In this document: positions 1-40,577 of the stretch, piece by piece
Layout of the letters: the number at the start of each line of letters is the position of its first letter
Numbering within the stretch: position 1 is the stretch's first letter
Origin: a virus
Reading direction: 5' to 3' (one strand)
Virus record (IMG/VR): IMGVR_UViG_3300028393_001381
Coordinates: 1 to 40,577 of that record
Length of the DNA: 40,577 nt
Notes under the pieces: model-generated
What the model was told of the DNA's origin: nothing
Databases searched by the model: none
Seen by the model: only the letters and a program-made list of their open reading frames with translations
Translations under genes and position numbers: made by a program

Positions 1-591
1 TAATTTTTTATGTTCCCATTCTTCGTCTGCTTTTGCACGAGCAACTTCACGTGCTTCTTCACATGGTGTGCAATATGTATGCACCCAACCGCCACCGCGG
101 CGCTCACCAACGTTACCACAGCTTTCGCAGGTGACACCAGTTAGGCTTTCTGCCAACGATACCATACCATCAATGTAGTCATCTCCACCTGAGTAATAAA
201 ATCTCAGTGTACCAAACTTTTCTTTGACTTGGTCCAAGGTCACTTGCGGAATTGATTTGGGAACTTCTCTAAAGTCTCCAGCAACAATTTCTGCCAGTCG
301 TTTTTCTTTATAATGGTCATTGGGCAACGCCTTCATGTCTTCTTCAAACAGTTCAAAATTGCCGGCCTTTGCCTGTGTGGCCATCTCGTTGTACTTGATA
401 GCCCAGTTACGCTGTTTTTCCTTCCAATCAATGTGATGCTGAATACTGCCCATGAGCTGATCCAAAATATTGAACCAACCATCGCCACATTCAAAGCCCC
501 AACACATACAAGTTTCTTGCATGTTCTTGTTGCGGTTCACCATCATTTTTGGATACTTCTCGCACAACAATTTGTCTAGTTCTTGTTTCAT
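1..591 (-). CDS. Phage hypothetical protein with C-terminal zinc ribbon (partial, runs off the window)
   Basis: The reading frame is open from the ATG at 591 to base 1, so at least 197 residues are present and the C-terminus is missing. The N-terminal part has a tryptophan- and cysteine-rich patch (CMCWGFECGDGWF, about residues 28-40). Near the end two CxxC pairs (CESC and CTPC, about residues 154-178) look like a zinc ribbon. The ATG overlaps the TGA of the upstream gene (ATGA), which indicates translational coupling in the minus-strand operon. The look is that of a conserved phage protein of unknown role; zinc binding is inferred from the cysteine spacing only. Confidence 0.75.
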   Translation of the reverse strand, partial: MKQELDKLLCEKYPKMMVNRNKNMQETCMCWGFECGDGWFNILDQLMGSIQHHIDWKEKQRNWAIKYNEMATQAKAGNFELFEEDMKALPNDHYKEKRLAEIVAGDFREVPKSIPQVTLDQVKEKFGTLRFYYSGGDDYIDGMVSLAESLTGVTCESCGNVGERRGGGWVHTYCTPCEEAREVARAKADEEWEHKKL

Positions 592-842
592 TTTATCTCA
601 TCCGATGTTTCTGGAAAATGACTGATAATCAAATCCAGTGCCGCAATAGTTTGAATGTTAAGTCCTACATCTTCTGGGTGTAGCCAGTAGCCGGTAGGAT
701 TAGCATCGCTTTTAGGATTCTTCTTCCACTGCTTGATTTCTTTCTTAAGATACGCACGATAGTCTTTTAGATTCATACTAGTAATGCGATCCGCAGTTTC
801 ACCATCGATCCATTGATACTTCTTGTGTTTTTCTTTAGTCAT
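588..842 (-). CDS. Small phage hypothetical protein (84 aa)
   Basis: This is a short, lysine-rich, highly charged protein with no recognisable domain, membrane segment or signal peptide. Its start overlaps the end of the upstream gene by 8 nt and its stop overlaps the next start by 4 nt (ATGA), so it sits tightly inside the operon. That packing and the charged, soluble composition support a real gene. I do not recognise the family. Confidence 0.7.
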   Translation of the reverse strand: MTKEKHKKYQWIDGETADRITSMNLKDYRAYLKKEIKQWKKNPKSDANPTGYWLHPEDVGLNIQTIAALDLIISHFPETSDEIK

Positions 843-1053
843 AGTCTACTCCTGGCATTTTCTTTTTACCTTCCCAATGATCTCGAGTCACACACAGTCC
901 CTTATGTCGTACACGCATTGGATGATCCAAATTAGGTAGTTGTACTCGTACTGCTTCACACGATTTCTTGGATTCGAATCCCACGGTATCCTTACCCATA
1001 AAGTCTCCAGCAGGGCTATACATAGCAATAATCAAAATCCAAGAGTAAGACAT
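835..1053 (-). CDS. Small phage hypothetical protein (72 aa)
   Basis: The N-terminus has a short hydrophobic stretch (YSWILIIAM) followed by a soluble part with two cysteines (SCEAV and LCVTR). It resembles short proteins common in bacteria and phages whose function is unknown. The gene starts one base before the stop codon of the upstream 56-residue gene and overlaps the next gene by 8 nt. No catalytic motif is visible. Confidence 0.7.
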   Translation of the reverse strand: MSYSWILIIAMYSPAGDFMGKDTVGFESKKSCEAVRVQLPNLDHPMRVRHKGLCVTRDHWEGKKKMPGVDYD

Positions 1054-1054
1054 G

Positions 1055-1225
1055 TTAATAAGTTTCTTTCACAATTTTATATTCTGTTGTTGGATACTTT
1101 GCTTTAAATTCTTCAGTTTTAACAAAATCATTATAATGCTGTGCGTTAAAAAACATACGATGAAATACTGTTTTATGATCCAGTGTGGTCACTGTAAGAT
1201 AAATTGATTTTGCTTTACCTGCCAT
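1055..1225 (-). CDS. Small hypothetical protein (56 aa)
   Basis: This short frame runs from an ATG at 1225 (MAGKAKSIYLTV) to TAA at 1055 and fills the space between its neighbours exactly: the upstream gene stops at 1226 and the downstream gene starts at 1053. The protein is basic and soluble, rich in Lys, Tyr and Phe, with a Phe/His-rich centre. The perfect fit into the operon is the main evidence that it is real. No function can be assigned. Confidence 0.65.
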   Translation of the reverse strand: MAGKAKSIYLTVTTLDHKTVFHRMFFNAQHYNDFVKTEEFKAKYPTTEYKIVKETY

Positions 1226-1918
1226 TTATTGTACCGCCTTTACATAGTGTAGTCTAGTCACATCATTTTGATGTTTCCAGTGTTTGTTACAATCTTTAAC
1301 TTTGGCTTTGACTACAACAGCTGGGCCTAGTTTAAGATCCGTTTTGTTCATCCAAGATACCATCTTATTGTTTATTATAGCATCTATGTTCCAGCCTTCA
1401 AAGTTTTTTGACTTAACTGAGGAAATAATTTCTGCATCTAAATCTTTGATGGTGCTACCAATTTCTGCCAAATAACCTTCTTCGACAGCTCTTGCGGCTT
1501 TTTTAACTTTAGTTTGAACAACATCTCTCGCATATACGCTGGGCAAACAACCAACATAACCAAACTTGTTAGTAGCAACTAACTCGGAACTGAGAATAGC
1601 ATTTATATTAGTTTGAAAATCGTTTTCGCCTTCGATAGCACTAAACATGAATTTACGAAAGTGTCGTTTGATTTCTTCTGCTTGTGCAACATCTTCGGGT
1701 AGTATCCTTAGAGGCATTGGAGCATCTTTTGGATCGGCAGTCCAGTTTGTAGGGATGAGAGTACACAACATTAACATTTTGTTGGTCTTTTTAGAGTACA
1801 TAAAGACACCGTCTTCAGCCCAGACGTTTTCTGCTTCTTTAATGTAAGCACCGTTGATGCGTTGTGCCGCACAGGCTAGCTCTAGAACCTGTTGCGTAGG
1901 AAACTCTTTATTAGCCAT
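1226..1918 (-). CDS. Phage hypothetical protein (230 aa)
   Basis: This is a soluble protein with a mixed charged composition. It has a hydrophobic strand-like segment (KMLMLCTLIPTNW, about residues 47-59) and a repeated Lys/Val pattern near the C-terminus (VVVKAKVKDC). No catalytic signature, signal peptide or membrane helix is seen and I do not recognise the family. It is the first gene after the sigma-70-like promoter at 1951-1979 and is followed without a gap by the 56-residue gene, so it probably heads a transcript covering the genes down to base 1. Confidence 0.75.
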   Translation of the reverse strand: MANKEFPTQQVLELACAAQRINGAYIKEAENVWAEDGVFMYSKKTNKMLMLCTLIPTNWTADPKDAPMPLRILPEDVAQAEEIKRHFRKFMFSAIEGENDFQTNINAILSSELVATNKFGYVGCLPSVYARDVVQTKVKKAARAVEEGYLAEIGSTIKDLDAEIISSVKSKNFEGWNIDAIINNKMVSWMNKTDLKLGPAVVVKAKVKDCNKHWKHQNDVTRLHYVKAVQ

Positions 1919-1950
1919 TTCGCTCTCTGTGTGTAGTTGCTATACTTTGT

Positions 1951-1979
1951 ATTTTACAGGAAAACTGCATCCGTGTCAA
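1951..1979 (-). promoter_or_regulatory. Sigma-70-type promoter (minus strand)
   Basis: On the minus strand there is TTGACA (1974-1979), a 17-bp spacer and TAAAAT (1951-1956), one mismatch from the -10 consensus. It lies at the 3' end of the preceding gene and points at the gene starting at 1918. The same -35/spacer pattern occurs at 4596, 35948 and 38377, which supports a genuine early promoter class. Confidence 0.7.
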
Positions 1980-2622
1980 TCTTTTGTAGACGTACATATA
2001 CCTTTTTGGTTAACTTTTTGAGTAATGGATTGTCAATTGATCCAAACTGTCCAAAGTATGCCGCTAAGTTTGGACTAACATACCTGCCATTAAACTTCAA
2101 TCTGGCAAGGGCCGATGCTTTACTCATTAATCTCAATGCTCTAAATTTTCCCAAAGTACGGCAAAGTTCGATTGCAATGCTAAGTGCATAAGCATCAAGT
2201 TCGTCATCTTCTGCAAGATATTCTTTGTAAGGGGATTTAACATTTTCAGCGTATACGTTATACTTACGTTTTATGCTTTGGCGTTGATGTTTGTATTCGT
2301 GTACAGTGGCATCAAATATTTGTATTAAAAATTCTGTAGTATGCTTTTGATCCCATATTGCAGATTTTTCAAAATTGTGATGTACTACTACTTCAATTGG
2401 AGTTTCTTTATTTCGATCGTCTTCGGCATCGTAGTATGCGTTGACATAAAATTCTACAGGACCTAGTCCTTTATCTCTATCGGATTTTATTTTAAGATCA
2501 AATCCACGTCCACGAAACTCTCTACGTAGCATGGTCAACAGGTTTTGAAAACTTACACCATGTTTGCTGTTATGTCTAACTTGATTGCAAACAGAAGATA
2601 CCGTTTCCATTACTGTGTTCAT
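1954..2622 (-). CDS. Putative phage zinc metallopeptidase (HExxH)
   Basis: The 222-residue protein carries HEYKH at residues 108-112, matching the HExxH zinc-binding motif, followed about 25 residues later by an acidic helix-like segment (YLAEDDELDAYA) that can supply the third ligand (Glu138 or Glu141). This layout is that of gluzincin-type metalloproteases. There is no signal peptide, so it would act in the host cytoplasm, perhaps on a virion precursor or host protein. The ATG is one base from the stop of the IF-1-like gene upstream. The substrate is unknown, and an inactive fold cannot be excluded. Confidence 0.65.
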   Translation of the reverse strand: MNTVMETVSSVCNQVRHNSKHGVSFQNLLTMLRREFRGRGFDLKIKSDRDKGLGPVEFYVNAYYDAEDDRNKETPIEVVVHHNFEKSAIWDQKHTTEFLIQIFDATVHEYKHQRQSIKRKYNVYAENVKSPYKEYLAEDDELDAYALSIAIELCRTLGKFRALRLMSKASALARLKFNGRYVSPNLAAYFGQFGSIDNPLLKKLTKKVYVRLQKIDTDAVFL

Positions 2623-2623
2623 T

Positions 2624-2842
2624 TTATAACCTATATGTTACACGACCTTTTGATAAGTCGTAAGTGCTCATTTCCACTCGGACCTTATCGCCCAAAATAA
2701 TTTTAATTTTGTGTTGTTTTAGCCTGCCACCCAAGTAGGCCAATATGATATGCTGGTTATCGTCCAGCTGTACCCTATACATATTGCCAGGCAATACCTC
2801 AGTGACTTGCCCAGTCAGTTCCAGTAAATCGTCCTTACTCAT
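2624..2842 (-). CDS. infA: Translation initiation factor IF-1 homologue
   Basis: The 72-residue protein matches bacterial IF-1 in length and along its whole sequence: an N-terminus like MxKxDxLELxGxVxEVLPG, a central MYRVQL strand, GDKVRVEM, and the C-terminal hallmark YDLSKGRVTYR. IF-1 is a single OB-fold protein that binds the ribosomal A site on the 30S subunit and assists IF-2 and IF-3 in initiation. Its start overlaps the end of the AbrB-like gene by 4 nt. Bacteria normally carry their own infA, so a phage copy suggests takeover or tuning of host initiation; that role is inferred. Confidence 0.9.
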   Translation of the reverse strand: MSKDDLLELTGQVTEVLPGNMYRVQLDDNQHIILAYLGGRLKQHKIKIILGDKVRVEMSTYDLSKGRVTYRL

Positions 2843-3009
2843 GCTTTGCTAATGATCATCTTTCCATCTTCTACTTGAATATTAAGTGTGTCGCCTTCTA
2901 CCCAACCCTGTGCTTCGCAAATTTCTGGAGGAAGTTTCATAATGACATTATCTGGATCTCCAGGAATGTCTTCAAAAAGTTCTTCAGCTGTAAATGTTAA
3001 TGTTGTCAT
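2839..3009 (-). CDS. AbrB/MazE/SpoVT-like small protein (56 aa)
   Basis: The frame runs from the ATG at 3009 to TGA at 2839 and overlaps both neighbours by 4 nt (ATGA on each side). The second half reads VIMKLPPEICEAQGWVEGD followed by a short beta strand and KMIISKA. This is the pattern of an AbrB-like swapped-hairpin domain: a 'LPxEhhxxxGWxxGDxLxh' core and a closing strand. Such domains bind DNA as antitoxins or transition-state regulators, and stand-alone copies are common in phages. No toxin gene is adjacent, so a regulatory role is more likely than a toxin-antitoxin pair. Confidence 0.75.
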   Translation of the reverse strand: MTTLTFTAEELFEDIPGDPDNVIMKLPPEICEAQGWVEGDTLNIQVEDGKMIISKA

Positions 3010-3596
3010 TTGGTTCCAATTATCATAAATCGTTTGTATAACTGTAGTTGCAGTTCACCTTGCCACAGTATTTTTATTTTACACTGTTCTGCAAAATCGT
3101 CAACCGACTCGGCAAGCCTAACATGTTCTGCTATCTTGTAGTTATTACTTTGTAGTACTAGCAAACTATTTATTGGCATTCGTTCTAACCAAATATTATA
3201 TTGCTCTTGGGTGATATGTTCACAACTTGTATTAACAATAACATCACCATGAACTGGAACTGTACACATGTCGTGAGTAATTGCTTTAAACTTGCCGTCC
3301 TGTTCTTCTATCTTATTCATCATGGTAGCAACGTGTTGGCATAGTGGATCGATGTCTACACTGGCAATATAGCGAGCAGGTATTTTACTTTGAAATATCA
3401 TACTGGCCAGTACACCTACCCAACCACCGTGTATTTCTATACGGCTAGGTTTAGTTACAAATGGCTCTAGATTATCTATAAGCCATTCTTTGCTTTTCAT
3501 TTGCCCACTCCAAAACGCATCGAGTGTACGCATTGGGTTATTGCTTTCACGGATAGCGTTCATCCAAAAATGTAAATGTTCAGTATCAATCTTCAT
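3006..3596 (-). CDS. Class I SAM-methyltransferase-like phage protein
   Basis: The ATG at 3596 (MKIDTEHLHFW) is preferred to a GTG two codons upstream. The protein has a degenerate Rossmann methyltransferase order: a glycine-containing strand (IEIHGGWVGVLAS, about residues 54-66), an acidic strand end (ASVDIDPLC) likely to contact the SAM ribose, then DVIVNTSCEHI and a hydrophobic strand (SLLVLQSN). Similar proteins recur in T4-like phages without a known substrate. It overlaps the upstream gene by 11 nt and the next by 4 nt. Methyl transfer is inferred from fold features only. Confidence 0.55.
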   Translation of the reverse strand: MKIDTEHLHFWMNAIRESNNPMRTLDAFWSGQMKSKEWLIDNLEPFVTKPSRIEIHGGWVGVLASMIFQSKIPARYIASVDIDPLCQHVATMMNKIEEQDGKFKAITHDMCTVPVHGDVIVNTSCEHITQEQYNIWLERMPINSLLVLQSNNYKIAEHVRLAESVDDFAEQCKIKILWQGELQLQLYKRFMIIGTK

Positions 3597-4140
3597 CGTC
3601 ACTCCAGGGTACTGGCCTCCACCCTAATCGGTTTAAATCCAATTCAATTTCTTCAGTAATAGTACCTTCTGGTACATAATTGCGTCCATCGGAGATGTCT
3701 GGGATAGCACCTGTTAAGCCGTTACCTAATTCTTCGTTGCCAATACCACTACAGTACCAATCAATGTAGTCGCCTTGTTCACGCATGTCAGCAACAATAC
3801 CGCCACTATGACGCCAACTGGCACTCCAAACTTCGCCTTTCATCTCTTGCCAAAACTCTCTGCTTTGCCATTGCATATTACACATAGCCGCATACAAGTT
3901 TTGAGCATAGTTGTCCGACTGCTTGGTTTTGTCGCACAGTTCTTTACTGCTACGGAGATCATACTCCATGTTGTTCTTTTGCCAAGCTGGATCGTGGATC
4001 TTGTTAGCATCGTCAATCTTAATCTGTTCCCACATGTCGATGTAGGCTTGGTTAGGTTCTTCACCCGCTTCTTCTGCCCGCCGTATTGCGCCTTCCTTTT
4101 GGAAAGTGTGTCGTTCAGGACTACTTGCTACTTTTTTCAT
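3586..4140 (-). CDS. Conserved phage hypothetical protein (184 aa)
   Basis: This is a soluble, acidic protein with a Trp-rich centre (SASWRHSGGIVADMREQG, about residues 106-123) followed by DYIDWYCSG. This segment strongly resembles a conserved block in hypothetical proteins of aquatic phages, but no biochemical role is known to me. The start overlaps the stop of the exported metallopeptidase-like gene by 4 nt. No catalytic motif or membrane segment is visible. Confidence 0.75.
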   Translation of the reverse strand: MKKVASSPERHTFQKEGAIRRAEEAGEEPNQAYIDMWEQIKIDDANKIHDPAWQKNNMEYDLRSSKELCDKTKQSDNYAQNLYAAMCNMQWQSREFWQEMKGEVWSASWRHSGGIVADMREQGDYIDWYCSGIGNEELGNGLTGAIPDISDGRNYVPEGTITEEIELDLNRLGWRPVPWSDDED

Positions 4141-4442
4141 TTATGCCAATGACCTTGAATACAATGTAATACTTCGTGTGCCAAACTTTCTGGCAATACT
4201 TTACGTGCTGTAATAATTAGGCAAGTGTCGTTAGTCCAAAAACTACAAGCTCGACTGGGTTGTTGAAAAGTTGGATTGCCTAATTTTTTTCTGTAAGCAT
4301 TACAAGTTTCAGACACATTGTCAGATTGTTCAAATGTAATGGTAGTCTTGTTAGTAAAATTCTTGCTCGTATCAATCACACCCATTTCTTGTCCAGATGC
4401 CATATTTGAAACAACTAACAAGCCTAAAAATAACCTTTTCAT
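4137..4442 (-). CDS. Small exported HExxH metallopeptidase-like protein
   Basis: The 101-residue protein starts with a short basic N-terminus and a hydrophobic stretch (MKRLFLGLLVVSNMASG), consistent with a signal peptide. The C-terminus has HEVLH at residues 89-93 followed by His98 and His100 (GHWH), giving an HExxH zinc site with nearby extra ligands. Four cysteines (47, 66, 74, 94) could form disulfides after export. It is the first protein gene after the tRNA-like element and probably shares its promoter. A periplasmic zinc peptidase is plausible; the small size means only a minimal fold. Confidence 0.6.
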   Translation of the reverse strand: MKRLFLGLLVVSNMASGQEMGVIDTSKNFTNKTTITFEQSDNVSETCNAYRKKLGNPTFQQPSRACSFWTNDTCLIITARKVLPESLAHEVLHCIQGHWHK

Positions 4443-4471
4443 ATAATGCCTTTCTGTGCCTAAATTAAAAA

Positions 4472-4589
4472 TGGTGTAGACGGCAGGATTCGAACCTGCA
4501 AAGCATGACTAAGTCACAAGCCCTGTCCCTCCGTTCAGCTGGGGGTCAGCTTACTTGGAGGAGGTATACCATGTTCCACTCACGTCTAC
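4472..4589 (-). tRNA. tRNA-like gene with encoded CCA; oversized, anticodon unassigned
   Basis: Read on the minus strand, the 5' end GTAGACG (4583-4589) pairs perfectly with CGTCTAC (4476-4482), followed by discriminator A and CCA (4472-4474). Just before the 3' acceptor is a perfect T arm, GCAGG-TTCGAAT-CCTGC. The total is 118 nt, about 25 nt more than a type II tRNA. A five-pair stem CCTCC/GGAGG could be the anticodon stem, but its loop would be 24 nt and contains a further hairpin (AGCTG/CAGCT). A second stem with the loop TTA may be a long variable arm. I cannot assign an anticodon. It could be an insertion-bearing tRNA, a degenerate tRNA or a tRNA mimic. Confidence 0.6.
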
Positions 4590-4595
4590 CTTGTT

Positions 4596-4624
4596 AGTAT
4601 ACTATCGATTGTAAATACTGTCAA
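4596..4624 (-). promoter_or_regulatory. Sigma-70-type promoter for the tRNA-like gene
   Basis: On the minus strand TTGACA (4619-4624), a 17-bp spacer and TATACT (4596-4601) form a near-consensus promoter. The predicted start of transcription falls at about 4589, the 5' end of the tRNA-like gene. The -10 lies inside the palindrome TAGTATACTA (4596-4605), so a -10-like hexamer is also present on the plus strand facing the island; no good plus-strand -35 is seen. Confidence 0.7.
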
Positions 4625-5583
4625 TGACATTTACAACCATTCCTTTTCAAAATATTGTTGCTTTTGGGCAACAAACGATGCTGGATCGTCCATTATTTAA
4701 CATAAGTTGGATACTTGGCAGATTTTGTAATTATAAATGTAGCTATTGCTGGCCTTACGCCCGTAGTGATAAATTGGATTATCAAACATTAGAAGTTTAT
4801 AAGACTACTATCGATGAAATCAAACGTCAAGCTCGTTTGAACGGATTCACTCAATTTCATTGGAGTTTCAGTGGCGGCGAACCAACTGCTTACAAACAGT
4901 TAACCGATTTGGTAAAACACCTAGATGAAACCAAAAGTTCTTATCAAAGTATCCATATGACTACTAATTTGAGTCCTGGCTCCGCATGGTGGAATACGTG
5001 GTGTCGCAATACAGAATTGTTACAACGCAGAAGTATTACAGCCAGCTTTCACGCAGAGTTTGCCCGAGAGCAAGAGTTTGGTGACAAGTGTTTACAACTA
5101 ATGCATGAGCGTGTTCATGTGACGGTTAATCAAGTGATGGTTCCTGAACTATTTTTTGAAACACTTGAACGATGCGAACGATTTCGTACTCGCGGAATTA
5201 ATGTAACTCTTAAACCACAGAGTAACGATACTGCCACTGCTATTGTAGAAGGTTACACTCCTGAGATGATCGCTATAATGCAAAATGATTTCGAACAGCA
5301 GGAAGGTTTTCAGATTAGACTAACTGACGGAACACAGGATTATTACATCGATCAAGCAGAACGATTCAACGCACTAGGGTTTAATAGTTTTACCAATTGG
5401 ACTTGCAATGCCGGCTATCAAAGTGTTATAATAAAAGGTACTGAAGTTAAACGTGCCTACAGTTGTAAAGAAAACAATATAGGAAATATTCTTACAGGGT
5501 TTGATTTATTCAAAGAACCTAAAATATGTATTACTCCTAGATGTGTTAGTTCAGCAGACTCAAAAGTGCCAAAATGCAAATAG
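4624..5583 (+). CDS. Radical SAM enzyme with C-terminal Cys-rich (SPASM/twitch-like) region
   Basis: Cys35, Cys39 and Cys42 (CNYKCSYC) form the CxxxCxxC site that holds the [4Fe-4S] cluster for reductive cleavage of SAM, and SGGEPT (83-88) contributes to SAM binding. The C-terminus has five more cysteines (261, 281, 302, 307, 318) in a pattern typical of auxiliary-cluster domains, so at least one extra iron-sulfur cluster is likely. This is the first gene of the plus-strand block and starts a few bases after the divergent hub, without a clear ribosome site. The next gene is a 2-oxoglutarate oxygenase. The substrate is unknown; peptide or small-molecule tailoring is the usual role of such enzymes. 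Confidence 0.85.
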   Translation: MTFTTIPFQNIVAFGQQTMLDRPLFNISWILGRFCNYKCSYCWPYARSDKLDYQTLEVYKTTIDEIKRQARLNGFTQFHWSFSGGEPTAYKQLTDLVKHLDETKSSYQSIHMTTNLSPGSAWWNTWCRNTELLQRRSITASFHAEFAREQEFGDKCLQLMHERVHVTVNQVMVPELFFETLERCERFRTRGINVTLKPQSNDTATAIVEGYTPEMIAIMQNDFEQQEGFQIRLTDGTQDYYIDQAERFNALGFNSFTNWTCNAGYQSVIIKGTEVKRAYSCKENNIGNILTGFDLFKEPKICITPRCVSSADSKVPKCK

Positions 5584-5593
5584 GAGTAAGCAA

Positions 5594-6190
5594 ATGCAAG
5601 AACGTGTAATATTAGATTTGCCAAGAATTAGTGTATTCGAAGATGTTGTGCCATTAGATGTATGCGATGCCATAGTTGCCAAATACAAAGATGCAATGAA
5701 TCCCAATGCTGGTATAGAAAGTCGTGAGCAGACTTATGGACAGATTACAGAAGAGGTAGAACAACGTAGTATTAGTTGGGATACTGATCCTGCTGACAGG
5801 CAGTATTTTAAAAGTTTGTTAGCTACTACGGTAGGCATTCCTGAAAGTCATGTAGAAGCTGGCGACATTTATTTTTATGAAACAGGACAATACTTTGGAT
5901 TGCATCACGATTATCCATACAACCCTAAAGTAGTACCTTATTACAGTCTAGGCGGCGACCGCAAGGCAACTGCTATTTTTTGGTTCAACGATGATTATAT
6001 AGGCGGACGCTGTACATGGCCCAGCTTGGGTGTTACTGTAGAACCTAAGAAAGGCGGAGTTATGTATTTCGAATACGACTACCCAGACGAAACTATAAAC
6101 GAGTCAACTATACACGAGTCATTGCCTGTCACTGAAGGACAAAAGTGGATTGCGGCATTTTTTATGAGTAATGGGCCGAGAGTAGAATGA
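5594..6190 (+). CDS. 2OG-Fe(II) oxygenase, prolyl-4-hydroxylase-like
   Basis: The 198-residue protein has the double-stranded beta-helix signature of prolyl-4-hydroxylase-type oxygenases: HHDYPY with His104-x-Asp106, a central GGDRKATAIFWFND segment, distal His174 and Lys184 (TEGQKW) for the 2-oxoglutarate carboxylate. Such enzymes hydroxylate amino-acid side chains or small molecules using Fe(II), O2 and 2-oxoglutarate. The ATG at 5594 is chosen because TAGGAG (5581-5586) gives a good ribosome site; longer in-frame extensions would overlap the upstream gene heavily. It follows the radical SAM gene by 10 nt and overlaps the next by 4 nt. Confidence 0.85.
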   Translation: MQERVILDLPRISVFEDVVPLDVCDAIVAKYKDAMNPNAGIESREQTYGQITEEVEQRSISWDTDPADRQYFKSLLATTVGIPESHVEAGDIYFYETGQYFGLHHDYPYNPKVVPYYSLGGDRKATAIFWFNDDYIGGRCTWPSLGVTVEPKKGGVMYFEYDYPDETINESTIHESLPVTEGQKWIAAFFMSNGPRVE

Positions 6191-6873
6191 ATATAACAAA
6201 CTGGACACCTTTTTACAAATATGATAATGACGGCAAACCTAATTGCATGTCACAGCAAACCTACGAGCCGTTAATAAGCCCCGATGGTAAAATATTTTGT
6301 GCTAATTATGACTGGCAAAATAATTATCAACGTATATGGCAACCCGATCGTGAAGGTTATACACAAGAAGTAGTTGAATATTTTTTTAACAAAGAAGTAG
6401 AATATGCTAGCCGTTTTAAAGACAAACCATATAGCCCAGACATAGTTGATATAGATTATGCTAACAAACGCATATTTTATAATTGGGGCACTAGTTGCAA
6501 TGCACTCTTATACGGCAATAAGGGCGATATGCCTATGCATTGGCGAGAGCAAGTTTTTAATATGCTACTAGACGCATATAATAACGGAGTCTATAAACTT
6601 ACAATGTATCCTCATTGTTTTTATGTTGACTACGGAGATCAGTTGCGTACAATTGATTGGTACGGATGTGTCGAAATAGCAGATCCTTTCATTGAGGCCA
6701 AGTACATGGACGGTATCATACACGATACTGCTCAATCTCGTCTTGATGAAACAGGCGACTTAGTTGACGGCAAATATAATATGGAACTTATGTTTAAAGG
6801 ATCTTTAGGTACGCATGTATTATGGGGAAGTGAAAACATGCAATGGATTTATAGAGAAATATTTAATGGCTAA
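6187..6873 (+). CDS. Kinase-fold-like protein, paralogue of the gene at 18071-18766
   Basis: The order of features resembles a small aminoglycoside/choline-kinase-type fold: an N-terminal beta region (ISPDGKIFCANYDW), a helix with a conserved Glu (NKEVEYASRF), a strand-turn (VDIDYANKRIFYNW), then YKLTMYPHCFYVDYG and RTIDWYG where kinases have the catalytic loop and metal-binding Asp. The usual HxDxxxxN loop is not intact (a Pro-His pair sits there), so it may be a pseudokinase or have altered chemistry. The paralogue on the other strand aligns over its whole length. The assignment is by pattern only. Confidence 0.5.
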   Translation: MNITNWTPFYKYDNDGKPNCMSQQTYEPLISPDGKIFCANYDWQNNYQRIWQPDREGYTQEVVEYFFNKEVEYASRFKDKPYSPDIVDIDYANKRIFYNWGTSCNALLYGNKGDMPMHWREQVFNMLLDAYNNGVYKLTMYPHCFYVDYGDQLRTIDWYGCVEIADPFIEAKYMDGIIHDTAQSRLDETGDLVDGKYNMELMFKGSLGTHVLWGSENMQWIYREIFNG

Positions 6874-7438
6874 ACTAGTAGGATCTACTGAAGGTTTAAT
6901 TAGTTGGGATAAGGTCATTGCTGACATTCAGCACCACATTGGCGATTACAATACTGTTACCACTGTTGTTGATCGTAGTGAAGGACAGCATAAACAAGAC
7001 GATAAAAAGCTATCTCAATATAGAGAAATAATCGATACATGGACTAATGCTGGTTACGATTTATCAAAAATTGAATGGTGGGATTTTTATCCGGGCGAAC
7101 ATTTTGACATAGAAGTACAAAATATATTTGAAAAAATGTTTAACATCATTCCGCGCCGGGTGTTTATTAGTAAAGTACTCCCAGGTACTAATGTTCCTTA
7201 TCACTGGGATGTGGAAGACAAGGAAGATAAATGGTTAGATGAAGGCGGATTGGTCAGATATGTTTGTTTTATAGACGAACCTAAATTTGGTCATGTATTA
7301 ATCTTAGAAGACGAATGTTTTTATAATATAGAAAAACACAGCATATTTAAATGGGATTATTATAGATCCTATCACGCCGGAACTAACTGTGGCACAGAGC
7401 CTTACTATTTGTTTCATTTTTTGGGAACACCTAAATGA
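6866..7438 (+). CDS. Putative 2OG-Fe(II) oxygenase (AspH-like), tandem copy 1
   Basis: The ATG at 6866 overlaps the upstream stop by 8 nt (ATGGCTAA), the coupling used throughout the island, giving 190 residues. His113-x-Asp115 (YHWDVED) and distal His170 (SYHAGTNCG) form the facial triad of a cupin-type oxygenase, and Arg131 could help hold a carboxylate. The His-Ala-x-Asn segment resembles aspartyl/asparaginyl beta-hydroxylases. It shares WWDFYPGEHFD, FGHxxIxED and HAGTNCG with the following gene, so the two arose by tandem duplication. The substrate is unknown. Confidence 0.7.
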   Translation: MAKLVGSTEGLISWDKVIADIQHHIGDYNTVTTVVDRSEGQHKQDDKKLSQYREIIDTWTNAGYDLSKIEWWDFYPGEHFDIEVQNIFEKMFNIIPRRVFISKVLPGTNVPYHWDVEDKEDKWLDEGGLVRYVCFIDEPKFGHVLILEDECFYNIEKHSIFKWDYYRSYHAGTNCGTEPYYLFHFLGTPK

Positions 7439-7950
7439 TAGAGTACATTGGTATATCTCCTTTTAACTGGCAAGAATTAATTGGCGAGTTACAAAATCAA
7501 ATTCCTATAATTGGGCCCAAGCATACACCGGACGATAACATAAAAGGTCTTGACGAAGTTACTTCAATGTGGGATAAGGCTGGATATTACAAGCGCGGCA
7601 CTGTTGGGTGGGATATGTTTTATCCCGGGGAGCATTTTGATTATAAGATTGCAGAACAATTTGCCGAATGGTCAAACTTAAAATCATTTACTAATGCATG
7701 GATTAGTCGTATACATCCTGGGTTCTTTGCTCCAATACACTGGGATGTACAAGACAACGAACCATTACCTGATACTGTACGCTATCATGTACATATGAGC
7801 AAACCACAGTTTGGACATATCTTTATAGCCGAGGATGCTTGTTTATATAATCAACAACAAGGCGCCACTTACAAGTGGACTAGCCGAAAAGCGTGGCATG
7901 CTGGAACTAACTGTGGTATTGCGCCAAAATATATTTTTAACATTTGGTAA
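7435..7950 (+). CDS. Putative 2OG-Fe(II) oxygenase (AspH-like), tandem copy 2
   Basis: This 171-residue paralogue of the preceding gene keeps His102-x-Asp104 (IHWDVQD), distal His155 (AWHAGTNCG) and the FYPGEHFDYK block. Its start overlaps the upstream stop by 4 nt (ATGA). Two adjacent but clearly diverged copies suggest hydroxylation at two positions or on two substrates rather than simple dosage. No signal peptide or membrane segment is present. Confidence 0.7.
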   Translation: MIEYIGISPFNWQELIGELQNQIPIIGPKHTPDDNIKGLDEVTSMWDKAGYYKRGTVGWDMFYPGEHFDYKIAEQFAEWSNLKSFTNAWISRIHPGFFAPIHWDVQDNEPLPDTVRYHVHMSKPQFGHIFIAEDACLYNQQQGATYKWTSRKAWHAGTNCGIAPKYIFNIW

Positions 7951-7954
7951 TCTA

Positions 7955-8959
7955 ATGTACCCTATTACAGATCTTCATATAGAGCTCACTGACAAATGTC
8001 AAGCCAGTTGTCCTATGTGCGGTCGAAATAAGAATGGCGGCGCTGAACGTCCTTTTGTAGGACAGCACGAAATAACGCTGGCAAAGTTTCAACAATGGTT
8101 TAATCCCACGTGGCTAGCCAAGTTAGATAATTTCTATGCGTGTGGCAATTATGGTGATCCTATCATAGCACAAGATTGTTATGAAATATTTGAATATGTC
8201 AGGGAAGTAAATCCTATAACTAGATTATCGATACATACTAATGGTAGCGCACGATCCATGGCATGGTGGACAAAGTTGGCTAAATTGGATATTGAAGTTA
8301 GCTTTGGTATTGACGGATTTGCTGAAAGCCATGTTAAATATAGACGCGGCACAGACTGGCATAAAATTATTGATAACATGACAGCGTTTATACAAGCTGG
8401 CGGAACAGCCATTGTTGATTGTCTAGTGTTCAAACATAACGAACACGAAGTTGAAGAGTTTCAAAACGCTATGGTAGCGTTGGGTGTATCTAAAGTTAAT
8501 TTTAAATATACCAGCAGATTTTATGATATGGATAGTTTTCCAGTTGAAGATAAAACGGGCATCATTGAGTACTCCTTGTATCCTAGTACAGAAAAGAAAG
8601 TGTCATTTATAAAACTTGAAGATATTAAACGTGATATCAATGTGTGGAAAGAACAAGTTGTAAAGGCAACTATTAAACCCAAGTGTGTACAAAAGAATGA
8701 AATTTATGTAGATACTCGGGGTAATGTATTTCCTTGCTGTTGGGTAGGTTTTGATTGGTTGGAAACTCCACTAGAAGAAACACTAACAGTTCATACGTTA
8801 CGAAATCAAATGATACAAAATACTAAAGATAAATTTAGTACGGTGGGAATTTTTAATCTTAGTAAAAATATTATTGAAGATTTAACATGGCGTGATTTAG
8901 AAGGGTTATGGCACACTGAGGATAAACCCTGGGTGTGTGTTAAAAATTGTAATGAATAA
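7955..8959 (+). CDS. Radical SAM enzyme with SPASM-like C-terminus
   Basis: The ATG at 7955 lies 4 nt after the upstream stop and gives 334 residues; longer starts would bury the frame in the oxygenase gene. Cys15, Cys19 and Cys22 (CQASCPMC) bind the radical SAM cluster. The common GGEP motif is absent; ACGNYGDP occupies that place. The C-terminus has cysteines at 244, 261, 262, 328 and 332 around VDTRGNVFPCCW, a typical SPASM layout as in peptide-modifying enzymes. It overlaps the next radical SAM gene by 8 nt, so the two are probably made together. Confidence 0.85.
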   Translation: MYPITDLHIELTDKCQASCPMCGRNKNGGAERPFVGQHEITLAKFQQWFNPTWLAKLDNFYACGNYGDPIIAQDCYEIFEYVREVNPITRLSIHTNGSARSMAWWTKLAKLDIEVSFGIDGFAESHVKYRRGTDWHKIIDNMTAFIQAGGTAIVDCLVFKHNEHEVEEFQNAMVALGVSKVNFKYTSRFYDMDSFPVEDKTGIIEYSLYPSTEKKVSFIKLEDIKRDINVWKEQVVKATIKPKCVQKNEIYVDTRGNVFPCCWVGFDWLETPLEETLTVHTLRNQMIQNTKDKFSTVGIFNLSKNIIEDLTWRDLEGLWHTEDKPWVCVKNCNE

Positions 8960-10346
8960 AATTAAACAATGGCAAGATAAAATAGAAATACTAGCAGGAA
9001 GTAAGACTTTCTGCGTACTGCCATGGATACACTTTGCCACTCGTCCTAACGGCGACATGCGATTATGCTGTAATGCTAACAGTAGCGGAGCAGGTACTGA
9101 TCATGAAATTGGTCTAGTAAAAAATGAAACAGGTCGACCCGCAAACTTTGGTCGTGAAACTCCTATGAGTGCTTGGAATAATGAGTACATGAAAGATGTA
9201 CGTTTGACTATGTTGGAAGGAAAAATTCCGGCTAGTTGTGCTAAGTGCCATAAAGAAGAATTTAACGGGGTGGCCAGCAAGCGCATTTGGGAAACCGGTA
9301 CATGGGTTGAAGATGGTATCGATTTGCCTGAGCTTATAAAACAAACTGAAGAAGATGGTACAGTTCCTGAGACGCTAGTTTATCTAGACTTACGTTTAGG
9401 ACATACTTGTAACTTAAAATGTATTATGTGTAGCCCGCATGACAGTAGCATGTGGGTGGCGGATCACAAGAAAGTATATCCTATATTTCAAGCTAAAGAA
9501 CTCAAAGAACAGATGGCATGGAATAGCGATACGTTTGACAATTACTGGTATGAGAATCCAGACTTCTGGAAAGAGATGTATGCACAGATTCCTAATCTTA
9601 AACAAGTGTACTTTGCTGGCGGAGAACCTTTGCTTATCAAGGAGCATAAATTGTTCCTTGAAGAAATTATTAGACAAGGTTACGCAGACAAGATCCTTGT
9701 ACGCTACAACACAAATGGGCTATTGGTAAATGACGAAATTATTGAACTATGGAAAAAATTCAAAAAAGTTAAAGTGGGTTTTAGTATTGATGCTATAGGT
9801 GACCGTAATTACTATATACGCTATCCTAGTGATTGGGCTATTATCGAACGTAATCTTCACAAGCTAGATAGCACTCCTGACAACATACAAGTTAGTATTG
9901 CCACAGCTATACAGATACTAAACATCAAACACTTGCCTGAATTGGCCAAGTGGAAGATACAGCAGAATTTTAAGAAAGTAAACTTTGAAAATATCACAGG
10001 CGGAATACAAGCTGGCGGCGGGATCGTTAATATGCATTTGTTGTATATTCCAACATTCTTAAGTATTAGATGTTTGCCAGAATATGACAAAGAACAAGTG
10101 CGTAAGAGCTTTGCAGATCTTGCTACATGGCTGTATGCTAACTATAGACAAGATGAAGATTTTTGGAAACAAAATCCTTATGGTTGGAAACGTTGGCAAG
10201 CAATATTAGACTTTATGGATGCTGAAGATCATACCGCACAATTGCCTGCATTTGTAGAATATATTGAAAAGATGGAAACTATACGTGGTACAGATTTTAT
10301 TAAGACGTTCCCTGAGCTAGCACATTTGCTACAGTCCCAAGTCTAA
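8952..10346 (+). CDS. Twitch-domain radical SAM enzyme (464 aa)
   Basis: An N-terminal Cys-rich segment (Cys21, Cys39-Cys40, Cys96, Cys99; FCVLPWIHF, RLCCNA, CAKC) looks like a twitch/SPASM-type auxiliary-cluster domain placed before the core. The core CxxxCxxC is Cys153, Cys157 and Cys160 (CNLKCIMC), and AGGEP (222-226) follows. The architecture recurs at 12323, 21758 and 26500 and marks one subfamily. The ATG at 8952 overlaps the upstream stop by 8 nt. The 3' end overlaps the convergent gene on the minus strand by 18 nt and no terminator is seen there. Confidence 0.85.
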   Translation: MNKIKQWQDKIEILAGSKTFCVLPWIHFATRPNGDMRLCCNANSSGAGTDHEIGLVKNETGRPANFGRETPMSAWNNEYMKDVRLTMLEGKIPASCAKCHKEEFNGVASKRIWETGTWVEDGIDLPELIKQTEEDGTVPETLVYLDLRLGHTCNLKCIMCSPHDSSMWVADHKKVYPIFQAKELKEQMAWNSDTFDNYWYENPDFWKEMYAQIPNLKQVYFAGGEPLLIKEHKLFLEEIIRQGYADKILVRYNTNGLLVNDEIIELWKKFKKVKVGFSIDAIGDRNYYIRYPSDWAIIERNLHKLDSTPDNIQVSIATAIQILNIKHLPELAKWKIQQNFKKVNFENITGGIQAGGGIVNMHLLYIPTFLSIRCLPEYDKEQVRKSFADLATWLYANYRQDEDFWKQNPYGWKRWQAILDFMDAEDHTAQLPAFVEYIEKMETIRGTDFIKTFPELAHLLQSQV

Positions 10347-11438
10347 TATAGGAATAATAGTTGTAGCAGTCCATAAGTCTTTAAAGTCGGCAAACTCTTT
10401 TGCTTTAGGTACACACATACCGCATCCACAGCGTAGGTTAGGACATACGATAGGGGCAATTGTTTCTTGCCCTAGCATAGCGTATGTTTTATGTAGTATG
10501 CTAGTGGTGTCTTTTAAGTTACCAATAGGGCCGCGACCTTCGTGTGTTGCTTGGCACGTTTGATGATGATACACATTTCCGTTTTGTTGTTCAATATGTA
10601 AGAAGTACCAGTTAACAGTACAGTACCAATCTTTAAACCAGTTGTCTACTAATTTAACATCTTGCCATACACCGTCTACTTTGCCTGTAGTACAACGTCC
10701 ACCGCAACAAGCACGACCAACGTTGGTGCCTTCTTGTGAATTACTAGCAGGACGTTCACGACCCATAAATTTAAAGAACCAGTCTTGCTGTTCTGTAGTA
10801 TATTCATGGCTAGTTCTGCGATTAGTACCATCGGCATCTTGGAACCACCCTTTACGTACTGTAACTCCGTCACCAACAGGAACAGGATTTACCATTACAC
10901 CTTTTTCTTTAAGCATATTGCATAAATTAGTTGCTTCGTCAAAGTGATCACAATGTAACATTACGTTTGCTTGAACACGCAAGCCTCGTTCTTTCAATGC
11001 TAGAATATTAGCAACTGTACGTGTCTTTAAATGTTCTTCAGCTTCAGCATGCCAGCTAATAGTAACATAAGAAAAATGTTCAGCAATACGTTCTGTAAAT
11101 GTCGGGCCCCATGTACCGTTAGTTGTAAGTGCTAGATGGAATCCGTCAAACTGTTTAATGTATTCAAGTAATGGCCAAAATGCAGGATTAGCAGTTGGCT
11201 CGCCACCTGTAAAGTCCATACTAGTGTGTAATTTGTCAGTACGTTTAGAGTTGTACAAGTTTACATATTCTCGTATAAAATCAAATGTTTGTTTTAGTTC
11301 TTCAAACTCTGGCATCTTGCTAGTATTGTCGTGGCGAGTACTTTCGCAGTATGTACAATCTAAATTACATCTGCGAAGCATTTCCCATGTAACCATCATG
11401 GGCTCGGGATTACGTAAGTTAATTGCTGTTGTTTGCAT
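10329..11438 (-). CDS. Radical SAM enzyme (369 aa)
   Basis: Cys24, Cys28 and Cys31 (CNLDCTYC) and TGGEPT (77-82) define a radical SAM core. It is followed by a Cys-rich C-terminal half containing CCGGRC and CPNLRCGCGMC, which probably carries auxiliary clusters. The residues just after the cluster (ESTRHDNTS) match those of the neighbouring gene at 11419 (PASIHDNSS), so the two are sister enzymes of one subfamily. It is the last gene of a five-gene minus-strand run that begins at 14866. The start overlaps the upstream gene by 20 nt. The substrate is not known. Confidence 0.85.
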   Translation of the reverse strand: MQTTAINLRNPEPMMVTWEMLRRCNLDCTYCESTRHDNTSKMPEFEELKQTFDFIREYVNLYNSKRTDKLHTSMDFTGGEPTANPAFWPLLEYIKQFDGFHLALTTNGTWGPTFTERIAEHFSYVTISWHAEAEEHLKTRTVANILALKERGLRVQANVMLHCDHFDEATNLCNMLKEKGVMVNPVPVGDGVTVRKGWFQDADGTNRRTSHEYTTEQQDWFFKFMGRERPASNSQEGTNVGRACCGGRCTTGKVDGVWQDVKLVDNWFKDWYCTVNWYFLHIEQQNGNVYHHQTCQATHEGRGPIGNLKDTTSILHKTYAMLGQETIAPIVCPNLRCGCGMCVPKAKEFADFKDLWTATTIIPILDLGL

Positions 11439-12330
11439 GTTTTGTTATTGGAATGTCTGCCGCGCAGGTACAGAAATTTCTATCGCATCTAACGGGTTCG
11501 CTAGGAGCAACAAACGTATCTTCGTATATGTTGCCTAGACTACCACCGACTCTACAAGTGGCGCGATGTACATCACCGTCCCAATTTATCATGAGACTTT
11601 CTATACCTGCGTTGCAAGTCCAACCTTTAAATTTATTTTGATGATTCTTGATCATGTCGTTGGCGTGATAATGTAATTGTGCGTATTCGTTATCTAACCA
11701 TACTATTGTATTTTTTTCTACAGTGGCTTCTTGTTCTTTAAGCCATTCTAAATCATTTAAGTTATACCGCATATCATCGAACAAATCGTGATCACCTTCA
11801 GTCCATCGTATACGTCTTACTGTATTGGGAATATGTGCTAACAAGCACCTAGCACGTAATTCTAATACAGCATCCATATAATCGTGATGTGCCATGATCT
11901 GTGCAATAACTTTTTTGTTTGTTAAATCTACAACACTTTCTACAGTATTGAAAACACGTTTCCAATCAAATTCTAAGTGTATGCTGAACACAATTTGATC
12001 TGCTTCCAACGCTGAATAAAATTCATAAGGTAGTGTTCCGTTAGTTGTCACACTAATCCAAGTAACACCCTTGTGTTTACAATACTTGACTAATTCTAAA
12101 AACTTAGGATGAACACATGGTTCTCCTCCTGTAAAACTAAGACGTATGGGCTTGTCTAATGTCATTAATTTATCCACAGTTGCTTTGAGCGTTTCTATAT
12201 TAGTATGCGGGCTAGAGTTATCATGAATACTAGCAGGACAATAACTACAATCATAGTTACAGCGTTTTCCAAGATTCCATTCGACTTTGATGCTTTTCTG
12301 ATGTGGCCAGCGTCCTGTAATCTTAAGCAT
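11419..12330 (-). CDS. Radical SAM enzyme (303 aa)
   Basis: Cys24, Cys28 and Cys31 (CNYDCSYC) bind the catalytic cluster and TGGEP (67-71) follows. The C-terminus (WTCNAG, then CRVGGSLGNI and FCTCA) matches the arrangement in the gene at 4624 (WTCNAG, then CKENNIGNI), so these two probably share a C-terminal cluster domain and perhaps related substrates. The ATG overlaps the upstream stop by 8 nt (ATGCTTAA). It is one of three consecutive radical SAM genes on this strand. Confidence 0.85.
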   Translation of the reverse strand: MLKITGRWPHQKSIKVEWNLGKRCNYDCSYCPASIHDNSSPHTNIETLKATVDKLMTLDKPIRLSFTGGEPCVHPKFLELVKYCKHKGVTWISVTTNGTLPYEFYSALEADQIVFSIHLEFDWKRVFNTVESVVDLTNKKVIAQIMAHHDYMDAVLELRARCLLAHIPNTVRRIRWTEGDHDLFDDMRYNLNDLEWLKEQEATVEKNTIVWLDNEYAQLHYHANDMIKNHQNKFKGWTCNAGIESLMINWDGDVHRATCRVGGSLGNIYEDTFVAPSEPVRCDRNFCTCAADIPITKHANNSN

Positions 12331-13570
12331 ACAGTTTAAACTCCGGCATCACATCGAACAAACTTTGATTGCGTGTAGAGTCTAGTGCCAAATTAAAATC
12401 TAAAAAATCCTGCCATAAATTATTTTGATCTTTGGCTTGTAAGTAATTAATGTTGTCTTGTATTTGCTGATGAGTAACTTTACCTAATAGTGGATTTTTC
12501 TTAATTGCGTCCCATGTATCTATCTGCGATTTAACTGCTAGTAATTTTGTAATGGCTAATGCTTTTAACTCATTGGGCAATACTTGTGCTGATAAACAGT
12601 TAGGGTAACTTACACGATGGCTGTAAAATACGATACCCAAATTATTAATGAAATAATCAATACACTCCGCGGCTTGTAGTATGTTACCAGCTTGCGCTGT
12701 AAATGCGCCGACGATTCTACTAACATTTGGTATCTGTTGTATTTCTCTAATGTTAGCCTCCACTTGACGAAAATCACCGTTGCCACGAATGTAATTGTAA
12801 ACATCGTGAATGCCGTCAATGCTGACATTAACGGCAACGCTTCTAAAATGTGGCCAATAGTCATATATAGTCCTTCCTCGGCTAATACCAAGTGTTGTGC
12901 CGTTTGTAGCATACTTAATTTCTATATTCTTACCATACGGTTTTAACATATCAAGTATTTTGTAGTGCTGTGGATCCATTAGTGGTTCTCCGCCAGCAAA
13001 CTCTACACGTCTAAAGTGTGGCAATAACTTTTCAAAACTAGCCCACCAGTTATTACTGTCGTCAAACTCTCCGATATACTTTCCTGGTTTGTCTACAAGT
13101 TCTGTAATGGTGTGTATTAGAAAGTTTTTTTCTTTCTTGTAAAAAGGAGTTACTTTATCCCAATCAGTCCAGTTAGTACTGTCTAAAGGGTTACACATAC
13201 GGCACTTTAAGTTACACAAGTTGTTAAGTTTAATTTCCATTGTAGGAAATTCAAACGGCATAATTTCTTGTAGTGGAGTATCGGGATATAAGTTAATACG
13301 TGCTTCTGGAATAACACCGTTAATGTGTCTTTGACGTAGACTTTCAACACCTTGATCTTCTAAGTCAAAGCAGGGTTTGCAAACTTCGGGCCGTTCGCCA
13401 CATAGAACTTGTTTACGAACAAGTTGCATAGTTTCGTTGTTCCAAATTTCTTCTAAGGTGTTGTCTTTAATATGTCCAATCGGCGCACTACGACAGCAGA
13501 CTTTAACTGCTCCGTCTTCGCGTGTTGCTAATCCCGTAAAAGGATGCATACAAAATGTTTTACTTTTCAT
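12323..13570 (-). CDS. Twitch-domain radical SAM enzyme (415 aa)
   Basis: The ATG at 13570 (MKSKTFCMHPFTGLA) is preferred because the N-terminus then matches the sister twitch proteins. The N-terminal segment holds Cys7, Cys25-Cys26, Cys64 and Cys67; the radical core has Cys119, Cys123 and Cys126 (CNLKCRMC) and FAGGEP. A conserved NVSIDG strand precedes the C-terminal helical part. It overlaps the SGNH hydrolase gene upstream by 11 nt and the next radical SAM gene by 8 nt. In other families this architecture modifies peptides or sugars; here the substrate is unknown. Confidence 0.85.
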   Translation of the reverse strand: MKSKTFCMHPFTGLATREDGAVKVCCRSAPIGHIKDNTLEEIWNNETMQLVRKQVLCGERPEVCKPCFDLEDQGVESLRQRHINGVIPEARINLYPDTPLQEIMPFEFPTMEIKLNNLCNLKCRMCNPLDSTNWTDWDKVTPFYKKEKNFLIHTITELVDKPGKYIGEFDDSNNWWASFEKLLPHFRRVEFAGGEPLMDPQHYKILDMLKPYGKNIEIKYATNGTTLGISRGRTIYDYWPHFRSVAVNVSIDGIHDVYNYIRGNGDFRQVEANIREIQQIPNVSRIVGAFTAQAGNILQAAECIDYFINNLGIVFYSHRVSYPNCLSAQVLPNELKALAITKLLAVKSQIDTWDAIKKNPLLGKVTHQQIQDNINYLQAKDQNNLWQDFLDFNLALDSTRNQSLFDVMPEFKLYA

Positions 13571-14174
13571 TGATAATCTTATAAAGCTGTTCAGCGGCAT
13601 GCTGATGCGATTTAATTCCAGGATGTGCGTTATCTAGTGCTAAATCTTTTTTAAACAGAATGGTCTTTTTTATTTGGTGTTTAAGTTTATTAGTGTGTAT
13701 TGGTTTAGGTTCTGTAAACGTATTAACAATTCTATCAATAATATCTGTAGCGCCAAATGCTTGGAAATGATATTGTTTTAAATTTAACGAATCTAAAAAT
13801 AGTTCTGCATGATGCGCATACAGTCCAGACCTTACTGATAGGTCATACTCCGAGTGTGTGTAGAACCATGCTTCTAATGTACGTCTGTCCGACCATGTGC
13901 CTACTGATATATTTTTATTCTTATCAAAAATACAATCTCTGTTAATCTGCGTCCAACCTACAACTACCAGATCGTCTTCCACAAATTGAAAGGAAAGTAT
14001 AGTATGTAGTATTTCAAGATTACTAGAACCAGGGTATGCCTTGTTAACAACTTCTCTGTCTAATAAATTTGCTAACAGTTTTGGCCATGCTAAGTCACTA
14101 GGATTATCTTCAGCAAGATATTGCCCGTATGTGTAAGAACAGCCAAAAGCAATTAATCTTGGCTTAGTGCCCAT
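13560..14174 (-). CDS. SGNH/GDSL-like hydrolase
   Basis: The 204-residue protein opens with LIAFGCSYTYG, giving the block I nucleophile Ser13. A block II-like segment (AYPGSSNLE) follows, and DNAHPG near residue 182 supplies the Asp-x-x-His of the catalytic triad. SGNH enzymes remove or transfer acyl groups, often acetyl groups on glycans. The gene starts inside the end of the QueC-like gene (22-nt overlap) and has a GGAGAG ribosome site. A second SGNH gene lies at 20588, also beside a twitch radical SAM gene. A decoration-editing esterase is plausible. Confidence 0.75.
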   Translation of the reverse strand: MGTKPRLIAFGCSYTYGQYLAEDNPSDLAWPKLLANLLDREVVNKAYPGSSNLEILHTILSFQFVEDDLVVVGWTQINRDCIFDKNKNISVGTWSDRRTLEAWFYTHSEYDLSVRSGLYAHHAELFLDSLNLKQYHFQAFGATDIIDRIVNTFTEPKPIHTNKLKHQIKKTILFKKDLALDNAHPGIKSHQHAAEQLYKIINEK

Positions 14175-14866
14175 ACTCTCTCCTTACACCAAAAACATTC
14201 TCCGCATACAGGAACATATTGCCCAATTTGGTATGTTGTGTAGTCAATACCTTCTACAGTGCCTTCGCAACTACGGGTTATTTCAAATAAGTCCATGATG
14301 CCAAGATCCTTATACATTTTAACAATCTCTGACTTGTCTGTAAAGCGAAATGGATGATATACCATGAAGCCCATGTGTTCCATTTCTGCTAAATGTTTGT
14401 TATCGTCCGTAGGATCGATATCACGCTCGGACATACCATTGAATAGTGCTAATCTTGGGTTGCGTGTAACTCCGTTATAAAACGCATCCACATTATATGT
14501 TTTACAAATATACTCTGCGTAAGCTCTTGATTGTATGTTGTCGCCGCTTACTTGTTTTCCGTACTCATCTGTTAAATTTGGACCAACAGCACCGTATTCT
14601 AAATCAGGAGCAATAAAGTTAGTATGTCGTATAAATGTTGTGTTTTGAAATTCTTGCATTAGCCAATTACATACTGCATCAGCATTATCTTGTTGCCAAG
14701 GTTTTGTTTTCCAACAACGTATATGGTTAATAATATGTACCGTTACATCAGCATCTAATTTTTTAGATATTTGGCAAATCATATAAGCAAGTAAGGCACT
14801 ATCTGCGCCGCCACTTACTGCAATAGCAACGTTTTTCCAATCGTTATTAAATGTTATATTGAGCAT
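14153..14866 (-). CDS. PP-loop ATP pyrophosphatase, QueC-like
   Basis: The N-terminal AVSGGADSALL (16-26) is the PP-loop that binds ATP, and the C-terminus has Cys200, Cys221, Cys224 and Cys227 (RSCEG, then CGECFWCKER). That is the zinc-binding arrangement of 7-cyano-7-deazaguanine synthase QueC. QueC converts carboxy-deazaguanine to preQ0 with ammonia and ATP, and phages use such pathways to modify DNA. However, no QueD, QueE, FolE or deazaguanine transglycosylase is in this window, so an amide- or nitrile-forming role in island chemistry is also possible. It is the first gene of the minus-strand block and faces the divergent hub. Confidence 0.7.
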   Translation of the reverse strand: MLNITFNNDWKNVAIAVSGGADSALLAYMICQISKKLDADVTVHIINHIRCWKTKPWQQDNADAVCNWLMQEFQNTTFIRHTNFIAPDLEYGAVGPNLTDEYGKQVSGDNIQSRAYAEYICKTYNVDAFYNGVTRNPRLALFNGMSERDIDPTDDNKHLAEMEHMGFMVYHPFRFTDKSEIVKMYKDLGIMDLFEITRSCEGTVEGIDYTTYQIGQYVPVCGECFWCKERVWALSQD

Positions 14867-14877
14867 GATATATTTAA

Positions 14878-14892
14878 GCTAGTTATACTAGC
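14878..14892. promoter_or_regulatory. Divergent hub inverted repeat
   Basis: GCTAGT-TAT-ACTAGC is a perfect 6-bp inverted repeat midway between the divergent genes starting at 14866 and 14906. A short symmetric element between two back-to-back operons fits an operator or a shared promoter element. Comparable short repeats sit in the other divergent gaps of the island. Confidence 0.5.
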
Positions 14893-14893
14893 A

Positions 14894-14901
14894 CATAAAT
14901 A
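14894..14901 (+). promoter_or_regulatory. T4-late-like box CATAAATA
   Basis: CATAAATA differs by one base from the T4 late promoter TATAAATA. It lies only 4 nt before the ATG at 14906, so if it is a promoter the transcript would be almost leaderless. The upstream gap is too short for a normal ribosome site. It could be a chance match in AT-rich DNA. Confidence 0.3.
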
Positions 14902-14905
14902 TTTC

Positions 14906-15589
14906 ATGTATAAAAGACTGATTACCAAACAAATATGGACATGCCCGGCAGGGCTGATTGAACAGGCACTTAAAGAACATCCAGTTACGGGCGAAGGCAC
15001 TGTGCTTAACGAACCAACTGGTGACTTCTTTTATGATCCATGGCAAATTAAAGACATTTACAAAGGTACACTTTGGCAAGAAGTTTTAGACTCGATGCCC
15101 ATGTCAATTGGACAAGCACGTATTATTAAATTAGAACCTGGCGAAAGTTACATGGCCCATGCTGATATAGACAATCGCTGGCACCTAAACCTAACCGGCG
15201 AGCAATCATACTTGATCGATCTGGACGACGAAATCATGTACAAATGTGAGAGAGATTATCGCTGGGCTTATATGGATGCTAGTCGTATACATGCGGCCAC
15301 TAATTATGGATCAGTTCCACGTTTGCAATTAGTAGTACGCGAACCATTACGCCGTAGTCGTGTACCTGTGGACTTGGTCAGTATCAGTATGGAAGCGGCT
15401 TATGAACAACACGATTTTAGATATAAATTTGATAAACAGTTTAGTCCGTTTTTAAATCGTGCTAACTGGAAATACAAATTAGCAGACTTCGCCCACACTA
15501 CATTTAGTTTGACTTTTAAACTGGAACGAGAACTGTTAGAAGAATTTGAAAAATTAATTACACCGGAGTTTAAAGTTACCTATGCTTAA
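14906..15589 (+). CDS. Putative 2OG-Fe(II) oxygenase (AspH-like), 227 aa
   Basis: His85-x-Asp87 (YMAHADIDN) and distal His129 (RIHAATNYG) form an iron-binding triad, with Arg139 (VPRLQLV) placed to bind 2-oxoglutarate. HxAxNxG around the distal His is the aspartyl/asparaginyl beta-hydroxylase pattern shared by several island proteins. A C-terminal extension of about 80 mostly helical residues is not shared with the shorter relatives. It is the first gene of a plus-strand block of four and overlaps the SDR gene by 8 nt. Confidence 0.7.
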   Translation: MYKRLITKQIWTCPAGLIEQALKEHPVTGEGTVLNEPTGDFFYDPWQIKDIYKGTLWQEVLDSMPMSIGQARIIKLEPGESYMAHADIDNRWHLNLTGEQSYLIDLDDEIMYKCERDYRWAYMDASRIHAATNYGSVPRLQLVVREPLRRSRVPVDLVSISMEAAYEQHDFRYKFDKQFSPFLNRANWKYKLADFAHTTFSLTFKLERELLEEFEKLITPEFKVTYA

Positions 15590-16025
15590 AGTTGGCATAA
15601 CTGGAACAACTCGCGGACTTGGCAAAGCACTACACGACCACTTTGTTAATAAAGGGTGTTGGGTAATGGCTTTCAATCGAGGATCGGATGTGAGTGACGC
15701 AGTAGGTTGCGACTTGTTTATCAACAACACTTACAGCATACAAATGGATATACTCAACCAACTGTATGCAAGTGTAGGCAAGATGGTTGTCATGGGCAGT
15801 ATAGTTACAGATTTTCCTGACGTAGAAATGCCAGCCTATACAGCACAAAAAACCAAACTAGAAGAACGTGTGCTAGAGCTTAATAATCCAAACATACTGC
15901 TATTAAAATTATCTAGCACTGCCTACAACGATTCACAAGTTGTAATTAACGCTATTGAGTACTGGCTAGCAAACCCACTAGTTAATGTAATATCATTTAG
16001 AGCAACCGGAGCACCTAATAGATGA
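15582..16025 (+). CDS. Short-chain dehydrogenase-like protein (147 aa)
   Basis: The N-terminal GITGTTRGLGKAL (5-17) is the TGxxxGxG dinucleotide-binding loop of short-chain dehydrogenases. DLFINNTY corresponds to the NNAG region, VVMGSI gives the catalytic Ser, and YTAQK gives the Tyr-x-x-x-Lys pair. The protein is about 100 residues shorter than classical members, so the substrate-binding part is minimal. It overlaps both neighbours (8 and 4 nt) and is a tandem paralogue of the next gene. Reduction or epimerisation of a sugar or hydroxy group is plausible. Confidence 0.7.
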   Translation: MLKVGITGTTRGLGKALHDHFVNKGCWVMAFNRGSDVSDAVGCDLFINNTYSIQMDILNQLYASVGKMVVMGSIVTDFPDVEMPAYTAQKTKLEERVLELNNPNILLLKLSSTAYNDSQVVINAIEYWLANPLVNVISFRATGAPNR

Positions 16026-16612
16026 AAGTTGTAATCACAGGACATACTTACGGAATAGGCAAGGCTTTATACGACAGTTTCAAATCTGCTGAGTGGGAAG
16101 TTGTTGGGCTTAGTCGTAGTAACGGATATGACATAGATGCAGACTTTGATAAGGTAGTGGAAGCCGCAACAGGTGCTGATTTGTTTATCAACAATGCTTA
16201 CCGTGATCGACAACAAACTCGACTAGTACACGCATTAAAGAACAAAGTTAAAAAGATGGTTGTCATGGGTAGTGTAAGTAGACATTACCCAGAGCTTATA
16301 CATACAGACTATGTACATGACAAACAAGAGCTGGCAGAAGCCTGTAGGCTTATTAGCATAGATCCTAATGGCATTGATATACTACACTTGGATTTAAGTT
16401 TTATAGAACAACCAATATCCAATGACGATCCAACTGCTTTCTCTAGCGACTACGTTATTAAGTTTGACGAGATACTAAATGCTATCGACTTTTGGACAAC
16501 TAATCCTAAAATTAGACAAATAGAGTTTGTATGGAAGCTAACTCCTTTTGTGTTTAATCAACTTAAAGCCGCATTTCCTACATTAGATGATTCTAGAGTA
16601 AAATATGAATAA
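16022..16612 (+). CDS. Short-chain dehydrogenase-like protein (196 aa)
   Basis: GHTYGIGKALYD (7-18) is the nucleotide-binding loop, LFINNAYRD the NNAG-like segment, VVMGSVSRHYPE supplies the Ser, and YVHDK the Tyr-x-x-x-Lys. The order and spacing match the tandem copy upstream, which lacks part of the C-terminal region present here. Two different SDRs in a row may act as a heteromer or on successive intermediates. The start overlaps the upstream stop by 4 nt and the end overlaps a radical SAM gene by 8 nt. Confidence 0.75.
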   Translation: MKVVITGHTYGIGKALYDSFKSAEWEVVGLSRSNGYDIDADFDKVVEAATGADLFINNAYRDRQQTRLVHALKNKVKKMVVMGSVSRHYPELIHTDYVHDKQELAEACRLISIDPNGIDILHLDLSFIEQPISNDDPTAFSSDYVIKFDEILNAIDFWTTNPKIRQIEFVWKLTPFVFNQLKAAFPTLDDSRVKYE

Positions 16613-17540
16613 AATTAAACTAGACACATATTTGTCTGTAGTAGTAAACAACTTGTGTAACATGACATGTAGTCACTGCGGTGGATTAGCATGTTATGAT
16701 TTTACTGGAAACTTTGCATGGAAGGATAATGCCCACCGCTGGGAAAAATGGGCTGAGTACTTAGATACCGACGACATAGCATTTGCCGGCGGAGAAATGT
16801 TCTTGCATCCAGACTTAGGCGAATGGTTCTTAAACATGCGAAGACTCTGGCCTAATGCACATATTGAAATCCCAACAAACGGATCTAAACTAGTTAAACG
16901 TAAAGACTTAGCACATCTTATTATGAGTGACGGCAACGCACACTTGAGAGTGTCTTGTCATTACGAAAGCGAAGATGAATACCAAAAATTAAAGATGGAT
17001 GTATTGGAAGTACTTGAGCCGTGGGCTGGACAGTTACGAGTAGTTGAATACGAATACATACCTAATCAACAAAACAGAAATACATCATATTATCTTGGTG
17101 AAAACAGAATTTTAAGATACGAGCACTTTATACATTTTTACAAACCGTATCATGATCGTGTTGAGGATGGTACTGTACATTTTGTCATGGGCGGAGATCA
17201 GGATAAGAGTTTTGAAGCGTGTGTATGGCATAGTGAGTATAATATACAGCATGGACTAATGTATCACTGCCCTGCTGTAACAAACTATCCTGAAGCAAAA
17301 CAACAAGTAAAGTACGTACCAGAAGCACAAGCAATTTTAGAAAAATACAAAGCGTGTGATCCGTTAGATGGCTACGAAGTTGTAAGAAAATTTGTAGAGG
17401 AAGATTTGAAAAAATCTATTGAAGTATGTAAGCTCTGTGCATTTGATAAACAAACGGACACAAAATTACCTCACATAAAATTTAAACTTGATCCTGAGTT
17501 TAAAAAGAAGTTTAGAAACATTCCTATTAAAGCCATCTAG
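16605..17540 (+). CDS. Radical SAM enzyme (311 aa)
   Basis: Cys18, Cys22 and Cys25 (CNMTCSHC) form the cluster site and AGGEMF (61-66) stands for GGEP. Later cysteines (in EACVWHS, YHCPAV and VCKLCAFD) suggest a C-terminal auxiliary cluster. It is the last gene of a plus-strand block headed by an AspH-like oxygenase and two SDRs. Its end overlaps a convergent minus-strand gene by 14 nt. Within the island it belongs to the group without an N-terminal twitch segment. Confidence 0.85.
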   Translation: MNKIKLDTYLSVVVNNLCNMTCSHCGGLACYDFTGNFAWKDNAHRWEKWAEYLDTDDIAFAGGEMFLHPDLGEWFLNMRRLWPNAHIEIPTNGSKLVKRKDLAHLIMSDGNAHLRVSCHYESEDEYQKLKMDVLEVLEPWAGQLRVVEYEYIPNQQNRNTSYYLGENRILRYEHFIHFYKPYHDRVEDGTVHFVMGGDQDKSFEACVWHSEYNIQHGLMYHCPAVTNYPEAKQQVKYVPEAQAILEKYKACDPLDGYEVVRKFVEEDLKKSIEVCKLCAFDKQTDTKLPHIKFKLDPEFKKKFRNIPIKAI

Positions 17541-18078
17541 GATAGCGTTCTAGGTTAGCAAGAAACTTGTCTGGAAATATACGCCAGACGGTTTGATCTG
17601 TATTGCGATAATGCATATCACAAGTGCGTTCTACAATTCCTAGTTTTGCAAGAGTAGGGAAATAATGATTGTGTACGAGTCGCTGGCTTGCCACTGTGCT
17701 ATTATTGCTTGTAGCATATAATTCTCCTTTAGCCCAATTAATACATGCAGGTAGTAAAAACTGATCTGTTAAGTTTTGATGTTCGGCGATTAGCTTTTTA
17801 GTTGTAATTAATCCGCCGTTAGGTCGTGCAGTTCCAAATGTACAAGTACGTGCTAGAACACGATAAGCATTAGGACCCATTGGTGTGAAAGAATGCGCGG
17901 CGACACTACCGACAGCCTTGTCGTTTTGATATAGTATCCATGCCGCCCATTCTGGCTCATTACGAAAGCAGTCAATCATCACACGCTGGTTAGCATTATT
18001 AGCGAACCCGCGTTGTTCTGCCTCCGCATAGAACTCGGTTAAATCTAAATCTTTTGTCCAGGGCACAATCTTATACAT
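17527..18078 (-). CDS. GNAT-like acyltransferase-like protein
   Basis: The ATG at 18078 overlaps the upstream stop by 8 nt (ATGTATAA) and gives 183 residues; an upstream ATG would overlap by more than 60 nt. The strand pair WAAWILYQNDKAVGSVAAHSF, together with a late segment (YATSNNSTVASQ, then HYFPTLAKLGI), resembles the core and C-terminal helix of GNAT acetyltransferases. The acetyl-CoA pyrophosphate loop is not obvious. Its neighbours are the kinase-like and PRMT-like genes, so a group-transfer role would fit. The assignment is tentative. Confidence 0.45.
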   Translation of the reverse strand: MYKIVPWTKDLDLTEFYAEAEQRGFANNANQRVMIDCFRNEPEWAAWILYQNDKAVGSVAAHSFTPMGPNAYRVLARTCTFGTARPNGGLITTKKLIAEHQNLTDQFLLPACINWAKGELYATSNNSTVASQRLVHNHYFPTLAKLGIVERTCDMHYRNTDQTVWRIFPDKFLANLERYPRWL

Positions 18079-18766
18079 AGAGCTTTTTACATTCGTCCAT
18101 AAAGTCGGCAGGGAAGTTTGTTTTAAAACTTTCAAATGCTAACTGTTGTATTTGTTCATGTGGTGTAAGTGCGTCTACGTCTATACCTAGTGCGGACATT
18201 TTAGGAAACAAGTCTGCTTGCCTGTCTTCGCTAATATGACTCATTACACTACGTAGGCTAATTGGGGCACTTGAGTTGTTATAACAAAAAAAGTAATTGA
18301 TACTTTTAAGTTGTCCATTAACTATAAAATAACTGCTAGGATGTAAACTATATTTGTATATGCCCAGTGCCTTGTGTGCCTTAAATATGTCCAACATCTG
18401 TACCCGCCAGTTGGGTAGTATGTCATCATATGTACAGGTGTTGTCCAATGTTTGTTGCCAAAAGTCTACACCCTGTATTTTAAAGAATAATTTGCGATTG
18501 CTTAAATCTACGTGTGTTATTTCTGGAACTAGCTCAGGATATTGGTTACGCATTTGTGTTATATAATTAACTTCACGTAGCCATTTTTCCTCCATAAGAC
18601 TTGGATCAACTATCTGATTCTGACCCTTGTGATATTCTGTATCGTTTGAGTAGTGCTGGCAAAATACAGTTTTATCTTTGTTAATCAAACTTGTATAGAT
18701 TAAGTTGTTTCGGCATAGCCCTTTGCCCGGAACATTATTGTAATAGTATTCAAAATCAGTGAACAA
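18071..18766 (-). CDS. Kinase-fold-like protein, paralogue of the gene at 6187-6873
   Basis: The likely start is TTG at 18766, which gives an N-terminus aligned with the paralogue and an 11-nt overlap with the upstream gene; the next ATG is about 55 residues inside. Shared features are a charged helix (WLREVNYITQMR), a strand-turn (VDLSNRKLFFK), HPSSYFIVNG and a strand (LKSINYFF) in the place of the kinase catalytic and metal loops. The key HxD/N/DFG residues are not clearly kept, so this may be a pseudokinase or a distinct phosphotransferase. It lies between the PRMT-like and GNAT-like genes. Confidence 0.5.
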   Translation of the reverse strand: MFTDFEYYYNNVPGKGLCRNNLIYTSLINKDKTVFCQHYSNDTEYHKGQNQIVDPSLMEEKWLREVNYITQMRNQYPELVPEITHVDLSNRKLFFKIQGVDFWQQTLDNTCTYDDILPNWRVQMLDIFKAHKALGIYKYSLHPSSYFIVNGQLKSINYFFCYNNSSAPISLRSVMSHISEDRQADLFPKMSALGIDVDALTPHEQIQQLAFESFKTNFPADFMDECKKLYV

Positions 18767-19724
18767 AATTAATCACCTTAATCTTTTCTGTTTCAACTAT
18801 ATTATAGTTGTGTTTGTGTTCCTCTTTAATCAAATATATTTTTTGATCGTTATATGAAAATATAAAATTTCCATCAGTAAAATTTTGTTCTATCCTAAAA
18901 CTGTTGTTTGCATTTATAACTAATGCGTATTGTGCAAAAGGTCCCCAATTATCGCAAACATCTGTATAAAGTTTATGTTCTTTATGCTTAATTCCAGTCC
19001 TAAATATAAACAAGTAATTTAATCCTGCCGATAACTCAATATTCCAATCGATTCCTTGTTGTGTAACAGGTTTGTTTATATCGATATTATATACGTTTAT
19101 AGGCGAAATGTTGGATACTTCACAGGCAGTTAGCACTTGATGTATATCTTTGATGGATATTCCATGAAGACCATCTTCAAGTTGCACTTCCGATTTATTT
19201 AAAATTTTGTTTATTGTTGCACTAAATTTTTCTGTAATTTCTAGACCGGGATTGCAAATTTCTTTATCATCGTTAATTAATCTTTTCGCATAATTATTGC
19301 TGATCGGAACAGCATAAACTTCTAAAAAATAAATGTTTGGTAAAATTTTCGGAAGTGGACCCTTTACAGCCTTGAGCATAGATTCGCCAAAAAGAGTGTG
19401 ATTAATTGTTTCGGTAAAGATATAATCTATATTTTTGTGTCTATGTATATCTTCTGGTCTAAACTGTTGCCCTATAAGTTCGATTTTATTTTCTAAACCT
19501 AAGCTTCGGATGACTTCGAGTCCTAGTTGATAAGTTTCTAAATCTGCTTCGTAAGCAACAATATGATTGGCACCCGATTCGAGAGCAAGGATAGATAGTA
19601 TGCCGGATCCAAACCCTATTTCTAAACAGTTTTTATTCTTTGTATCTTTTAAAATCTTTTTATAAAAACTATTGCGAACAACGTCATTGATCATTGGCAA
19701 TCCGTATTTGAGATGTTTATACAT
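18756..19724 (-). CDS. PRMT-like class I SAM methyltransferase
   Basis: CLEIGFGSGILSILAL (33-48) is methyltransferase motif I, and YEADLE puts Glu59 at the end of strand 2 to hold the SAM ribose. IFTETINHTLFGESML (102-117) resembles the 'double-E' loop of protein arginine methyltransferases, with Glu105 and Glu114. A beta-rich C-terminal half of about 200 residues fits a PRMT beta-barrel. It may methylate a guanidino group; an amidinotransferase that makes guanidino groups is encoded elsewhere in the island, an attractive but unproven link. It is the first gene of its block. Confidence 0.65.
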   Translation of the reverse strand: MYKHLKYGLPMINDVVRNSFYKKILKDTKNKNCLEIGFGSGILSILALESGANHIVAYEADLETYQLGLEVIRSLGLENKIELIGQQFRPEDIHRHKNIDYIFTETINHTLFGESMLKAVKGPLPKILPNIYFLEVYAVPISNNYAKRLINDDKEICNPGLEITEKFSATINKILNKSEVQLEDGLHGISIKDIHQVLTACEVSNISPINVYNIDINKPVTQQGIDWNIELSAGLNYLFIFRTGIKHKEHKLYTDVCDNWGPFAQYALVINANNSFRIEQNFTDGNFIFSYNDQKIYLIKEEHKHNYNIVETEKIKVINFVH

Positions 19725-19748
19725 TTGTCAATTTCTTTTTTATGTAAC

Positions 19749-19765
19749 TACTTATCAGCTAAGTA
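19749..19765. promoter_or_regulatory. Divergent hub inverted repeat TACTTA-N5-TAAGTA
   Basis: TACTTA (19749-19754) and TAAGTA (19760-19765) form a perfect inverted repeat a few bases before the plus-strand start at 19771 and within the 46-nt divergent gap. The sequence CAGCTAAGTA in it recurs at 29886-29895 in another divergent hub, so it is probably a shared control element. Confidence 0.5.
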
Positions 19766-19770
19766 ATTGC

Positions 19771-20586
19771 ATGATACGTGGTATTGGCGGCAAGCCCTAT
19801 ATAAACTTAGACCCATTTTTAGACATCAATGGGTTCAAAAACTTACACCCAGAAATATGTAAGGGCTTTGCTTTGGCAAGAGATTACGCTAAAGAAGGCA
19901 CTTGGATGAAACCTGGCTTTGATTGGAAAGATGCCAGTTACATAGTCAATTGGAAACCAATTTACAAAGCTGTAGAAGAATACTTGGCATTACCAGAAAA
20001 CGATCCTATACGTGTTGTTGGTGACCCTATGTATTTTACAGATCTGAGCAATTTTAAAAATCGTAATTTGTTTACTCGATATTTAAAAATGGCCATGGGT
20101 GCTAGTGACCCTTACATTTACTATTTCCTATGGGAGCAGGGTGACTGGAATGATCGTAGTGCAGAACGTAATCCAACAGAGGAAAGTAAATTCTTTCCAG
20201 GTGTAGTAGCATGGGTTAACAGTTTAGTAGAGCAAAATATCATTAGTCAAATTGGTCGCGTTATATTCTTCCATTGTGATCATAACGGACTAGGCTTTGA
20301 GCACAGAGACTTGGATGCTAACAATGGCGTACTAGAAAAGAATTCATACACCGATCATCACAATGAGTTTATACACATACGTTATAGAACAAAACGTGGA
20401 TTCTATATATGGGATCCAGATACAGAAAACAAACACTACATAAACAGTAATGCAGGATTTTGGAACGATGAAGACTGGCACGGCGGCGACAGTATTGGCG
20501 AACAAGACTATGCGCTACGTGTGGATTGTAAATTCACCGATGAGTTTCGTGCTAAATTAGGTATTGCCCACTTAAAAAGTTATTAA
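19771..20586 (+). CDS. Putative Fe(II)/2OG oxygenase-like protein (271 aa)
   Basis: The ATG at 19771 is chosen because it follows the hub repeat and longer frames would run into the divergent gene. His178-x-Asp180 (FEHRDLD) and distal His237 (DWHGGDS), with Arg250, form a plausible iron and 2-oxoglutarate site. HNEFIHIRYRTKRGFYIWD between them would be the core strands. It is longer than the AspH-like paralogues and may be a separate subfamily. It is followed after 1 nt by an SGNH hydrolase and lies in a block ending with a twitch radical SAM gene. Confidence 0.6.
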   Translation: MIRGIGGKPYINLDPFLDINGFKNLHPEICKGFALARDYAKEGTWMKPGFDWKDASYIVNWKPIYKAVEEYLALPENDPIRVVGDPMYFTDLSNFKNRNLFTRYLKMAMGASDPYIYYFLWEQGDWNDRSAERNPTEESKFFPGVVAWVNSLVEQNIISQIGRVIFFHCDHNGLGFEHRDLDANNGVLEKNSYTDHHNEFIHIRYRTKRGFYIWDPDTENKHYINSNAGFWNDEDWHGGDSIGEQDYALRVDCKFTDEFRAKLGIAHLKSY

Positions 20587-20587
20587 C

Positions 20588-21274
20588 ATGCAAATTGGAT
20601 TTTACGGTGATAGTTTTTGTAAGGATAATTTCCATCCAAAATACGAAACATACATATCATTATTAAAAAAACATTATAATGCTGATATCACACATTTAGG
20701 TTACGGTGGTAGTTCTCATTGGGATTTAATAATTAATCAATTTCAAAAAGACGAACATGCTCTTCCAGATGTATGTATATTTGTATGGACTAGTCATGAT
20801 AGATTTTATAACAAAGTTGTAAGAGGCATTCGATCTTCTGAGTCACTTAATTATTCAAAAACTCGATTTAAAATACTTCCTACGTACTCTTACGGATTAC
20901 ATAGAGACATATGGAAAGCCGCAGAACAGTATTATAAACACTTATACGATGAAAACAAAGTCAGGCTTGAATATAAGTCATCATTACATTATTTTGATAA
21001 TGTAATTTTAGAAGCACATAAACATACAAAATTTATACACTTATGGAGTTTTGGTGATTGGATAAAAGCATATAATAAAGCAAATGATAGATGGGCACCT
21101 AATAATCTTACATATATGCATACTTGGAAAAACGGAGTTGAAATACGTCCTAGCCTTATGTCAATTGCTACTCGAGTAGAGATAGACTATGATGCACCAA
21201 ATCATATACCTGGCAAAGAAAATAATATTTTTATATTTGAAAAAATTAAGGAAGCTATAGAGGGCTATAAATGA
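20588..21274 (+). CDS. SGNH/GDSL-like hydrolase
   Basis: FYGDSFC (5-11) gives the nucleophile Ser9, GYGGSSHWD the block II glycine, and DAPNHIPG near the C-terminus the Asp/His pair. This is a second SGNH protein, only distantly like the one at 13560. In both cases the gene is followed by a twitch radical SAM gene within the same block, with an oxygenase close by here. A deacylase or acyltransferase acting on the island product is plausible. It overlaps the next gene by 4 nt. Confidence 0.75.
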   Translation: MQIGFYGDSFCKDNFHPKYETYISLLKKHYNADITHLGYGGSSHWDLIINQFQKDEHALPDVCIFVWTSHDRFYNKVVRGIRSSESLNYSKTRFKILPTYSYGLHRDIWKAAEQYYKHLYDENKVRLEYKSSLHYFDNVILEAHKHTKFIHLWSFGDWIKAYNKANDRWAPNNLTYMHTWKNGVEIRPSLMSIATRVEIDYDAPNHIPGKENNIFIFEKIKEAIEGYK

Positions 21275-21765
21275 AATACCTAAATAATTATGTATCATGG
21301 ATTAATCCTTTATGGGAACATAAGATACTAACTTTATCAGGACAAGCTCGACCGCGAGACTGGCCGCCTGCTACTGCTACAGAGTCAGCTGAGTATAGTA
21401 GATACGAAATAGCTGGCTATGATTTAAACGCTGTAAATTGGTGGGTATACGAAGAAAAAGATTTAAACTTATCCATTACTCCTATATGGACTACAGGCAA
21501 GGTGCATTGGTGGTTTACTAAACTTACGCCAGGCCAGTTTATGCCAATGCATACAGATCCTCACGCACACGACAAGCCGTGTAAGCGATATTGGATGCCA
21601 TTACAAGACTATGTTGCTGGCCATGTTTTTATCTATAAAGACGAAATGATTACAAATTATAAAGCAGGTGATCTGTATCAGTTTGATAATGAAACAGATA
21701 TTCACGGTGCGGCCAACATCGGGCATACTCCACGTATTATGTTGTTAGTAACAGAATATGAATAA
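21271..21765 (+). CDS. Putative 2OG-Fe(II) oxygenase (AspH-like), 164 aa
   Basis: His94-x-Asp96 (MPMHTDPHAH), distal His145 (DIHGAANIGH) and Arg155 (TPRIMLLV) make up the iron and 2-oxoglutarate site. GDLYQFDN before the distal His is the usual strand of the AspH/cupin core. It is compact, with no extra domain. Its start and end overlap the flanking genes by 4 and 8 nt, so it is made together with the SGNH hydrolase and the radical SAM enzyme. Confidence 0.75.
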   Translation: MKYLNNYVSWINPLWEHKILTLSGQARPRDWPPATATESAEYSRYEIAGYDLNAVNWWVYEEKDLNLSITPIWTTGKVHWWFTKLTPGQFMPMHTDPHAHDKPCKRYWMPLQDYVAGHVFIYKDEMITNYKAGDLYQFDNETDIHGAANIGHTPRIMLLVTEYE

Positions 21766-22900
21766 AACATATTGTCCTTATCCCTTTATATCTGCTAGTT
21801 TGCAAGCAGACAATACAGTACTGCCTTGCGGACAATTTATGAAAAGTATACACTTTCAGAAAGTTATTCCTGTACACGAAGTACGTAACAGCGACTTTAT
21901 GATAGAAATGCGTCGTAAGATGTTAGCAGATGAACATGTTGATGGGTGTCAATGCCCGGCTGAAGAAGCAGTTGGGATTCGCAGTATGCGACAAAATGCT
22001 ATAAGTAGATATGGTTTTACTACCGAAACTAAATTACGCAAACTTGAATTAGTTTTTGATAATGTGTGTAACATTAAATGTCGTAGTTGCGGCACTCCTA
22101 ATAGTCATTTATGGCATGATGATGAACAAGCTATATATGGCATTACATTCATTGATAAAAAATACACAAAGAACACAATTTATGCAGACGTCGATTTTAC
22201 AGATTTAGAGTGCATTGAAGTATTAGGTGGAGAACCAATGCTTAGTCCGGGTACTGCTGAATTCTTTAAAAAAGTATCTGAATTAGATATATTGAAAAAT
22301 TTAACTGTACAAATTAGCACTAACGGCATGATATTGCCGCCAGATGTAATTACACAAGCACTACTAGATTGTAAATCGTTAGAACTTGCTATTAGTATAG
22401 ACGGATACGGATCATACAATGATTACATTAGAAGCGGTAGTAACTTTGACCAAATTGTTAACAATTTAGATTTTTACAAACAGTTAATAGAAAAACGTAA
22501 AGGTGCAACAAAAATAGCTGTCCACACAACAGTTAGTATATACAATGTTAATCAGTTAGATATATTAGATAATTTTATTAAAGAAAATTATTCTTGTTTT
22601 TACTTAACTAAACAAGTGTTACAGTTTCCAATTTTTATGTCTATTAAGAATACAAGTAAAGAGTATAAGGATCTTGTCCGCCCGTTTTTAAAATACCCAA
22701 ACATCATAGAATATTTAGATTCTGCAGGTGATGATTATTTTGCCCACTTTATAAATTTCTCAAATAAGCTAGATACATTGCGTGATGAAGCAATGAAAGA
22801 TAGTAACATGTTACTTGCAAAATACATTGATAGTTATCCACATAAGATCGATGATAGCAGTGAGTTTTTAACTAGCTCAATTCTTGCAATTAAGAATTAA
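21758..22900 (+). CDS. Twitch-domain radical SAM enzyme (380 aa)
   Basis: The N-terminal cysteines (Cys6, Cys24, Cys64, Cys66) form the twitch-like segment beginning YCPYPF. The radical SAM site is Cys104, Cys108 and Cys111 (CNIKCRSC) with LGGEP (156-160) and the strand LAISIDGYG. It lies at the end of a four-gene plus-strand block and overlaps the convergent gene on the other strand by 11 nt. It resembles the fused protein at 26500 in the stretch SIDGYG to VRSGS/IRSGS, so these two may be the closest relatives. Confidence 0.85.
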   Translation: MNKTYCPYPFISASLQADNTVLPCGQFMKSIHFQKVIPVHEVRNSDFMIEMRRKMLADEHVDGCQCPAEEAVGIRSMRQNAISRYGFTTETKLRKLELVFDNVCNIKCRSCGTPNSHLWHDDEQAIYGITFIDKKYTKNTIYADVDFTDLECIEVLGGEPMLSPGTAEFFKKVSELDILKNLTVQISTNGMILPPDVITQALLDCKSLELAISIDGYGSYNDYIRSGSNFDQIVNNLDFYKQLIEKRKGATKIAVHTTVSIYNVNQLDILDNFIKENYSCFYLTKQVLQFPIFMSIKNTSKEYKDLVRPFLKYPNIIEYLDSAGDDYFAHFINFSNKLDTLRDEAMKDSNMLLAKYIDSYPHKIDDSSEFLTSSILAIKN

Positions 22901-24038
22901 TGTGCCAACTAGGCACAGTATCAAATATACTAGCTTCAAGATTAAAGTACACCTCTGCGGTCGGGCATACATCTTCAATAGCTCTAAGCAGTTCAGCTTC
23001 TTTGAACTTACGATACTCCATACTGTAAAAGAACGTTGTACCCTCATAGTTGAATATATTTGACAAGTGTACAAGTGTATTAGGAATGTTAGGCAGTATG
23101 TGTTCTGCTAAATTATCATTAGCTAACAAATCACACAAGACAAATTTATAATGTACATTCATAATAGCAGGTGCGTGTTCTTTCCAGTAATCTAACGATG
23201 CTTGATTATAGTCGTACATAACTACAGTAGCCTCGAGATTTAAGTAACTACTAAACCATACACCACTAGCAGGCGTTACTATTTGATCATACAGTTTGAT
23301 TGGCAAATGTGTAATTTCTGTATTGCCAGTATGTACAAATTCTTTTTGACAATAATTTAATCTGTGATATGCCCAACTAAGTTGTTGATAAAAGTCTGTT
23401 GGACTTTCGGGATAAAAGTGTCTTTTGTTATCACGGATACCTGAGTTGAATACTAACACTTCTTCGTCTGCATCAAAGGCTGTACTTAGAATGTTCCACC
23501 CGTGACATTTATGATTGTATTCTTTAACATCATCACCTCCGCTTACTACAACAGGTGTATAGTCATCGTGATAATTCTGTGTACTTCGCCAAGGAGCTTT
23601 TTGTTGATGGCAAACACCTAATTCTTGTTGTCCGATCACAGGGCACCCAAACTCTTTATATTTTTCTAAATTAATAATATAGCACTGATGATGTAATTCA
23701 TAGTAAGCATCTTTTCTGTCTAGTATATGTCCTGCAATAAAAAAATCTTGTTTTATTAAGTTAAGTACTGCATCAAAAAATGCAGTGCCGTTAATAAATT
23801 CCGTACCTGTACTAAAAACTACAGCCCATTTGTGGCCTTTATCACTTGCGTGTTTTAATAATATATCTTCATCTATCCATTGATAAACAGTCCAGCCTTT
23901 ATTATAAATGTTTACTAAAGTGCCGTCAGCCTGATTTTTCATAAACTCGCGTATATTGCTCTGATATGTACGTGTATTGTCTACTAAACAAAACGCAATA
24001 TCAGTTTTCCACCCGGGATTAAATTCTAACACGTTCAT
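22890..24038 (-). CDS. Unknown two-part protein, possible glycosyltransferase/methyltransferase-like
   Basis: I do not recognise this 382-residue protein with certainty. The N-terminal half has strands such as WAVVFSTGTEF and a segment FFIAGHILDRKDAYYELHHQ that look like a GT-A-type glycosyltransferase or related fold. The C-terminal half has a methyltransferase-like order (ATVVMYDYNQASLDYW, then FVLCDLLAND and LVHLSNIFNYEG). It is the last gene of the long minus-strand block starting at 29861 and overlaps the upstream radical SAM gene by 20 nt. Fold prediction would be needed to decide. Confidence 0.5.
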   Translation of the reverse strand: MNVLEFNPGWKTDIAFCLVDNTRTYQSNIREFMKNQADGTLVNIYNKGWTVYQWIDEDILLKHASDKGHKWAVVFSTGTEFINGTAFFDAVLNLIKQDFFIAGHILDRKDAYYELHHQCYIINLEKYKEFGCPVIGQQELGVCHQQKAPWRSTQNYHDDYTPVVVSGGDDVKEYNHKCHGWNILSTAFDADEEVLVFNSGIRDNKRHFYPESPTDFYQQLSWAYHRLNYCQKEFVHTGNTEITHLPIKLYDQIVTPASGVWFSSYLNLEATVVMYDYNQASLDYWKEHAPAIMNVHYKFVLCDLLANDNLAEHILPNIPNTLVHLSNIFNYEGTTFFYSMEYRKFKEAELLRAIEDVCPTAEVYFNLEASIFDTVPSWHINS

Positions 24039-24963
24039 GAAAGTTAATTACCTTTTCTTCTGTTTTGATGAATATGTGTTGGTTTGTGTTTGGACACATA
24101 TCACATTCTGGTTTAGCACTTAGCTTAGTATCAGAAAAATCTTTAATTTCTTCCTGGGTCGCTGTAACTAAGTCTAATGGTTCGTATGCTAGGTATTTTT
24201 GCCAATCTGGGTCTTCTATGGCATTGTAAAATTTTAAAAACTTTTCTAATGTGCCAAGAGCCGCACATTTATATAATTTTTTATCAAACATAAACGAACA
24301 CATTGGGCTACAGCATCCTTCTCGATAACTTCCTTCCGGATCATTAGTTGTAAATGGCTTAGGTATATTGTTATTCAAATAGTAATTACTATGGAATTCT
24401 TCTTGATTACGTATCCATAAATGCATTATTCCATTTGTAAAGACATGCTCTTTTCCTGTAAAGTTTGCCTTGCCTGCGACATCTATACCGGATAATGTTT
24501 TATTAAATTCTACAGGATCTATACTTTTTAATTCAAGTTCTTTCGCAAAGTCTAATGCAGATTCTATTATTCGTTGTGATAGTTTTTTATCTTTAAAACC
24601 GGCAAAGTGATTGCAAACAAATAATGATACATTGTAGTTTAGTAACAAGTCTGTTAGTTCAATTTTATTCTTGTGTAACAATGTTCCATTAGTAGGAATA
24701 ATGATATATGCGTTAGTATCTGTAGCTCTGATGTATGTTACAATTTCTTTTATTTGTGACAGATACATCAATGGTTCGCCGCCTAGCATTGAGTACATTT
24801 CAATTTTAAAATGTTTTTGTGCTAGTCTTATACCTTCGATGATATCTTCAGTAGACTGGTCGTACTCCCCTGAACGTATAACATCACTCCTGGTATCACA
24901 CTGGAAACAAGCCAAATTGCACTTGCCGCCTATGAATACATCTAATATTTTTAAACTATTCAT
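24019..24963 (-). CDS. Radical SAM enzyme with SPASM-like C-terminus (314 aa)
   Basis: Cys15, Cys19 and Cys22 (CNLACFQC) bind the catalytic cluster and LGGEPL (60-65) follows. The C-terminal part contains CCSPMCSFMF, YKCAALGT and CDMCPN, a seven-cysteine SPASM-like set for one or two auxiliary clusters. It overlaps the AspH-like gene upstream by 4 nt and the unknown gene downstream by 20 nt. It belongs to the block with the amidinotransferase, the fused radical SAM-oxygenase, a glycosyltransferase and an aminotransferase. Confidence 0.85.
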   Translation of the reverse strand: MNSLKILDVFIGGKCNLACFQCDTRSDVIRSGEYDQSTEDIIEGIRLAQKHFKIEMYSMLGGEPLMYLSQIKEIVTYIRATDTNAYIIIPTNGTLLHKNKIELTDLLLNYNVSLFVCNHFAGFKDKKLSQRIIESALDFAKELELKSIDPVEFNKTLSGIDVAGKANFTGKEHVFTNGIMHLWIRNQEEFHSNYYLNNNIPKPFTTNDPEGSYREGCCSPMCSFMFDKKLYKCAALGTLEKFLKFYNAIEDPDWQKYLAYEPLDLVTATQEEIKDFSDTKLSAKPECDMCPNTNQHIFIKTEEKVINFHERVRI

Positions 24964-25445
24964 TTTACTGTGCTAACTTGACAAGTATAAAAATTTTCAG
25001 TTCCGCAGTTGGCCGCGTAGTGTACAACTTCAGTATCAAAGTACCAAGTATCACCGGCTTGCCATCCTGTCAGTGCCCAATCATCAAATTGTACTATATG
25101 TCCAGGTTTCCAATCTTCAAGCATAATCAAATAACGTACACAATCTTCAGTGCGTACATTCTTTTTAGTTTTAAGCATATAAAAATAGTCTCGATGTACA
25201 GGAACGACTTCTCTAGGCTCTAAAGTTAACCAACATACACTACCTTCTTCAACATATAATTTTTCGTAAAATAACGGCCAGCAAGGCGGTAGCTGTTCAT
25301 TAAATGATTGTTTAAGCATTATAGGAGGTTGAGCATAGTTCGGATGCGGAACAGCGTGTGGTGCTATGGGGGTTGTATGTTCAGCGATGTATGATTTTAA
25401 ATCGTCTTGCCAAAATGGAAATAATTTATTAGCTTTGCCTTTCAT
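24960..25445 (-). CDS. Putative 2OG-Fe(II) oxygenase (AspH-like), 161 aa
   Basis: The ATG at 25445 overlaps the amidinotransferase stop by 4 nt (ATGA) and is preferred to longer frames that would overlap by about 100 nt. His84-x-Asp86 (PVHRDYFY) and distal His142 (VVHYAANCG) form the triad, and GDTWYFDTE is the strand before the distal His. A prolyl-4-hydroxylase-like Lys/Arg after it is not clear. Translation coupled to the amidinotransferase suggests that it acts on the amidinated product, for example beta- or gamma-hydroxylation; this is inference. Confidence 0.7.
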   Translation of the reverse strand: MKGKANKLFPFWQDDLKSYIAEHTTPIAPHAVPHPNYAQPPIMLKQSFNEQLPPCWPLFYEKLYVEEGSVCWLTLEPREVVPVHRDYFYMLKTKKNVRTEDCVRYLIMLEDWKPGHIVQFDDWALTGWQAGDTWYFDTEVVHYAANCGTENFYTCQVSTVK

Positions 25446-26497
25446 TGAAAGTAGTCCTCTAATGTACCTGTACGGCGTAAGTCTAGCGTAGCACAATGTA
25501 GTCCGCCACTTAATGTCATTGCATGTCTGAACTGCACAGGAACACAATCAATACCGTGTTTTTCTAATACTCGCATCAAAGGTTCTTGCTTGCTGTCACA
25601 TATAATGGTATTAGGATCAACACTAAGAATATTCATACCAATGTATGGACTGCACGGAGCAACACCGCCTGGTACTTTACTTCCTTGTGCTACGCAATCT
25701 TCAAAATAAATCTTATCCCACTTTTCAAACAACTTAGGGCAGTTACCTGGATTAACACGAGTACTGTTTAATAATACAAGTCCAGGACGTAACGGAACAA
25801 TAGTACTGTCCATATGTGCAAAACTATAGATATGTTCTGCCGCGTGTACACGATAACCCCTGCGTTCTAATACGTTGCGCAACCATTGTAAACCTAAGTG
25901 ATTACCTGTGTTGCTAATTTGAAATAATATGTCCTTGCCCAGACGTATGCAGTTAGGAGCATCAAATACTGGCTCTAAGTTTGTAAGGCTTGGAACTCCT
26001 TTAATGTCTGCAAATTGATAGCTACTGTTAGGCAGTATGGGTTTAGGTGCCGCAATCCATTCAACACCGTCTTCGATTGCTTCTAACATTATCTTGTGAT
26101 ATGCACGAGTTTCAAAATATCTAGCACGACACGGGCTAGGTGTTTCAATCATTAAATCTCCAAATGGCAATAACAAATCACGTGGGCACCAAGTATACCA
26201 TCCTGTAGTAGTCCATTCGGGTGTACTAAATTCCATAGCAGTATCTTGCACTTCTGGTCTGTGTACAATGACTCCCATACCTTTCAATGTGTCAGCAAGT
26301 CCATCTGCATCTTCGTTTGCTTCATCTATCATTGCTTGCGGATATGGACCTTCTAATAGTTTAATTTGCTCTATTGGATAGTTAGTATAGCTCATACTCA
26401 TAGTACTTGCATCTACAGTGGGCACCCTTGCATTGTCGGCCCGACCTACAATAATTTCTTCTAACGGATCCCAATGATTGTGTGTTGATATTTTCAT
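25442..26497 (-). CDS. Amidinotransferase (glycine amidinotransferase / StrB family)
   Basis: The 351-residue protein matches the family from end to end: N-terminal WDPLEEIIVGRA (9-20), CPRDLLLPFGDLMIE, EPVFDAPN with Asp179, HMDSTIVPL with His228 and Asp230, and the active-site GGLHCATLDLRR with Cys335. These correspond to the Asp-His-Cys triad of arginine:glycine amidinotransferase. The enzymes move an amidino group from arginine to a primary amine through a Cys-amidine intermediate, and in bacteria they occur in natural-product pathways. The acceptor here is unknown. It lies 2 nt after the fused radical SAM-oxygenase gene. Confidence 0.9.
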   Translation of the reverse strand: MKISTHNHWDPLEEIIVGRADNARVPTVDASTMSMSYTNYPIEQIKLLEGPYPQAMIDEANEDADGLADTLKGMGVIVHRPEVQDTAMEFSTPEWTTTGWYTWCPRDLLLPFGDLMIETPSPCRARYFETRAYHKIMLEAIEDGVEWIAAPKPILPNSSYQFADIKGVPSLTNLEPVFDAPNCIRLGKDILFQISNTGNHLGLQWLRNVLERRGYRVHAAEHIYSFAHMDSTIVPLRPGLVLLNSTRVNPGNCPKLFEKWDKIYFEDCVAQGSKVPGGVAPCSPYIGMNILSVDPNTIICDSKQEPLMRVLEKHGIDCVPVQFRHAMTLSGGLHCATLDLRRTGTLEDYFQ

Positions 26498-26499
26498 AA

Positions 26500-27993
26500 T
26501 TAAAACTCTTTTTTAGTAATTCTTAAAACAAACAGTATCCAATCTTCTTTAGAATTGTTTGTTGCTGAATGATGTAAATCTCCGTCAAACATGACTATTT
26601 GATTATTATTAAAATAAAATTGTTCATCATCTACAGTTAAAAACGCATTAGTAGGAACACATACATTGATTAATACATTGTACATGCCTTTATCAATATG
26701 GTCTTCAACATACGAATTCGGGCCAATAAAGAATACTCCTGCATAATGTAATCCCGGCAGTCCTTCTACTGTATTTTTAAAATCTTTAAATTCAGGAATA
26801 GTGTCTGTATTAACTTGAATATTAAAGTGACCAGAATCTTGCGTATATTCAATATCTTCGCTAAGAACACCAGTATTTGTTTCGTGATATACTTTATTAT
26901 CTTTACTGCTTTTAGAATACCACCATACCTCTTTACCATTCGTATCCTTAGCCATACTTCTAAGACGTGCTCTAATACTTCGCCAGTCTAAATTATTAAG
27001 AGATTCTACAGCAAGAGTTTTTACAGTATCAATTTGATCAGTATATGGATAACTACGATAGTCTAGCATAGTTGGATTTTTTAACTTGACATGCTCTAGC
27101 ATATATTTTTTATTAGGAATATCAAGCTGTTCTATCATGCTGATAAATTCTGTTTTATTGAACATATTTACTATATCTAATTTTTTAGGATATGTTAAAA
27201 CATTAGTGGTCCATTCTAAATTAATTGACTTAATGAATTCTGCTAATTTAGGCAATCCTTGCCAATTATTCAAATGTATAACTGTATGTATTACTAGTTC
27301 AAAATTTAAATTCTTTATTTGCTCTATAAATTTTATAATGTCGATCCATTTGCTTCCGCTACGGACTTTGTCGTTTAATTCTCCATAGCCATCTATGCTA
27401 AGGATAAACTTAACATGTTTGCATTCGTTTAACAATTCAATTGTTTCTTTGTCTAATAAAAATGTTCCATTAGTGTTGTATGTTACATCTAATAATGTAC
27501 GATTTGCTATTTTTAAAATTCTTAAATGTCTAGTGGTCATTAAAGGCTCACCACCTAAAAATAGTACACGATTAACGGTAGCAGGCAATGTTGTAAGATC
27601 TTCACTGCTCCTTACAATTTGAGTTATGTTAGACTTCTTTGCCCATGCACTGCTAAACTCGTGCCAGCATCCGTCACAAGTTAAATTACAAATATTATCT
27701 AAGCCTACTTCTAAAAAGTTTAAGTTTATTGTTTCAGTTGTATATTCTTCATTAAATTGCTGACGCAAACTTTTCTTGCCTAAACTTTCTTCGTAGTAAC
27801 ATTTTTGACAATTGGGATTGTAAACACCGTTACTGCTTTCTTCTCGAAGTTTTTTATATTCGGTGGTATTGAGTATGCTTACAACATTGCCTGTAAACTT
27901 AGTCACGGGTGTTTTATAACGACAGCAAGCAAACACGTTGTTGTCGTTTCTTATGTTAGTATGATGCCAAAAAGCTGAACACTTAGTTTCCAT
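26500..27993 (-). CDS. Fusion: twitch radical SAM enzyme with C-terminal 2OG-Fe(II) oxygenase-like domain
   Basis: The first 340 or so residues are a twitch radical SAM enzyme: N-terminal Cys5, Cys23-24, Cys62 and Cys65, core Cys102, Cys106 and Cys109 (CNLTCDGC), LGGEP (146-150) and SIDGYG. From about residue 360 a second domain begins with EVWWYSK. It has His432-x-Asp434 (EDHIDKG), distal His474/475 (GDLHHSATN) and Arg491 (FVLRI), the iron and 2-oxoglutarate site of AspH-like oxygenases. One chain would thus carry oxygen-sensitive radical chemistry and O2-dependent hydroxylation. No stop or frameshift separates them. Confidence 0.8.
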   Translation of the reverse strand: METKCSAFWHHTNIRNDNNVFACCRYKTPVTKFTGNVVSILNTTEYKKLREESSNGVYNPNCQKCYYEESLGKKSLRQQFNEEYTTETINLNFLEVGLDNICNLTCDGCWHEFSSAWAKKSNITQIVRSSEDLTTLPATVNRVLFLGGEPLMTTRHLRILKIANRTLLDVTYNTNGTFLLDKETIELLNECKHVKFILSIDGYGELNDKVRSGSKWIDIIKFIEQIKNLNFELVIHTVIHLNNWQGLPKLAEFIKSINLEWTTNVLTYPKKLDIVNMFNKTEFISMIEQLDIPNKKYMLEHVKLKNPTMLDYRSYPYTDQIDTVKTLAVESLNNLDWRSIRARLRSMAKDTNGKEVWWYSKSSKDNKVYHETNTGVLSEDIEYTQDSGHFNIQVNTDTIPEFKDFKNTVEGLPGLHYAGVFFIGPNSYVEDHIDKGMYNVLINVCVPTNAFLTVDDEQFYFNNNQIVMFDGDLHHSATNNSKEDWILFVLRITKKEF

Positions 27994-29017
27994 AAGCTCT
28001 CACTAAATGCCCAAACCCTTTTTGATTAAACCATTTATCAATTTCAATTTGTTCAATATTAAAAGTATCTCGTATGTAGTTTACAATTATACTATTTTCG
28101 TTAGCCAATGTAAAGAACAAACGGTAGTTATGTTCGATATCTTGTTCGATCGCTTCTTTGTGTTTGTGGCAATTTTCTAAAAAGTATGCGGTATTAGTTA
28201 CAATAGCATCGAGCCTATCTTCTTCTTTAGTCAAATAAGCATAATCTTTAATTAGCATGTATTCTTCAAAAGTTTTAAATCCTAGTTCTTTAATATAGTC
28301 AAACATTTCTGGATTAGATGCATGTAAGAACGGATGCCGCTGTACAAATGCTCTGTATGTTTTCTCTGTTAAATATTTGGAACTAATATCGCTAATATCA
28401 ATTCCTTCGGATATGATACTAAGACTTGTATTTCTAAACACTTTGGGATCGATCCATGCTGTATCATTAGTCCATATATTAGCAGATGGCTTTGTTCCGT
28501 AGTGTTTAGAAGTTTCATATACAGTATCTATGCTACGACATAGCGTTAATAGTTCTGCATAGTCAAAAGTGTAATTGCGGCACCATTCTTCTTGTTGCGC
28601 AGTCCACGGTTTAAAGAAAGTCCATTCTGCATTATCAAGCAAGCCTGCTAATCTAAACTTGTTAAGCAAACCAATACGATTGGGTCTGCTAGGTACTCCG
28701 CCTAAGAATAAAAACTTAGATGAACAATTCCATTTATGTGTAATTCTGTCTTTATAACTATTATATGTTGTGTAAAGGTTAAAATTAAAAGGTATTGTCT
28801 TAGGATAGGTAGTATTATCTACCGCTAGGCCTGGAATGAGTATTAAATCAATTTCCTCGCCAATGCGCTCAATTAATTCACCCGGATTATTATGTATAAA
28901 TCCGTCGGCTAGCATCAGGCCCAGAACAGATGTTGCATCTCCTATTTCACTTTTTAGGAGATTATATTTTTCATCTTCTGGAATCCAAAACGTTTCTAAA
29001 TTAACAATTTTATACAT
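27983..29017 (-). CDS. Glycosyltransferase-like protein (GT10/exostosin-like C-terminal signature)
   Basis: The C-terminal half contains LSIISEGIDIS, then YLTEKTYRAFVQRHPFLH and LGFKTFEEY. This is the order of motifs in fucosyltransferase-like (GT10) and related GT-B enzymes: a strand ending in Ser-Glu, Thr-Glu-Lys, a His-Pro, and Gly-Phe-x-Thr-Phe. The Glu-Lys pair is expected to bind the sugar nucleotide. The N-terminal half is less typical. It would add a sugar to an acceptor made or modified by the surrounding enzymes. Its start overlaps the aminotransferase-like gene by 8 nt. Confidence 0.6.
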   Translation of the reverse strand: MYKIVNLETFWIPEDEKYNLLKSEIGDATSVLGLMLADGFIHNNPGELIERIGEEIDLILIPGLAVDNTTYPKTIPFNFNLYTTYNSYKDRITHKWNCSSKFLFLGGVPSRPNRIGLLNKFRLAGLLDNAEWTFFKPWTAQQEEWCRNYTFDYAELLTLCRSIDTVYETSKHYGTKPSANIWTNDTAWIDPKVFRNTSLSIISEGIDISDISSKYLTEKTYRAFVQRHPFLHASNPEMFDYIKELGFKTFEEYMLIKDYAYLTKEEDRLDAIVTNTAYFLENCHKHKEAIEQDIEHNYRLFFTLANENSIIVNYIRDTFNIEQIEIDKWFNQKGFGHLVRAYGN

Positions 29018-29861
29018 TAAGATGCTTATGCAGGCCTAGTCTGTTTGTAGTGCCGCCACGGTTATATTCCGGGTATTGGTTTAATTTATCTATACCAAAC
29101 AACACTGTGTTACTTGGTACAATGCCTAAATTATTACATAATTCTATTTGTTTTTCTAAGTACTTGTTTACCATGTAGTCTGGAGAATATTGTTCTATCA
29201 TTTTTAATCCTAATGCGGCACCTATACGATTTGTATATTCTATTTTGTGTAGCATTAGTAATGCGTCATCGTCATCCAATTTAGTTAACCTCATACCTAC
29301 ACGAGCATAAGCTAAAGGAAATGTTTTTGATAAACTAAACGTAATATCTGTAATACAGTCGTGTGCAAAGTTAAAATCTATATTAGAACACACTCCAAAG
29401 TAAACACAATCTACAAGTACAGGAATTCCTAATGCCGTGCATGTTTCTAATATTAGTTGCATTTGTATATGTTCATTACCTGTATCGGAGAACGGTAAGC
29501 TAATAACTACAGCATCGTTTTTTTCTAGGGCATCGTCTTCTATAAACTTCCAATCCCAATTGCGCCATGCTATCTGATGGTATACATACTCGCCTTTAAA
29601 ACAACGAAATCTACGCTTATTGTGTTTCATGTAAAACTTGTCAAAAGCTTCGGTTGTGCCGTTAGCGTATACCGCAAACGGAAAATTCTCCAATCCTATT
29701 ATTTGATTAAGTTTAGTAGATTTGATCCATTCTAAATACCTGTTGCAAAACGTATCGGAGTCAACTTGTGATAAAACCGGCAAGGTGCTCAGCGTTTGGG
29801 TATCCATTATTGCAAAGGATCCTCCAAACAGTAAAGAACGTTTATCATTAGGTGCGGTCAT
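29010..29861 (-). CDS. PLP-dependent aminotransferase-like protein
   Basis: The ATG at 29861 (MTAPNDKRSLLFGG) is chosen over a TTG eight codons upstream that would lie in the hub repeat. PVLVDCVYFGV has the Asp that pairs with the pyridine nitrogen plus a Tyr, and TFSLSKTFP holds the Lys that would form the Schiff base, followed by RVGMR, the phosphate and helix segment of class I aminotransferases. VYANGTTEAF is the cofactor-binding loop. At about 283 residues it is short for the family and lacks part of the N- and C-terminal small domain. It heads the long minus-strand block. Confidence 0.6.
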   Translation of the reverse strand: MTAPNDKRSLLFGGSFAIMDTQTLSTLPVLSQVDSDTFCNRYLEWIKSTKLNQIIGLENFPFAVYANGTTEAFDKFYMKHNKRRFRCFKGEYVYHQIAWRNWDWKFIEDDALEKNDAVVISLPFSDTGNEHIQMQLILETCTALGIPVLVDCVYFGVCSNIDFNFAHDCITDITFSLSKTFPLAYARVGMRLTKLDDDDALLMLHKIEYTNRIGAALGLKMIEQYSPDYMVNKYLEKQIELCNNLGIVPSNTVLFGIDKLNQYPEYNRGGTTNRLGLHKHLNV

Positions 29862-29866
29862 ATTAT

Positions 29867-29895
29867 TACTTATTACATAAATCAACAGCTAAGTA
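29867..29895. promoter_or_regulatory. Divergent hub inverted repeat TACTTA ... TAAGTA
   Basis: TACTTA (29867-29872) and TAAGTA (29890-29895) are the same arms as in the hub at 19749-19765, here separated by 17 nt that include CATAAAT, a T4-late-like box. The element fills the gap between the divergent starts at 29861 and 29901. Sharing of both arms and of CAGCTAAGTA between two distant hubs is the evidence for a control element. Confidence 0.5.
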
Positions 29896-29900
29896 GTATT

Positions 29901-30644
29901 ATGATAATGCCTTTAGAGTTCTATAACCAAAATAAAAATTGTACTTGGGAATTAGAAACAATTCCAGCTAACTTGCTAACTAACATAGAAAAAGCACGTT
30001 GGATTTTAAACGAAGCCAAATTTGGTTGGATTGAATTAGATTTAAAAATCGATACTGCTGGGTGGCAATTAGAAGCCCAGCAAGTCCAGCCTTATTTTGT
30101 AGCACACCGTGAAGAACAAAATGACGGCTGGAATAGCTGTTGTATCCATGGTATCGATGTAGATAAAACTGGAGCTTGGACTAATTATGGCTATACTGAT
30201 GAAAAGCAAGTCCCTTATAATTGGACAGACTTGTCACATAAAACTCCTATGATTAAACGTTTTTGGCAAGATATATTTCCATCAGATCATTATAGAAGAA
30301 TTAGATTTATGGAGTTAGAATCCAAGTCTGCTATTACTCCGCACAGTGATATGCCTGGCAAACTTCCTGGTGAAGCAGGTATGGATATGTTAGACTTTGG
30401 GGTTCCTGTAAATATAGCAGTTGTCCATCCAGAAGATTGCTACATGGTATTAGAAGGATACGGAATTGTTCCTTTTAAACAAGGCAAGGCGTTTATTGTA
30501 AACATACGTAATTATCACAGCGTAATAAATTTTAGTAATCAACATAGAATACATGTTATTGGACACAGTTATGGGTATGGTAGTAAACGATCAGAGTTTG
30601 CCAATTTAATTGTAAGAAGTTATGAGAAGATGAAAAATGTTTAA
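29901..30644 (+). CDS. Putative 2OG-Fe(II) oxygenase (AspH-like), 247 aa
   Basis: His148-x-Asp150 (ITPHSDMPG), distal His206 (RNYHSVIN) and Arg216 (HRIHVIGH) match the aspartyl/asparaginyl beta-hydroxylase core, with IAVVHPEDCYMVLEG as the intervening strands. About 130 N-terminal residues precede the core and are specific to this copy. Two possible ATGs (29901 and 29907) exist with no clear ribosome site. It overlaps the ANL gene by 8 nt and may act on the acid that the ANL enzyme activates. Confidence 0.7.
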   Translation: MIMPLEFYNQNKNCTWELETIPANLLTNIEKARWILNEAKFGWIELDLKIDTAGWQLEAQQVQPYFVAHREEQNDGWNSCCIHGIDVDKTGAWTNYGYTDEKQVPYNWTDLSHKTPMIKRFWQDIFPSDHYRRIRFMELESKSAITPHSDMPGKLPGEAGMDMLDFGVPVNIAVVHPEDCYMVLEGYGIVPFKQGKAFIVNIRNYHSVINFSNQHRIHVIGHSYGYGSKRSEFANLIVRSYEKMKNV

Positions 30645-32079
30645 CACTATTACTAGAGACTTTATCAGTAACAATTTTGTCTTTACTGATATACGCACGG
30701 GCAACAGTTATGATAAGAATGGTATTATAGAACGTATTGATTATTGGAAATATGTTTTAAAATATAAGTTTTATGCAAAACAACAAGAGTCTATTCTTAT
30801 TGGCATACAAGACCTTGGCATTGATTATTTTGCCATCATCATTGCTTCAGCAGAATTAAGCCTTAAAATTGTAGTAGTAGATTACAACAGAACAGACAAA
30901 TTTAAAGATTTAGAATACAACGATCCTAAAACCATACTGTTAGCACCTATTGATATATTTTTACATGATATGTCTTCTAGTATGCTAGCTTCTAAATTGG
31001 GTGCAATGGCCAAATTCAATTTCTTTATAAAACATTCTAATAGAACATACTGTACATTAGATATTAATAATTTTGCAATAGACAAAGATAATTTACCAAC
31101 AGATCGTCCAACTACCTCTGATATATTGTTTAAGGTAACTAGCAGTGGGACAACTGATGTTCCTAAAGTAATTGAACATACACACGAGTTTATACATGCA
31201 ATATCCACTAGTAACTCAAAGTTTTATAAAGGCACAGCAGTTCATGTTAATAATCTTAACCACGGTGCAAGTGCGTCAGTTACCCTGTTACCTCTATTAA
31301 CATCTGATACTGTAGATAGACATTTATTTTTTAGTTGTGACGAATCCGGAGCGATTGTTGATTTGGTTCGCGCACTAACACCTTACAAAGATGATATTGG
31401 ATATATGTCATTTCCGTATCCATTTCTTATTGATAAATTTATTGAATTTAGTAAAGAAAAAAATATTACATGGCCTAATCTAGATTTAATCACATTATCT
31501 TACATTTTAGAAAATGCTAAACATGCAGTAAGAGATGGCGTGTTTAATAGTATTACAAGTATTTTTGGATCTAATGAAACGTTAGGGCCTTTGTTTGTCA
31601 ACACAGCAACAAAGGATAAATGGGATATAGATTCTAGATACTATTCAATAACTAATGATTTTTATACTATTAAATTATCTACCGAAGGCAAAATTACAGT
31701 GACAATTCCTGTGTATAATAAAGATGTTGAAACTAATGACTACTTTGATAAAGATGGTGAATACTTTGTACACAAAGGTCGCTCTGATATGTTTAGAATT
31801 AATGGTGAAACAATTAACATGGGAACTATCAACGATTTAAACAAAAAAGACCCAAGAGTGTATATAGTAGTTGATACACTAAATCATTGTTTATATCTTG
31901 CATGTTGGGAAGAGTTAAGTATGGAAGAAATACGCACTATTAAAGAACAAATAGAAAGCAATTTTGAAAGAATTAAAATTACTAAGATACTACACTTGGA
32001 CAAATTGAGTTTTTATTATGCTATTAAGATAGACAACGAGCTCCTCCGTGAACACTTTAGGACATACAATGTTTCGTAA
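30637..32079 (+). CDS. ANL-superfamily adenylate-forming enzyme
   Basis: TSSGTTDVPK (168-177) is the phosphate-binding loop, FGSNETLG the A5 motif, and DYFDKDGEYF followed by GRSDMFRINGE the A7/A8 motifs with the ribose-binding Asp and hinge region. These enzymes activate a carboxylic acid as an acyl-AMP and pass it to CoA, a carrier protein or an amine. At 480 residues it is a single adenylation unit with no carrier or condensation domain attached. The N-terminal third is divergent. No carrier protein gene is seen nearby, so CoA or a free amine is a likely acceptor. Confidence 0.8.
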   Translation: MFNTITRDFISNNFVFTDIRTGNSYDKNGIIERIDYWKYVLKYKFYAKQQESILIGIQDLGIDYFAIIIASAELSLKIVVVDYNRTDKFKDLEYNDPKTILLAPIDIFLHDMSSSMLASKLGAMAKFNFFIKHSNRTYCTLDINNFAIDKDNLPTDRPTTSDILFKVTSSGTTDVPKVIEHTHEFIHAISTSNSKFYKGTAVHVNNLNHGASASVTLLPLLTSDTVDRHLFFSCDESGAIVDLVRALTPYKDDIGYMSFPYPFLIDKFIEFSKEKNITWPNLDLITLSYILENAKHAVRDGVFNSITSIFGSNETLGPLFVNTATKDKWDIDSRYYSITNDFYTIKLSTEGKITVTIPVYNKDVETNDYFDKDGEYFVHKGRSDMFRINGETINMGTINDLNKKDPRVYIVVDTLNHCLYLACWEELSMEEIRTIKEQIESNFERIKITKILHLDKLSFYYAIKIDNELLREHFRTYNVS

Positions 32080-32308
32080 ACATTTAGACACTAGTAAAGT
32101 TACATATTTAGAACATCTTACATGGGCTGTTGTTGCCGGCTTTCGCTTGATCTATGCTGGAATAACAAGTATAATACATGGAGTAGTTCCTACATTATTT
32201 GATGGTTCTGCTCCCAAACAAGTTATTGACATATATCATAATCATTTAGAAGACCATCCTAATCCAAAATATAAAGATATGATTGATAAAGCTAAGGAAA
32301 ATAAATGA
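32069..32308 (+). CDS. DUF6356-like small membrane protein
   Basis: The ATG at 32069 overlaps the ANL stop by 11 nt and gives 79 residues. The pattern MFRKHLDTSKVTYLEHL followed by a hydrophobic helix (WAVVAGFRLIYAGITSII) and HGVVPTLF matches the DUF6356 family, small proteins often beside capsule or surface-polysaccharide genes. One membrane-associated helix is likely. It overlaps the sugar-dehydrogenase gene by 4 nt, which links it to glycan assembly by position. Confidence 0.65.
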   Translation: MFRKHLDTSKVTYLEHLTWAVVAGFRLIYAGITSIIHGVVPTLFDGSAPKQVIDIYHNHLEDHPNPKYKDMIDKAKENK

Positions 32309-33045
32309 AATTAGGAATAGCAGGCTATGGTATTGTGGGCAAAGCTACACACAAAGGGTTGCTTAATAACTTATCAGTAATTATTCACGATACCACCAGA
32401 GGAACAACTATTGAAGATTTATATGTATGTAGCTATGTTTTCTTTTGTATTCCGACAGACACAGATGCCAGCATACAATTATTAATGGAAGAAATTAGAC
32501 TTCTTAAAGTAGTTAACCCAAATTGTAAAATAGTCATTCGCAGTACAGTACCAGTCGGAACTTGTCGAATGATTGAAAAGTTTATCTGTGATAAAATTTA
32601 TTACTTACCTGAGTTTTTGCGAGAGCGAGTTTGGGAAACAGATTGTTTAAATCGTCCAATTATAGTTGGAAGTGATCATCAAACAATTCCTCCTTGGTTA
32701 TCTATTCAAGACTGTATATTTTGTACATTAGAGGAAGCAGAAGTTATTAAAATGTTAAGCAATAACATGGCCGCGGCCCGTGTTGTATTTGCCAACCATA
32801 TGTATGAATTAAGTAAAGCAGTTGGCGCAGATTACAGCAACGTTTTAAATGCATATCTGGTGGTTAACCATGATCAAAATTATTTAGAAGTAACAGAAGA
32901 CATGCGGGCTTTTGGCGGTAAGTGTTTGCCCAAAGACTTAGATTTCCTTATCAACACGTTTGCAAAACTAAACATTCCACAAACATATTTTACAGCAATG
33001 AAAGAAGACAATCAGTTATGGCCAGTAACCGTAAGAAAATCCTAA
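32305..33045 (+). CDS. Short UDP-glucose/GDP-mannose dehydrogenase-like protein
   Basis: GIAGYGIVGKA (4-14) is the NAD-binding loop, IRSTVPVGT (78-86) the family hallmark, and FGGKCLPKDLD (203-213) carries the catalytic Cys207 that forms the thiohemiacetal. Family members oxidise a sugar-nucleotide primary alcohol to a uronic acid. With 246 residues it keeps the Rossmann and central helical domains but lacks the C-terminal nucleotide-sugar-binding domain of the usual 390-450-residue enzymes. The last residues run into the epimerase start (28-nt overlap). Activity on a small or carrier-bound sugar is possible. Confidence 0.75.
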   Translation: MKLGIAGYGIVGKATHKGLLNNLSVIIHDTTRGTTIEDLYVCSYVFFCIPTDTDASIQLLMEEIRLLKVVNPNCKIVIRSTVPVGTCRMIEKFICDKIYYLPEFLRERVWETDCLNRPIIVGSDHQTIPPWLSIQDCIFCTLEEAEVIKMLSNNMAAARVVFANHMYELSKAVGADYSNVLNAYLVVNHDQNYLEVTEDMRAFGGKCLPKDLDFLINTFAKLNIPQTYFTAMKEDNQLWPVTVRKS

Positions 33046-33905
33046 TCACAGGTGCCAGTGGCTTAATTGGCCGAGAAATGTGCAACCAATTAAGCTCGTT
33101 GCATGATGTGACAGCCGTTGATAATAACCAAAGATTTGTAGGCTATCAGCCACCCGGTTGTAACTTTATCAAATCTAACCTAGTTGAATATTTACAACAC
33201 GCTAATAATAACTTTGATATTGTATATCATCTAGCCGCTACTAATGGAACAAAATATTTTTATAGTCAACCTAATGATGTATTACGCAATAATGTAACGT
33301 TAGATTTAGAAATGTTTAGATTTGTAGAATCTAATCCTGCATGTAAACTTGTGTACGCTAGTAGCAGTGAAGTAATGGCGGGCGCAACTGTATTTCCTAC
33401 TCCCGAACTAACCGATATTGCTATTAGCAATATACATAATCCACGTTGGAGTTACATGTTACCCAAGGTACTTGCAGAAAATTATCTATTCAATAGCAAT
33501 ATTGATTTTTTAATCATTCGATTCTTTAATGTGTATAGTGAGCATACAGGATCAGGACATTTTTTAAAAGACATCGTTGATAAAATACAAAACAAAAATT
33601 TTGAATTAATTGGCTCTGATGAAACTCGTTCTTTTTGTTATGTAAGTGATGCGGTAGACGCTGTTATCAAAATTTCAGATTCTAGTAGATGTGTAGTAAA
33701 TGTAGGTAGTGATGAAGAACTACGAATTATTGATGCGGCTAATATCATTGCTAATGCACTAGGCGAGAGTAATGTAATATGGACAACTAAGCCTGGGCTA
33801 ACTGGTAGTGCTAAAAATCGTAGACCGGATATCACAGAACTGAAAAGGTTGTTGCCAACCTTTTCACCCAAATCATTTAAAGAAGTATTAACTAAACTTT
33901 ATTGA
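33018..33905 (+). CDS. NAD-dependent nucleotide-sugar epimerase/dehydratase
   Basis: The ATG at 33018 (MASNRKKILI) gives 295 residues. ITGASGLIG (10-18) is the GxxGxxG loop of extended SDRs, YHLAATNG follows, YASSSEVMAG supplies the catalytic Ser/Thr region and YMLPK the Tyr-x-x-x-Lys pair. RFFNVYSEH and a GSDETRSFCYVSDAV segment are typical of UDP-sugar epimerases and dehydratases. It is the last plus-strand gene of the island and its stop overlaps the tail-fibre-like gene by 7 nt. It probably makes a sugar for surface or virion glycosylation. Confidence 0.8.
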   Translation: MASNRKKILITGASGLIGREMCNQLSSLHDVTAVDNNQRFVGYQPPGCNFIKSNLVEYLQHANNNFDIVYHLAATNGTKYFYSQPNDVLRNNVTLDLEMFRFVESNPACKLVYASSSEVMAGATVFPTPELTDIAISNIHNPRWSYMLPKVLAENYLFNSNIDFLIIRFFNVYSEHTGSGHFLKDIVDKIQNKNFELIGSDETRSFCYVSDAVDAVIKISDSSRCVVNVGSDEELRIIDAANIIANALGESNVIWTTKPGLTGSAKNRRPDITELKRLLPTFSPKSFKEVLTKLY

Positions 33906-35191
33906 AGTCTGTACCATGTGGTATTAGCAGAACGATAGATATATTCAAATGTTGTGGGCGCTGTAACCGCACCCGCAAATGTGCCTGACAAGGTCGGGCC
34001 TGCTGTCATAGCTAGTGTCACGTTGGTTGTGTGTACTGAAATAATACATAATTGTCCGTCTACTGGACCTGTTGGCATTGTCAAAGTAGCTGTTAAACTT
34101 CCTGATGTTACTAACAAAATATTCTTGTGCTTAGTTGTACTTAATACGTATGTAGTACTTGTGGCCACAGTAATAAAATTAGCTGGAGAAATTCTAAGTC
34201 CGGAATAGACCAAATTACCAGTAATAGTAATTCCACCGGCGTCTATTGTTTGAACAACTGTTGGGGTACCCGATGCGTCTGCCGCAAACAAATTAAGTCT
34301 GCCAGGCAATACTCCTGCACTAACTGTACCTGCAACTGATGCATTTATACCTGCGGCACTTTTAACTGTACCATCAGAAGTTCTTCCTGTAAAACCAATA
34401 GTAAAGATATAATCATTATTTGCTAAAGTTGTTGGGCTTGCAACTGTACCTTTAGAACGAGAAAGGAACATCGCAGTAGCATCAGCATCGTTGTGATACG
34501 TGTTAATAACAAACGGATCTTGTCCACTACCAGTTCCGCCTGCTTGGGTAAAAATTGAAATTCCGTTTGATGTTAGATCCGTATTTAATGTAATACGTCC
34601 TGAGGTAATAGAACCAGAAACAGTCAGCAAACCCCCAGCAGACGGCAAATTAGTAGTTGCCCATGTTAGACCAGTTCCTGCTGGCCCTACAGCATTAGTC
34701 CCCGTGTAAAAAGGAAGTTGACTAGTTATACCAGCGGCTACCGGAACGATAGCACTTAATAAACCTGCGCCGTCAATTTGTAAGCCTCCAGCATTAATCT
34801 TAACTCCGCCCAAAGTAGTTGGTGCCGCATTTGGTAAGCTATAGCCGCCTGCTGATACGATTGCTGTGATTGTATTTGATCCACTATTATAGCTGAATGA
34901 AATTCCACTGTTTCCAGCATTTCCGCCTACTAAAGACGCACCCGCATCGATCTTTGCTTGTGTTGCAGTATAATATTTGTTTGTCGATCCCTGTGTAACT
35001 TGGTCTGTTGTTAATACAACAGTTCCAACAGATCCGTTAACGCTCTTAACTGGAGCTATCTGTGTTCCGCCAGAAGTCACATTATCTCCCGCCCACAAGT
35101 CTTTCGTATCAGTTGTGTAAATTAATTCACCTGATTTGAAAACTGTTGTTTGTCGTTGAGCGTCAGTTCCTCGTCTAATTTGTAGCGCCAT
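33899..35191 (-). CDS. Phage tail-fibre-like structural protein
   Basis: The ATG at 35191 (MALQIRRGTDAQRQ) has a GGAGA ribosome site and is preferred to a start ten codons upstream. The N-terminal RRGTDAQRQxxxFKSGELIYTTDTKDLWAGD block is typical of phage tail-fibre or baseplate-associated proteins. The rest is Gly/Ser/Thr/Asn-rich and repetitive, as in trimeric fibre shafts. About 430 residues. It is read from a T4-late-like promoter (35242-35249). The C-terminal end (about residues 340-430) would be the tip or receptor-binding part. Confidence 0.8.
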   Translation of the reverse strand: MALQIRRGTDAQRQTTVFKSGELIYTTDTKDLWAGDNVTSGGTQIAPVKSVNGSVGTVVLTTDQVTQGSTNKYYTATQAKIDAGASLVGGNAGNSGISFSYNSGSNTITAIVSAGGYSLPNAAPTTLGGVKINAGGLQIDGAGLLSAIVPVAAGITSQLPFYTGTNAVGPAGTGLTWATTNLPSAGGLLTVSGSITSGRITLNTDLTSNGISIFTQAGGTGSGQDPFVINTYHNDADATAMFLSRSKGTVASPTTLANNDYIFTIGFTGRTSDGTVKSAAGINASVAGTVSAGVLPGRLNLFAADASGTPTVVQTIDAGGITITGNLVYSGLRISPANFITVATSTTYVLSTTKHKNILLVTSGSLTATLTMPTGPVDGQLCIISVHTTNVTLAMTAGPTLSGTFAGAVTAPTTFEYIYRSANTTWYRLQ

Positions 35192-35241
35192 TGATATCTC
35201 CGTATATACTAGTAGGGGCACGGCCCCAAGTTCTTATATAC

Positions 35242-35249
35242 TATTTATT
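35242..35249 (-). promoter_or_regulatory. T4-late-like promoter box AATAAATA
   Basis: On the minus strand AATAAATA differs by one base from the T4 late consensus TATAAATA. It lies about 50 nt before the start of the tail-fibre-like gene, a normal leader length, and just after the terminator of the preceding operon. This is the best placed late-type box in the window. Confidence 0.55.
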
Positions 35250-35271
35250 CTCTACGCACAGAAGCTACAGC

Positions 35272-35299
35272 CAAAAAAATAGGGCCCGAAGGCCCTATT
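35272..35299 (-). terminator. Rho-independent terminator (UUCG loop)
   Basis: On the minus strand the 9-bp perfect stem AATAGGGCC / GGCCCTATT closes a TTCG tetraloop and is followed by a run of T. It lies 15 nt after the stop of the metallophosphoesterase gene, so it ends that operon before the late tail-fibre promoter. The UUCG loop is typical of efficient phage terminators. Confidence 0.85.
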
Positions 35300-35313
35300 A
35301 AAGTACTACTATA

Positions 35314-35922
35314 TTACATGGTAGGACCGTTTCCACTCTTGAATCCTATTGATCCGCCTTCTGCTTCAATACGTGCAATAACATCTTCAAACAAGATAGG
35401 CGCAAAGTCAGGAGTTTGTTCCACGCAAACACAATGGTAGCGTGTATCAATTTCATCACTGTATAAGATTTCTCCAGTTCTAGCATCAACTCCACGAGCT
35501 TTTTTCACACGATTTGCGTGAGTATGTCCGTGAATGTTGGTACCAAAACGACCCATTGAATCCGAATGTAACGGAATATGACTAAGAATCATACCATTCA
35601 TAACGTGATAAGCTCTAAGCTCTCTAAAGTACAAGCGATACTCGTCGTCTCTGAAGATATCGTGGTTACCACGGATTAAAACTTTGTCACCGTTTAAGCG
35701 GCTCATGATTTTTAACGCTTTACGATTGATAACAACGTCACCCAAATGGTACACCTTGTCAGTGGGCTTTACCCGTTCGTTCCACGCCTTAACCATTGCT
35801 TCGTCCATTTCCTCAGCTGAGTCCCATGGGCGAAGTTTTGTAACACCATCGTTACGTGTGAAGCGACAGACGCCGGTGTGTCCAAAATGCGTGTCGCTGA
35901 CTAAAAATACACTAGGCATCAT
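35314..35922 (-). CDS. Calcineurin-like metallophosphoesterase
   Basis: The metal-binding motifs appear in order: SDTHFGH (Asp10, His12, His15), HLGDVV, RGNHD, a middle HIPLH and HGHTH. This is the complete signature of the metallophosphoesterase fold with two metal ions. These enzymes cleave phosphomono- or diesters such as cyclic nucleotides or capped ends. Two adjacent ATGs (35922 and 35919) follow an AGGAGGG site; the second has the better spacing. It is transcribed from the perfect sigma-70 promoter at 35948-35976 and ends at the terminator. Confidence 0.85.
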   Translation of the reverse strand: MMPSVFLVSDTHFGHTGVCRFTRNDGVTKLRPWDSAEEMDEAMVKAWNERVKPTDKVYHLGDVVINRKALKIMSRLNGDKVLIRGNHDIFRDDEYRLYFRELRAYHVMNGMILSHIPLHSDSMGRFGTNIHGHTHANRVKKARGVDARTGEILYSDEIDTRYHCVCVEQTPDFAPILFEDVIARIEAEGGSIGFKSGNGPTM

Positions 35923-35947
35923 GCCCTCCTTTCTTGTTTATGTATGT

Positions 35948-35976
35948 ATTATACAACCAAAAGGAGAGTTTGTCAA
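35948..35976 (-). promoter_or_regulatory. Consensus sigma-70 promoter
   Basis: On the minus strand TTGACA (35971-35976), 17 bp, then TATAAT (35948-35953): a perfect match in both hexamers and spacing. It directs the metallophosphoesterase gene. Promoters this strong are typical of phage early genes read by the host polymerase. Confidence 0.85.
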
Positions 35977-35989
35977 CTGTTCGTTTTGG

Positions 35990-36214
35990 CTATACTACTC
36001 TGCAATATCGTGTTTGAAAAGAAAATTGATCCTTTTCGTATAGTGTATCACTAGCGTGATCACCGTAACGAACTGTATTACCTTCAATTTCACGAATAGT
36101 TACAACTCGATCTGTGCCATCTGCTTGTGCCCATTCCTGCCCTACAGCAAGTTCATTTACTGGATAGATATATCCGCACATTAGGTTACGACCGTTTACG
36201 TTTTCAACTCTCAT
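35990..36214 (-). CDS. Small phage hypothetical protein (74 aa)
   Basis: The ATG at 36214 with a GGAGAG ribosome site is preferred over an upstream TTG. The protein is short and beta-rich (GYIYPVNEL, then GQEWAQADGTDRVVTIREIEGNTVRYG), consistent with a small barrel or SH3-like fold of unknown role. Its start overlaps the stop of the P-loop kinase-like gene by 1 nt. No catalytic motif is visible. Confidence 0.7.
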   Translation of the reverse strand: MRVENVNGRNLMCGYIYPVNELAVGQEWAQADGTDRVVTIREIEGNTVRYGDHASDTLYEKDQFSFQTRYCRVV

Positions 36215-36675
36215 TATACTCTCCAAATTTCCTTGAAGCCTTCCGCATCGGTAGGGTATTCAAAGTTATCAATCATACCTTGTACAACTTCCCAAGGAAT
36301 TGGTTGGTTCACACGCAATGCCAAACGTTCCTTTAATACTGATATCTCAGGTGTTGGAAACACCACAGCAATATGATAGTAGTCTGGAAGCATATTGAAC
36401 TTGCGAGCACGACTTTTAACAGTGGTACTGGTTTGATCCCAAAGTACATCACGCCCGGCTGTTCTAGCGGCCACAACTTCTTGCGCCATTAGTTCAACTG
36501 CTGTGGGCATGTATTCTTCGAACACTTCTCTATATGTCTTGCCTTGCTGTTTGGCATACTCATGCACATGATGATCAGTGCTTACATACTCCATGCCTTC
36601 GGTCCATACTTGACTTCTAAGCCAAGTGCTTTTGCCTGCGGCAGGTACTCCAATTAATTGATAACACTTTGGCAT
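36214..36675 (-). CDS. P-loop kinase-like protein (polynucleotide-kinase type)
   Basis: IGVPAAGKST (8-17) is a Walker A loop, followed by STDHH (about residue 32) at the position of the conserved Asp, and DVLWDQTSTT as the second strand ending. HIAVVFPTP and ALRVNQPIP lie where the lid and adenine-binding parts are. The order matches the kinase domain of T4-type polynucleotide kinases and related small-molecule kinases. The phosphatase half of the T4 enzyme is absent. With the neighbouring phosphatases this forms a phosphate-handling group of early genes. Confidence 0.75.
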   Translation of the reverse strand: MPKCYQLIGVPAAGKSTWLRSQVWTEGMEYVSTDHHVHEYAKQQGKTYREVFEEYMPTAVELMAQEVVAARTAGRDVLWDQTSTTVKSRARKFNMLPDYYHIAVVFPTPEISVLKERLALRVNQPIPWEVVQGMIDNFEYPTDAEGFKEIWRV

Positions 36676-36842
36676 TAATGTACCGCTTCCTTAACATCCA
36701 CATCACATTCAACTATCCAATTGTCAAACTGGGTAAACTTATTTACTTCAACACCAAGTCCAACTGCTTCGTTGACAAAATGCTTTAGTAGCGCATTGTA
36801 CAACTCATCAGGCATGGTGTCTTTGTCAAATTTGATCTTCAT
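36675..36842 (-). CDS. Small hypothetical protein (55 aa)
   Basis: The frame runs from the ATG at 36842 (MKIKFDKDTMPDEL) to TAA at 36675, which overlaps the ATG of the P-loop gene by 1 nt; the upstream gene's stop also touches its start. It is a compact acidic protein with an amphipathic centre (YNALLKHFVNEAV). The exact packing between two genes makes it a convincing coding gene. No function is recognised. Confidence 0.65.
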   Translation of the reverse strand: MKIKFDKDTMPDELYNALLKHFVNEAVGLGVEVNKFTQFDNWIVECDVDVKEAVH

Positions 36843-37318
36843 TATATATCTCCGTCCTGGCGCATGAACTCATCTCCTGCAAGAGGTACTGGCTTTTCAT
36901 CTGGATCATATGTCCAACCCAAATGCTTCATCATGCGATGCTTGACCAACAGGTTAGGCGCACGGAAACGCTCTGTATCATTGAAGCCCATCATGACTCC
37001 AACCTCACAAACCGCACCCGATCTGCAGATGCCAGCAAAACAATGAACAACCACATTCATGCGATTTTCCAATGCGTGTTGCAGTAGTCGAACCAGCTCA
37101 GCGGCCTGCTCATGACTGCAACGCATGGCTTCATCCAATGCAAAGTCTTTTTCTTCGATGTCCAAGAACTCAAAGTTGTGACGCTCTTTGAATTGGTGCT
37201 TGGCTTCAGGACGCCAGCTTGCAGGATCAACAATGCTGATCAACATACTGTTTGGTCCAGCATCGTGGTGAAATCCTGTTGGGATATCAGCGGCGGCTAC
37301 ATTTTCAATCCATGGCAT
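36842..37318 (-). CDS. Protein-tyrosine / dual-specificity phosphatase-like protein
   Basis: VVHCFAGICRSGAV holds the Cys-x5-Arg active site (Cys93, Arg99) of Cys-dependent phosphatases, preceded by the strand VVV. An upstream acidic segment (LDIEEKDFALDEA) may give the general acid. Members of this fold remove phosphate from Tyr/Ser/Thr, RNA 5' ends or inositol phosphates. In this position, among other phosphate enzymes, an RNA or nucleotide substrate is possible. It overlaps the upstream gene by 14 nt. Confidence 0.8.
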   Translation of the reverse strand: MPWIENVAAADIPTGFHHDAGPNSMLISIVDPASWRPEAKHQFKERHNFEFLDIEEKDFALDEAMRCSHEQAAELVRLLQHALENRMNVVVHCFAGICRSGAVCEVGVMMGFNDTERFRAPNLLVKHRMMKHLGWTYDPDEKPVPLAGDEFMRQDGDI

Positions 37319-37595
37319 TTTGTTCTTCCTTTACGGGTTGGTTAGGAATGTTTGCGTCACCGTTCTCAACATTGGCAAACACAAAGCCTAATCCTAACAA
37401 TGTTTTCATTTCAAATTCTGTACAGTTGCCGCGAAAGATAAAAATTCTACGAGTTAAATCATCCTTGGCATAGTAAATTCTATAACTTACTCGAGGCACG
37501 TTTAACTTGTCGGCTAACATTGGCATAGTAACTTCGTCACTCCAATCTTCGGAGACAGAGAGCCTAGTTTGCTCATAGTAAAAATCTTTCATCAT
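37305..37595 (-). CDS. Phage hypothetical protein (96 aa)
   Basis: This soluble protein starts MMKDFYYEQTRLSV, has a beta-rich middle (RVSYRIYYAKDDLTRRIFIF) and an acidic, Asn-rich tail. The start overlaps the upstream stop by 4 nt. I do not recognise a family. It is one of a run of small genes transcribed from the sigma-70 promoter at 38377-38405. Confidence 0.65.
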   Translation of the reverse strand: MMKDFYYEQTRLSVSEDWSDEVTMPMLADKLNVPRVSYRIYYAKDDLTRRIFIFRGNCTEFEMKTLLGLGFVFANVENGDANIPNQPVKEEQNAMD

Positions 37596-37822
37596 ACTCG
37601 TTCTTTCTTAACACGGCCGATGCGGCTGGCTTTGTTCCAATCGTATGCAACACCGTCTGGGCACTTGCCTTCTGCAACAGTGTCAACACCAAATCGACCT
37701 ACTACTTCAAAATCTGAACCTTTGATTGTTACAAAGATTCCAACTGCTTTGGCAAATGCCATTGCTTCGTTCAATGTGATGAACCGTTCTAGTTCTTTAT
37801 CATTACAAATTACTTTATACAT
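37592..37822 (-). CDS. Phage hypothetical protein (76 aa)
   Basis: This is a small alpha/beta protein (MYKVICNDKELERF, then EAMAFAKAVGIFVTIKGSDFEVVGRFG) with a basic C-terminal tail. It overlaps the SWIM-finger gene by 8 nt (ATGTATAA) and the next gene by 4 nt. It looks like a compact phage early protein of unknown function; no catalytic residues stand out. Confidence 0.65.
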   Translation of the reverse strand: MYKVICNDKELERFITLNEAMAFAKAVGIFVTIKGSDFEVVGRFGVDTVAEGKCPDGVAYDWNKASRIGRVKKERV

Positions 37823-38150
37823 TCTTTTCCAATTCTTTTATATGTTTACAATCTCCACGGAATGTAAAACCTGGACATGTGCAAGTTTTTTCTTCCGGGT
37901 TCACAAAATACTTATTACCCTTGCTACCAAGAATAATAATCAAATCACTTTTAACTTCTGCATCAAAAGGATTACTTTTTAATTCTTCAAATTTACGTCC
38001 ACGCTTGTCGATGCGTATTGGTTTTTTGAAATAAAACGGTTCGCCTTTACCAAACTTAATATAGGCAATCATTTTATCGCCATCCAAAAGATAAGTGTGG
38101 TTCGCTTGTAGGCTACCTTCCCAAACTGTAGTTTCTTTTACTGCTTGCAT
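37815..38150 (-). CDS. SWIM zinc-finger protein (111 aa)
   Basis: The C-terminus has CTCPGFTFRGDCKH, that is Cys90-x-Cys92, Cys101-x-His103, the SWIM zinc-finger spacing. SWIM fingers bind DNA or proteins and occur in recombination and RNA-polymerase-associated proteins. The N-terminal part is a beta-rich region (YIKFGKGEPFYFKKPIRI). It overlaps the 65-residue gene upstream by 1 nt. A regulatory or nucleic-acid role is likely, but the partner is unknown. Confidence 0.75.
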   Translation of the reverse strand: MQAVKETTVWEGSLQANHTYLLDGDKMIAYIKFGKGEPFYFKKPIRIDKRGRKFEELKSNPFDAEVKSDLIIILGSKGNKYFVNPEEKTCTCPGFTFRGDCKHIKELEKNV

Positions 38151-38347
38151 TATTTCACCATCAATCCAACAAGTTCAAAATATTCGGAGTGCGGCACGTA
38201 GAAATCCGTTCTTGGATCCCAATACTTGCCTTCTTGAGGATCATAGTACAGTATACGGCCGTTGAAATAAAATGGGCCTTCCAAACCTTTACGGATTTGG
38301 TAACCTTGCATGATATCTTCCGTTTTACCCAATACACGATAACCCAT
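38150..38347 (-). CDS. Small phage hypothetical protein (65 aa)
   Basis: This is a Tyr/Phe/Gly-rich small protein (GYQIRKGLEGPFYFNGRILYYD) with a beta character. It is the first gene after the sigma-70 promoter and has a GGAG-type ribosome site. Its stop overlaps the SWIM-finger ATG (TAATG). No family is recognised. Confidence 0.65.
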   Translation of the reverse strand: MGYRVLGKTEDIMQGYQIRKGLEGPFYFNGRILYYDPQEGKYWDPRTDFYVPHSEYFELVGLMVK

Positions 38348-38376
38348 TTCTGCTCCTTTTTTGCTAGTATGTGTAT

Positions 38377-38405
38377 ATTATACAGTCAAAAAGAAGTCCT
38401 GTCAA
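38377..38405 (-). promoter_or_regulatory. Consensus sigma-70 promoter
   Basis: On the minus strand TTGACA (38400-38405), 17 bp, then TATAAT (38377-38382), again a perfect match. The TTGAC and TATAATA surroundings resemble the promoter at 35948. It drives the genes from 38347 downward. Confidence 0.85.
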
Positions 38406-38411
38406 CTGTGC

Positions 38412-38566
38412 GTCAACAGGACTGGTGTTGTTATAAAACAACGAATTAGTGGGGAGAGATTGTTGTGTCGGGAACTCTCCCCAAAACCCCGGATACACAG
38501 CCCATCCCACATTTCGTGTATCGCGGATGCTGGGTTCTCAGCCTAGGCTAAGGTGGGCCAGCAGTT
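38412..38566. other. Structured non-coding region next to the Ro60-like gene
   Basis: Between the end of the Ro60-like gene and the promoter at 38377 there is no credible gene. The stretch holds several perfect stems: GTTGTT/AACAAC near 38427-38442, GGGGAGAG/CTCTCCCC (38451-38458 with 38475-38482), GATACAC/GTGTATC (about 38492-38523) and GCTGG/CCAGC around AGCCTAGGCT. The density suggests a folded RNA, transcribed perhaps as the 3' part of the Ro60-like transcript. The strand is not determined. Simple terminators are a possible alternative but no long T run follows. Confidence 0.4.
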
Positions 38567-38568
38567 AC

Positions 38569-39981
38569 TTACAGAGCGTAACGATCACTCATTACAGTCT
38601 TAAGCATGATGCCTTCTGGAGTGAACTGATCCAAGTCAGCGGCTAGCAAGCTAGTCATTATACTTGGGCTAAATCCACTTACCAATGCGACACCACTCTT
38701 GTCAGCCTTAACAGGCACGTTGTCTGAACTGTTTAGGTTCCAGAAAACAATCTGTGGCATGCTGTAGCCAGCGGCTTCGAACTTGCGTTCGATCATTTCC
38801 ATGGCGCTGTCGTCGTGCTTGGCGCATTGGTTGAACTGCATGTCACTCAAGATCAGCAACATGGCTGGCATGTCGCTGGCTGGTACTGAACCCTTAACCG
38901 CAACGTCTAGGATCTTGTCCATAGCCGCATTTAGGTTAGTGCTCATGTCCCAATCACTCTTGCTCATTTGAGCAACCTTGTCAACAATATTACCCTTTAG
39001 AGTAACAAGTTGTGGCTTGCTAGAGAAAGTCAAGAATGTGTCCTTGAACACACCCTTGTTCTTGTCTGCTAGGTACAAGCCCAAGCTGATTGAAACATCC
39101 ATGCAAGTCACATTAGTGTTCTTTCCTGCTGGGCAACTCATAGAACCACTAACGTCTACGATTGGCATGATGCTGGCATCTCCAACGTAGTTTGGCAAAG
39201 CGTCCCACTGTGCCACAATGTGGTCAGTAGCTGTCTTGTCCAAACTTGAACGGTAAGAACCGATAACACCCTTCAGCACATCATGTGGAAAGATTGCAGA
39301 GGCGTTAACCTTAACAGTCTTGTCACCACTTACCAACTTGGCCACATACTCAGCAAATGCTGGTGTGTGACGGCTGAATGCCTTCTTGTAGTTGCGCGAA
39401 GCAACACTTGGCACGTGGCTGAAGTTGATGTTGTCCCAATCTCCTGCACACATTTGGGTTTCAACAACTGTGGTCATTGTTACCAATGACTTGCGGTACT
39501 GCTTTGGAGACATTCCGAAGAATGCTCGTACTTCAGCCGCAATCTTGCCCTTACGAGGAGTCCACTTTGCGGCCAGTCCGTTCTTAGCACGTAGGGCATC
39601 GCCCAACATGGTATAAGCGGCTGACTTCAGAACTGGGTCTTGGAACACAAAGATGTCATCCCAACGACCAACTTCTGGGATCTTCTTTAGAAGAGCCAAA
39701 GCGGCGTCTGGGTCACGCTTTTCTAGATGTACTAGAATGTCGCGGAACAGTTGACGTTCACCTGCACCACCGCGCACATCACGTGCCCATTGTGCGATGC
39801 GTAGTGCTACGTCTGAGTTTTCCACGTAAGCCGCGGTGAACTCACGAGTGATGTCCTTACCACGGCTTGCGCCGATGTTGTAAAACAAGTCAACACAAGC
39901 TGATGCTGTGGACTTACGTGCCTTCATACCGTTTGCGGTACGGGCTTCTTGATTTGCTACTGCGTTTACAAATGCGTTCAT
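38569..39981 (-). CDS. Ro60/TROVE-like (DUF2828-like) protein with von Willebrand A domain
   Basis: The 470-residue protein has an N-terminal helical-repeat half with RDVRGGAGERQLFRDIL and VGRWDDIFVF, segments typical of TROVE/DUF2828 proteins, then MTTVVETQMCAGDW and NFSHVPSVAS. The C-terminal half is a von Willebrand A fold starting MPIVDVSGSMS, the DxSxS metal-binding site, with later ILSDMQF. In bacteria the Ro60 orthologue Rsr binds Y RNA and works with RNases in RNA quality control. Its codons look more GC-rich than those of the island. It has a TTAACA-N17-CATAAT promoter upstream. A phage RNA-remodelling role is inferred. Confidence 0.75.
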   Translation of the reverse strand: MNAFVNAVANQEARTANGMKARKSTASACVDLFYNIGASRGKDITREFTAAYVENSDVALRIAQWARDVRGGAGERQLFRDILVHLEKRDPDAALALLKKIPEVGRWDDIFVFQDPVLKSAAYTMLGDALRAKNGLAAKWTPRKGKIAAEVRAFFGMSPKQYRKSLVTMTTVVETQMCAGDWDNINFSHVPSVASRNYKKAFSRHTPAFAEYVAKLVSGDKTVKVNASAIFPHDVLKGVIGSYRSSLDKTATDHIVAQWDALPNYVGDASIMPIVDVSGSMSCPAGKNTNVTCMDVSISLGLYLADKNKGVFKDTFLTFSSKPQLVTLKGNIVDKVAQMSKSDWDMSTNLNAAMDKILDVAVKGSVPASDMPAMLLILSDMQFNQCAKHDDSAMEMIERKFEAAGYSMPQIVFWNLNSSDNVPVKADKSGVALVSGFSPSIMTSLLAADLDQFTPEGIMLKTVMSDRYAL

Positions 39982-40577
39982 TTTGATTACCTTTACAGAA
40001 TGTATTTTTTTCAGATTATGGTTGAAATTAAAGTTGCTGTTAACATTCTAAAACTTTAACAGGATGATCGTGCCAATTTGTTTATTTTCTGGTCTGGCCA
40101 ATTATAGCACCCAGACCCTATCAACATTCATGTTGACTATCCCAACTTGTGTCTGCGTGGGAGACATATCCGGTACTTTGCCGGTCTATCTATTCCTTGG
40201 GCGTCTATTGCTAGAACAGTATTGCTACTGTGTTTCCCAACCACCTTCTATAGCAGTAATTTAGGTTTTAAATTGCTGTAGTCATCCTATGACTAACAGG
40301 ATCGTTTTTGACTGCTTTTATTTTACACAGGCCATCACTCTGTGCTCGTTAGTCTTGTTTCAATAGTTGGCTTCAACGCTCGGTGGTTTTACGCACTCTG
40401 CTCCACCAACTACCACAGTGTCTAACAATCCATAGTATATGAATGTTGCTGAACCGATCCTAAAACTTTTTAGCTTGCATTATTGCTTGCTATGTATCTA
40501 TTATAATGTCTTTGTTGTGTGTTGTCACGACATTTTGGTTAAACAGGATACATTTTTCTTCATTTGCAGTGAAATTG
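39982..40577. other. Gene-free region rich in stem-loops
   Basis: No convincing coding frame is present in these 596 nt. Perfect stems are seen at 40091-40117 (GGTCTGG/CCAGACC), 40121-40136 (TCAACA/TGTTGA), 40216-40231 (ACAGTA/TACTGT), 40284-40302 (ATCCT/AGGAT), 40326-40344 (CACAG/CTGTG) and 40365-40411 (AGTT/AACT enclosing GGTGG/CCACC). AACAGGAT occurs three times (near 40058, 40295 and 40545, the last as AACAGGATA). It could encode one or more small RNAs, or be an untranslated leader of the Ro60-like gene. The strand is unknown. Confidence 0.35.
40015..40043 (-). promoter_or_regulatory. Sigma-70-like promoter of the Ro60-like gene
   Basis: On the minus strand TTAACA (40038-40043), a 17-bp spacer and CATAAT (40015-40020) give one mismatch in each hexamer. 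It lies 34 nt before the start of the Ro60-like gene at 39981. Spacing equals that of the other sigma-70-type promoters in the window. Confidence 0.55.

Follow-up and report, generated by a model that had tools for sequence, protein, structure and literature searches.

A conserved 29-kb island of radical SAM and iron oxygenase genes in T4-related environmental phages

Introduction

Why would a phage carry ten radical SAM proteins together with nine iron oxygenase sites, and do such genes work together? The window analysed here, a 40,577-nucleotide stretch (IMG/VR record IMGVR_UViG_3300028393_001381), holds a 29-kb block of a T4-related environmental phage with these genes, an amidinotransferase and two glycosyltransferase-fold proteins. 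A preliminary description had called the block far beyond usual phage auxiliary genes. This was overstated, as large radical SAM sets were reported in 2010 and 2017 and radical SAM cassettes in 2020. Campylobacter phages CP220 and CPt10 carry 11 and 12 radical SAM genes (Timms et al. 2010, PMC2853527), the 183-kb T4-like marine genome TARA_ERS488813_N000010 carries 12 (Nishimura et al. 2017, PMC5332604), and pelagimyophage host-recognition islands carry radical SAM cassettes (Zaragoza-Solas et al. 2020, PMC7029224). The passages of the 2017 paper on that marine genome treat its radical SAM proteins just as Fe-S proteins and describe no island or pathway. Papers on hypervariable clusters of phages and on radical SAM proteins of Bdellovibrio yielded no prior description of the island.

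Results

Radical SAM and oxygenase sites

The island was found as the preliminary description had placed it, with correct coordinates, and several open reading frame starts are better moved (7955, 8952 and 19771, and 29861 for the PLP gene). All ten proposed radical SAM cores carry a conserved CxxxCxxC motif. Nine proteins exceed the Pfam cut-off for PF04055 (4624+, 7835(7955)+, 8937(8952)+, 10329-, 11419-, 12323-, 21758+, 24019- and 26500-), and 16605+ reaches 24.2 bits, under the cut-off of 29.5 bits. In ortholog alignments of 9-14 sequences, the three Cys are 100% conserved in nine families and 86% conserved for 26500, whose alignment includes one stand-alone oxygenase; further SPASM/twitch-type Cys are also conserved. 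Over the full N_Twi_rSAM profile (NF033640, curated cut-off 170), 8937 and 12323 score 407 and 317 bits. For most of the island's radical SAM proteins, no family with established chemistry was matched.

4624..5583 (+), radical SAM with SPASM-type Cys at the C-terminus; core gene with Bdellovibrionota counterpart (PF04055, alignment)
7955..8959 (+), radical SAM; core gene with Bdellovibrionota counterpart (PF04055, alignment)
8952..10346 (+), N_Twi_rSAM (NF033640); core gene; Bdellovibrionota counterpart 44-50% identical
10329..11438 (-), radical SAM, Cys-rich C-terminus (PF04055, alignment)
11419..12330 (-), radical SAM (PF04055, alignment)
12323..13600 (-), N_Twi_rSAM (NF033640); core gene
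16605..17540 (+), radical SAM by its invariant motif, score under the Pfam cut-off
21758..22900 (+), radical SAM carrying a Cys domain at the N-terminus (PF04055, alignment)
24019..24963 (-), radical SAM (PF04055, alignment)
26500..27993 (-), fusion of radical SAM and PF05118 2OG oxygenase; split into separate neighbouring genes in three relatives

Eight of the nine oxygenase-type sites that had been proposed have an invariant HxD and later His in ortholog alignments, and the ninth, in the C-terminal domain of 26500, is variable between relatives. PF05118 is matched above the cut-off by 21271, 29901 and the 26500 C-terminal domain, and below it by 14906 and 24960. The proteins 6848 and 7435 lack a Pfam match, yet are BLAST homologs of 21271. 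Protein 19771 matches neither Pfam nor a solved-structure profile and is a putative 2OG-type protein by its invariant HRD...H...R motif. The solved-structure profile search with the PF05118-like set gave nothing significant.

5594..6190 (+), 2OG-Fe(II) oxygenase, PF13640
6848..7438 (+), 2OG-type oxygenase, invariant HWD...H
7435..7950 (+), 2OG-type oxygenase, invariant HWD...H
14906..15589 (+), 2OG oxygenase, PF05118-like
19771..20586 (+), core protein, 2OG-type invariant HRD...H...R, without known family
21271..21765 (+), 2OG oxygenase, PF05118
24960..25463 (-), 2OG oxygenase, PF05118-like; amidinotransferase partner in cyanophage S-SCSM2R too
29901..30644 (+), 2OG oxygenase, PF05118

Amidinotransferase, glycosyltransferase folds and other enzymes

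The amidinotransferase, 25442, was strongly confirmed and is nearest to StrB1 of streptomycin. It matches StrB1 (1bwd) over 3-351 with E 3e-107, the catalytic Cys of GGxHC (C335) is invariant, and SxtG is also among its closest solved relatives. The other enzyme classes named in the preliminary description fared unevenly. The PLP enzyme stands on its lysine, and Pfam supports the sugar dehydrogenase, the epimerase and the methyltransferase, along with DUF6356 and the PP-loop/QueC-like protein; the SDR and ANL matches are weak, and SGNH was found by none of the libraries. A protein-kinase assignment for 6187 and 18071 was set aside, the solved-structure profile match being weak (E 0.0014).

6187..6873 (+), conserved protein, paralogous to 18071, with a weak match to a protein-kinase-like profile
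13560..14174 (-), possible SGNH-type protein, unconfirmed; few islands only
14153..14866 (-), QueC/TilS-like PP-loop ATPase with invariant SGGADS and four invariant Cys
15582..16025 (+), short-chain dehydrogenase-like
16022..16612 (+), short-chain dehydrogenase/epimerase-like, paralog of 15582
17527..18135 (-), conserved core protein, without family
18071..18766 (-), conserved core protein, paralogous to 6187, with a weak match to a kinase-like profile
18756..19724 (-), methyltransferase (PrmA/Methyltransf_3-like); optional, in one of 13 other islands
20588..21274 (+), possible SGNH-type protein, unconfirmed
25442..26497 (-), amidinotransferase, closest solved relative StrB1 (profile search of solved structures)
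29010..29861 (-), PLP-dependent enzyme with an invariant SLSK lysine
30637..32079 (+), adenylating enzyme of ANL type by a weak match; optional sub-cassette
32048..32308 (+), DUF6356 (Pfam)
32305..33045 (+), UDP-glucose/GDP-mannose dehydrogenase family (Pfam)
33015..33905 (+), NAD-dependent sugar epimerase/dehydratase (Pfam)

Two former unknowns are predicted, from structure models, to fold as glycosyltransferases, a result new to this study.

22890..24038 (-), predicted GT-A domain (~residues 9-230) and SAM-methyltransferase fold (~223-375) (structure model)
27983..29017 (-), predicted GT-B glycosyltransferase (structure model)

The model of 27983 (pLDDT 82.7) has GT-B enzymes as its top fold matches (best Z 12.3, rmsd 4.2, 261 residues), with T4 alpha- and beta-glucosyltransferase among the best. 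That of 22890 (pLDDT 89.4) matches GT-A enzymes, best the PBCV-1 glycosyltransferase 2p72 (Z 10.6, rmsd 3.6, 165 residues), and a methyltransferase fold (Z 9.0); its alignment has no invariant DxD, and a GH(I/V)xDR region is conserved in its place. Solved-structure profile searches of both proteins gave nothing significant. The glycosyltransferase family PF00535 is absent from the island regions and occurs in island contigs only far away, in the largest records. This absence counts against a glycan product, which is suggested by the two predicted folds and by analogy.

A shared promoter element

The candidate promoter TATAAATA was rejected, with 0 occurrences in the window against 6.1 expected, and this shortage led the search to TAA[AG]TA. 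The latter lies 4-6 bp before the start codon in 48 of 102 island operon leaders and in 6 of 192 leaders elsewhere (Fisher p 5e-20).

4612..4617 (+), promoter element TAAATA, 6 bp before ATG of 4624
14871..14876 (-), promoter element TAAATA, 4 bp before ATG of 14153-14866
14896..14901 (+), promoter element TAAATA, 4 bp before ATG of 14906
19760..19765 (+), promoter element TAAGTA, 5 bp before ATG of 19771
29867..29872 (-), promoter element TAAGTA, 5 bp before ATG at 29861
29890..29895 (+), promoter element TAAGTA, 5 bp before ATG of 29901

We take this element to resemble T4 late promoters, hence its presumed late character. Its position at the operon leaders implies that the island is one late-type regulon, probably leaderless.

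The island recurs as a unit beside a tail-fibre gene

Gene set, order, strand and flanks are all repeated in 13 further phage contigs. Of 145 related loci, 123 carry two or more of the 15 core genes, single island markers were found in 65 and 98 contigs, and in G001 the island genes co-occur in rearranged order. Catalytic residues are intact elsewhere, and every island gene is under purifying selection (dN/dS 0.03-0.24). The parts that vary between relatives are 30637-33905, 21758, 16605, 26500, 18756 and 13560. A chimeric contig was ruled out by flanks conserved in G002, G008 and G009. Gp23 is present in eight related contigs, and the window itself has no capsid gene. Among 50,697 phage records, the island had no nucleotide match and tblastn of 10329, 19771 and 4624 gave zero matches; a PHROGs search of the island proteins was nearly empty.

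33899..35221 (-), Mtd_N-type tail-fibre-like gene flanking the island

This fibre gene adjoins the island in the window and lies 0-2 genes from it in eight contigs; adjacency was not seen in G004, G018, G031, G043 and G044, some of which are cut at that end.

Because the block recurs in conserved form and shares a promoter signal in dozens of phages, and partly recurs in predatory bacteria, we conclude that the island is a real functional unit, neither a chimera nor a heap of unrelated genes. Of the earlier claim of one complete pathway, conservation as a unit stands, and the shared promoter element adds co-regulation; a complete pathway with a single product would go further, and some parts vary between relatives.

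Bacterial counterparts

Bdellovibrionota chromosomes (MAGs) contain the gene set 8937-4624-7955-3006, and one 30-kb cluster holds ~15 radical SAM genes with amidinotransferase, PLP, PF05118 and 22890-like genes. The amidinotransferase adjoins N_Twi_rSAM in four sampled genomes, and some counterparts are flanked by GT2 genes. Unlike the phage island, these clusters are chromosomal; gene set and 30-kb cluster contents are alike. Such chromosomal counterparts are newly described here. We propose that the N_Twi radical SAM core and the Bdellovibrionota genes share ancestry; as a pointer to Bdellovibrionota as hosts of such phages, the counterparts are suggestive only. Thermoplasmata (L214) were rejected as a cellular source: the contig, 3.5 kb long, falls within the phage clade and was probably misbinned.

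Relation to known phage modules

The island belongs to a kind already known, since modules combining several radical SAM genes with an amidinotransferase have been reported in Campylobacter phages since 2010. CP220 and CPt10 are likewise T4-related, with an exchangeable cluster of five radical SAM genes and an amidinotransferase (PMC2853527), and in CP220 NDP-sugar-transferase folds adjoin the amidinotransferase. Their module has 10-12 genes against ~35 in the island, with an amidinotransferase 29% identical and radical SAM proteins 24-34% identical over parts; gp085 matches no oxygenase family, and a 2OG set was not reported there. Host recognition clusters of pelagimyophages and cyanomyophages are also plastic islands of T4-like phages with tail fibres, glycosyltransferases and radical SAM cassettes (PMC7029224), and the island likewise lies at a tail-fibre gene. 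Those clusters are non-syntenic and glycosyltransferase-rich, whereas the island has a fixed-order radical SAM/2OG core and its own promoter element. Synechococcus phage S-SCSM2R (PQ898602) has radical SAM, glycosyltransferase, 2OG and 'inosamine amidinotransferase' genes in a row; its amidinotransferase is 37% identical to that of the island and the 2OG partner is homologous to 24960. It differs in having one radical SAM gene, a DegT-type aminotransferase and five annotated glycosyltransferases, amid which the pair sits. What is new in the island is its scale, oxygenase pairing, regulation and bacterial counterpart.

Discussion

Our preferred explanation, with a probability of about 0.5, is that the island encodes, beside the tail-fibre gene, a late-expressed pathway whose product is a hydroxylated and guanidinylated glycan of the virion or host surface. 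The UDP-sugar dehydrogenase, epimerase, SDRs and PLP aminotransferase would supply an amino-sugar or cyclitol precursor, whose amine the StrB1-like amidinotransferase would convert to a guanidine. The PF05118-type oxygenases would hydroxylate the scaffold, and the radical SAM enzymes may perform C-H chemistry on it (epimerisation, deoxygenation or C-C bond formation). The two glycosyltransferase-fold proteins would then transfer the product; late timing, together with the Mtd_N gene next to the island, suggests an acceptor on the virion (fibre or capsid) or in the host envelope. The decoration may help the phage to adsorb, shield it, or keep competing phages out. Against this explanation, neither a polymerase nor a flippase or ligase was seen, and most of the radical SAM proteins fall outside families of known chemistry. 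More tentatively, it may be a widespread late regulon of ~35 genes with leaderless late transcripts and shared descent with predatory Bdellovibrionota. Its product would then be a glycoconjugate of a new class, guanidinylated, poly-hydroxylated and radical-tailored, with 2OG enzymes that depend on oxygen and radical SAM enzymes that are sensitive to it working on a single scaffold.

Where their function is known, radical SAM/SPASM enzymes act mostly on peptides. In a RiPP-like pathway, the targets of the radical SAM and 2OG enzymes could be a ribosomal peptide or a phage protein, for instance the fibre, and that of the amidinotransferase an amine in a side chain. The SPASM-type auxiliary Cys, weak similarity of several proteins to RiPP maturases (NCBIfam), the Asp/Asn hydroxylase family PF05118 and the adjoining fibre gene fit this reading. 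We consider it unlikely, given the two glycosyltransferase folds and sugar-nucleotide enzymes, zero maturase matches above the curated NCBIfam cut-off, and island genes that overlap or abut in the open reading frame list, with hardly any space for a precursor gene; none was seen, and it could lie elsewhere. It seems quite unlikely that the product is a diffusible guanidino-aminocyclitol or alkaloid-like molecule that harms competitors or reprograms the host. StrB1 and SxtG as relatives, the large cluster and PLP, ANL, SDR and oxygenase enzymes typical of natural-product clusters would agree with one, but no exporter or resistance gene was recognised in the island, a molecule made late in a lytic cycle would have little time to act, and the neighbours in CP220 and S-SCSM2R are glycosyltransferases.

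Hypermodification of phage DNA bases by the 2OG, radical SAM, QueC-like PP-loop and GT-B proteins, which the T4 glucosyltransferase matches of 27983 and the QueC-like PP-loop protein could favour, is decidedly improbable: TGT (PF01702) and a thymidylate-synthase-family hydroxymethylase (PF00303) are absent from 12 related contigs (fragments among them), promoters of late type would fire only once DNA synthesis is under way, counterparts sit on bacterial chromosomes, and the oxygenases are PF05118-type, not TET/JBP-type. The region could also simply be plastic and collect auxiliary genes that share no pathway, which would explain why 18756, 13560, 30637-33905 and 21758 come and go. This is very unlikely, being already contradicted by the conserved order, strand and operon boundaries, the shared promoter element, the gene fusion and the same gene pairs in unrelated phages and bacteria.

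If the glycan pathway is real, it would rank with the largest biosynthetic pathways that phages are known to encode, with enough conservation for it to count in nature, and could explain the dozen radical SAM genes in T4-related phages, noted since 2010 without explanation. The island gives concrete access to new radical SAM and 2OG chemistry, and studies of its transcription can start directly from the shared promoter element. It would also link phage tail fibres with surface sugars and predatory bacteria in a way that can be tested.

Recurrence and conservation of the island

The island is one conserved, selected and co-regulated unit with intact active sites. The preliminary description suggested looking for the gene set in other phage genomes, and it does co-occur there: in a related 91-kb contig (G001), in 13 contigs examined over the length of the island, and at 123 of 145 marker loci. 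G001 contains homologs of nearly every island gene, most at 40-78% identity; its gene order is rearranged, and the flanking phage genes are the same. Homologs of the amidinotransferase 25442 are found in 65 contigs and those of the radical SAM protein 8937 (the gene at 8952 with its start moved) in 98, and between 3 and 19 radical SAM matches occur in each of 44 contigs. The 123 loci have two or more of 15 core genes, and 39 of the 145 have eight or more, with the view of each locus limited to 10 kb or less to the left and right of its marker. Island length in the 13 contigs is 21-32 kb; the number of genes ranges from 23 to 40 and that of CxxxCxxC proteins from 8 to 12, and order, strand and boundaries are largely kept. 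Compared with their nearest relatives, all island genes show purifying selection (dN/dS 0.03-0.24 where dS is estimable), although these values are rough, as dS is often above 1.

Island genes by recurrence
Core: 4624, 6848, 7955, 8952, 11419, 12323, 14906, 17527, 18071, 19771, 22890, 25442
Optional: 13560, 18756, 20588, 21758, 26500, and the sub-cassette 30637-33905

The record of 40,577 bases (IMG/VR) is probably a fragment. There is no capsid gene within the window, but related records with an island of this kind are up to 364 kb long, and a T4-type Gp23 capsid is present in 8 of 24 such records tested, which places the island in T4-related phages, most of them large. One of these capsids is 74% identical to that of Sinorhizobium phage Phosso, 70% to Vibrio phage 2.275.O and 67% to PA5oct. 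The phage collection searched yielded no isolate carrying the complete island. A DUF2828/DUF7788 protein (38569-39981) on the right flank is 84-94% conserved in related phages.

Enzymes and active sites

Both enzyme counts in the preliminary description hold. Nine of the ten radical SAM proteins score above the Pfam cut-off, with 16605 below it, and the nine 2OG oxygenase sites comprise one PF13640 member, five PF05118-like proteins, two BLAST homologs of these, and 19771, which has no family match but an invariant HRD...H...R. In ortholog alignments, the radical SAM cysteines are invariant, as are HxD and a later His in eight of the nine oxygenase sites; this conservation is far from chance. 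The SGGADS motif and four cysteines of the PP-loop ATPase 14153 are also invariant, and 29010 keeps its PLP lysine. Protein 26500 is a radical SAM domain fused to a 2OG oxygenase, and its halves are separate nearby genes in three related contigs (G004, G011, G014), so the fusion connects the two chemistries.

The divergent islands of L203, L204, L205 and L206 (G043, G044) carry 490-545-residue proteins with an N-terminal domain ahead of CxxxCxxC, which look like B12-binding radical SAMs; some adjoin SGNH-like proteins.

Promoter element and border RNA

Upstream of island operon leaders, the first genes of operons, hexamer counting gives 45 TAAATA against 1.7 expected and 28 TAAGTA against 1.6 expected. 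TAA[AG]TA lies no more than 30 bp from the start in 59/102 island leaders, 8/377 internal island genes and 35/192 leaders outside, and 4-6 bp before the start codon in 48 island leaders versus 6 outside (Fisher p 5e-20), although these counts are not independent because the contigs are related.

TAA[AG]TA in the window
Before 4624
Before 14153
Before 14906
Before 19771
Before 29010 (from the ATG at 29861)
Before 29901

The one window leader lacking the element, 18756, is present in only 1 of 13 other islands. Transcripts from T4 late promoters (TATAAATA) start about 5-6 bp downstream, and a similar start here would place the 5' end of island mRNAs at or near the ATG, making them leaderless. 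The octamer TATAAATA itself is absent from both strands of the whole window, against 6.1 expected from shuffling.

A tRNA-like RNA is found at or near the left island border in nine contigs, with a CCA end, a T arm, a long variable arm and an anticodon arm whose loop is very variable. Compensatory changes are seen in 8 of 26 predicted pairs, and neither ARAGORN nor Rfam calls it.

tRNA-like border RNA, in the window and among other loci
Window 4468-4592, minus strand
L186:557-683
L188:8681-8798
L203:4177-4294
L181:2968-3075
L172:8261-8382

Comparison with other phages

In Synechococcus phage S-SCSM2R, a run of glycosyltransferases includes a radical SAM gene together with homologs of two island genes: a 2OG oxygenase (homolog of 24960) and a protein annotated 'inosamine amidinotransferase' (37% identity to 25442). 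In Campylobacter phage CP220, an amidinotransferase sits amid five radical SAMs, followed by two NDP-sugar-transferase folds. CP220 has 11 radical SAMs and CPt10 has 12, in a cluster termed an interchangeable module (Timms et al., PMC2853527). The sets of Vibrio phages KVP40 and K566 are smaller than that of the island, and the KVP40 set includes a QueC-like gene. Radical SAM-rich modules of T4-related phages were already known from reports of 2010 (PMC2853527), 2017 (PMC5332604) and 2020 (PMC7029224). In the open-licence literature searched, neither the island with its 2OG and radical SAM enzymes nor its promoter element nor a bacterial counterpart is described.

Bacterial counterpart

A genome scan for the 8937 family, seeded by exact peptides and thus favouring close relatives, matches almost only Bdellovibrionota. 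There, relatives of 8937, 4624, 7955 and 3006 recur together, often accompanied by PLP, PP-loop, PF05118 and GT2 genes. N_Twi_rSAM (NF033640), the family of 8937 and 12323, has at least one match over cut-off in 30 of 114 sampled Bdellovibrionota and in 0 of 14 control genomes. Nine match-holding genomes (G045-G053; most are Bdellovibrionota MAGs) have 10-33 matches each, an expansion that appears undescribed in the literature searched, and four sampled genomes have an amidinotransferase within 1.5 kb of N_Twi_rSAM. In the Bdellovibrionia MAG G047, a 30-kb chromosomal cluster (contig C1, about 745-775 kb; L235-L236) encodes about 15 radical SAMs along with an amidinotransferase, a PLP enzyme, two proteins of PF05118 type and one resembling 22890; it is the island's counterpart in a cellular genome.

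In the tree, all phage 8937 proteins form one clade (100/99) beside one mostly Bdellovibrionota clade (100/99), and the exchange is therefore old. L214 (PUNK01000001), a 3.5-kb contig labelled Thermoplasmata archaeon with three island genes, groups within the phage clade and probably represents a piece of phage DNA wrongly binned with an archaeal MAG.

Possible product of the island

The best match of 25442 is the inosamine-phosphate amidinotransferase StrB1 (E 3e-107), with HsvA, SxtG and human AGAT all behind it among solved relatives. Modelled with AlphaFold, 27983 adopts the fold of GT-B glycosyltransferases, which fill all top rows of its structural matches (Z 12.3). The AlphaFold model of 22890 has an N-terminal GT-A domain, which resembles the capsid glycosyltransferase of PBCV-1 (Z 10.6) and the lysyl hydroxylase LH3 (Z 10.1); behind it lies a SAM-methyltransferase fold (NodS, Z 9.0), and the protein has no invariant DxD. 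For these two modelled proteins, a common fold does not prove activity.

Among other possible roles, a peptide pathway seems unlikely, and a diffusible metabolite is rather improbable. DNA modification is less probable than either, given the late-type promoters of the island, its bacterial counterparts, and the fact that 12 related contigs, some of them fragments, lack TGT and thymidylate-synthase-family genes. For a modified sugar, certainty is lowered because the radical SAMs of the island mostly fall outside families of known chemistry and the island regions contain no GT2 proteins. This reading is nevertheless favoured by the sugar-nucleotide enzymes, the StrB1-type amidinotransferase and the two predicted glycosyltransferase folds, by the glycosyltransferase settings of homologs in S-SCSM2R, CP220 and Bdellovibrionota, and by the Mtd_N fibre gene neighbouring the island. 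From these observations, we infer that the island makes and transfers a modified sugar.

Follow-up and report, generated by a model that had tools for sequence, protein, structure and literature searches.

A single open reading frame in the window, the 40,577-bp IMG/VR virus record analysed here at its full length, appears to join a twitch radical SAM enzyme to an oxygenase-like domain, which raises the question of whether the two enzymes are truly fused and whether they act in sequence on one intermediate. The frame opens with ATG, runs on the minus strand at 26500-27993 and encodes 497 residues with zero internal stops; its coordinates are those given in an earlier note on this DNA. Our preferred reading, which we hold at roughly even weight, is a true in-frame fusion of a gene pair of T4-like phages that acts on a surface-glycan precursor. 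On this reading the fusion itself arose recently in this one phage, and the chemistry could do without it.

Both halves are complete domains in a single open frame

Each half of the chain forms a whole domain and retains its conserved catalytic residues. The family NF033640 (twitch domain-containing radical SAM) covers residues 2-311 at 179.2 bits, against a cut-off of 170. The CNLTCDGC and GGEP motifs that the earlier note had placed in the first part of the chain are present there, and C102-xxx-C106-xx-C109 and G147-G-E-P150 do not vary across the 32 radical SAM rows of the alignment. C5, C23, C62 and C65 are likewise invariant in the aligned rows and are candidate ligands of a probable auxiliary Fe-S site; Pfam SPASM, on residues 5-66, scores below its cut-off. 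Modelled from the 32 rows, the radical SAM half (residues 1-308) has a mean pLDDT of 94. Among solved structures this half comes closest to SkfB, BlsE and MoaA, with SuiB and CteB also near, and the orthologues aligned to it show 41-72% identity.

The C-terminal domain matches PF05118 (Asp_Arg_Hydrox) over residues 393-492 at 34.5 bits, with a gathering cut-off of 22.6. Structure prediction of the whole chain, which the earlier note had proposed, gave an AspH-like fold for this domain; the mean pLDDT of the full-chain model is 65, with blocks from residue 401 onward at 68-92. In structure the C-terminal part matches human AspH best (5apa, Z 14.6, rmsd 3.7, 163 aligned, VIA-align; 6yyy, Z 14.4, rmsd 2.8, 159 aligned). 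The first family other than AspH is proline 3-hydroxylase (Z 11.0), and Foldseek matches to cupins and CapF rank below AspH. When the full chain was aligned together with numerous radical SAM and AspH sequences, the AspH rows were placed wrongly, and the row sets were adjusted until these aligned. An alignment of diverse C-domains gave no usable stretch; a scan with the C-domain alone returned no relatives, and a two-row alignment retrieved only IMGVR_UViG_3300046804_002489 (hereafter L016).

Among ten aligned stand-alone AspH relatives, H432 and H475 are present in all ten, D434 in nine and H474 in none, and a profile alignment with human AspH sets H475 on H725. A predicted metal site in the C-domain is well supported by this conservation of the HxD...H pattern. 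In human AspH, R735, ten residues past the distal histidine, is the usual 2OG anchor. The aligned position in the fused chain is Trp485, and R491, which lies at +16 and is common only to the three members of oxygenase type a (see below), is therefore not the canonical 2OG arginine. The proposed residue set, H432-x-D434, H474/475 and R491, is thus retained for H432, D434 and H475 and loses H474 and R491. The family matches and conserved motifs of the two halves stand far beyond chance level. Arginine at +10 is found in 0 of 28 domains, namely the fused one and 27 downstream oxygenases, where Trp, an aliphatic residue, Cys or Phe stands instead; three other AspH genes of the window (14906, 21271 and 29901) do have it. 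Calling the domain 2OG-Fe(II) oxygenase-like holds as far as its AspH fold goes and extends to its chemistry only conditionally: the usual 2OG arginine is missing, and the domain may use 2OG and O2.

Table 1. Features of the fused frame, its neighbours and the split counterpart in L016 (window positions unless L016 is named)
Feature	Position	Strand	Basis or remark
Fused ORF, 497 aa, twitch radical SAM plus AspH-fold oxygenase-like domain	26500..27993	-	ORF call, NF033640, PF05118
Radical SAM half, residues 1-302	27088..27993	-	NF033640 above cut-off, pLDDT 94 model, 59 unfused orthologues
N-terminal twitch/SPASM-like stretch, residues 5-66	27796..27981	-	Sub-threshold Pfam SPASM; invariant C5, C23, C62, C65
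CNLTCDGC, radical SAM [4Fe-4S] motif, residues 102-109	27667..27690	-	Sequence and conservation
GGEP motif, residues 147-150	27544..27555	-	Sequence and conservation
Linker KLKNPT, residues 303-308	27070..27087	-	Alignment with L016
A6 run inside linker	27077..27082	-	One A more or fewer splits the chain
Internal ATG, Met309	27067..27069	-	Start-codon place of the separate AspH gene in L016
AspH-fold domain, residues 309-497	26503..27069	-	PF05118; human AspH Z 14.6; 52% identity to L016 gene
H432-x-D434, predicted proximal metal ligands	26692..26700	-	Conservation
H475, predicted distal metal ligand	26569..26571	-	Conservation; aligned with human AspH H725
Amidinotransferase-like gene (ADI fold family), directly downstream	25442..26497	-	Weak PF02274; synteny
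Directly upstream gene, glycosyltransferase-like by eye	27983..29017	-	Synteny
L016 radical SAM gene	5998-6918		True split counterpart of the N-terminal half
L016 AspH gene	6887-7462		True split counterpart of the C-domain

Split pairs in relatives and the junction

With the radical SAM half as query, about 90 loci were retrieved from viral contigs, and one further locus came from a Puniceispirillum MAG contig that is quite possibly a mis-binned phage contig. The fused chain occurs in none of 59 distinct radical SAM orthologues, drawn from a search set that may lack near copies of the window, so that the window is the sole case of 60. No chain spanning both halves was found in 398 Pseudomonadota genomes, and a search for literature on radical SAM-oxygenase fusions found no paper. 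The fusion is private to one phage and not an established fusion family.

An AspH-like gene lies directly downstream on the same strand in 28 of the 59 orthologues, in most cases overlapping by 3-43 nt. These downstream oxygenases comprise at least four AspH-like types (a, b, c and d), and differing types follow the radical SAM gene in L016 (6887), L018 (6917), L079 (6921), L056 (6927) and similar loci. For types a, b and d (15 loci) the AspH assignment comes from Pfam matches of representative members or from close similarity. For type c (13 loci) it is drawn from an iterated profile together with the HxD...H pattern, because Pfam did not recognise these oxygenases and hhalign returned E 0.02 at low probability; with type c set aside, the pair count is 15 of 59. 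L016 is the closest syntenic record and carries the orthologue of gene 27983, the radical SAM gene, the AspH gene and the amidinotransferase gene in this order, all separate. The earlier note had suggested comparing the halves with unfused neighbours, 21271 and 21758, which correspond at family level only and in an order reversed relative to the fusion: 21758 shares 26% identity with the radical SAM half, and 21271, which gave no BLASTP match to the C-domain, is linked only through an AspH profile.

Relative to L016, the junction holds about 23 extra nt in the window, six A among them; the L016 oxygenase begins MLDYQNYP, and the fused chain from Met309 reads MLDYRSYP. All the single-base deletions and A insertions tried in the junction of about 30 nt give a stop at codon 304-324 and separate the halves. 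With five A at 27077-27082 the radical SAM frame ends in ...VKLKIQLC with its stop at codon 310, and with seven A the stop falls at codon 314; fused and split states are therefore one base apart. Because the relatives are split and the difference is a single base, the fusion counts as an uncommon form of a gene pair that recurs, and it may even reflect a sequencing slip. Physical coupling, as the earlier note had it, keeps the support of two conserved domains in one frame and of a pair that is adjacent, unfused, in relatives, and is tempered by an architecture that is unique against 59 orthologues and one base from being split.

On a tree of the 60 radical SAM halves, built by a quick method and with long branches flagged, the presence or absence of a downstream oxygenase takes 11 changes, or 14 when oxygenase type is counted, compared with a mean of 26 for shuffled labels (all types). 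Adjacency is thus clustered but labile. All members of the window's four-member clade differ: the window is fused, L016 has a separate downstream oxygenase, L006 has a different AspH upstream, and L017, like L019, has no adjacent oxygenase. Since adjacency was gained or lost about 11 times, coupling of both reactions is plausible but not obligatory. Within the window, co-directional radical SAM/oxygenase adjacency is seen 4 times against 3.3 expected under random gene order (p 0.43), or 5 times against 3.7 with the fusion split (p 0.29). Because this is the random level, the fusion supports its own pair and makes a poor guide to the other radical SAM/oxygenase pairs of the island, the use for which it had been put forward.

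The surrounding island and the proposed chemistry

The island combines radical SAM, AspH and sugar-nucleotide genes in shuffled order, in T4-like phages. It holds UDP-glucose/GDP-mannose dehydrogenase, epimerase and DUF6356 genes and is adjoined by a tail-fibre-like Mtd_N gene (sub-threshold match). T4 gp23 capsid protein is found in 7 of the 10 larger orthologue-carrying records; the window itself is a fragment. The amidinotransferase-like gene is directly downstream also in L006, L016 (past the AspH gene), L018 and L043. The upstream gene, which had no family match, overlaps the fused frame by 11 nt and has an orthologue directly upstream in L016, L017, L018 and L043. Nearly all of the roughly 35 island genes (window 4624-33905) have orthologues in G001 (91 kb; L011-L013), shuffled in order and orientation, as if the gene set were kept and its order free. 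The G001 island also holds a gene (L006, 9682-10905, plus strand) that is flavin-dependent tryptophan-halogenase-like by eye and absent from the window. A 480-aa protein encoded at 30637-32079 (plus strand) of the window is AMP-forming ligase-like by eye (TSSGTT motif), has no Pfam match and is conserved in G001, L016 and L021. Outside the island, the DUF2828/DUF7788 gene at 38569-39981 (minus strand) is 84% identical to the part present at the G001 end.

An above-cut-off NF033640 match occurs in 3 of 398 Pseudomonadota genomes, the Puniceispirillum MAG contig among them. In G087, ABC-2 permease, RmlD, TylF and WbsX genes lie near the family member; in G122, glycosyltransferase and epimerase genes lie nearby, and phage-type recombinase genes too. 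The G087 member (L119, 8579-11143, minus strand) is one chain of 854 aa that joins ABC_tran, Wzt_C, SPASM and radical SAM in an O-antigen locus. Long bacterial open frames with radical SAM matches, such as the 856-aa one of G087, were considered as possible oxygenase fusions; that of G087 turned out to be an ABC-Wzt fusion.

According to our preferred reading, a T4-like phage would carry the radical SAM gene in an exchangeable surface-chemistry island, where in many relatives the radical SAM stop is overlapped by the start of an AspH-like iron oxygenase gene. Here a gain of about 23 nt would have brought the junction into frame, so that both enzymes would be read as one chain; since the Met309 ATG is kept, a free oxygenase might also be made. 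By means of a 5'-deoxyadenosyl radical, the radical SAM half may rearrange a carbon-based intermediate or oxidise it. Using Fe(II) and O2, the oxygenase domain may then oxidise either this intermediate or a successive one. Most likely the pair would tailor a surface-glycan precursor, which we favour because of the sugar-nucleotide genes of the island and the bacterial relative in an O-antigen locus. As substrate class, a sugar or amino-sugar precursor is likely, in whose making the amidinotransferase, aminotransferase, sugar dehydrogenase and epimerase encoded nearby would take part. The fusion would be recent and private, and dispensable for the chemistry. That the chain is a bifunctional enzyme, in which an O2-sensitive radical SAM centre works in sequence, on one intermediate, with an Fe(II) oxygenase that lacks the usual 2OG arginine, and which evolved from an overlapping pair through a small junction change, is a more specific claim that we regard as doubtful.

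A real though lesser possibility is that sequencing or assembly went wrong in the A6 run and the fusion is an artefact. The true state would then be two overlapping genes as in L016, a radical SAM protein of about 309 aa with the VKLKIQLC end and an oxygenase starting at ATG 27069. Removal of one A yields 309 codons, the normal orthologue length (301-319 in most), and makes the stop overlap the oxygenase start as ATGCTAG. All 59 relatives are unfused, and in the island almost every pair of co-directional neighbours overlaps in different frames. Against this, searching the relatives' proteins against the window revealed no further frameshift among its genes, a six-base run is short for a homopolymer error, and the L016 junction differs by more than a single base, the roughly 23 nt noted above. 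The fusion could also be true and of little consequence, a neutral recent junction mutation joining domains that work independently on unrelated substrates. The chance level of adjacency in the window and a partner oxygenase that shifts in type and position even within the four-member clade would fit this; we think it rather unlikely, however, given that the pair recurs in 28 of 59 orthologues across four oxygenase types.

Other readings keep the pair and change its chemistry. The C-domain might be a metal protein of AspH fold that uses a different co-substrate or serves a different role, not a 2-oxoglutarate oxygenase: the +10 arginine of human AspH and of the three window genes is missing from the fused domain and from 27 of 27 downstream oxygenases, and cupins also match the fold. 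We consider this improbable, because AspH is the best match by far, and type a and most of type b have an arginine at +16 or +14 on the same strand, where side parity could turn it to the barrel. It also seems unlikely that the substrate of the pair is a peptide or protein (RiPP-like or a virion protein) rather than a glycan precursor. The SPASM/twitch enzymes SkfB, SuiB and CteB act on peptides and human AspH on protein Asp/Asn, but the equally near BlsE and MoaA act on small molecules, the bacterial family members sit among polysaccharide genes, and no short precursor-peptide gene was noted beside the pair, where none was sought systematically.

Gene fusion is a classic clue that the proteins concerned cooperate, and this one points to a concrete radical SAM-oxygenase pair, split in 28 relatives, in phage islands. 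The family member in a bacterial O-antigen locus suggests what class of substrate to examine, and the split pair of L016 together with the fused chain provides a direct test case for consecutive reactions. The 2OG arginine missing from every compared partner oxygenase is a separate, checkable oddity.

Comparison with known systems

Human AspH (5apa, PF05118) hydroxylates protein Asp/Asn; it has in common with the C-domain its fold (Z 14.6) and the distal histidine H725. It carries Gly where the HxD pattern has Asp, whereas the C-domain has the full HxD...H pattern, with Trp in place of R735. The radical SAM part of the fused chain belongs with NF033640 by its match above the curated cut-off; the members retrieved are stand-alone proteins of about 300-320 aa that lack an oxygenase domain, unlike the fused chain. 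L016 differs in having two separate overlapping genes for the one chain of the window, with 70% identity for the radical SAM protein, 52% for the oxygenase and 92% for the amidinotransferase. The Wzt-radical SAM chain of G087 includes the same NF033640 family as one of its domains and stands in a surface-polysaccharide locus; there the radical SAM domain is joined to the ATPase of an O-antigen ABC exporter, with Wzt_C, in contrast to the oxygenase of the phage chain.

At the level of the island, pelagimyophages have a hypervariable host-recognition cluster with radical SAM cassettes and LPS genes, and AspH is among their core proteins (PMC7029224). The fusion is not described there; that cluster lies between VrlC and gp14, and the window is a fragment. 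In its radical SAM cassettes, LPS genes and tail-fibre genes within a plastic T4-like island, the cluster resembles the window (PMC7029224), as does a T4-like TARA genome rich in radical SAM genes, of which it has 12 (PMC5332604).

Follow-up and report, generated by a model that had tools for sequence, protein, structure and literature searches.

The stretch of DNA analysed here, called the window, comprises 40,577 nt of the IMG/VR virus record IMGVR_UViG_3300028393_001381 and carries on its minus strand a gene for a Ro60-like protein with its stop codon at 38569 (Table 1). An earlier note on this DNA had described four perfect stems, with no gene, directly after this stop codon (38412-38566, the 3' flank of the gene) and had proposed that they belong to a Y-like RNA. 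The stems are present, an ORF check found no convincing gene in the flank and only short ORFs on the opposite strand, and the 175 nt of 38392-38566 fold at -67.9 kcal/mol (z = -4.57), a stability reached by none of 200 shuffled sequences. Two features had been missed, a kissing helix between two of the hairpins and a -35 box within a terminator hairpin. The terminator hairpin (38423-38395) starts just outside the range of the earlier note and overlaps the consensus promoter of the next gene, whose -35 box it contains; a further 6-bp hairpin lies near 38442-38427 (minus) between hairpin S3 and the terminator. Downstream, the genes on the minus strand of 35314-38150 include those for a SWIM zinc-finger protein, a dual-specificity-type phosphatase, an AAA_33 kinase, and a metallophosphoesterase, which perhaps have RNA-repair functions.

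Table 1. Features of the window around the Ro60-like gene.
Feature	Position	Strand	Evidence
Consensus promoter TTGACA-17-TATAAT of next gene, overlapping the terminator	38377..38405	-	12/12 consensus matches
Intrinsic terminator, 12-bp hairpin, for the Ro-gene transcript	38395..38423	-	Scan: 1 found vs 0.1 in shuffles
Element A, kissing-loop small RNA of ~114 nt: hairpins S1, S2, S3 and kissing helix CCCAC x GUGGG	38450..38563	-	63-sequence alignment, pair counts, model R1, homologues
Hairpin S3: 38483-38475 x 38458-38450, variable stem, conserved loop UCCYGACACAA	38450..38483	-	Stems, alignment, pair counts
Hairpin S2: CCG(c)GAUACAC 38526-38516 x GUGUAUCCGG 38498-38489	38489..38526	-	Stems, alignment, pair counts
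Hairpin S1: UGCUGG 38563-38558 x CCAGCA 38533-38528, inner AGCCUAGGCU hairpin	38528..38563	-	Stem inspection, pair counts
Ro60-like protein, 470 aa (DUF2828 + DUF7788, phrog_850)	38569..39981	-	Pfam/PHROGs, AF2 model, Foldseek PDB
U3, short Y-like module, stem AGAATGT/ACATTCT, CAGCAA, ~53 nt, just before Ro start	39992..40052	-	Model R2, 61.5 bits; in alignment A2
U2, long Y-like module, stem AGGATGA/TCATCCT, CAGCAA	40061..40288	-	Module scripts
U1, Y-like module, stem AGGATCG/CGATCCT, CAGCAA	40298..40461	-	Module scripts, unbiased scan
Fourth module, incomplete at the window end	40540..40577	-	Weak R2 match, E 0.0076, 5' truncated

The name Ro60-like, given to the gene in the earlier note, is borne out by the predicted fold of its product. 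In Pfam the protein matches DUF2828 and DUF7788, with TROVE not among the matches, in PHROGs it falls into an 'RNA-binding protein' family, and a profile search of the PDB finds no Ro60 chain. An AlphaFold2 model built from 26 sequences is of moderate confidence (pLDDT 67.1), and Foldseek ranks 1-5 in the PDB are all TROVE/Ro60 structures (E 2.4e-8 to 4.9e-5): 9kop and 9l5y (Thermus phage phiLo), 2nvo (Deinococcus Rsr), 1yvr (Ro autoantigen), and 9nen (human). The gene is thus predicted from this model to encode a Ro60 fold, a helical ring plus vWFA domain. Relatives of the protein occur in 677 phage records. Ro60-like proteins have been noted in jumbo phages, where the available text of the reports demonstrates no RNA partner (PMC7765460, PMC7824862). 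For Listeria phage CKA15, one report describes an Rsr homologue detected in virions and proposes three highly transcribed regions, located no more than 2 kb upstream of its gene, as possible Y RNAs (PMC12282133).

The stems in the 3' flank form element A, a row of hairpins with a kissing contact between the S1 loop (38557-38553, 5' half) and the S2 loop (38510-38506, 3' half), and its structure is established by comparison. Covariation in homologous loci, which the earlier note had proposed as a check, proved strong. In alignment A1, which holds 63 of 90 candidate rows after exclusion of near-duplicates and doubtful or cut ends (e.g., L209, L258, L216, L298, L197, L294) and has manually chosen ends for L103, L260, L265, and L277, 92.5% of the pair cells are paired, compared with 75.0% in shuffles. 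Two-sided changes number 324 (111 ± 9 shuffled, 30-76 in slid versions), and part of the excess over the slid versions is expected because the same alignment served to derive the structure and to count the changes. The covariation score is 0.466, against 0.165 when shuffled. The kissing helix is paired in 98.4% of cells across the 63 homologues, and its pair 10-64 is paired in 63/63 by five different types (AU, GC, CG, GU, UA). S3 is only 77.6% paired, its MAFFT alignment being imperfect, and the S2 loop contains a conserved GAAA and AUGGGCUG. The earlier note held that the strand could not be fixed by eye; it is minus, the strand of the Ro gene, since homologues closely follow the Ro-like stop codon and the compensatory changes agree with this orientation. 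An Rfam search of the window returned nothing at threshold, and no Rfam family was found to match element A; two further element A queries of INPHARED gave no match, and the sole match of the window query there, an ssRNA phage at E 0.04, was taken as chance. A literature search, for which subscription literature including the main YrlA papers was mostly outside the scope, retrieved no description of element A or of the CAGCAA modules discussed below. Element A is apparently a new class of structured RNA, undescribed so far; phage YrlA-like RNAs may have been described before.

Among 80 related loci from IMG/VR that served as comparison set, 19 carry, like the window, a near-identical element A after the Ro-like stop codon, and most of the others have a terminator, a tRNA, or other sequence directly at this place. 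In several loci (L116, L117, L127, L154, and others) another long structured-looking sequence (ACCCGG..GGACAG..GGGGCUC..) replaces it, for which Rfam gave no match in the loci scanned. A scan with an exact pattern yielded 32 contigs, in 29 of which element A lies directly behind a Ro-like gene (in one with ~190 nt inserted); two of the remaining three are too close to the contig end, and in the third (L107) it follows a phosphoesterase gene and Ro is absent. A looser pattern (109 contigs) and a second Ro search added diverged copies, some of them after tRNAs or a phosphoesterase gene and again without Ro. Altogether, 81 of 142 matches, in which contigs may count repeatedly, are at most 500 nt from a Ro-like gene, 57 have none, and 4 are too near the end. 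Phage copies directly follow stop codons or, often, stand 1-3 nt after tRNA genes, they precede terminators, and they are also common inside long tRNA arrays; the element is single-copy, with one copy found in 9 of 18 viral records and two copies in none. A different stretch, starting GAACAGCGGATAAGTTACATTATCC and common to L076 (1304-1450) and L139 (after a tRNA), occupies differing sites in tRNA-rich regions and is possibly another mobile RNA.

Element A is likewise present in bacteria. Inspection of 58 genome matches left 18 loci in which the structure is complete (15 different sequences plus L273, L305, and L315) and two partial ones (L300, L301), the other 38 being dropped as chance coding matches. 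The hosts are proteobacterial genomes and one Verrucomicrobia bin, with copies in 8 of 58 genomes of the genus Caballeronia and in 1 of 147 of an order sample centred on Sphingomonas, and a search of ten whole genomes found a single copy in nine and two copies in one. It is also found on five plasmids, four of which were re-scored by model R1, and single copies follow a phage integrase (L245) and a DUF6538 protein with a weak integrase-domain match (L273). Since jumbo phages, plasmids, and proteobacterial genomes all carry the element, a function common to mobile elements is likely. A -10-like hexamer has its first base 12-13 nt before S1 in 9 of the 18 copies from bacteria or prophages, and none of the 18 has one at 16-20 nt; S1 is therefore probably the start of the RNA. 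The boxes are weak in several bacterial copies, and 66 phage copies showed no clear enrichment at the same spot. Right behind the Caballeronia copies, intrinsic terminators are apparent by eye. To judge from this anatomy, bacterial element A resembles a stand-alone sRNA gene.

Another kind of RNA candidate lies on the other side of the Ro60-like gene. The long non-coding region before its start codon contains three tandem modules (minus, 39992-40461) built of a 7-bp stem, exactly 3 nt, the hexamer CAGCAA, a variable insert, the second strand of the stem, and GU. Candidates for the Y-like RNA expected beside the gene lie upstream of it and not in the stretch for which the expectation had been voiced. 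In an unbiased scan with U1, all 113 matches have a Ro-like gene downstream, and with U3, 92 of 106 matches end 21-29 nt before one. The other 14 lie mostly between tRNA genes. In ten of these 14 records a Ro-like protein is encoded at another place (11 of 15 with the control L093 counted in); the remaining four, which have none, are 20-40 kb fragments. A strict finder with control hexamers was preferred because a looser script, with matches in 107 of 111 upstream regions (none in L015, L142, L191, L192), gives a few spurious ones. It found 93 CAGCAA modules in 35/35 environmental Ro loci, where other hexamers gave 0-4, and 14 modules in 6/9 loci of isolated Ro phages, where nine other hexamers gave 0, but only one module among 46 loci with element A and no Ro. 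Model R2 has 78 matches in 39 sources, nearly all of them Ro-phage loci, and two weak ones among 59 loci with element A only. These two are at L200 (13358-13470) and L216 (6215-6283), element A loci in 14- and 20-kb records without a Ro-like gene. Among large records, modules occur in 11/11 with Ro and in 0/5 without, and the surroundings of Ro in KVP40 and Erwinia phage Kaldavass yielded none. Modules do stand beside the Ro-like gene of Felixounavirus tootiki, a phage of E. coli K-12, and Listeria phage LMTA-57, presumably a relative of CKA15, has three of them upstream of its gene together with a ROOL-like RNA. In alignment A2, consisting of the window's module and 59 picked ones (157 were found, and 151 pass an AG-start filter), the stem is paired in 420/420 cells, with 55 two-sided changes compared to 9.7 in shuffles, in rows pre-selected by a script that requires a pairable stem. 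From the co-occurrence of modules and Ro we infer that the modules are Y-like RNAs that bind Ro, and stem plus CAGCAA would be the protein-binding part.

The inserts appear to imitate tRNAs. Hairpins of anticodon type (YUNNNRN loop, stem of at least 4) occur in 56 of 140 distinct short interiors, against 6.5 ± 2.4 and at most 13 in shuffled ones, the commonest mimic anticodons being UUU, GUU, GUA, UCU, and UGU; U3 of the window does not clearly pass this test. Many long modules, such as those at L177 2752-2874 and L113 2094-2214, contain a permuted tRNA-like fold in which an anticodon arm is followed by a T arm, a closed acceptor stem, and a D arm. Such folds were also read by eye in Felix O1-type phages, mycobacteriophage JoeDirt, and Cronobacter phage S13, and were not recognised in the window's own modules. 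Sub-threshold matches to Rfam YrlA fall on or beside long modules in JoeDirt, KP2025, L113, L177, L357, and L378, with a best score of 40.1 bits compared to a gathering score of 69. ARAGORN calls a tRNA-Arg inside the module at L404 8045-8158, and a 'tRNA-OTHER' is annotated next to or over the S13 module (L192 5154-5288). Since gene finders call some modules tRNAs, some phage 'tRNAs' may be Y-like RNAs. In one report, the tRNA-like domain of YrlA is suggested to act as a competitive inhibitor of an anticodon nuclease (PMC7790460), and the inserts are plausibly decoys for such nucleases or for other tRNA-binding enzymes.

The reading that we consider probable is that element A (minus 38563-38450) is one copy of a widespread, apparently undescribed, trans-acting sRNA of mobile genetic elements and not the RNA of Ro60, whose partner would most likely be the tandem CAGCAA modules upstream. 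The proposal that it is a dedicated Y-like RNA bound by the Ro60-like protein draws on its place in those 29 of 32 contigs and on the fact that this place is kept even where the Ro proteins are only 63-69% identical to that of the window. However, in the 47 records where element A lies apart from Ro, several being 100-183 kb long, a query that also recovers the window's own Ro60-like gene detected no Ro-like gene, and a test of 36 other Ro loci with model R1 gave no copy of element A; element A is independent of Ro and is therefore not a dedicated Ro ligand. Nor does it have the parts of a Y RNA: its three serial hairpins with a kissing helix include no stem joining the 5' and 3' ends and no CAGCAA motif, ARAGORN predicts no tRNA gene in the window, and the search with the YrlA model that the earlier note had recommended gave, like that for tRNA, no match in the region at E ≤ 10. 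With the CAGCAA modules as the better candidate, a Y-like element A is very unlikely. Within one phage lineage element A is a close neighbour of Ro, and a link between the two is possible there.

As the phage copies lie in 3' UTRs or behind tRNAs, right after stop codons or 1-3 nt after tRNA genes and before terminators, a 3'-UTR element that acts in cis, as a block to exonucleases or a guide for the processing of mRNAs and tRNA precursors, would also explain them. This is nevertheless unlikely on balance, because the bacterial copies resemble genes that have a -10 box and a terminator of their own and lack a partner upstream, and because the conservation of the loops exceeds the needs of a simple roadblock. 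Put elements, which are of the antitermination or RNA polymerase-binding type, are the model for a different cis role that fits the position of the window's copy before an intrinsic terminator and the frequent occurrence inside long tRNA arrays; the apparent terminator that immediately follows the Caballeronia copies and the lack of matches to Rfam antitermination families make it highly improbable. Least probable of all is a self-cleaving ribozyme or riboswitch, which conserved unpaired core nucleotides and the kissing loop might suggest: Rfam ribozyme and riboswitch families give no match, the downstream gene is not constant, and the likely start site in bacteria is the 5' end of element A itself.

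Under the preferred reading of a trans-acting sRNA, two hairpins lock through the loop-loop kissing helix and the third displays its conserved loop; the RNA would be stable and would offer the conserved loops of S2 and S3 to a factor of the host or the phage. The trans role is suggested by the anatomy of the bacterial genes, where element A would be transcribed from its own promoter; in the window it would be transcribed together with the Ro gene, as the last part of an RNA that stops at the 38395 terminator. More tentatively, and with somewhat less than even confidence, many large phages would possess a complete Ro RNP system in their tRNA arrays, composed of a Ro60-fold protein and tandem or scattered CAGCAA RNAs, each of which shows another part of a tRNA (the anticodon arm of a tRNA for codons starting with A or U, or a whole permuted tRNA) and serves as decoy for or sensor of anticodon nucleases. 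The plan of these RNAs would recur in Dictyostelium class I RNAs, and an unrelated mobile kissing-loop sRNA of phages, plasmids, and proteobacteria would exist alongside. The modules would supply phage Ro60 proteins with concrete candidate RNA ligands, some of them in a phage of E. coli K-12, and their mimicry of anticodon arms ties Y RNAs to tRNA-targeting defence.

Several known RNA systems resemble parts of this locus. The stable RNAs C and D of T4 (rnaC, rnaD) are likewise small RNAs beside a phage tRNA cluster, but comparison by eye showed no similarity to element A, and model R2 has no match in the T4 stretch L266 at E ≤ 10. The ornate RNAs GOLLD and ROOL are also structured phage RNAs within tRNA arrays, but they are far larger and element A matches neither; GOLLD itself is found at L186 25-488 and a sub-threshold ROOL at L473 1470-2021, a few kb from Ro-like genes and CAGCAA modules. 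Element A is unlike YrlA (RF02553), whereas the long modules are, like it, closed by a stem and contain a permuted tRNA-like fold with T, acceptor, and D arms, although all modules score below the gathering threshold and many are short, with an anticodon arm only. The short modules are reminiscent of the class I RNAs of Dictyostelium (RF01414), which are eukaryotic and for which an RRM protein is reported as the one direct binder demonstrated (PMC7919456). Two short modules reach 32.5 and 29.4 bits with the class I model and the window 18.5, below the gathering score of 41.5, and the likeness is one of plan. This plan comprises a length of ~60 nt, a short covarying stem that joins the ends, an AG start and a CUGU end, and CAGCAA beside the stem with a variable rest (PMC7919456), all of which the short modules have in common with class I RNAs.
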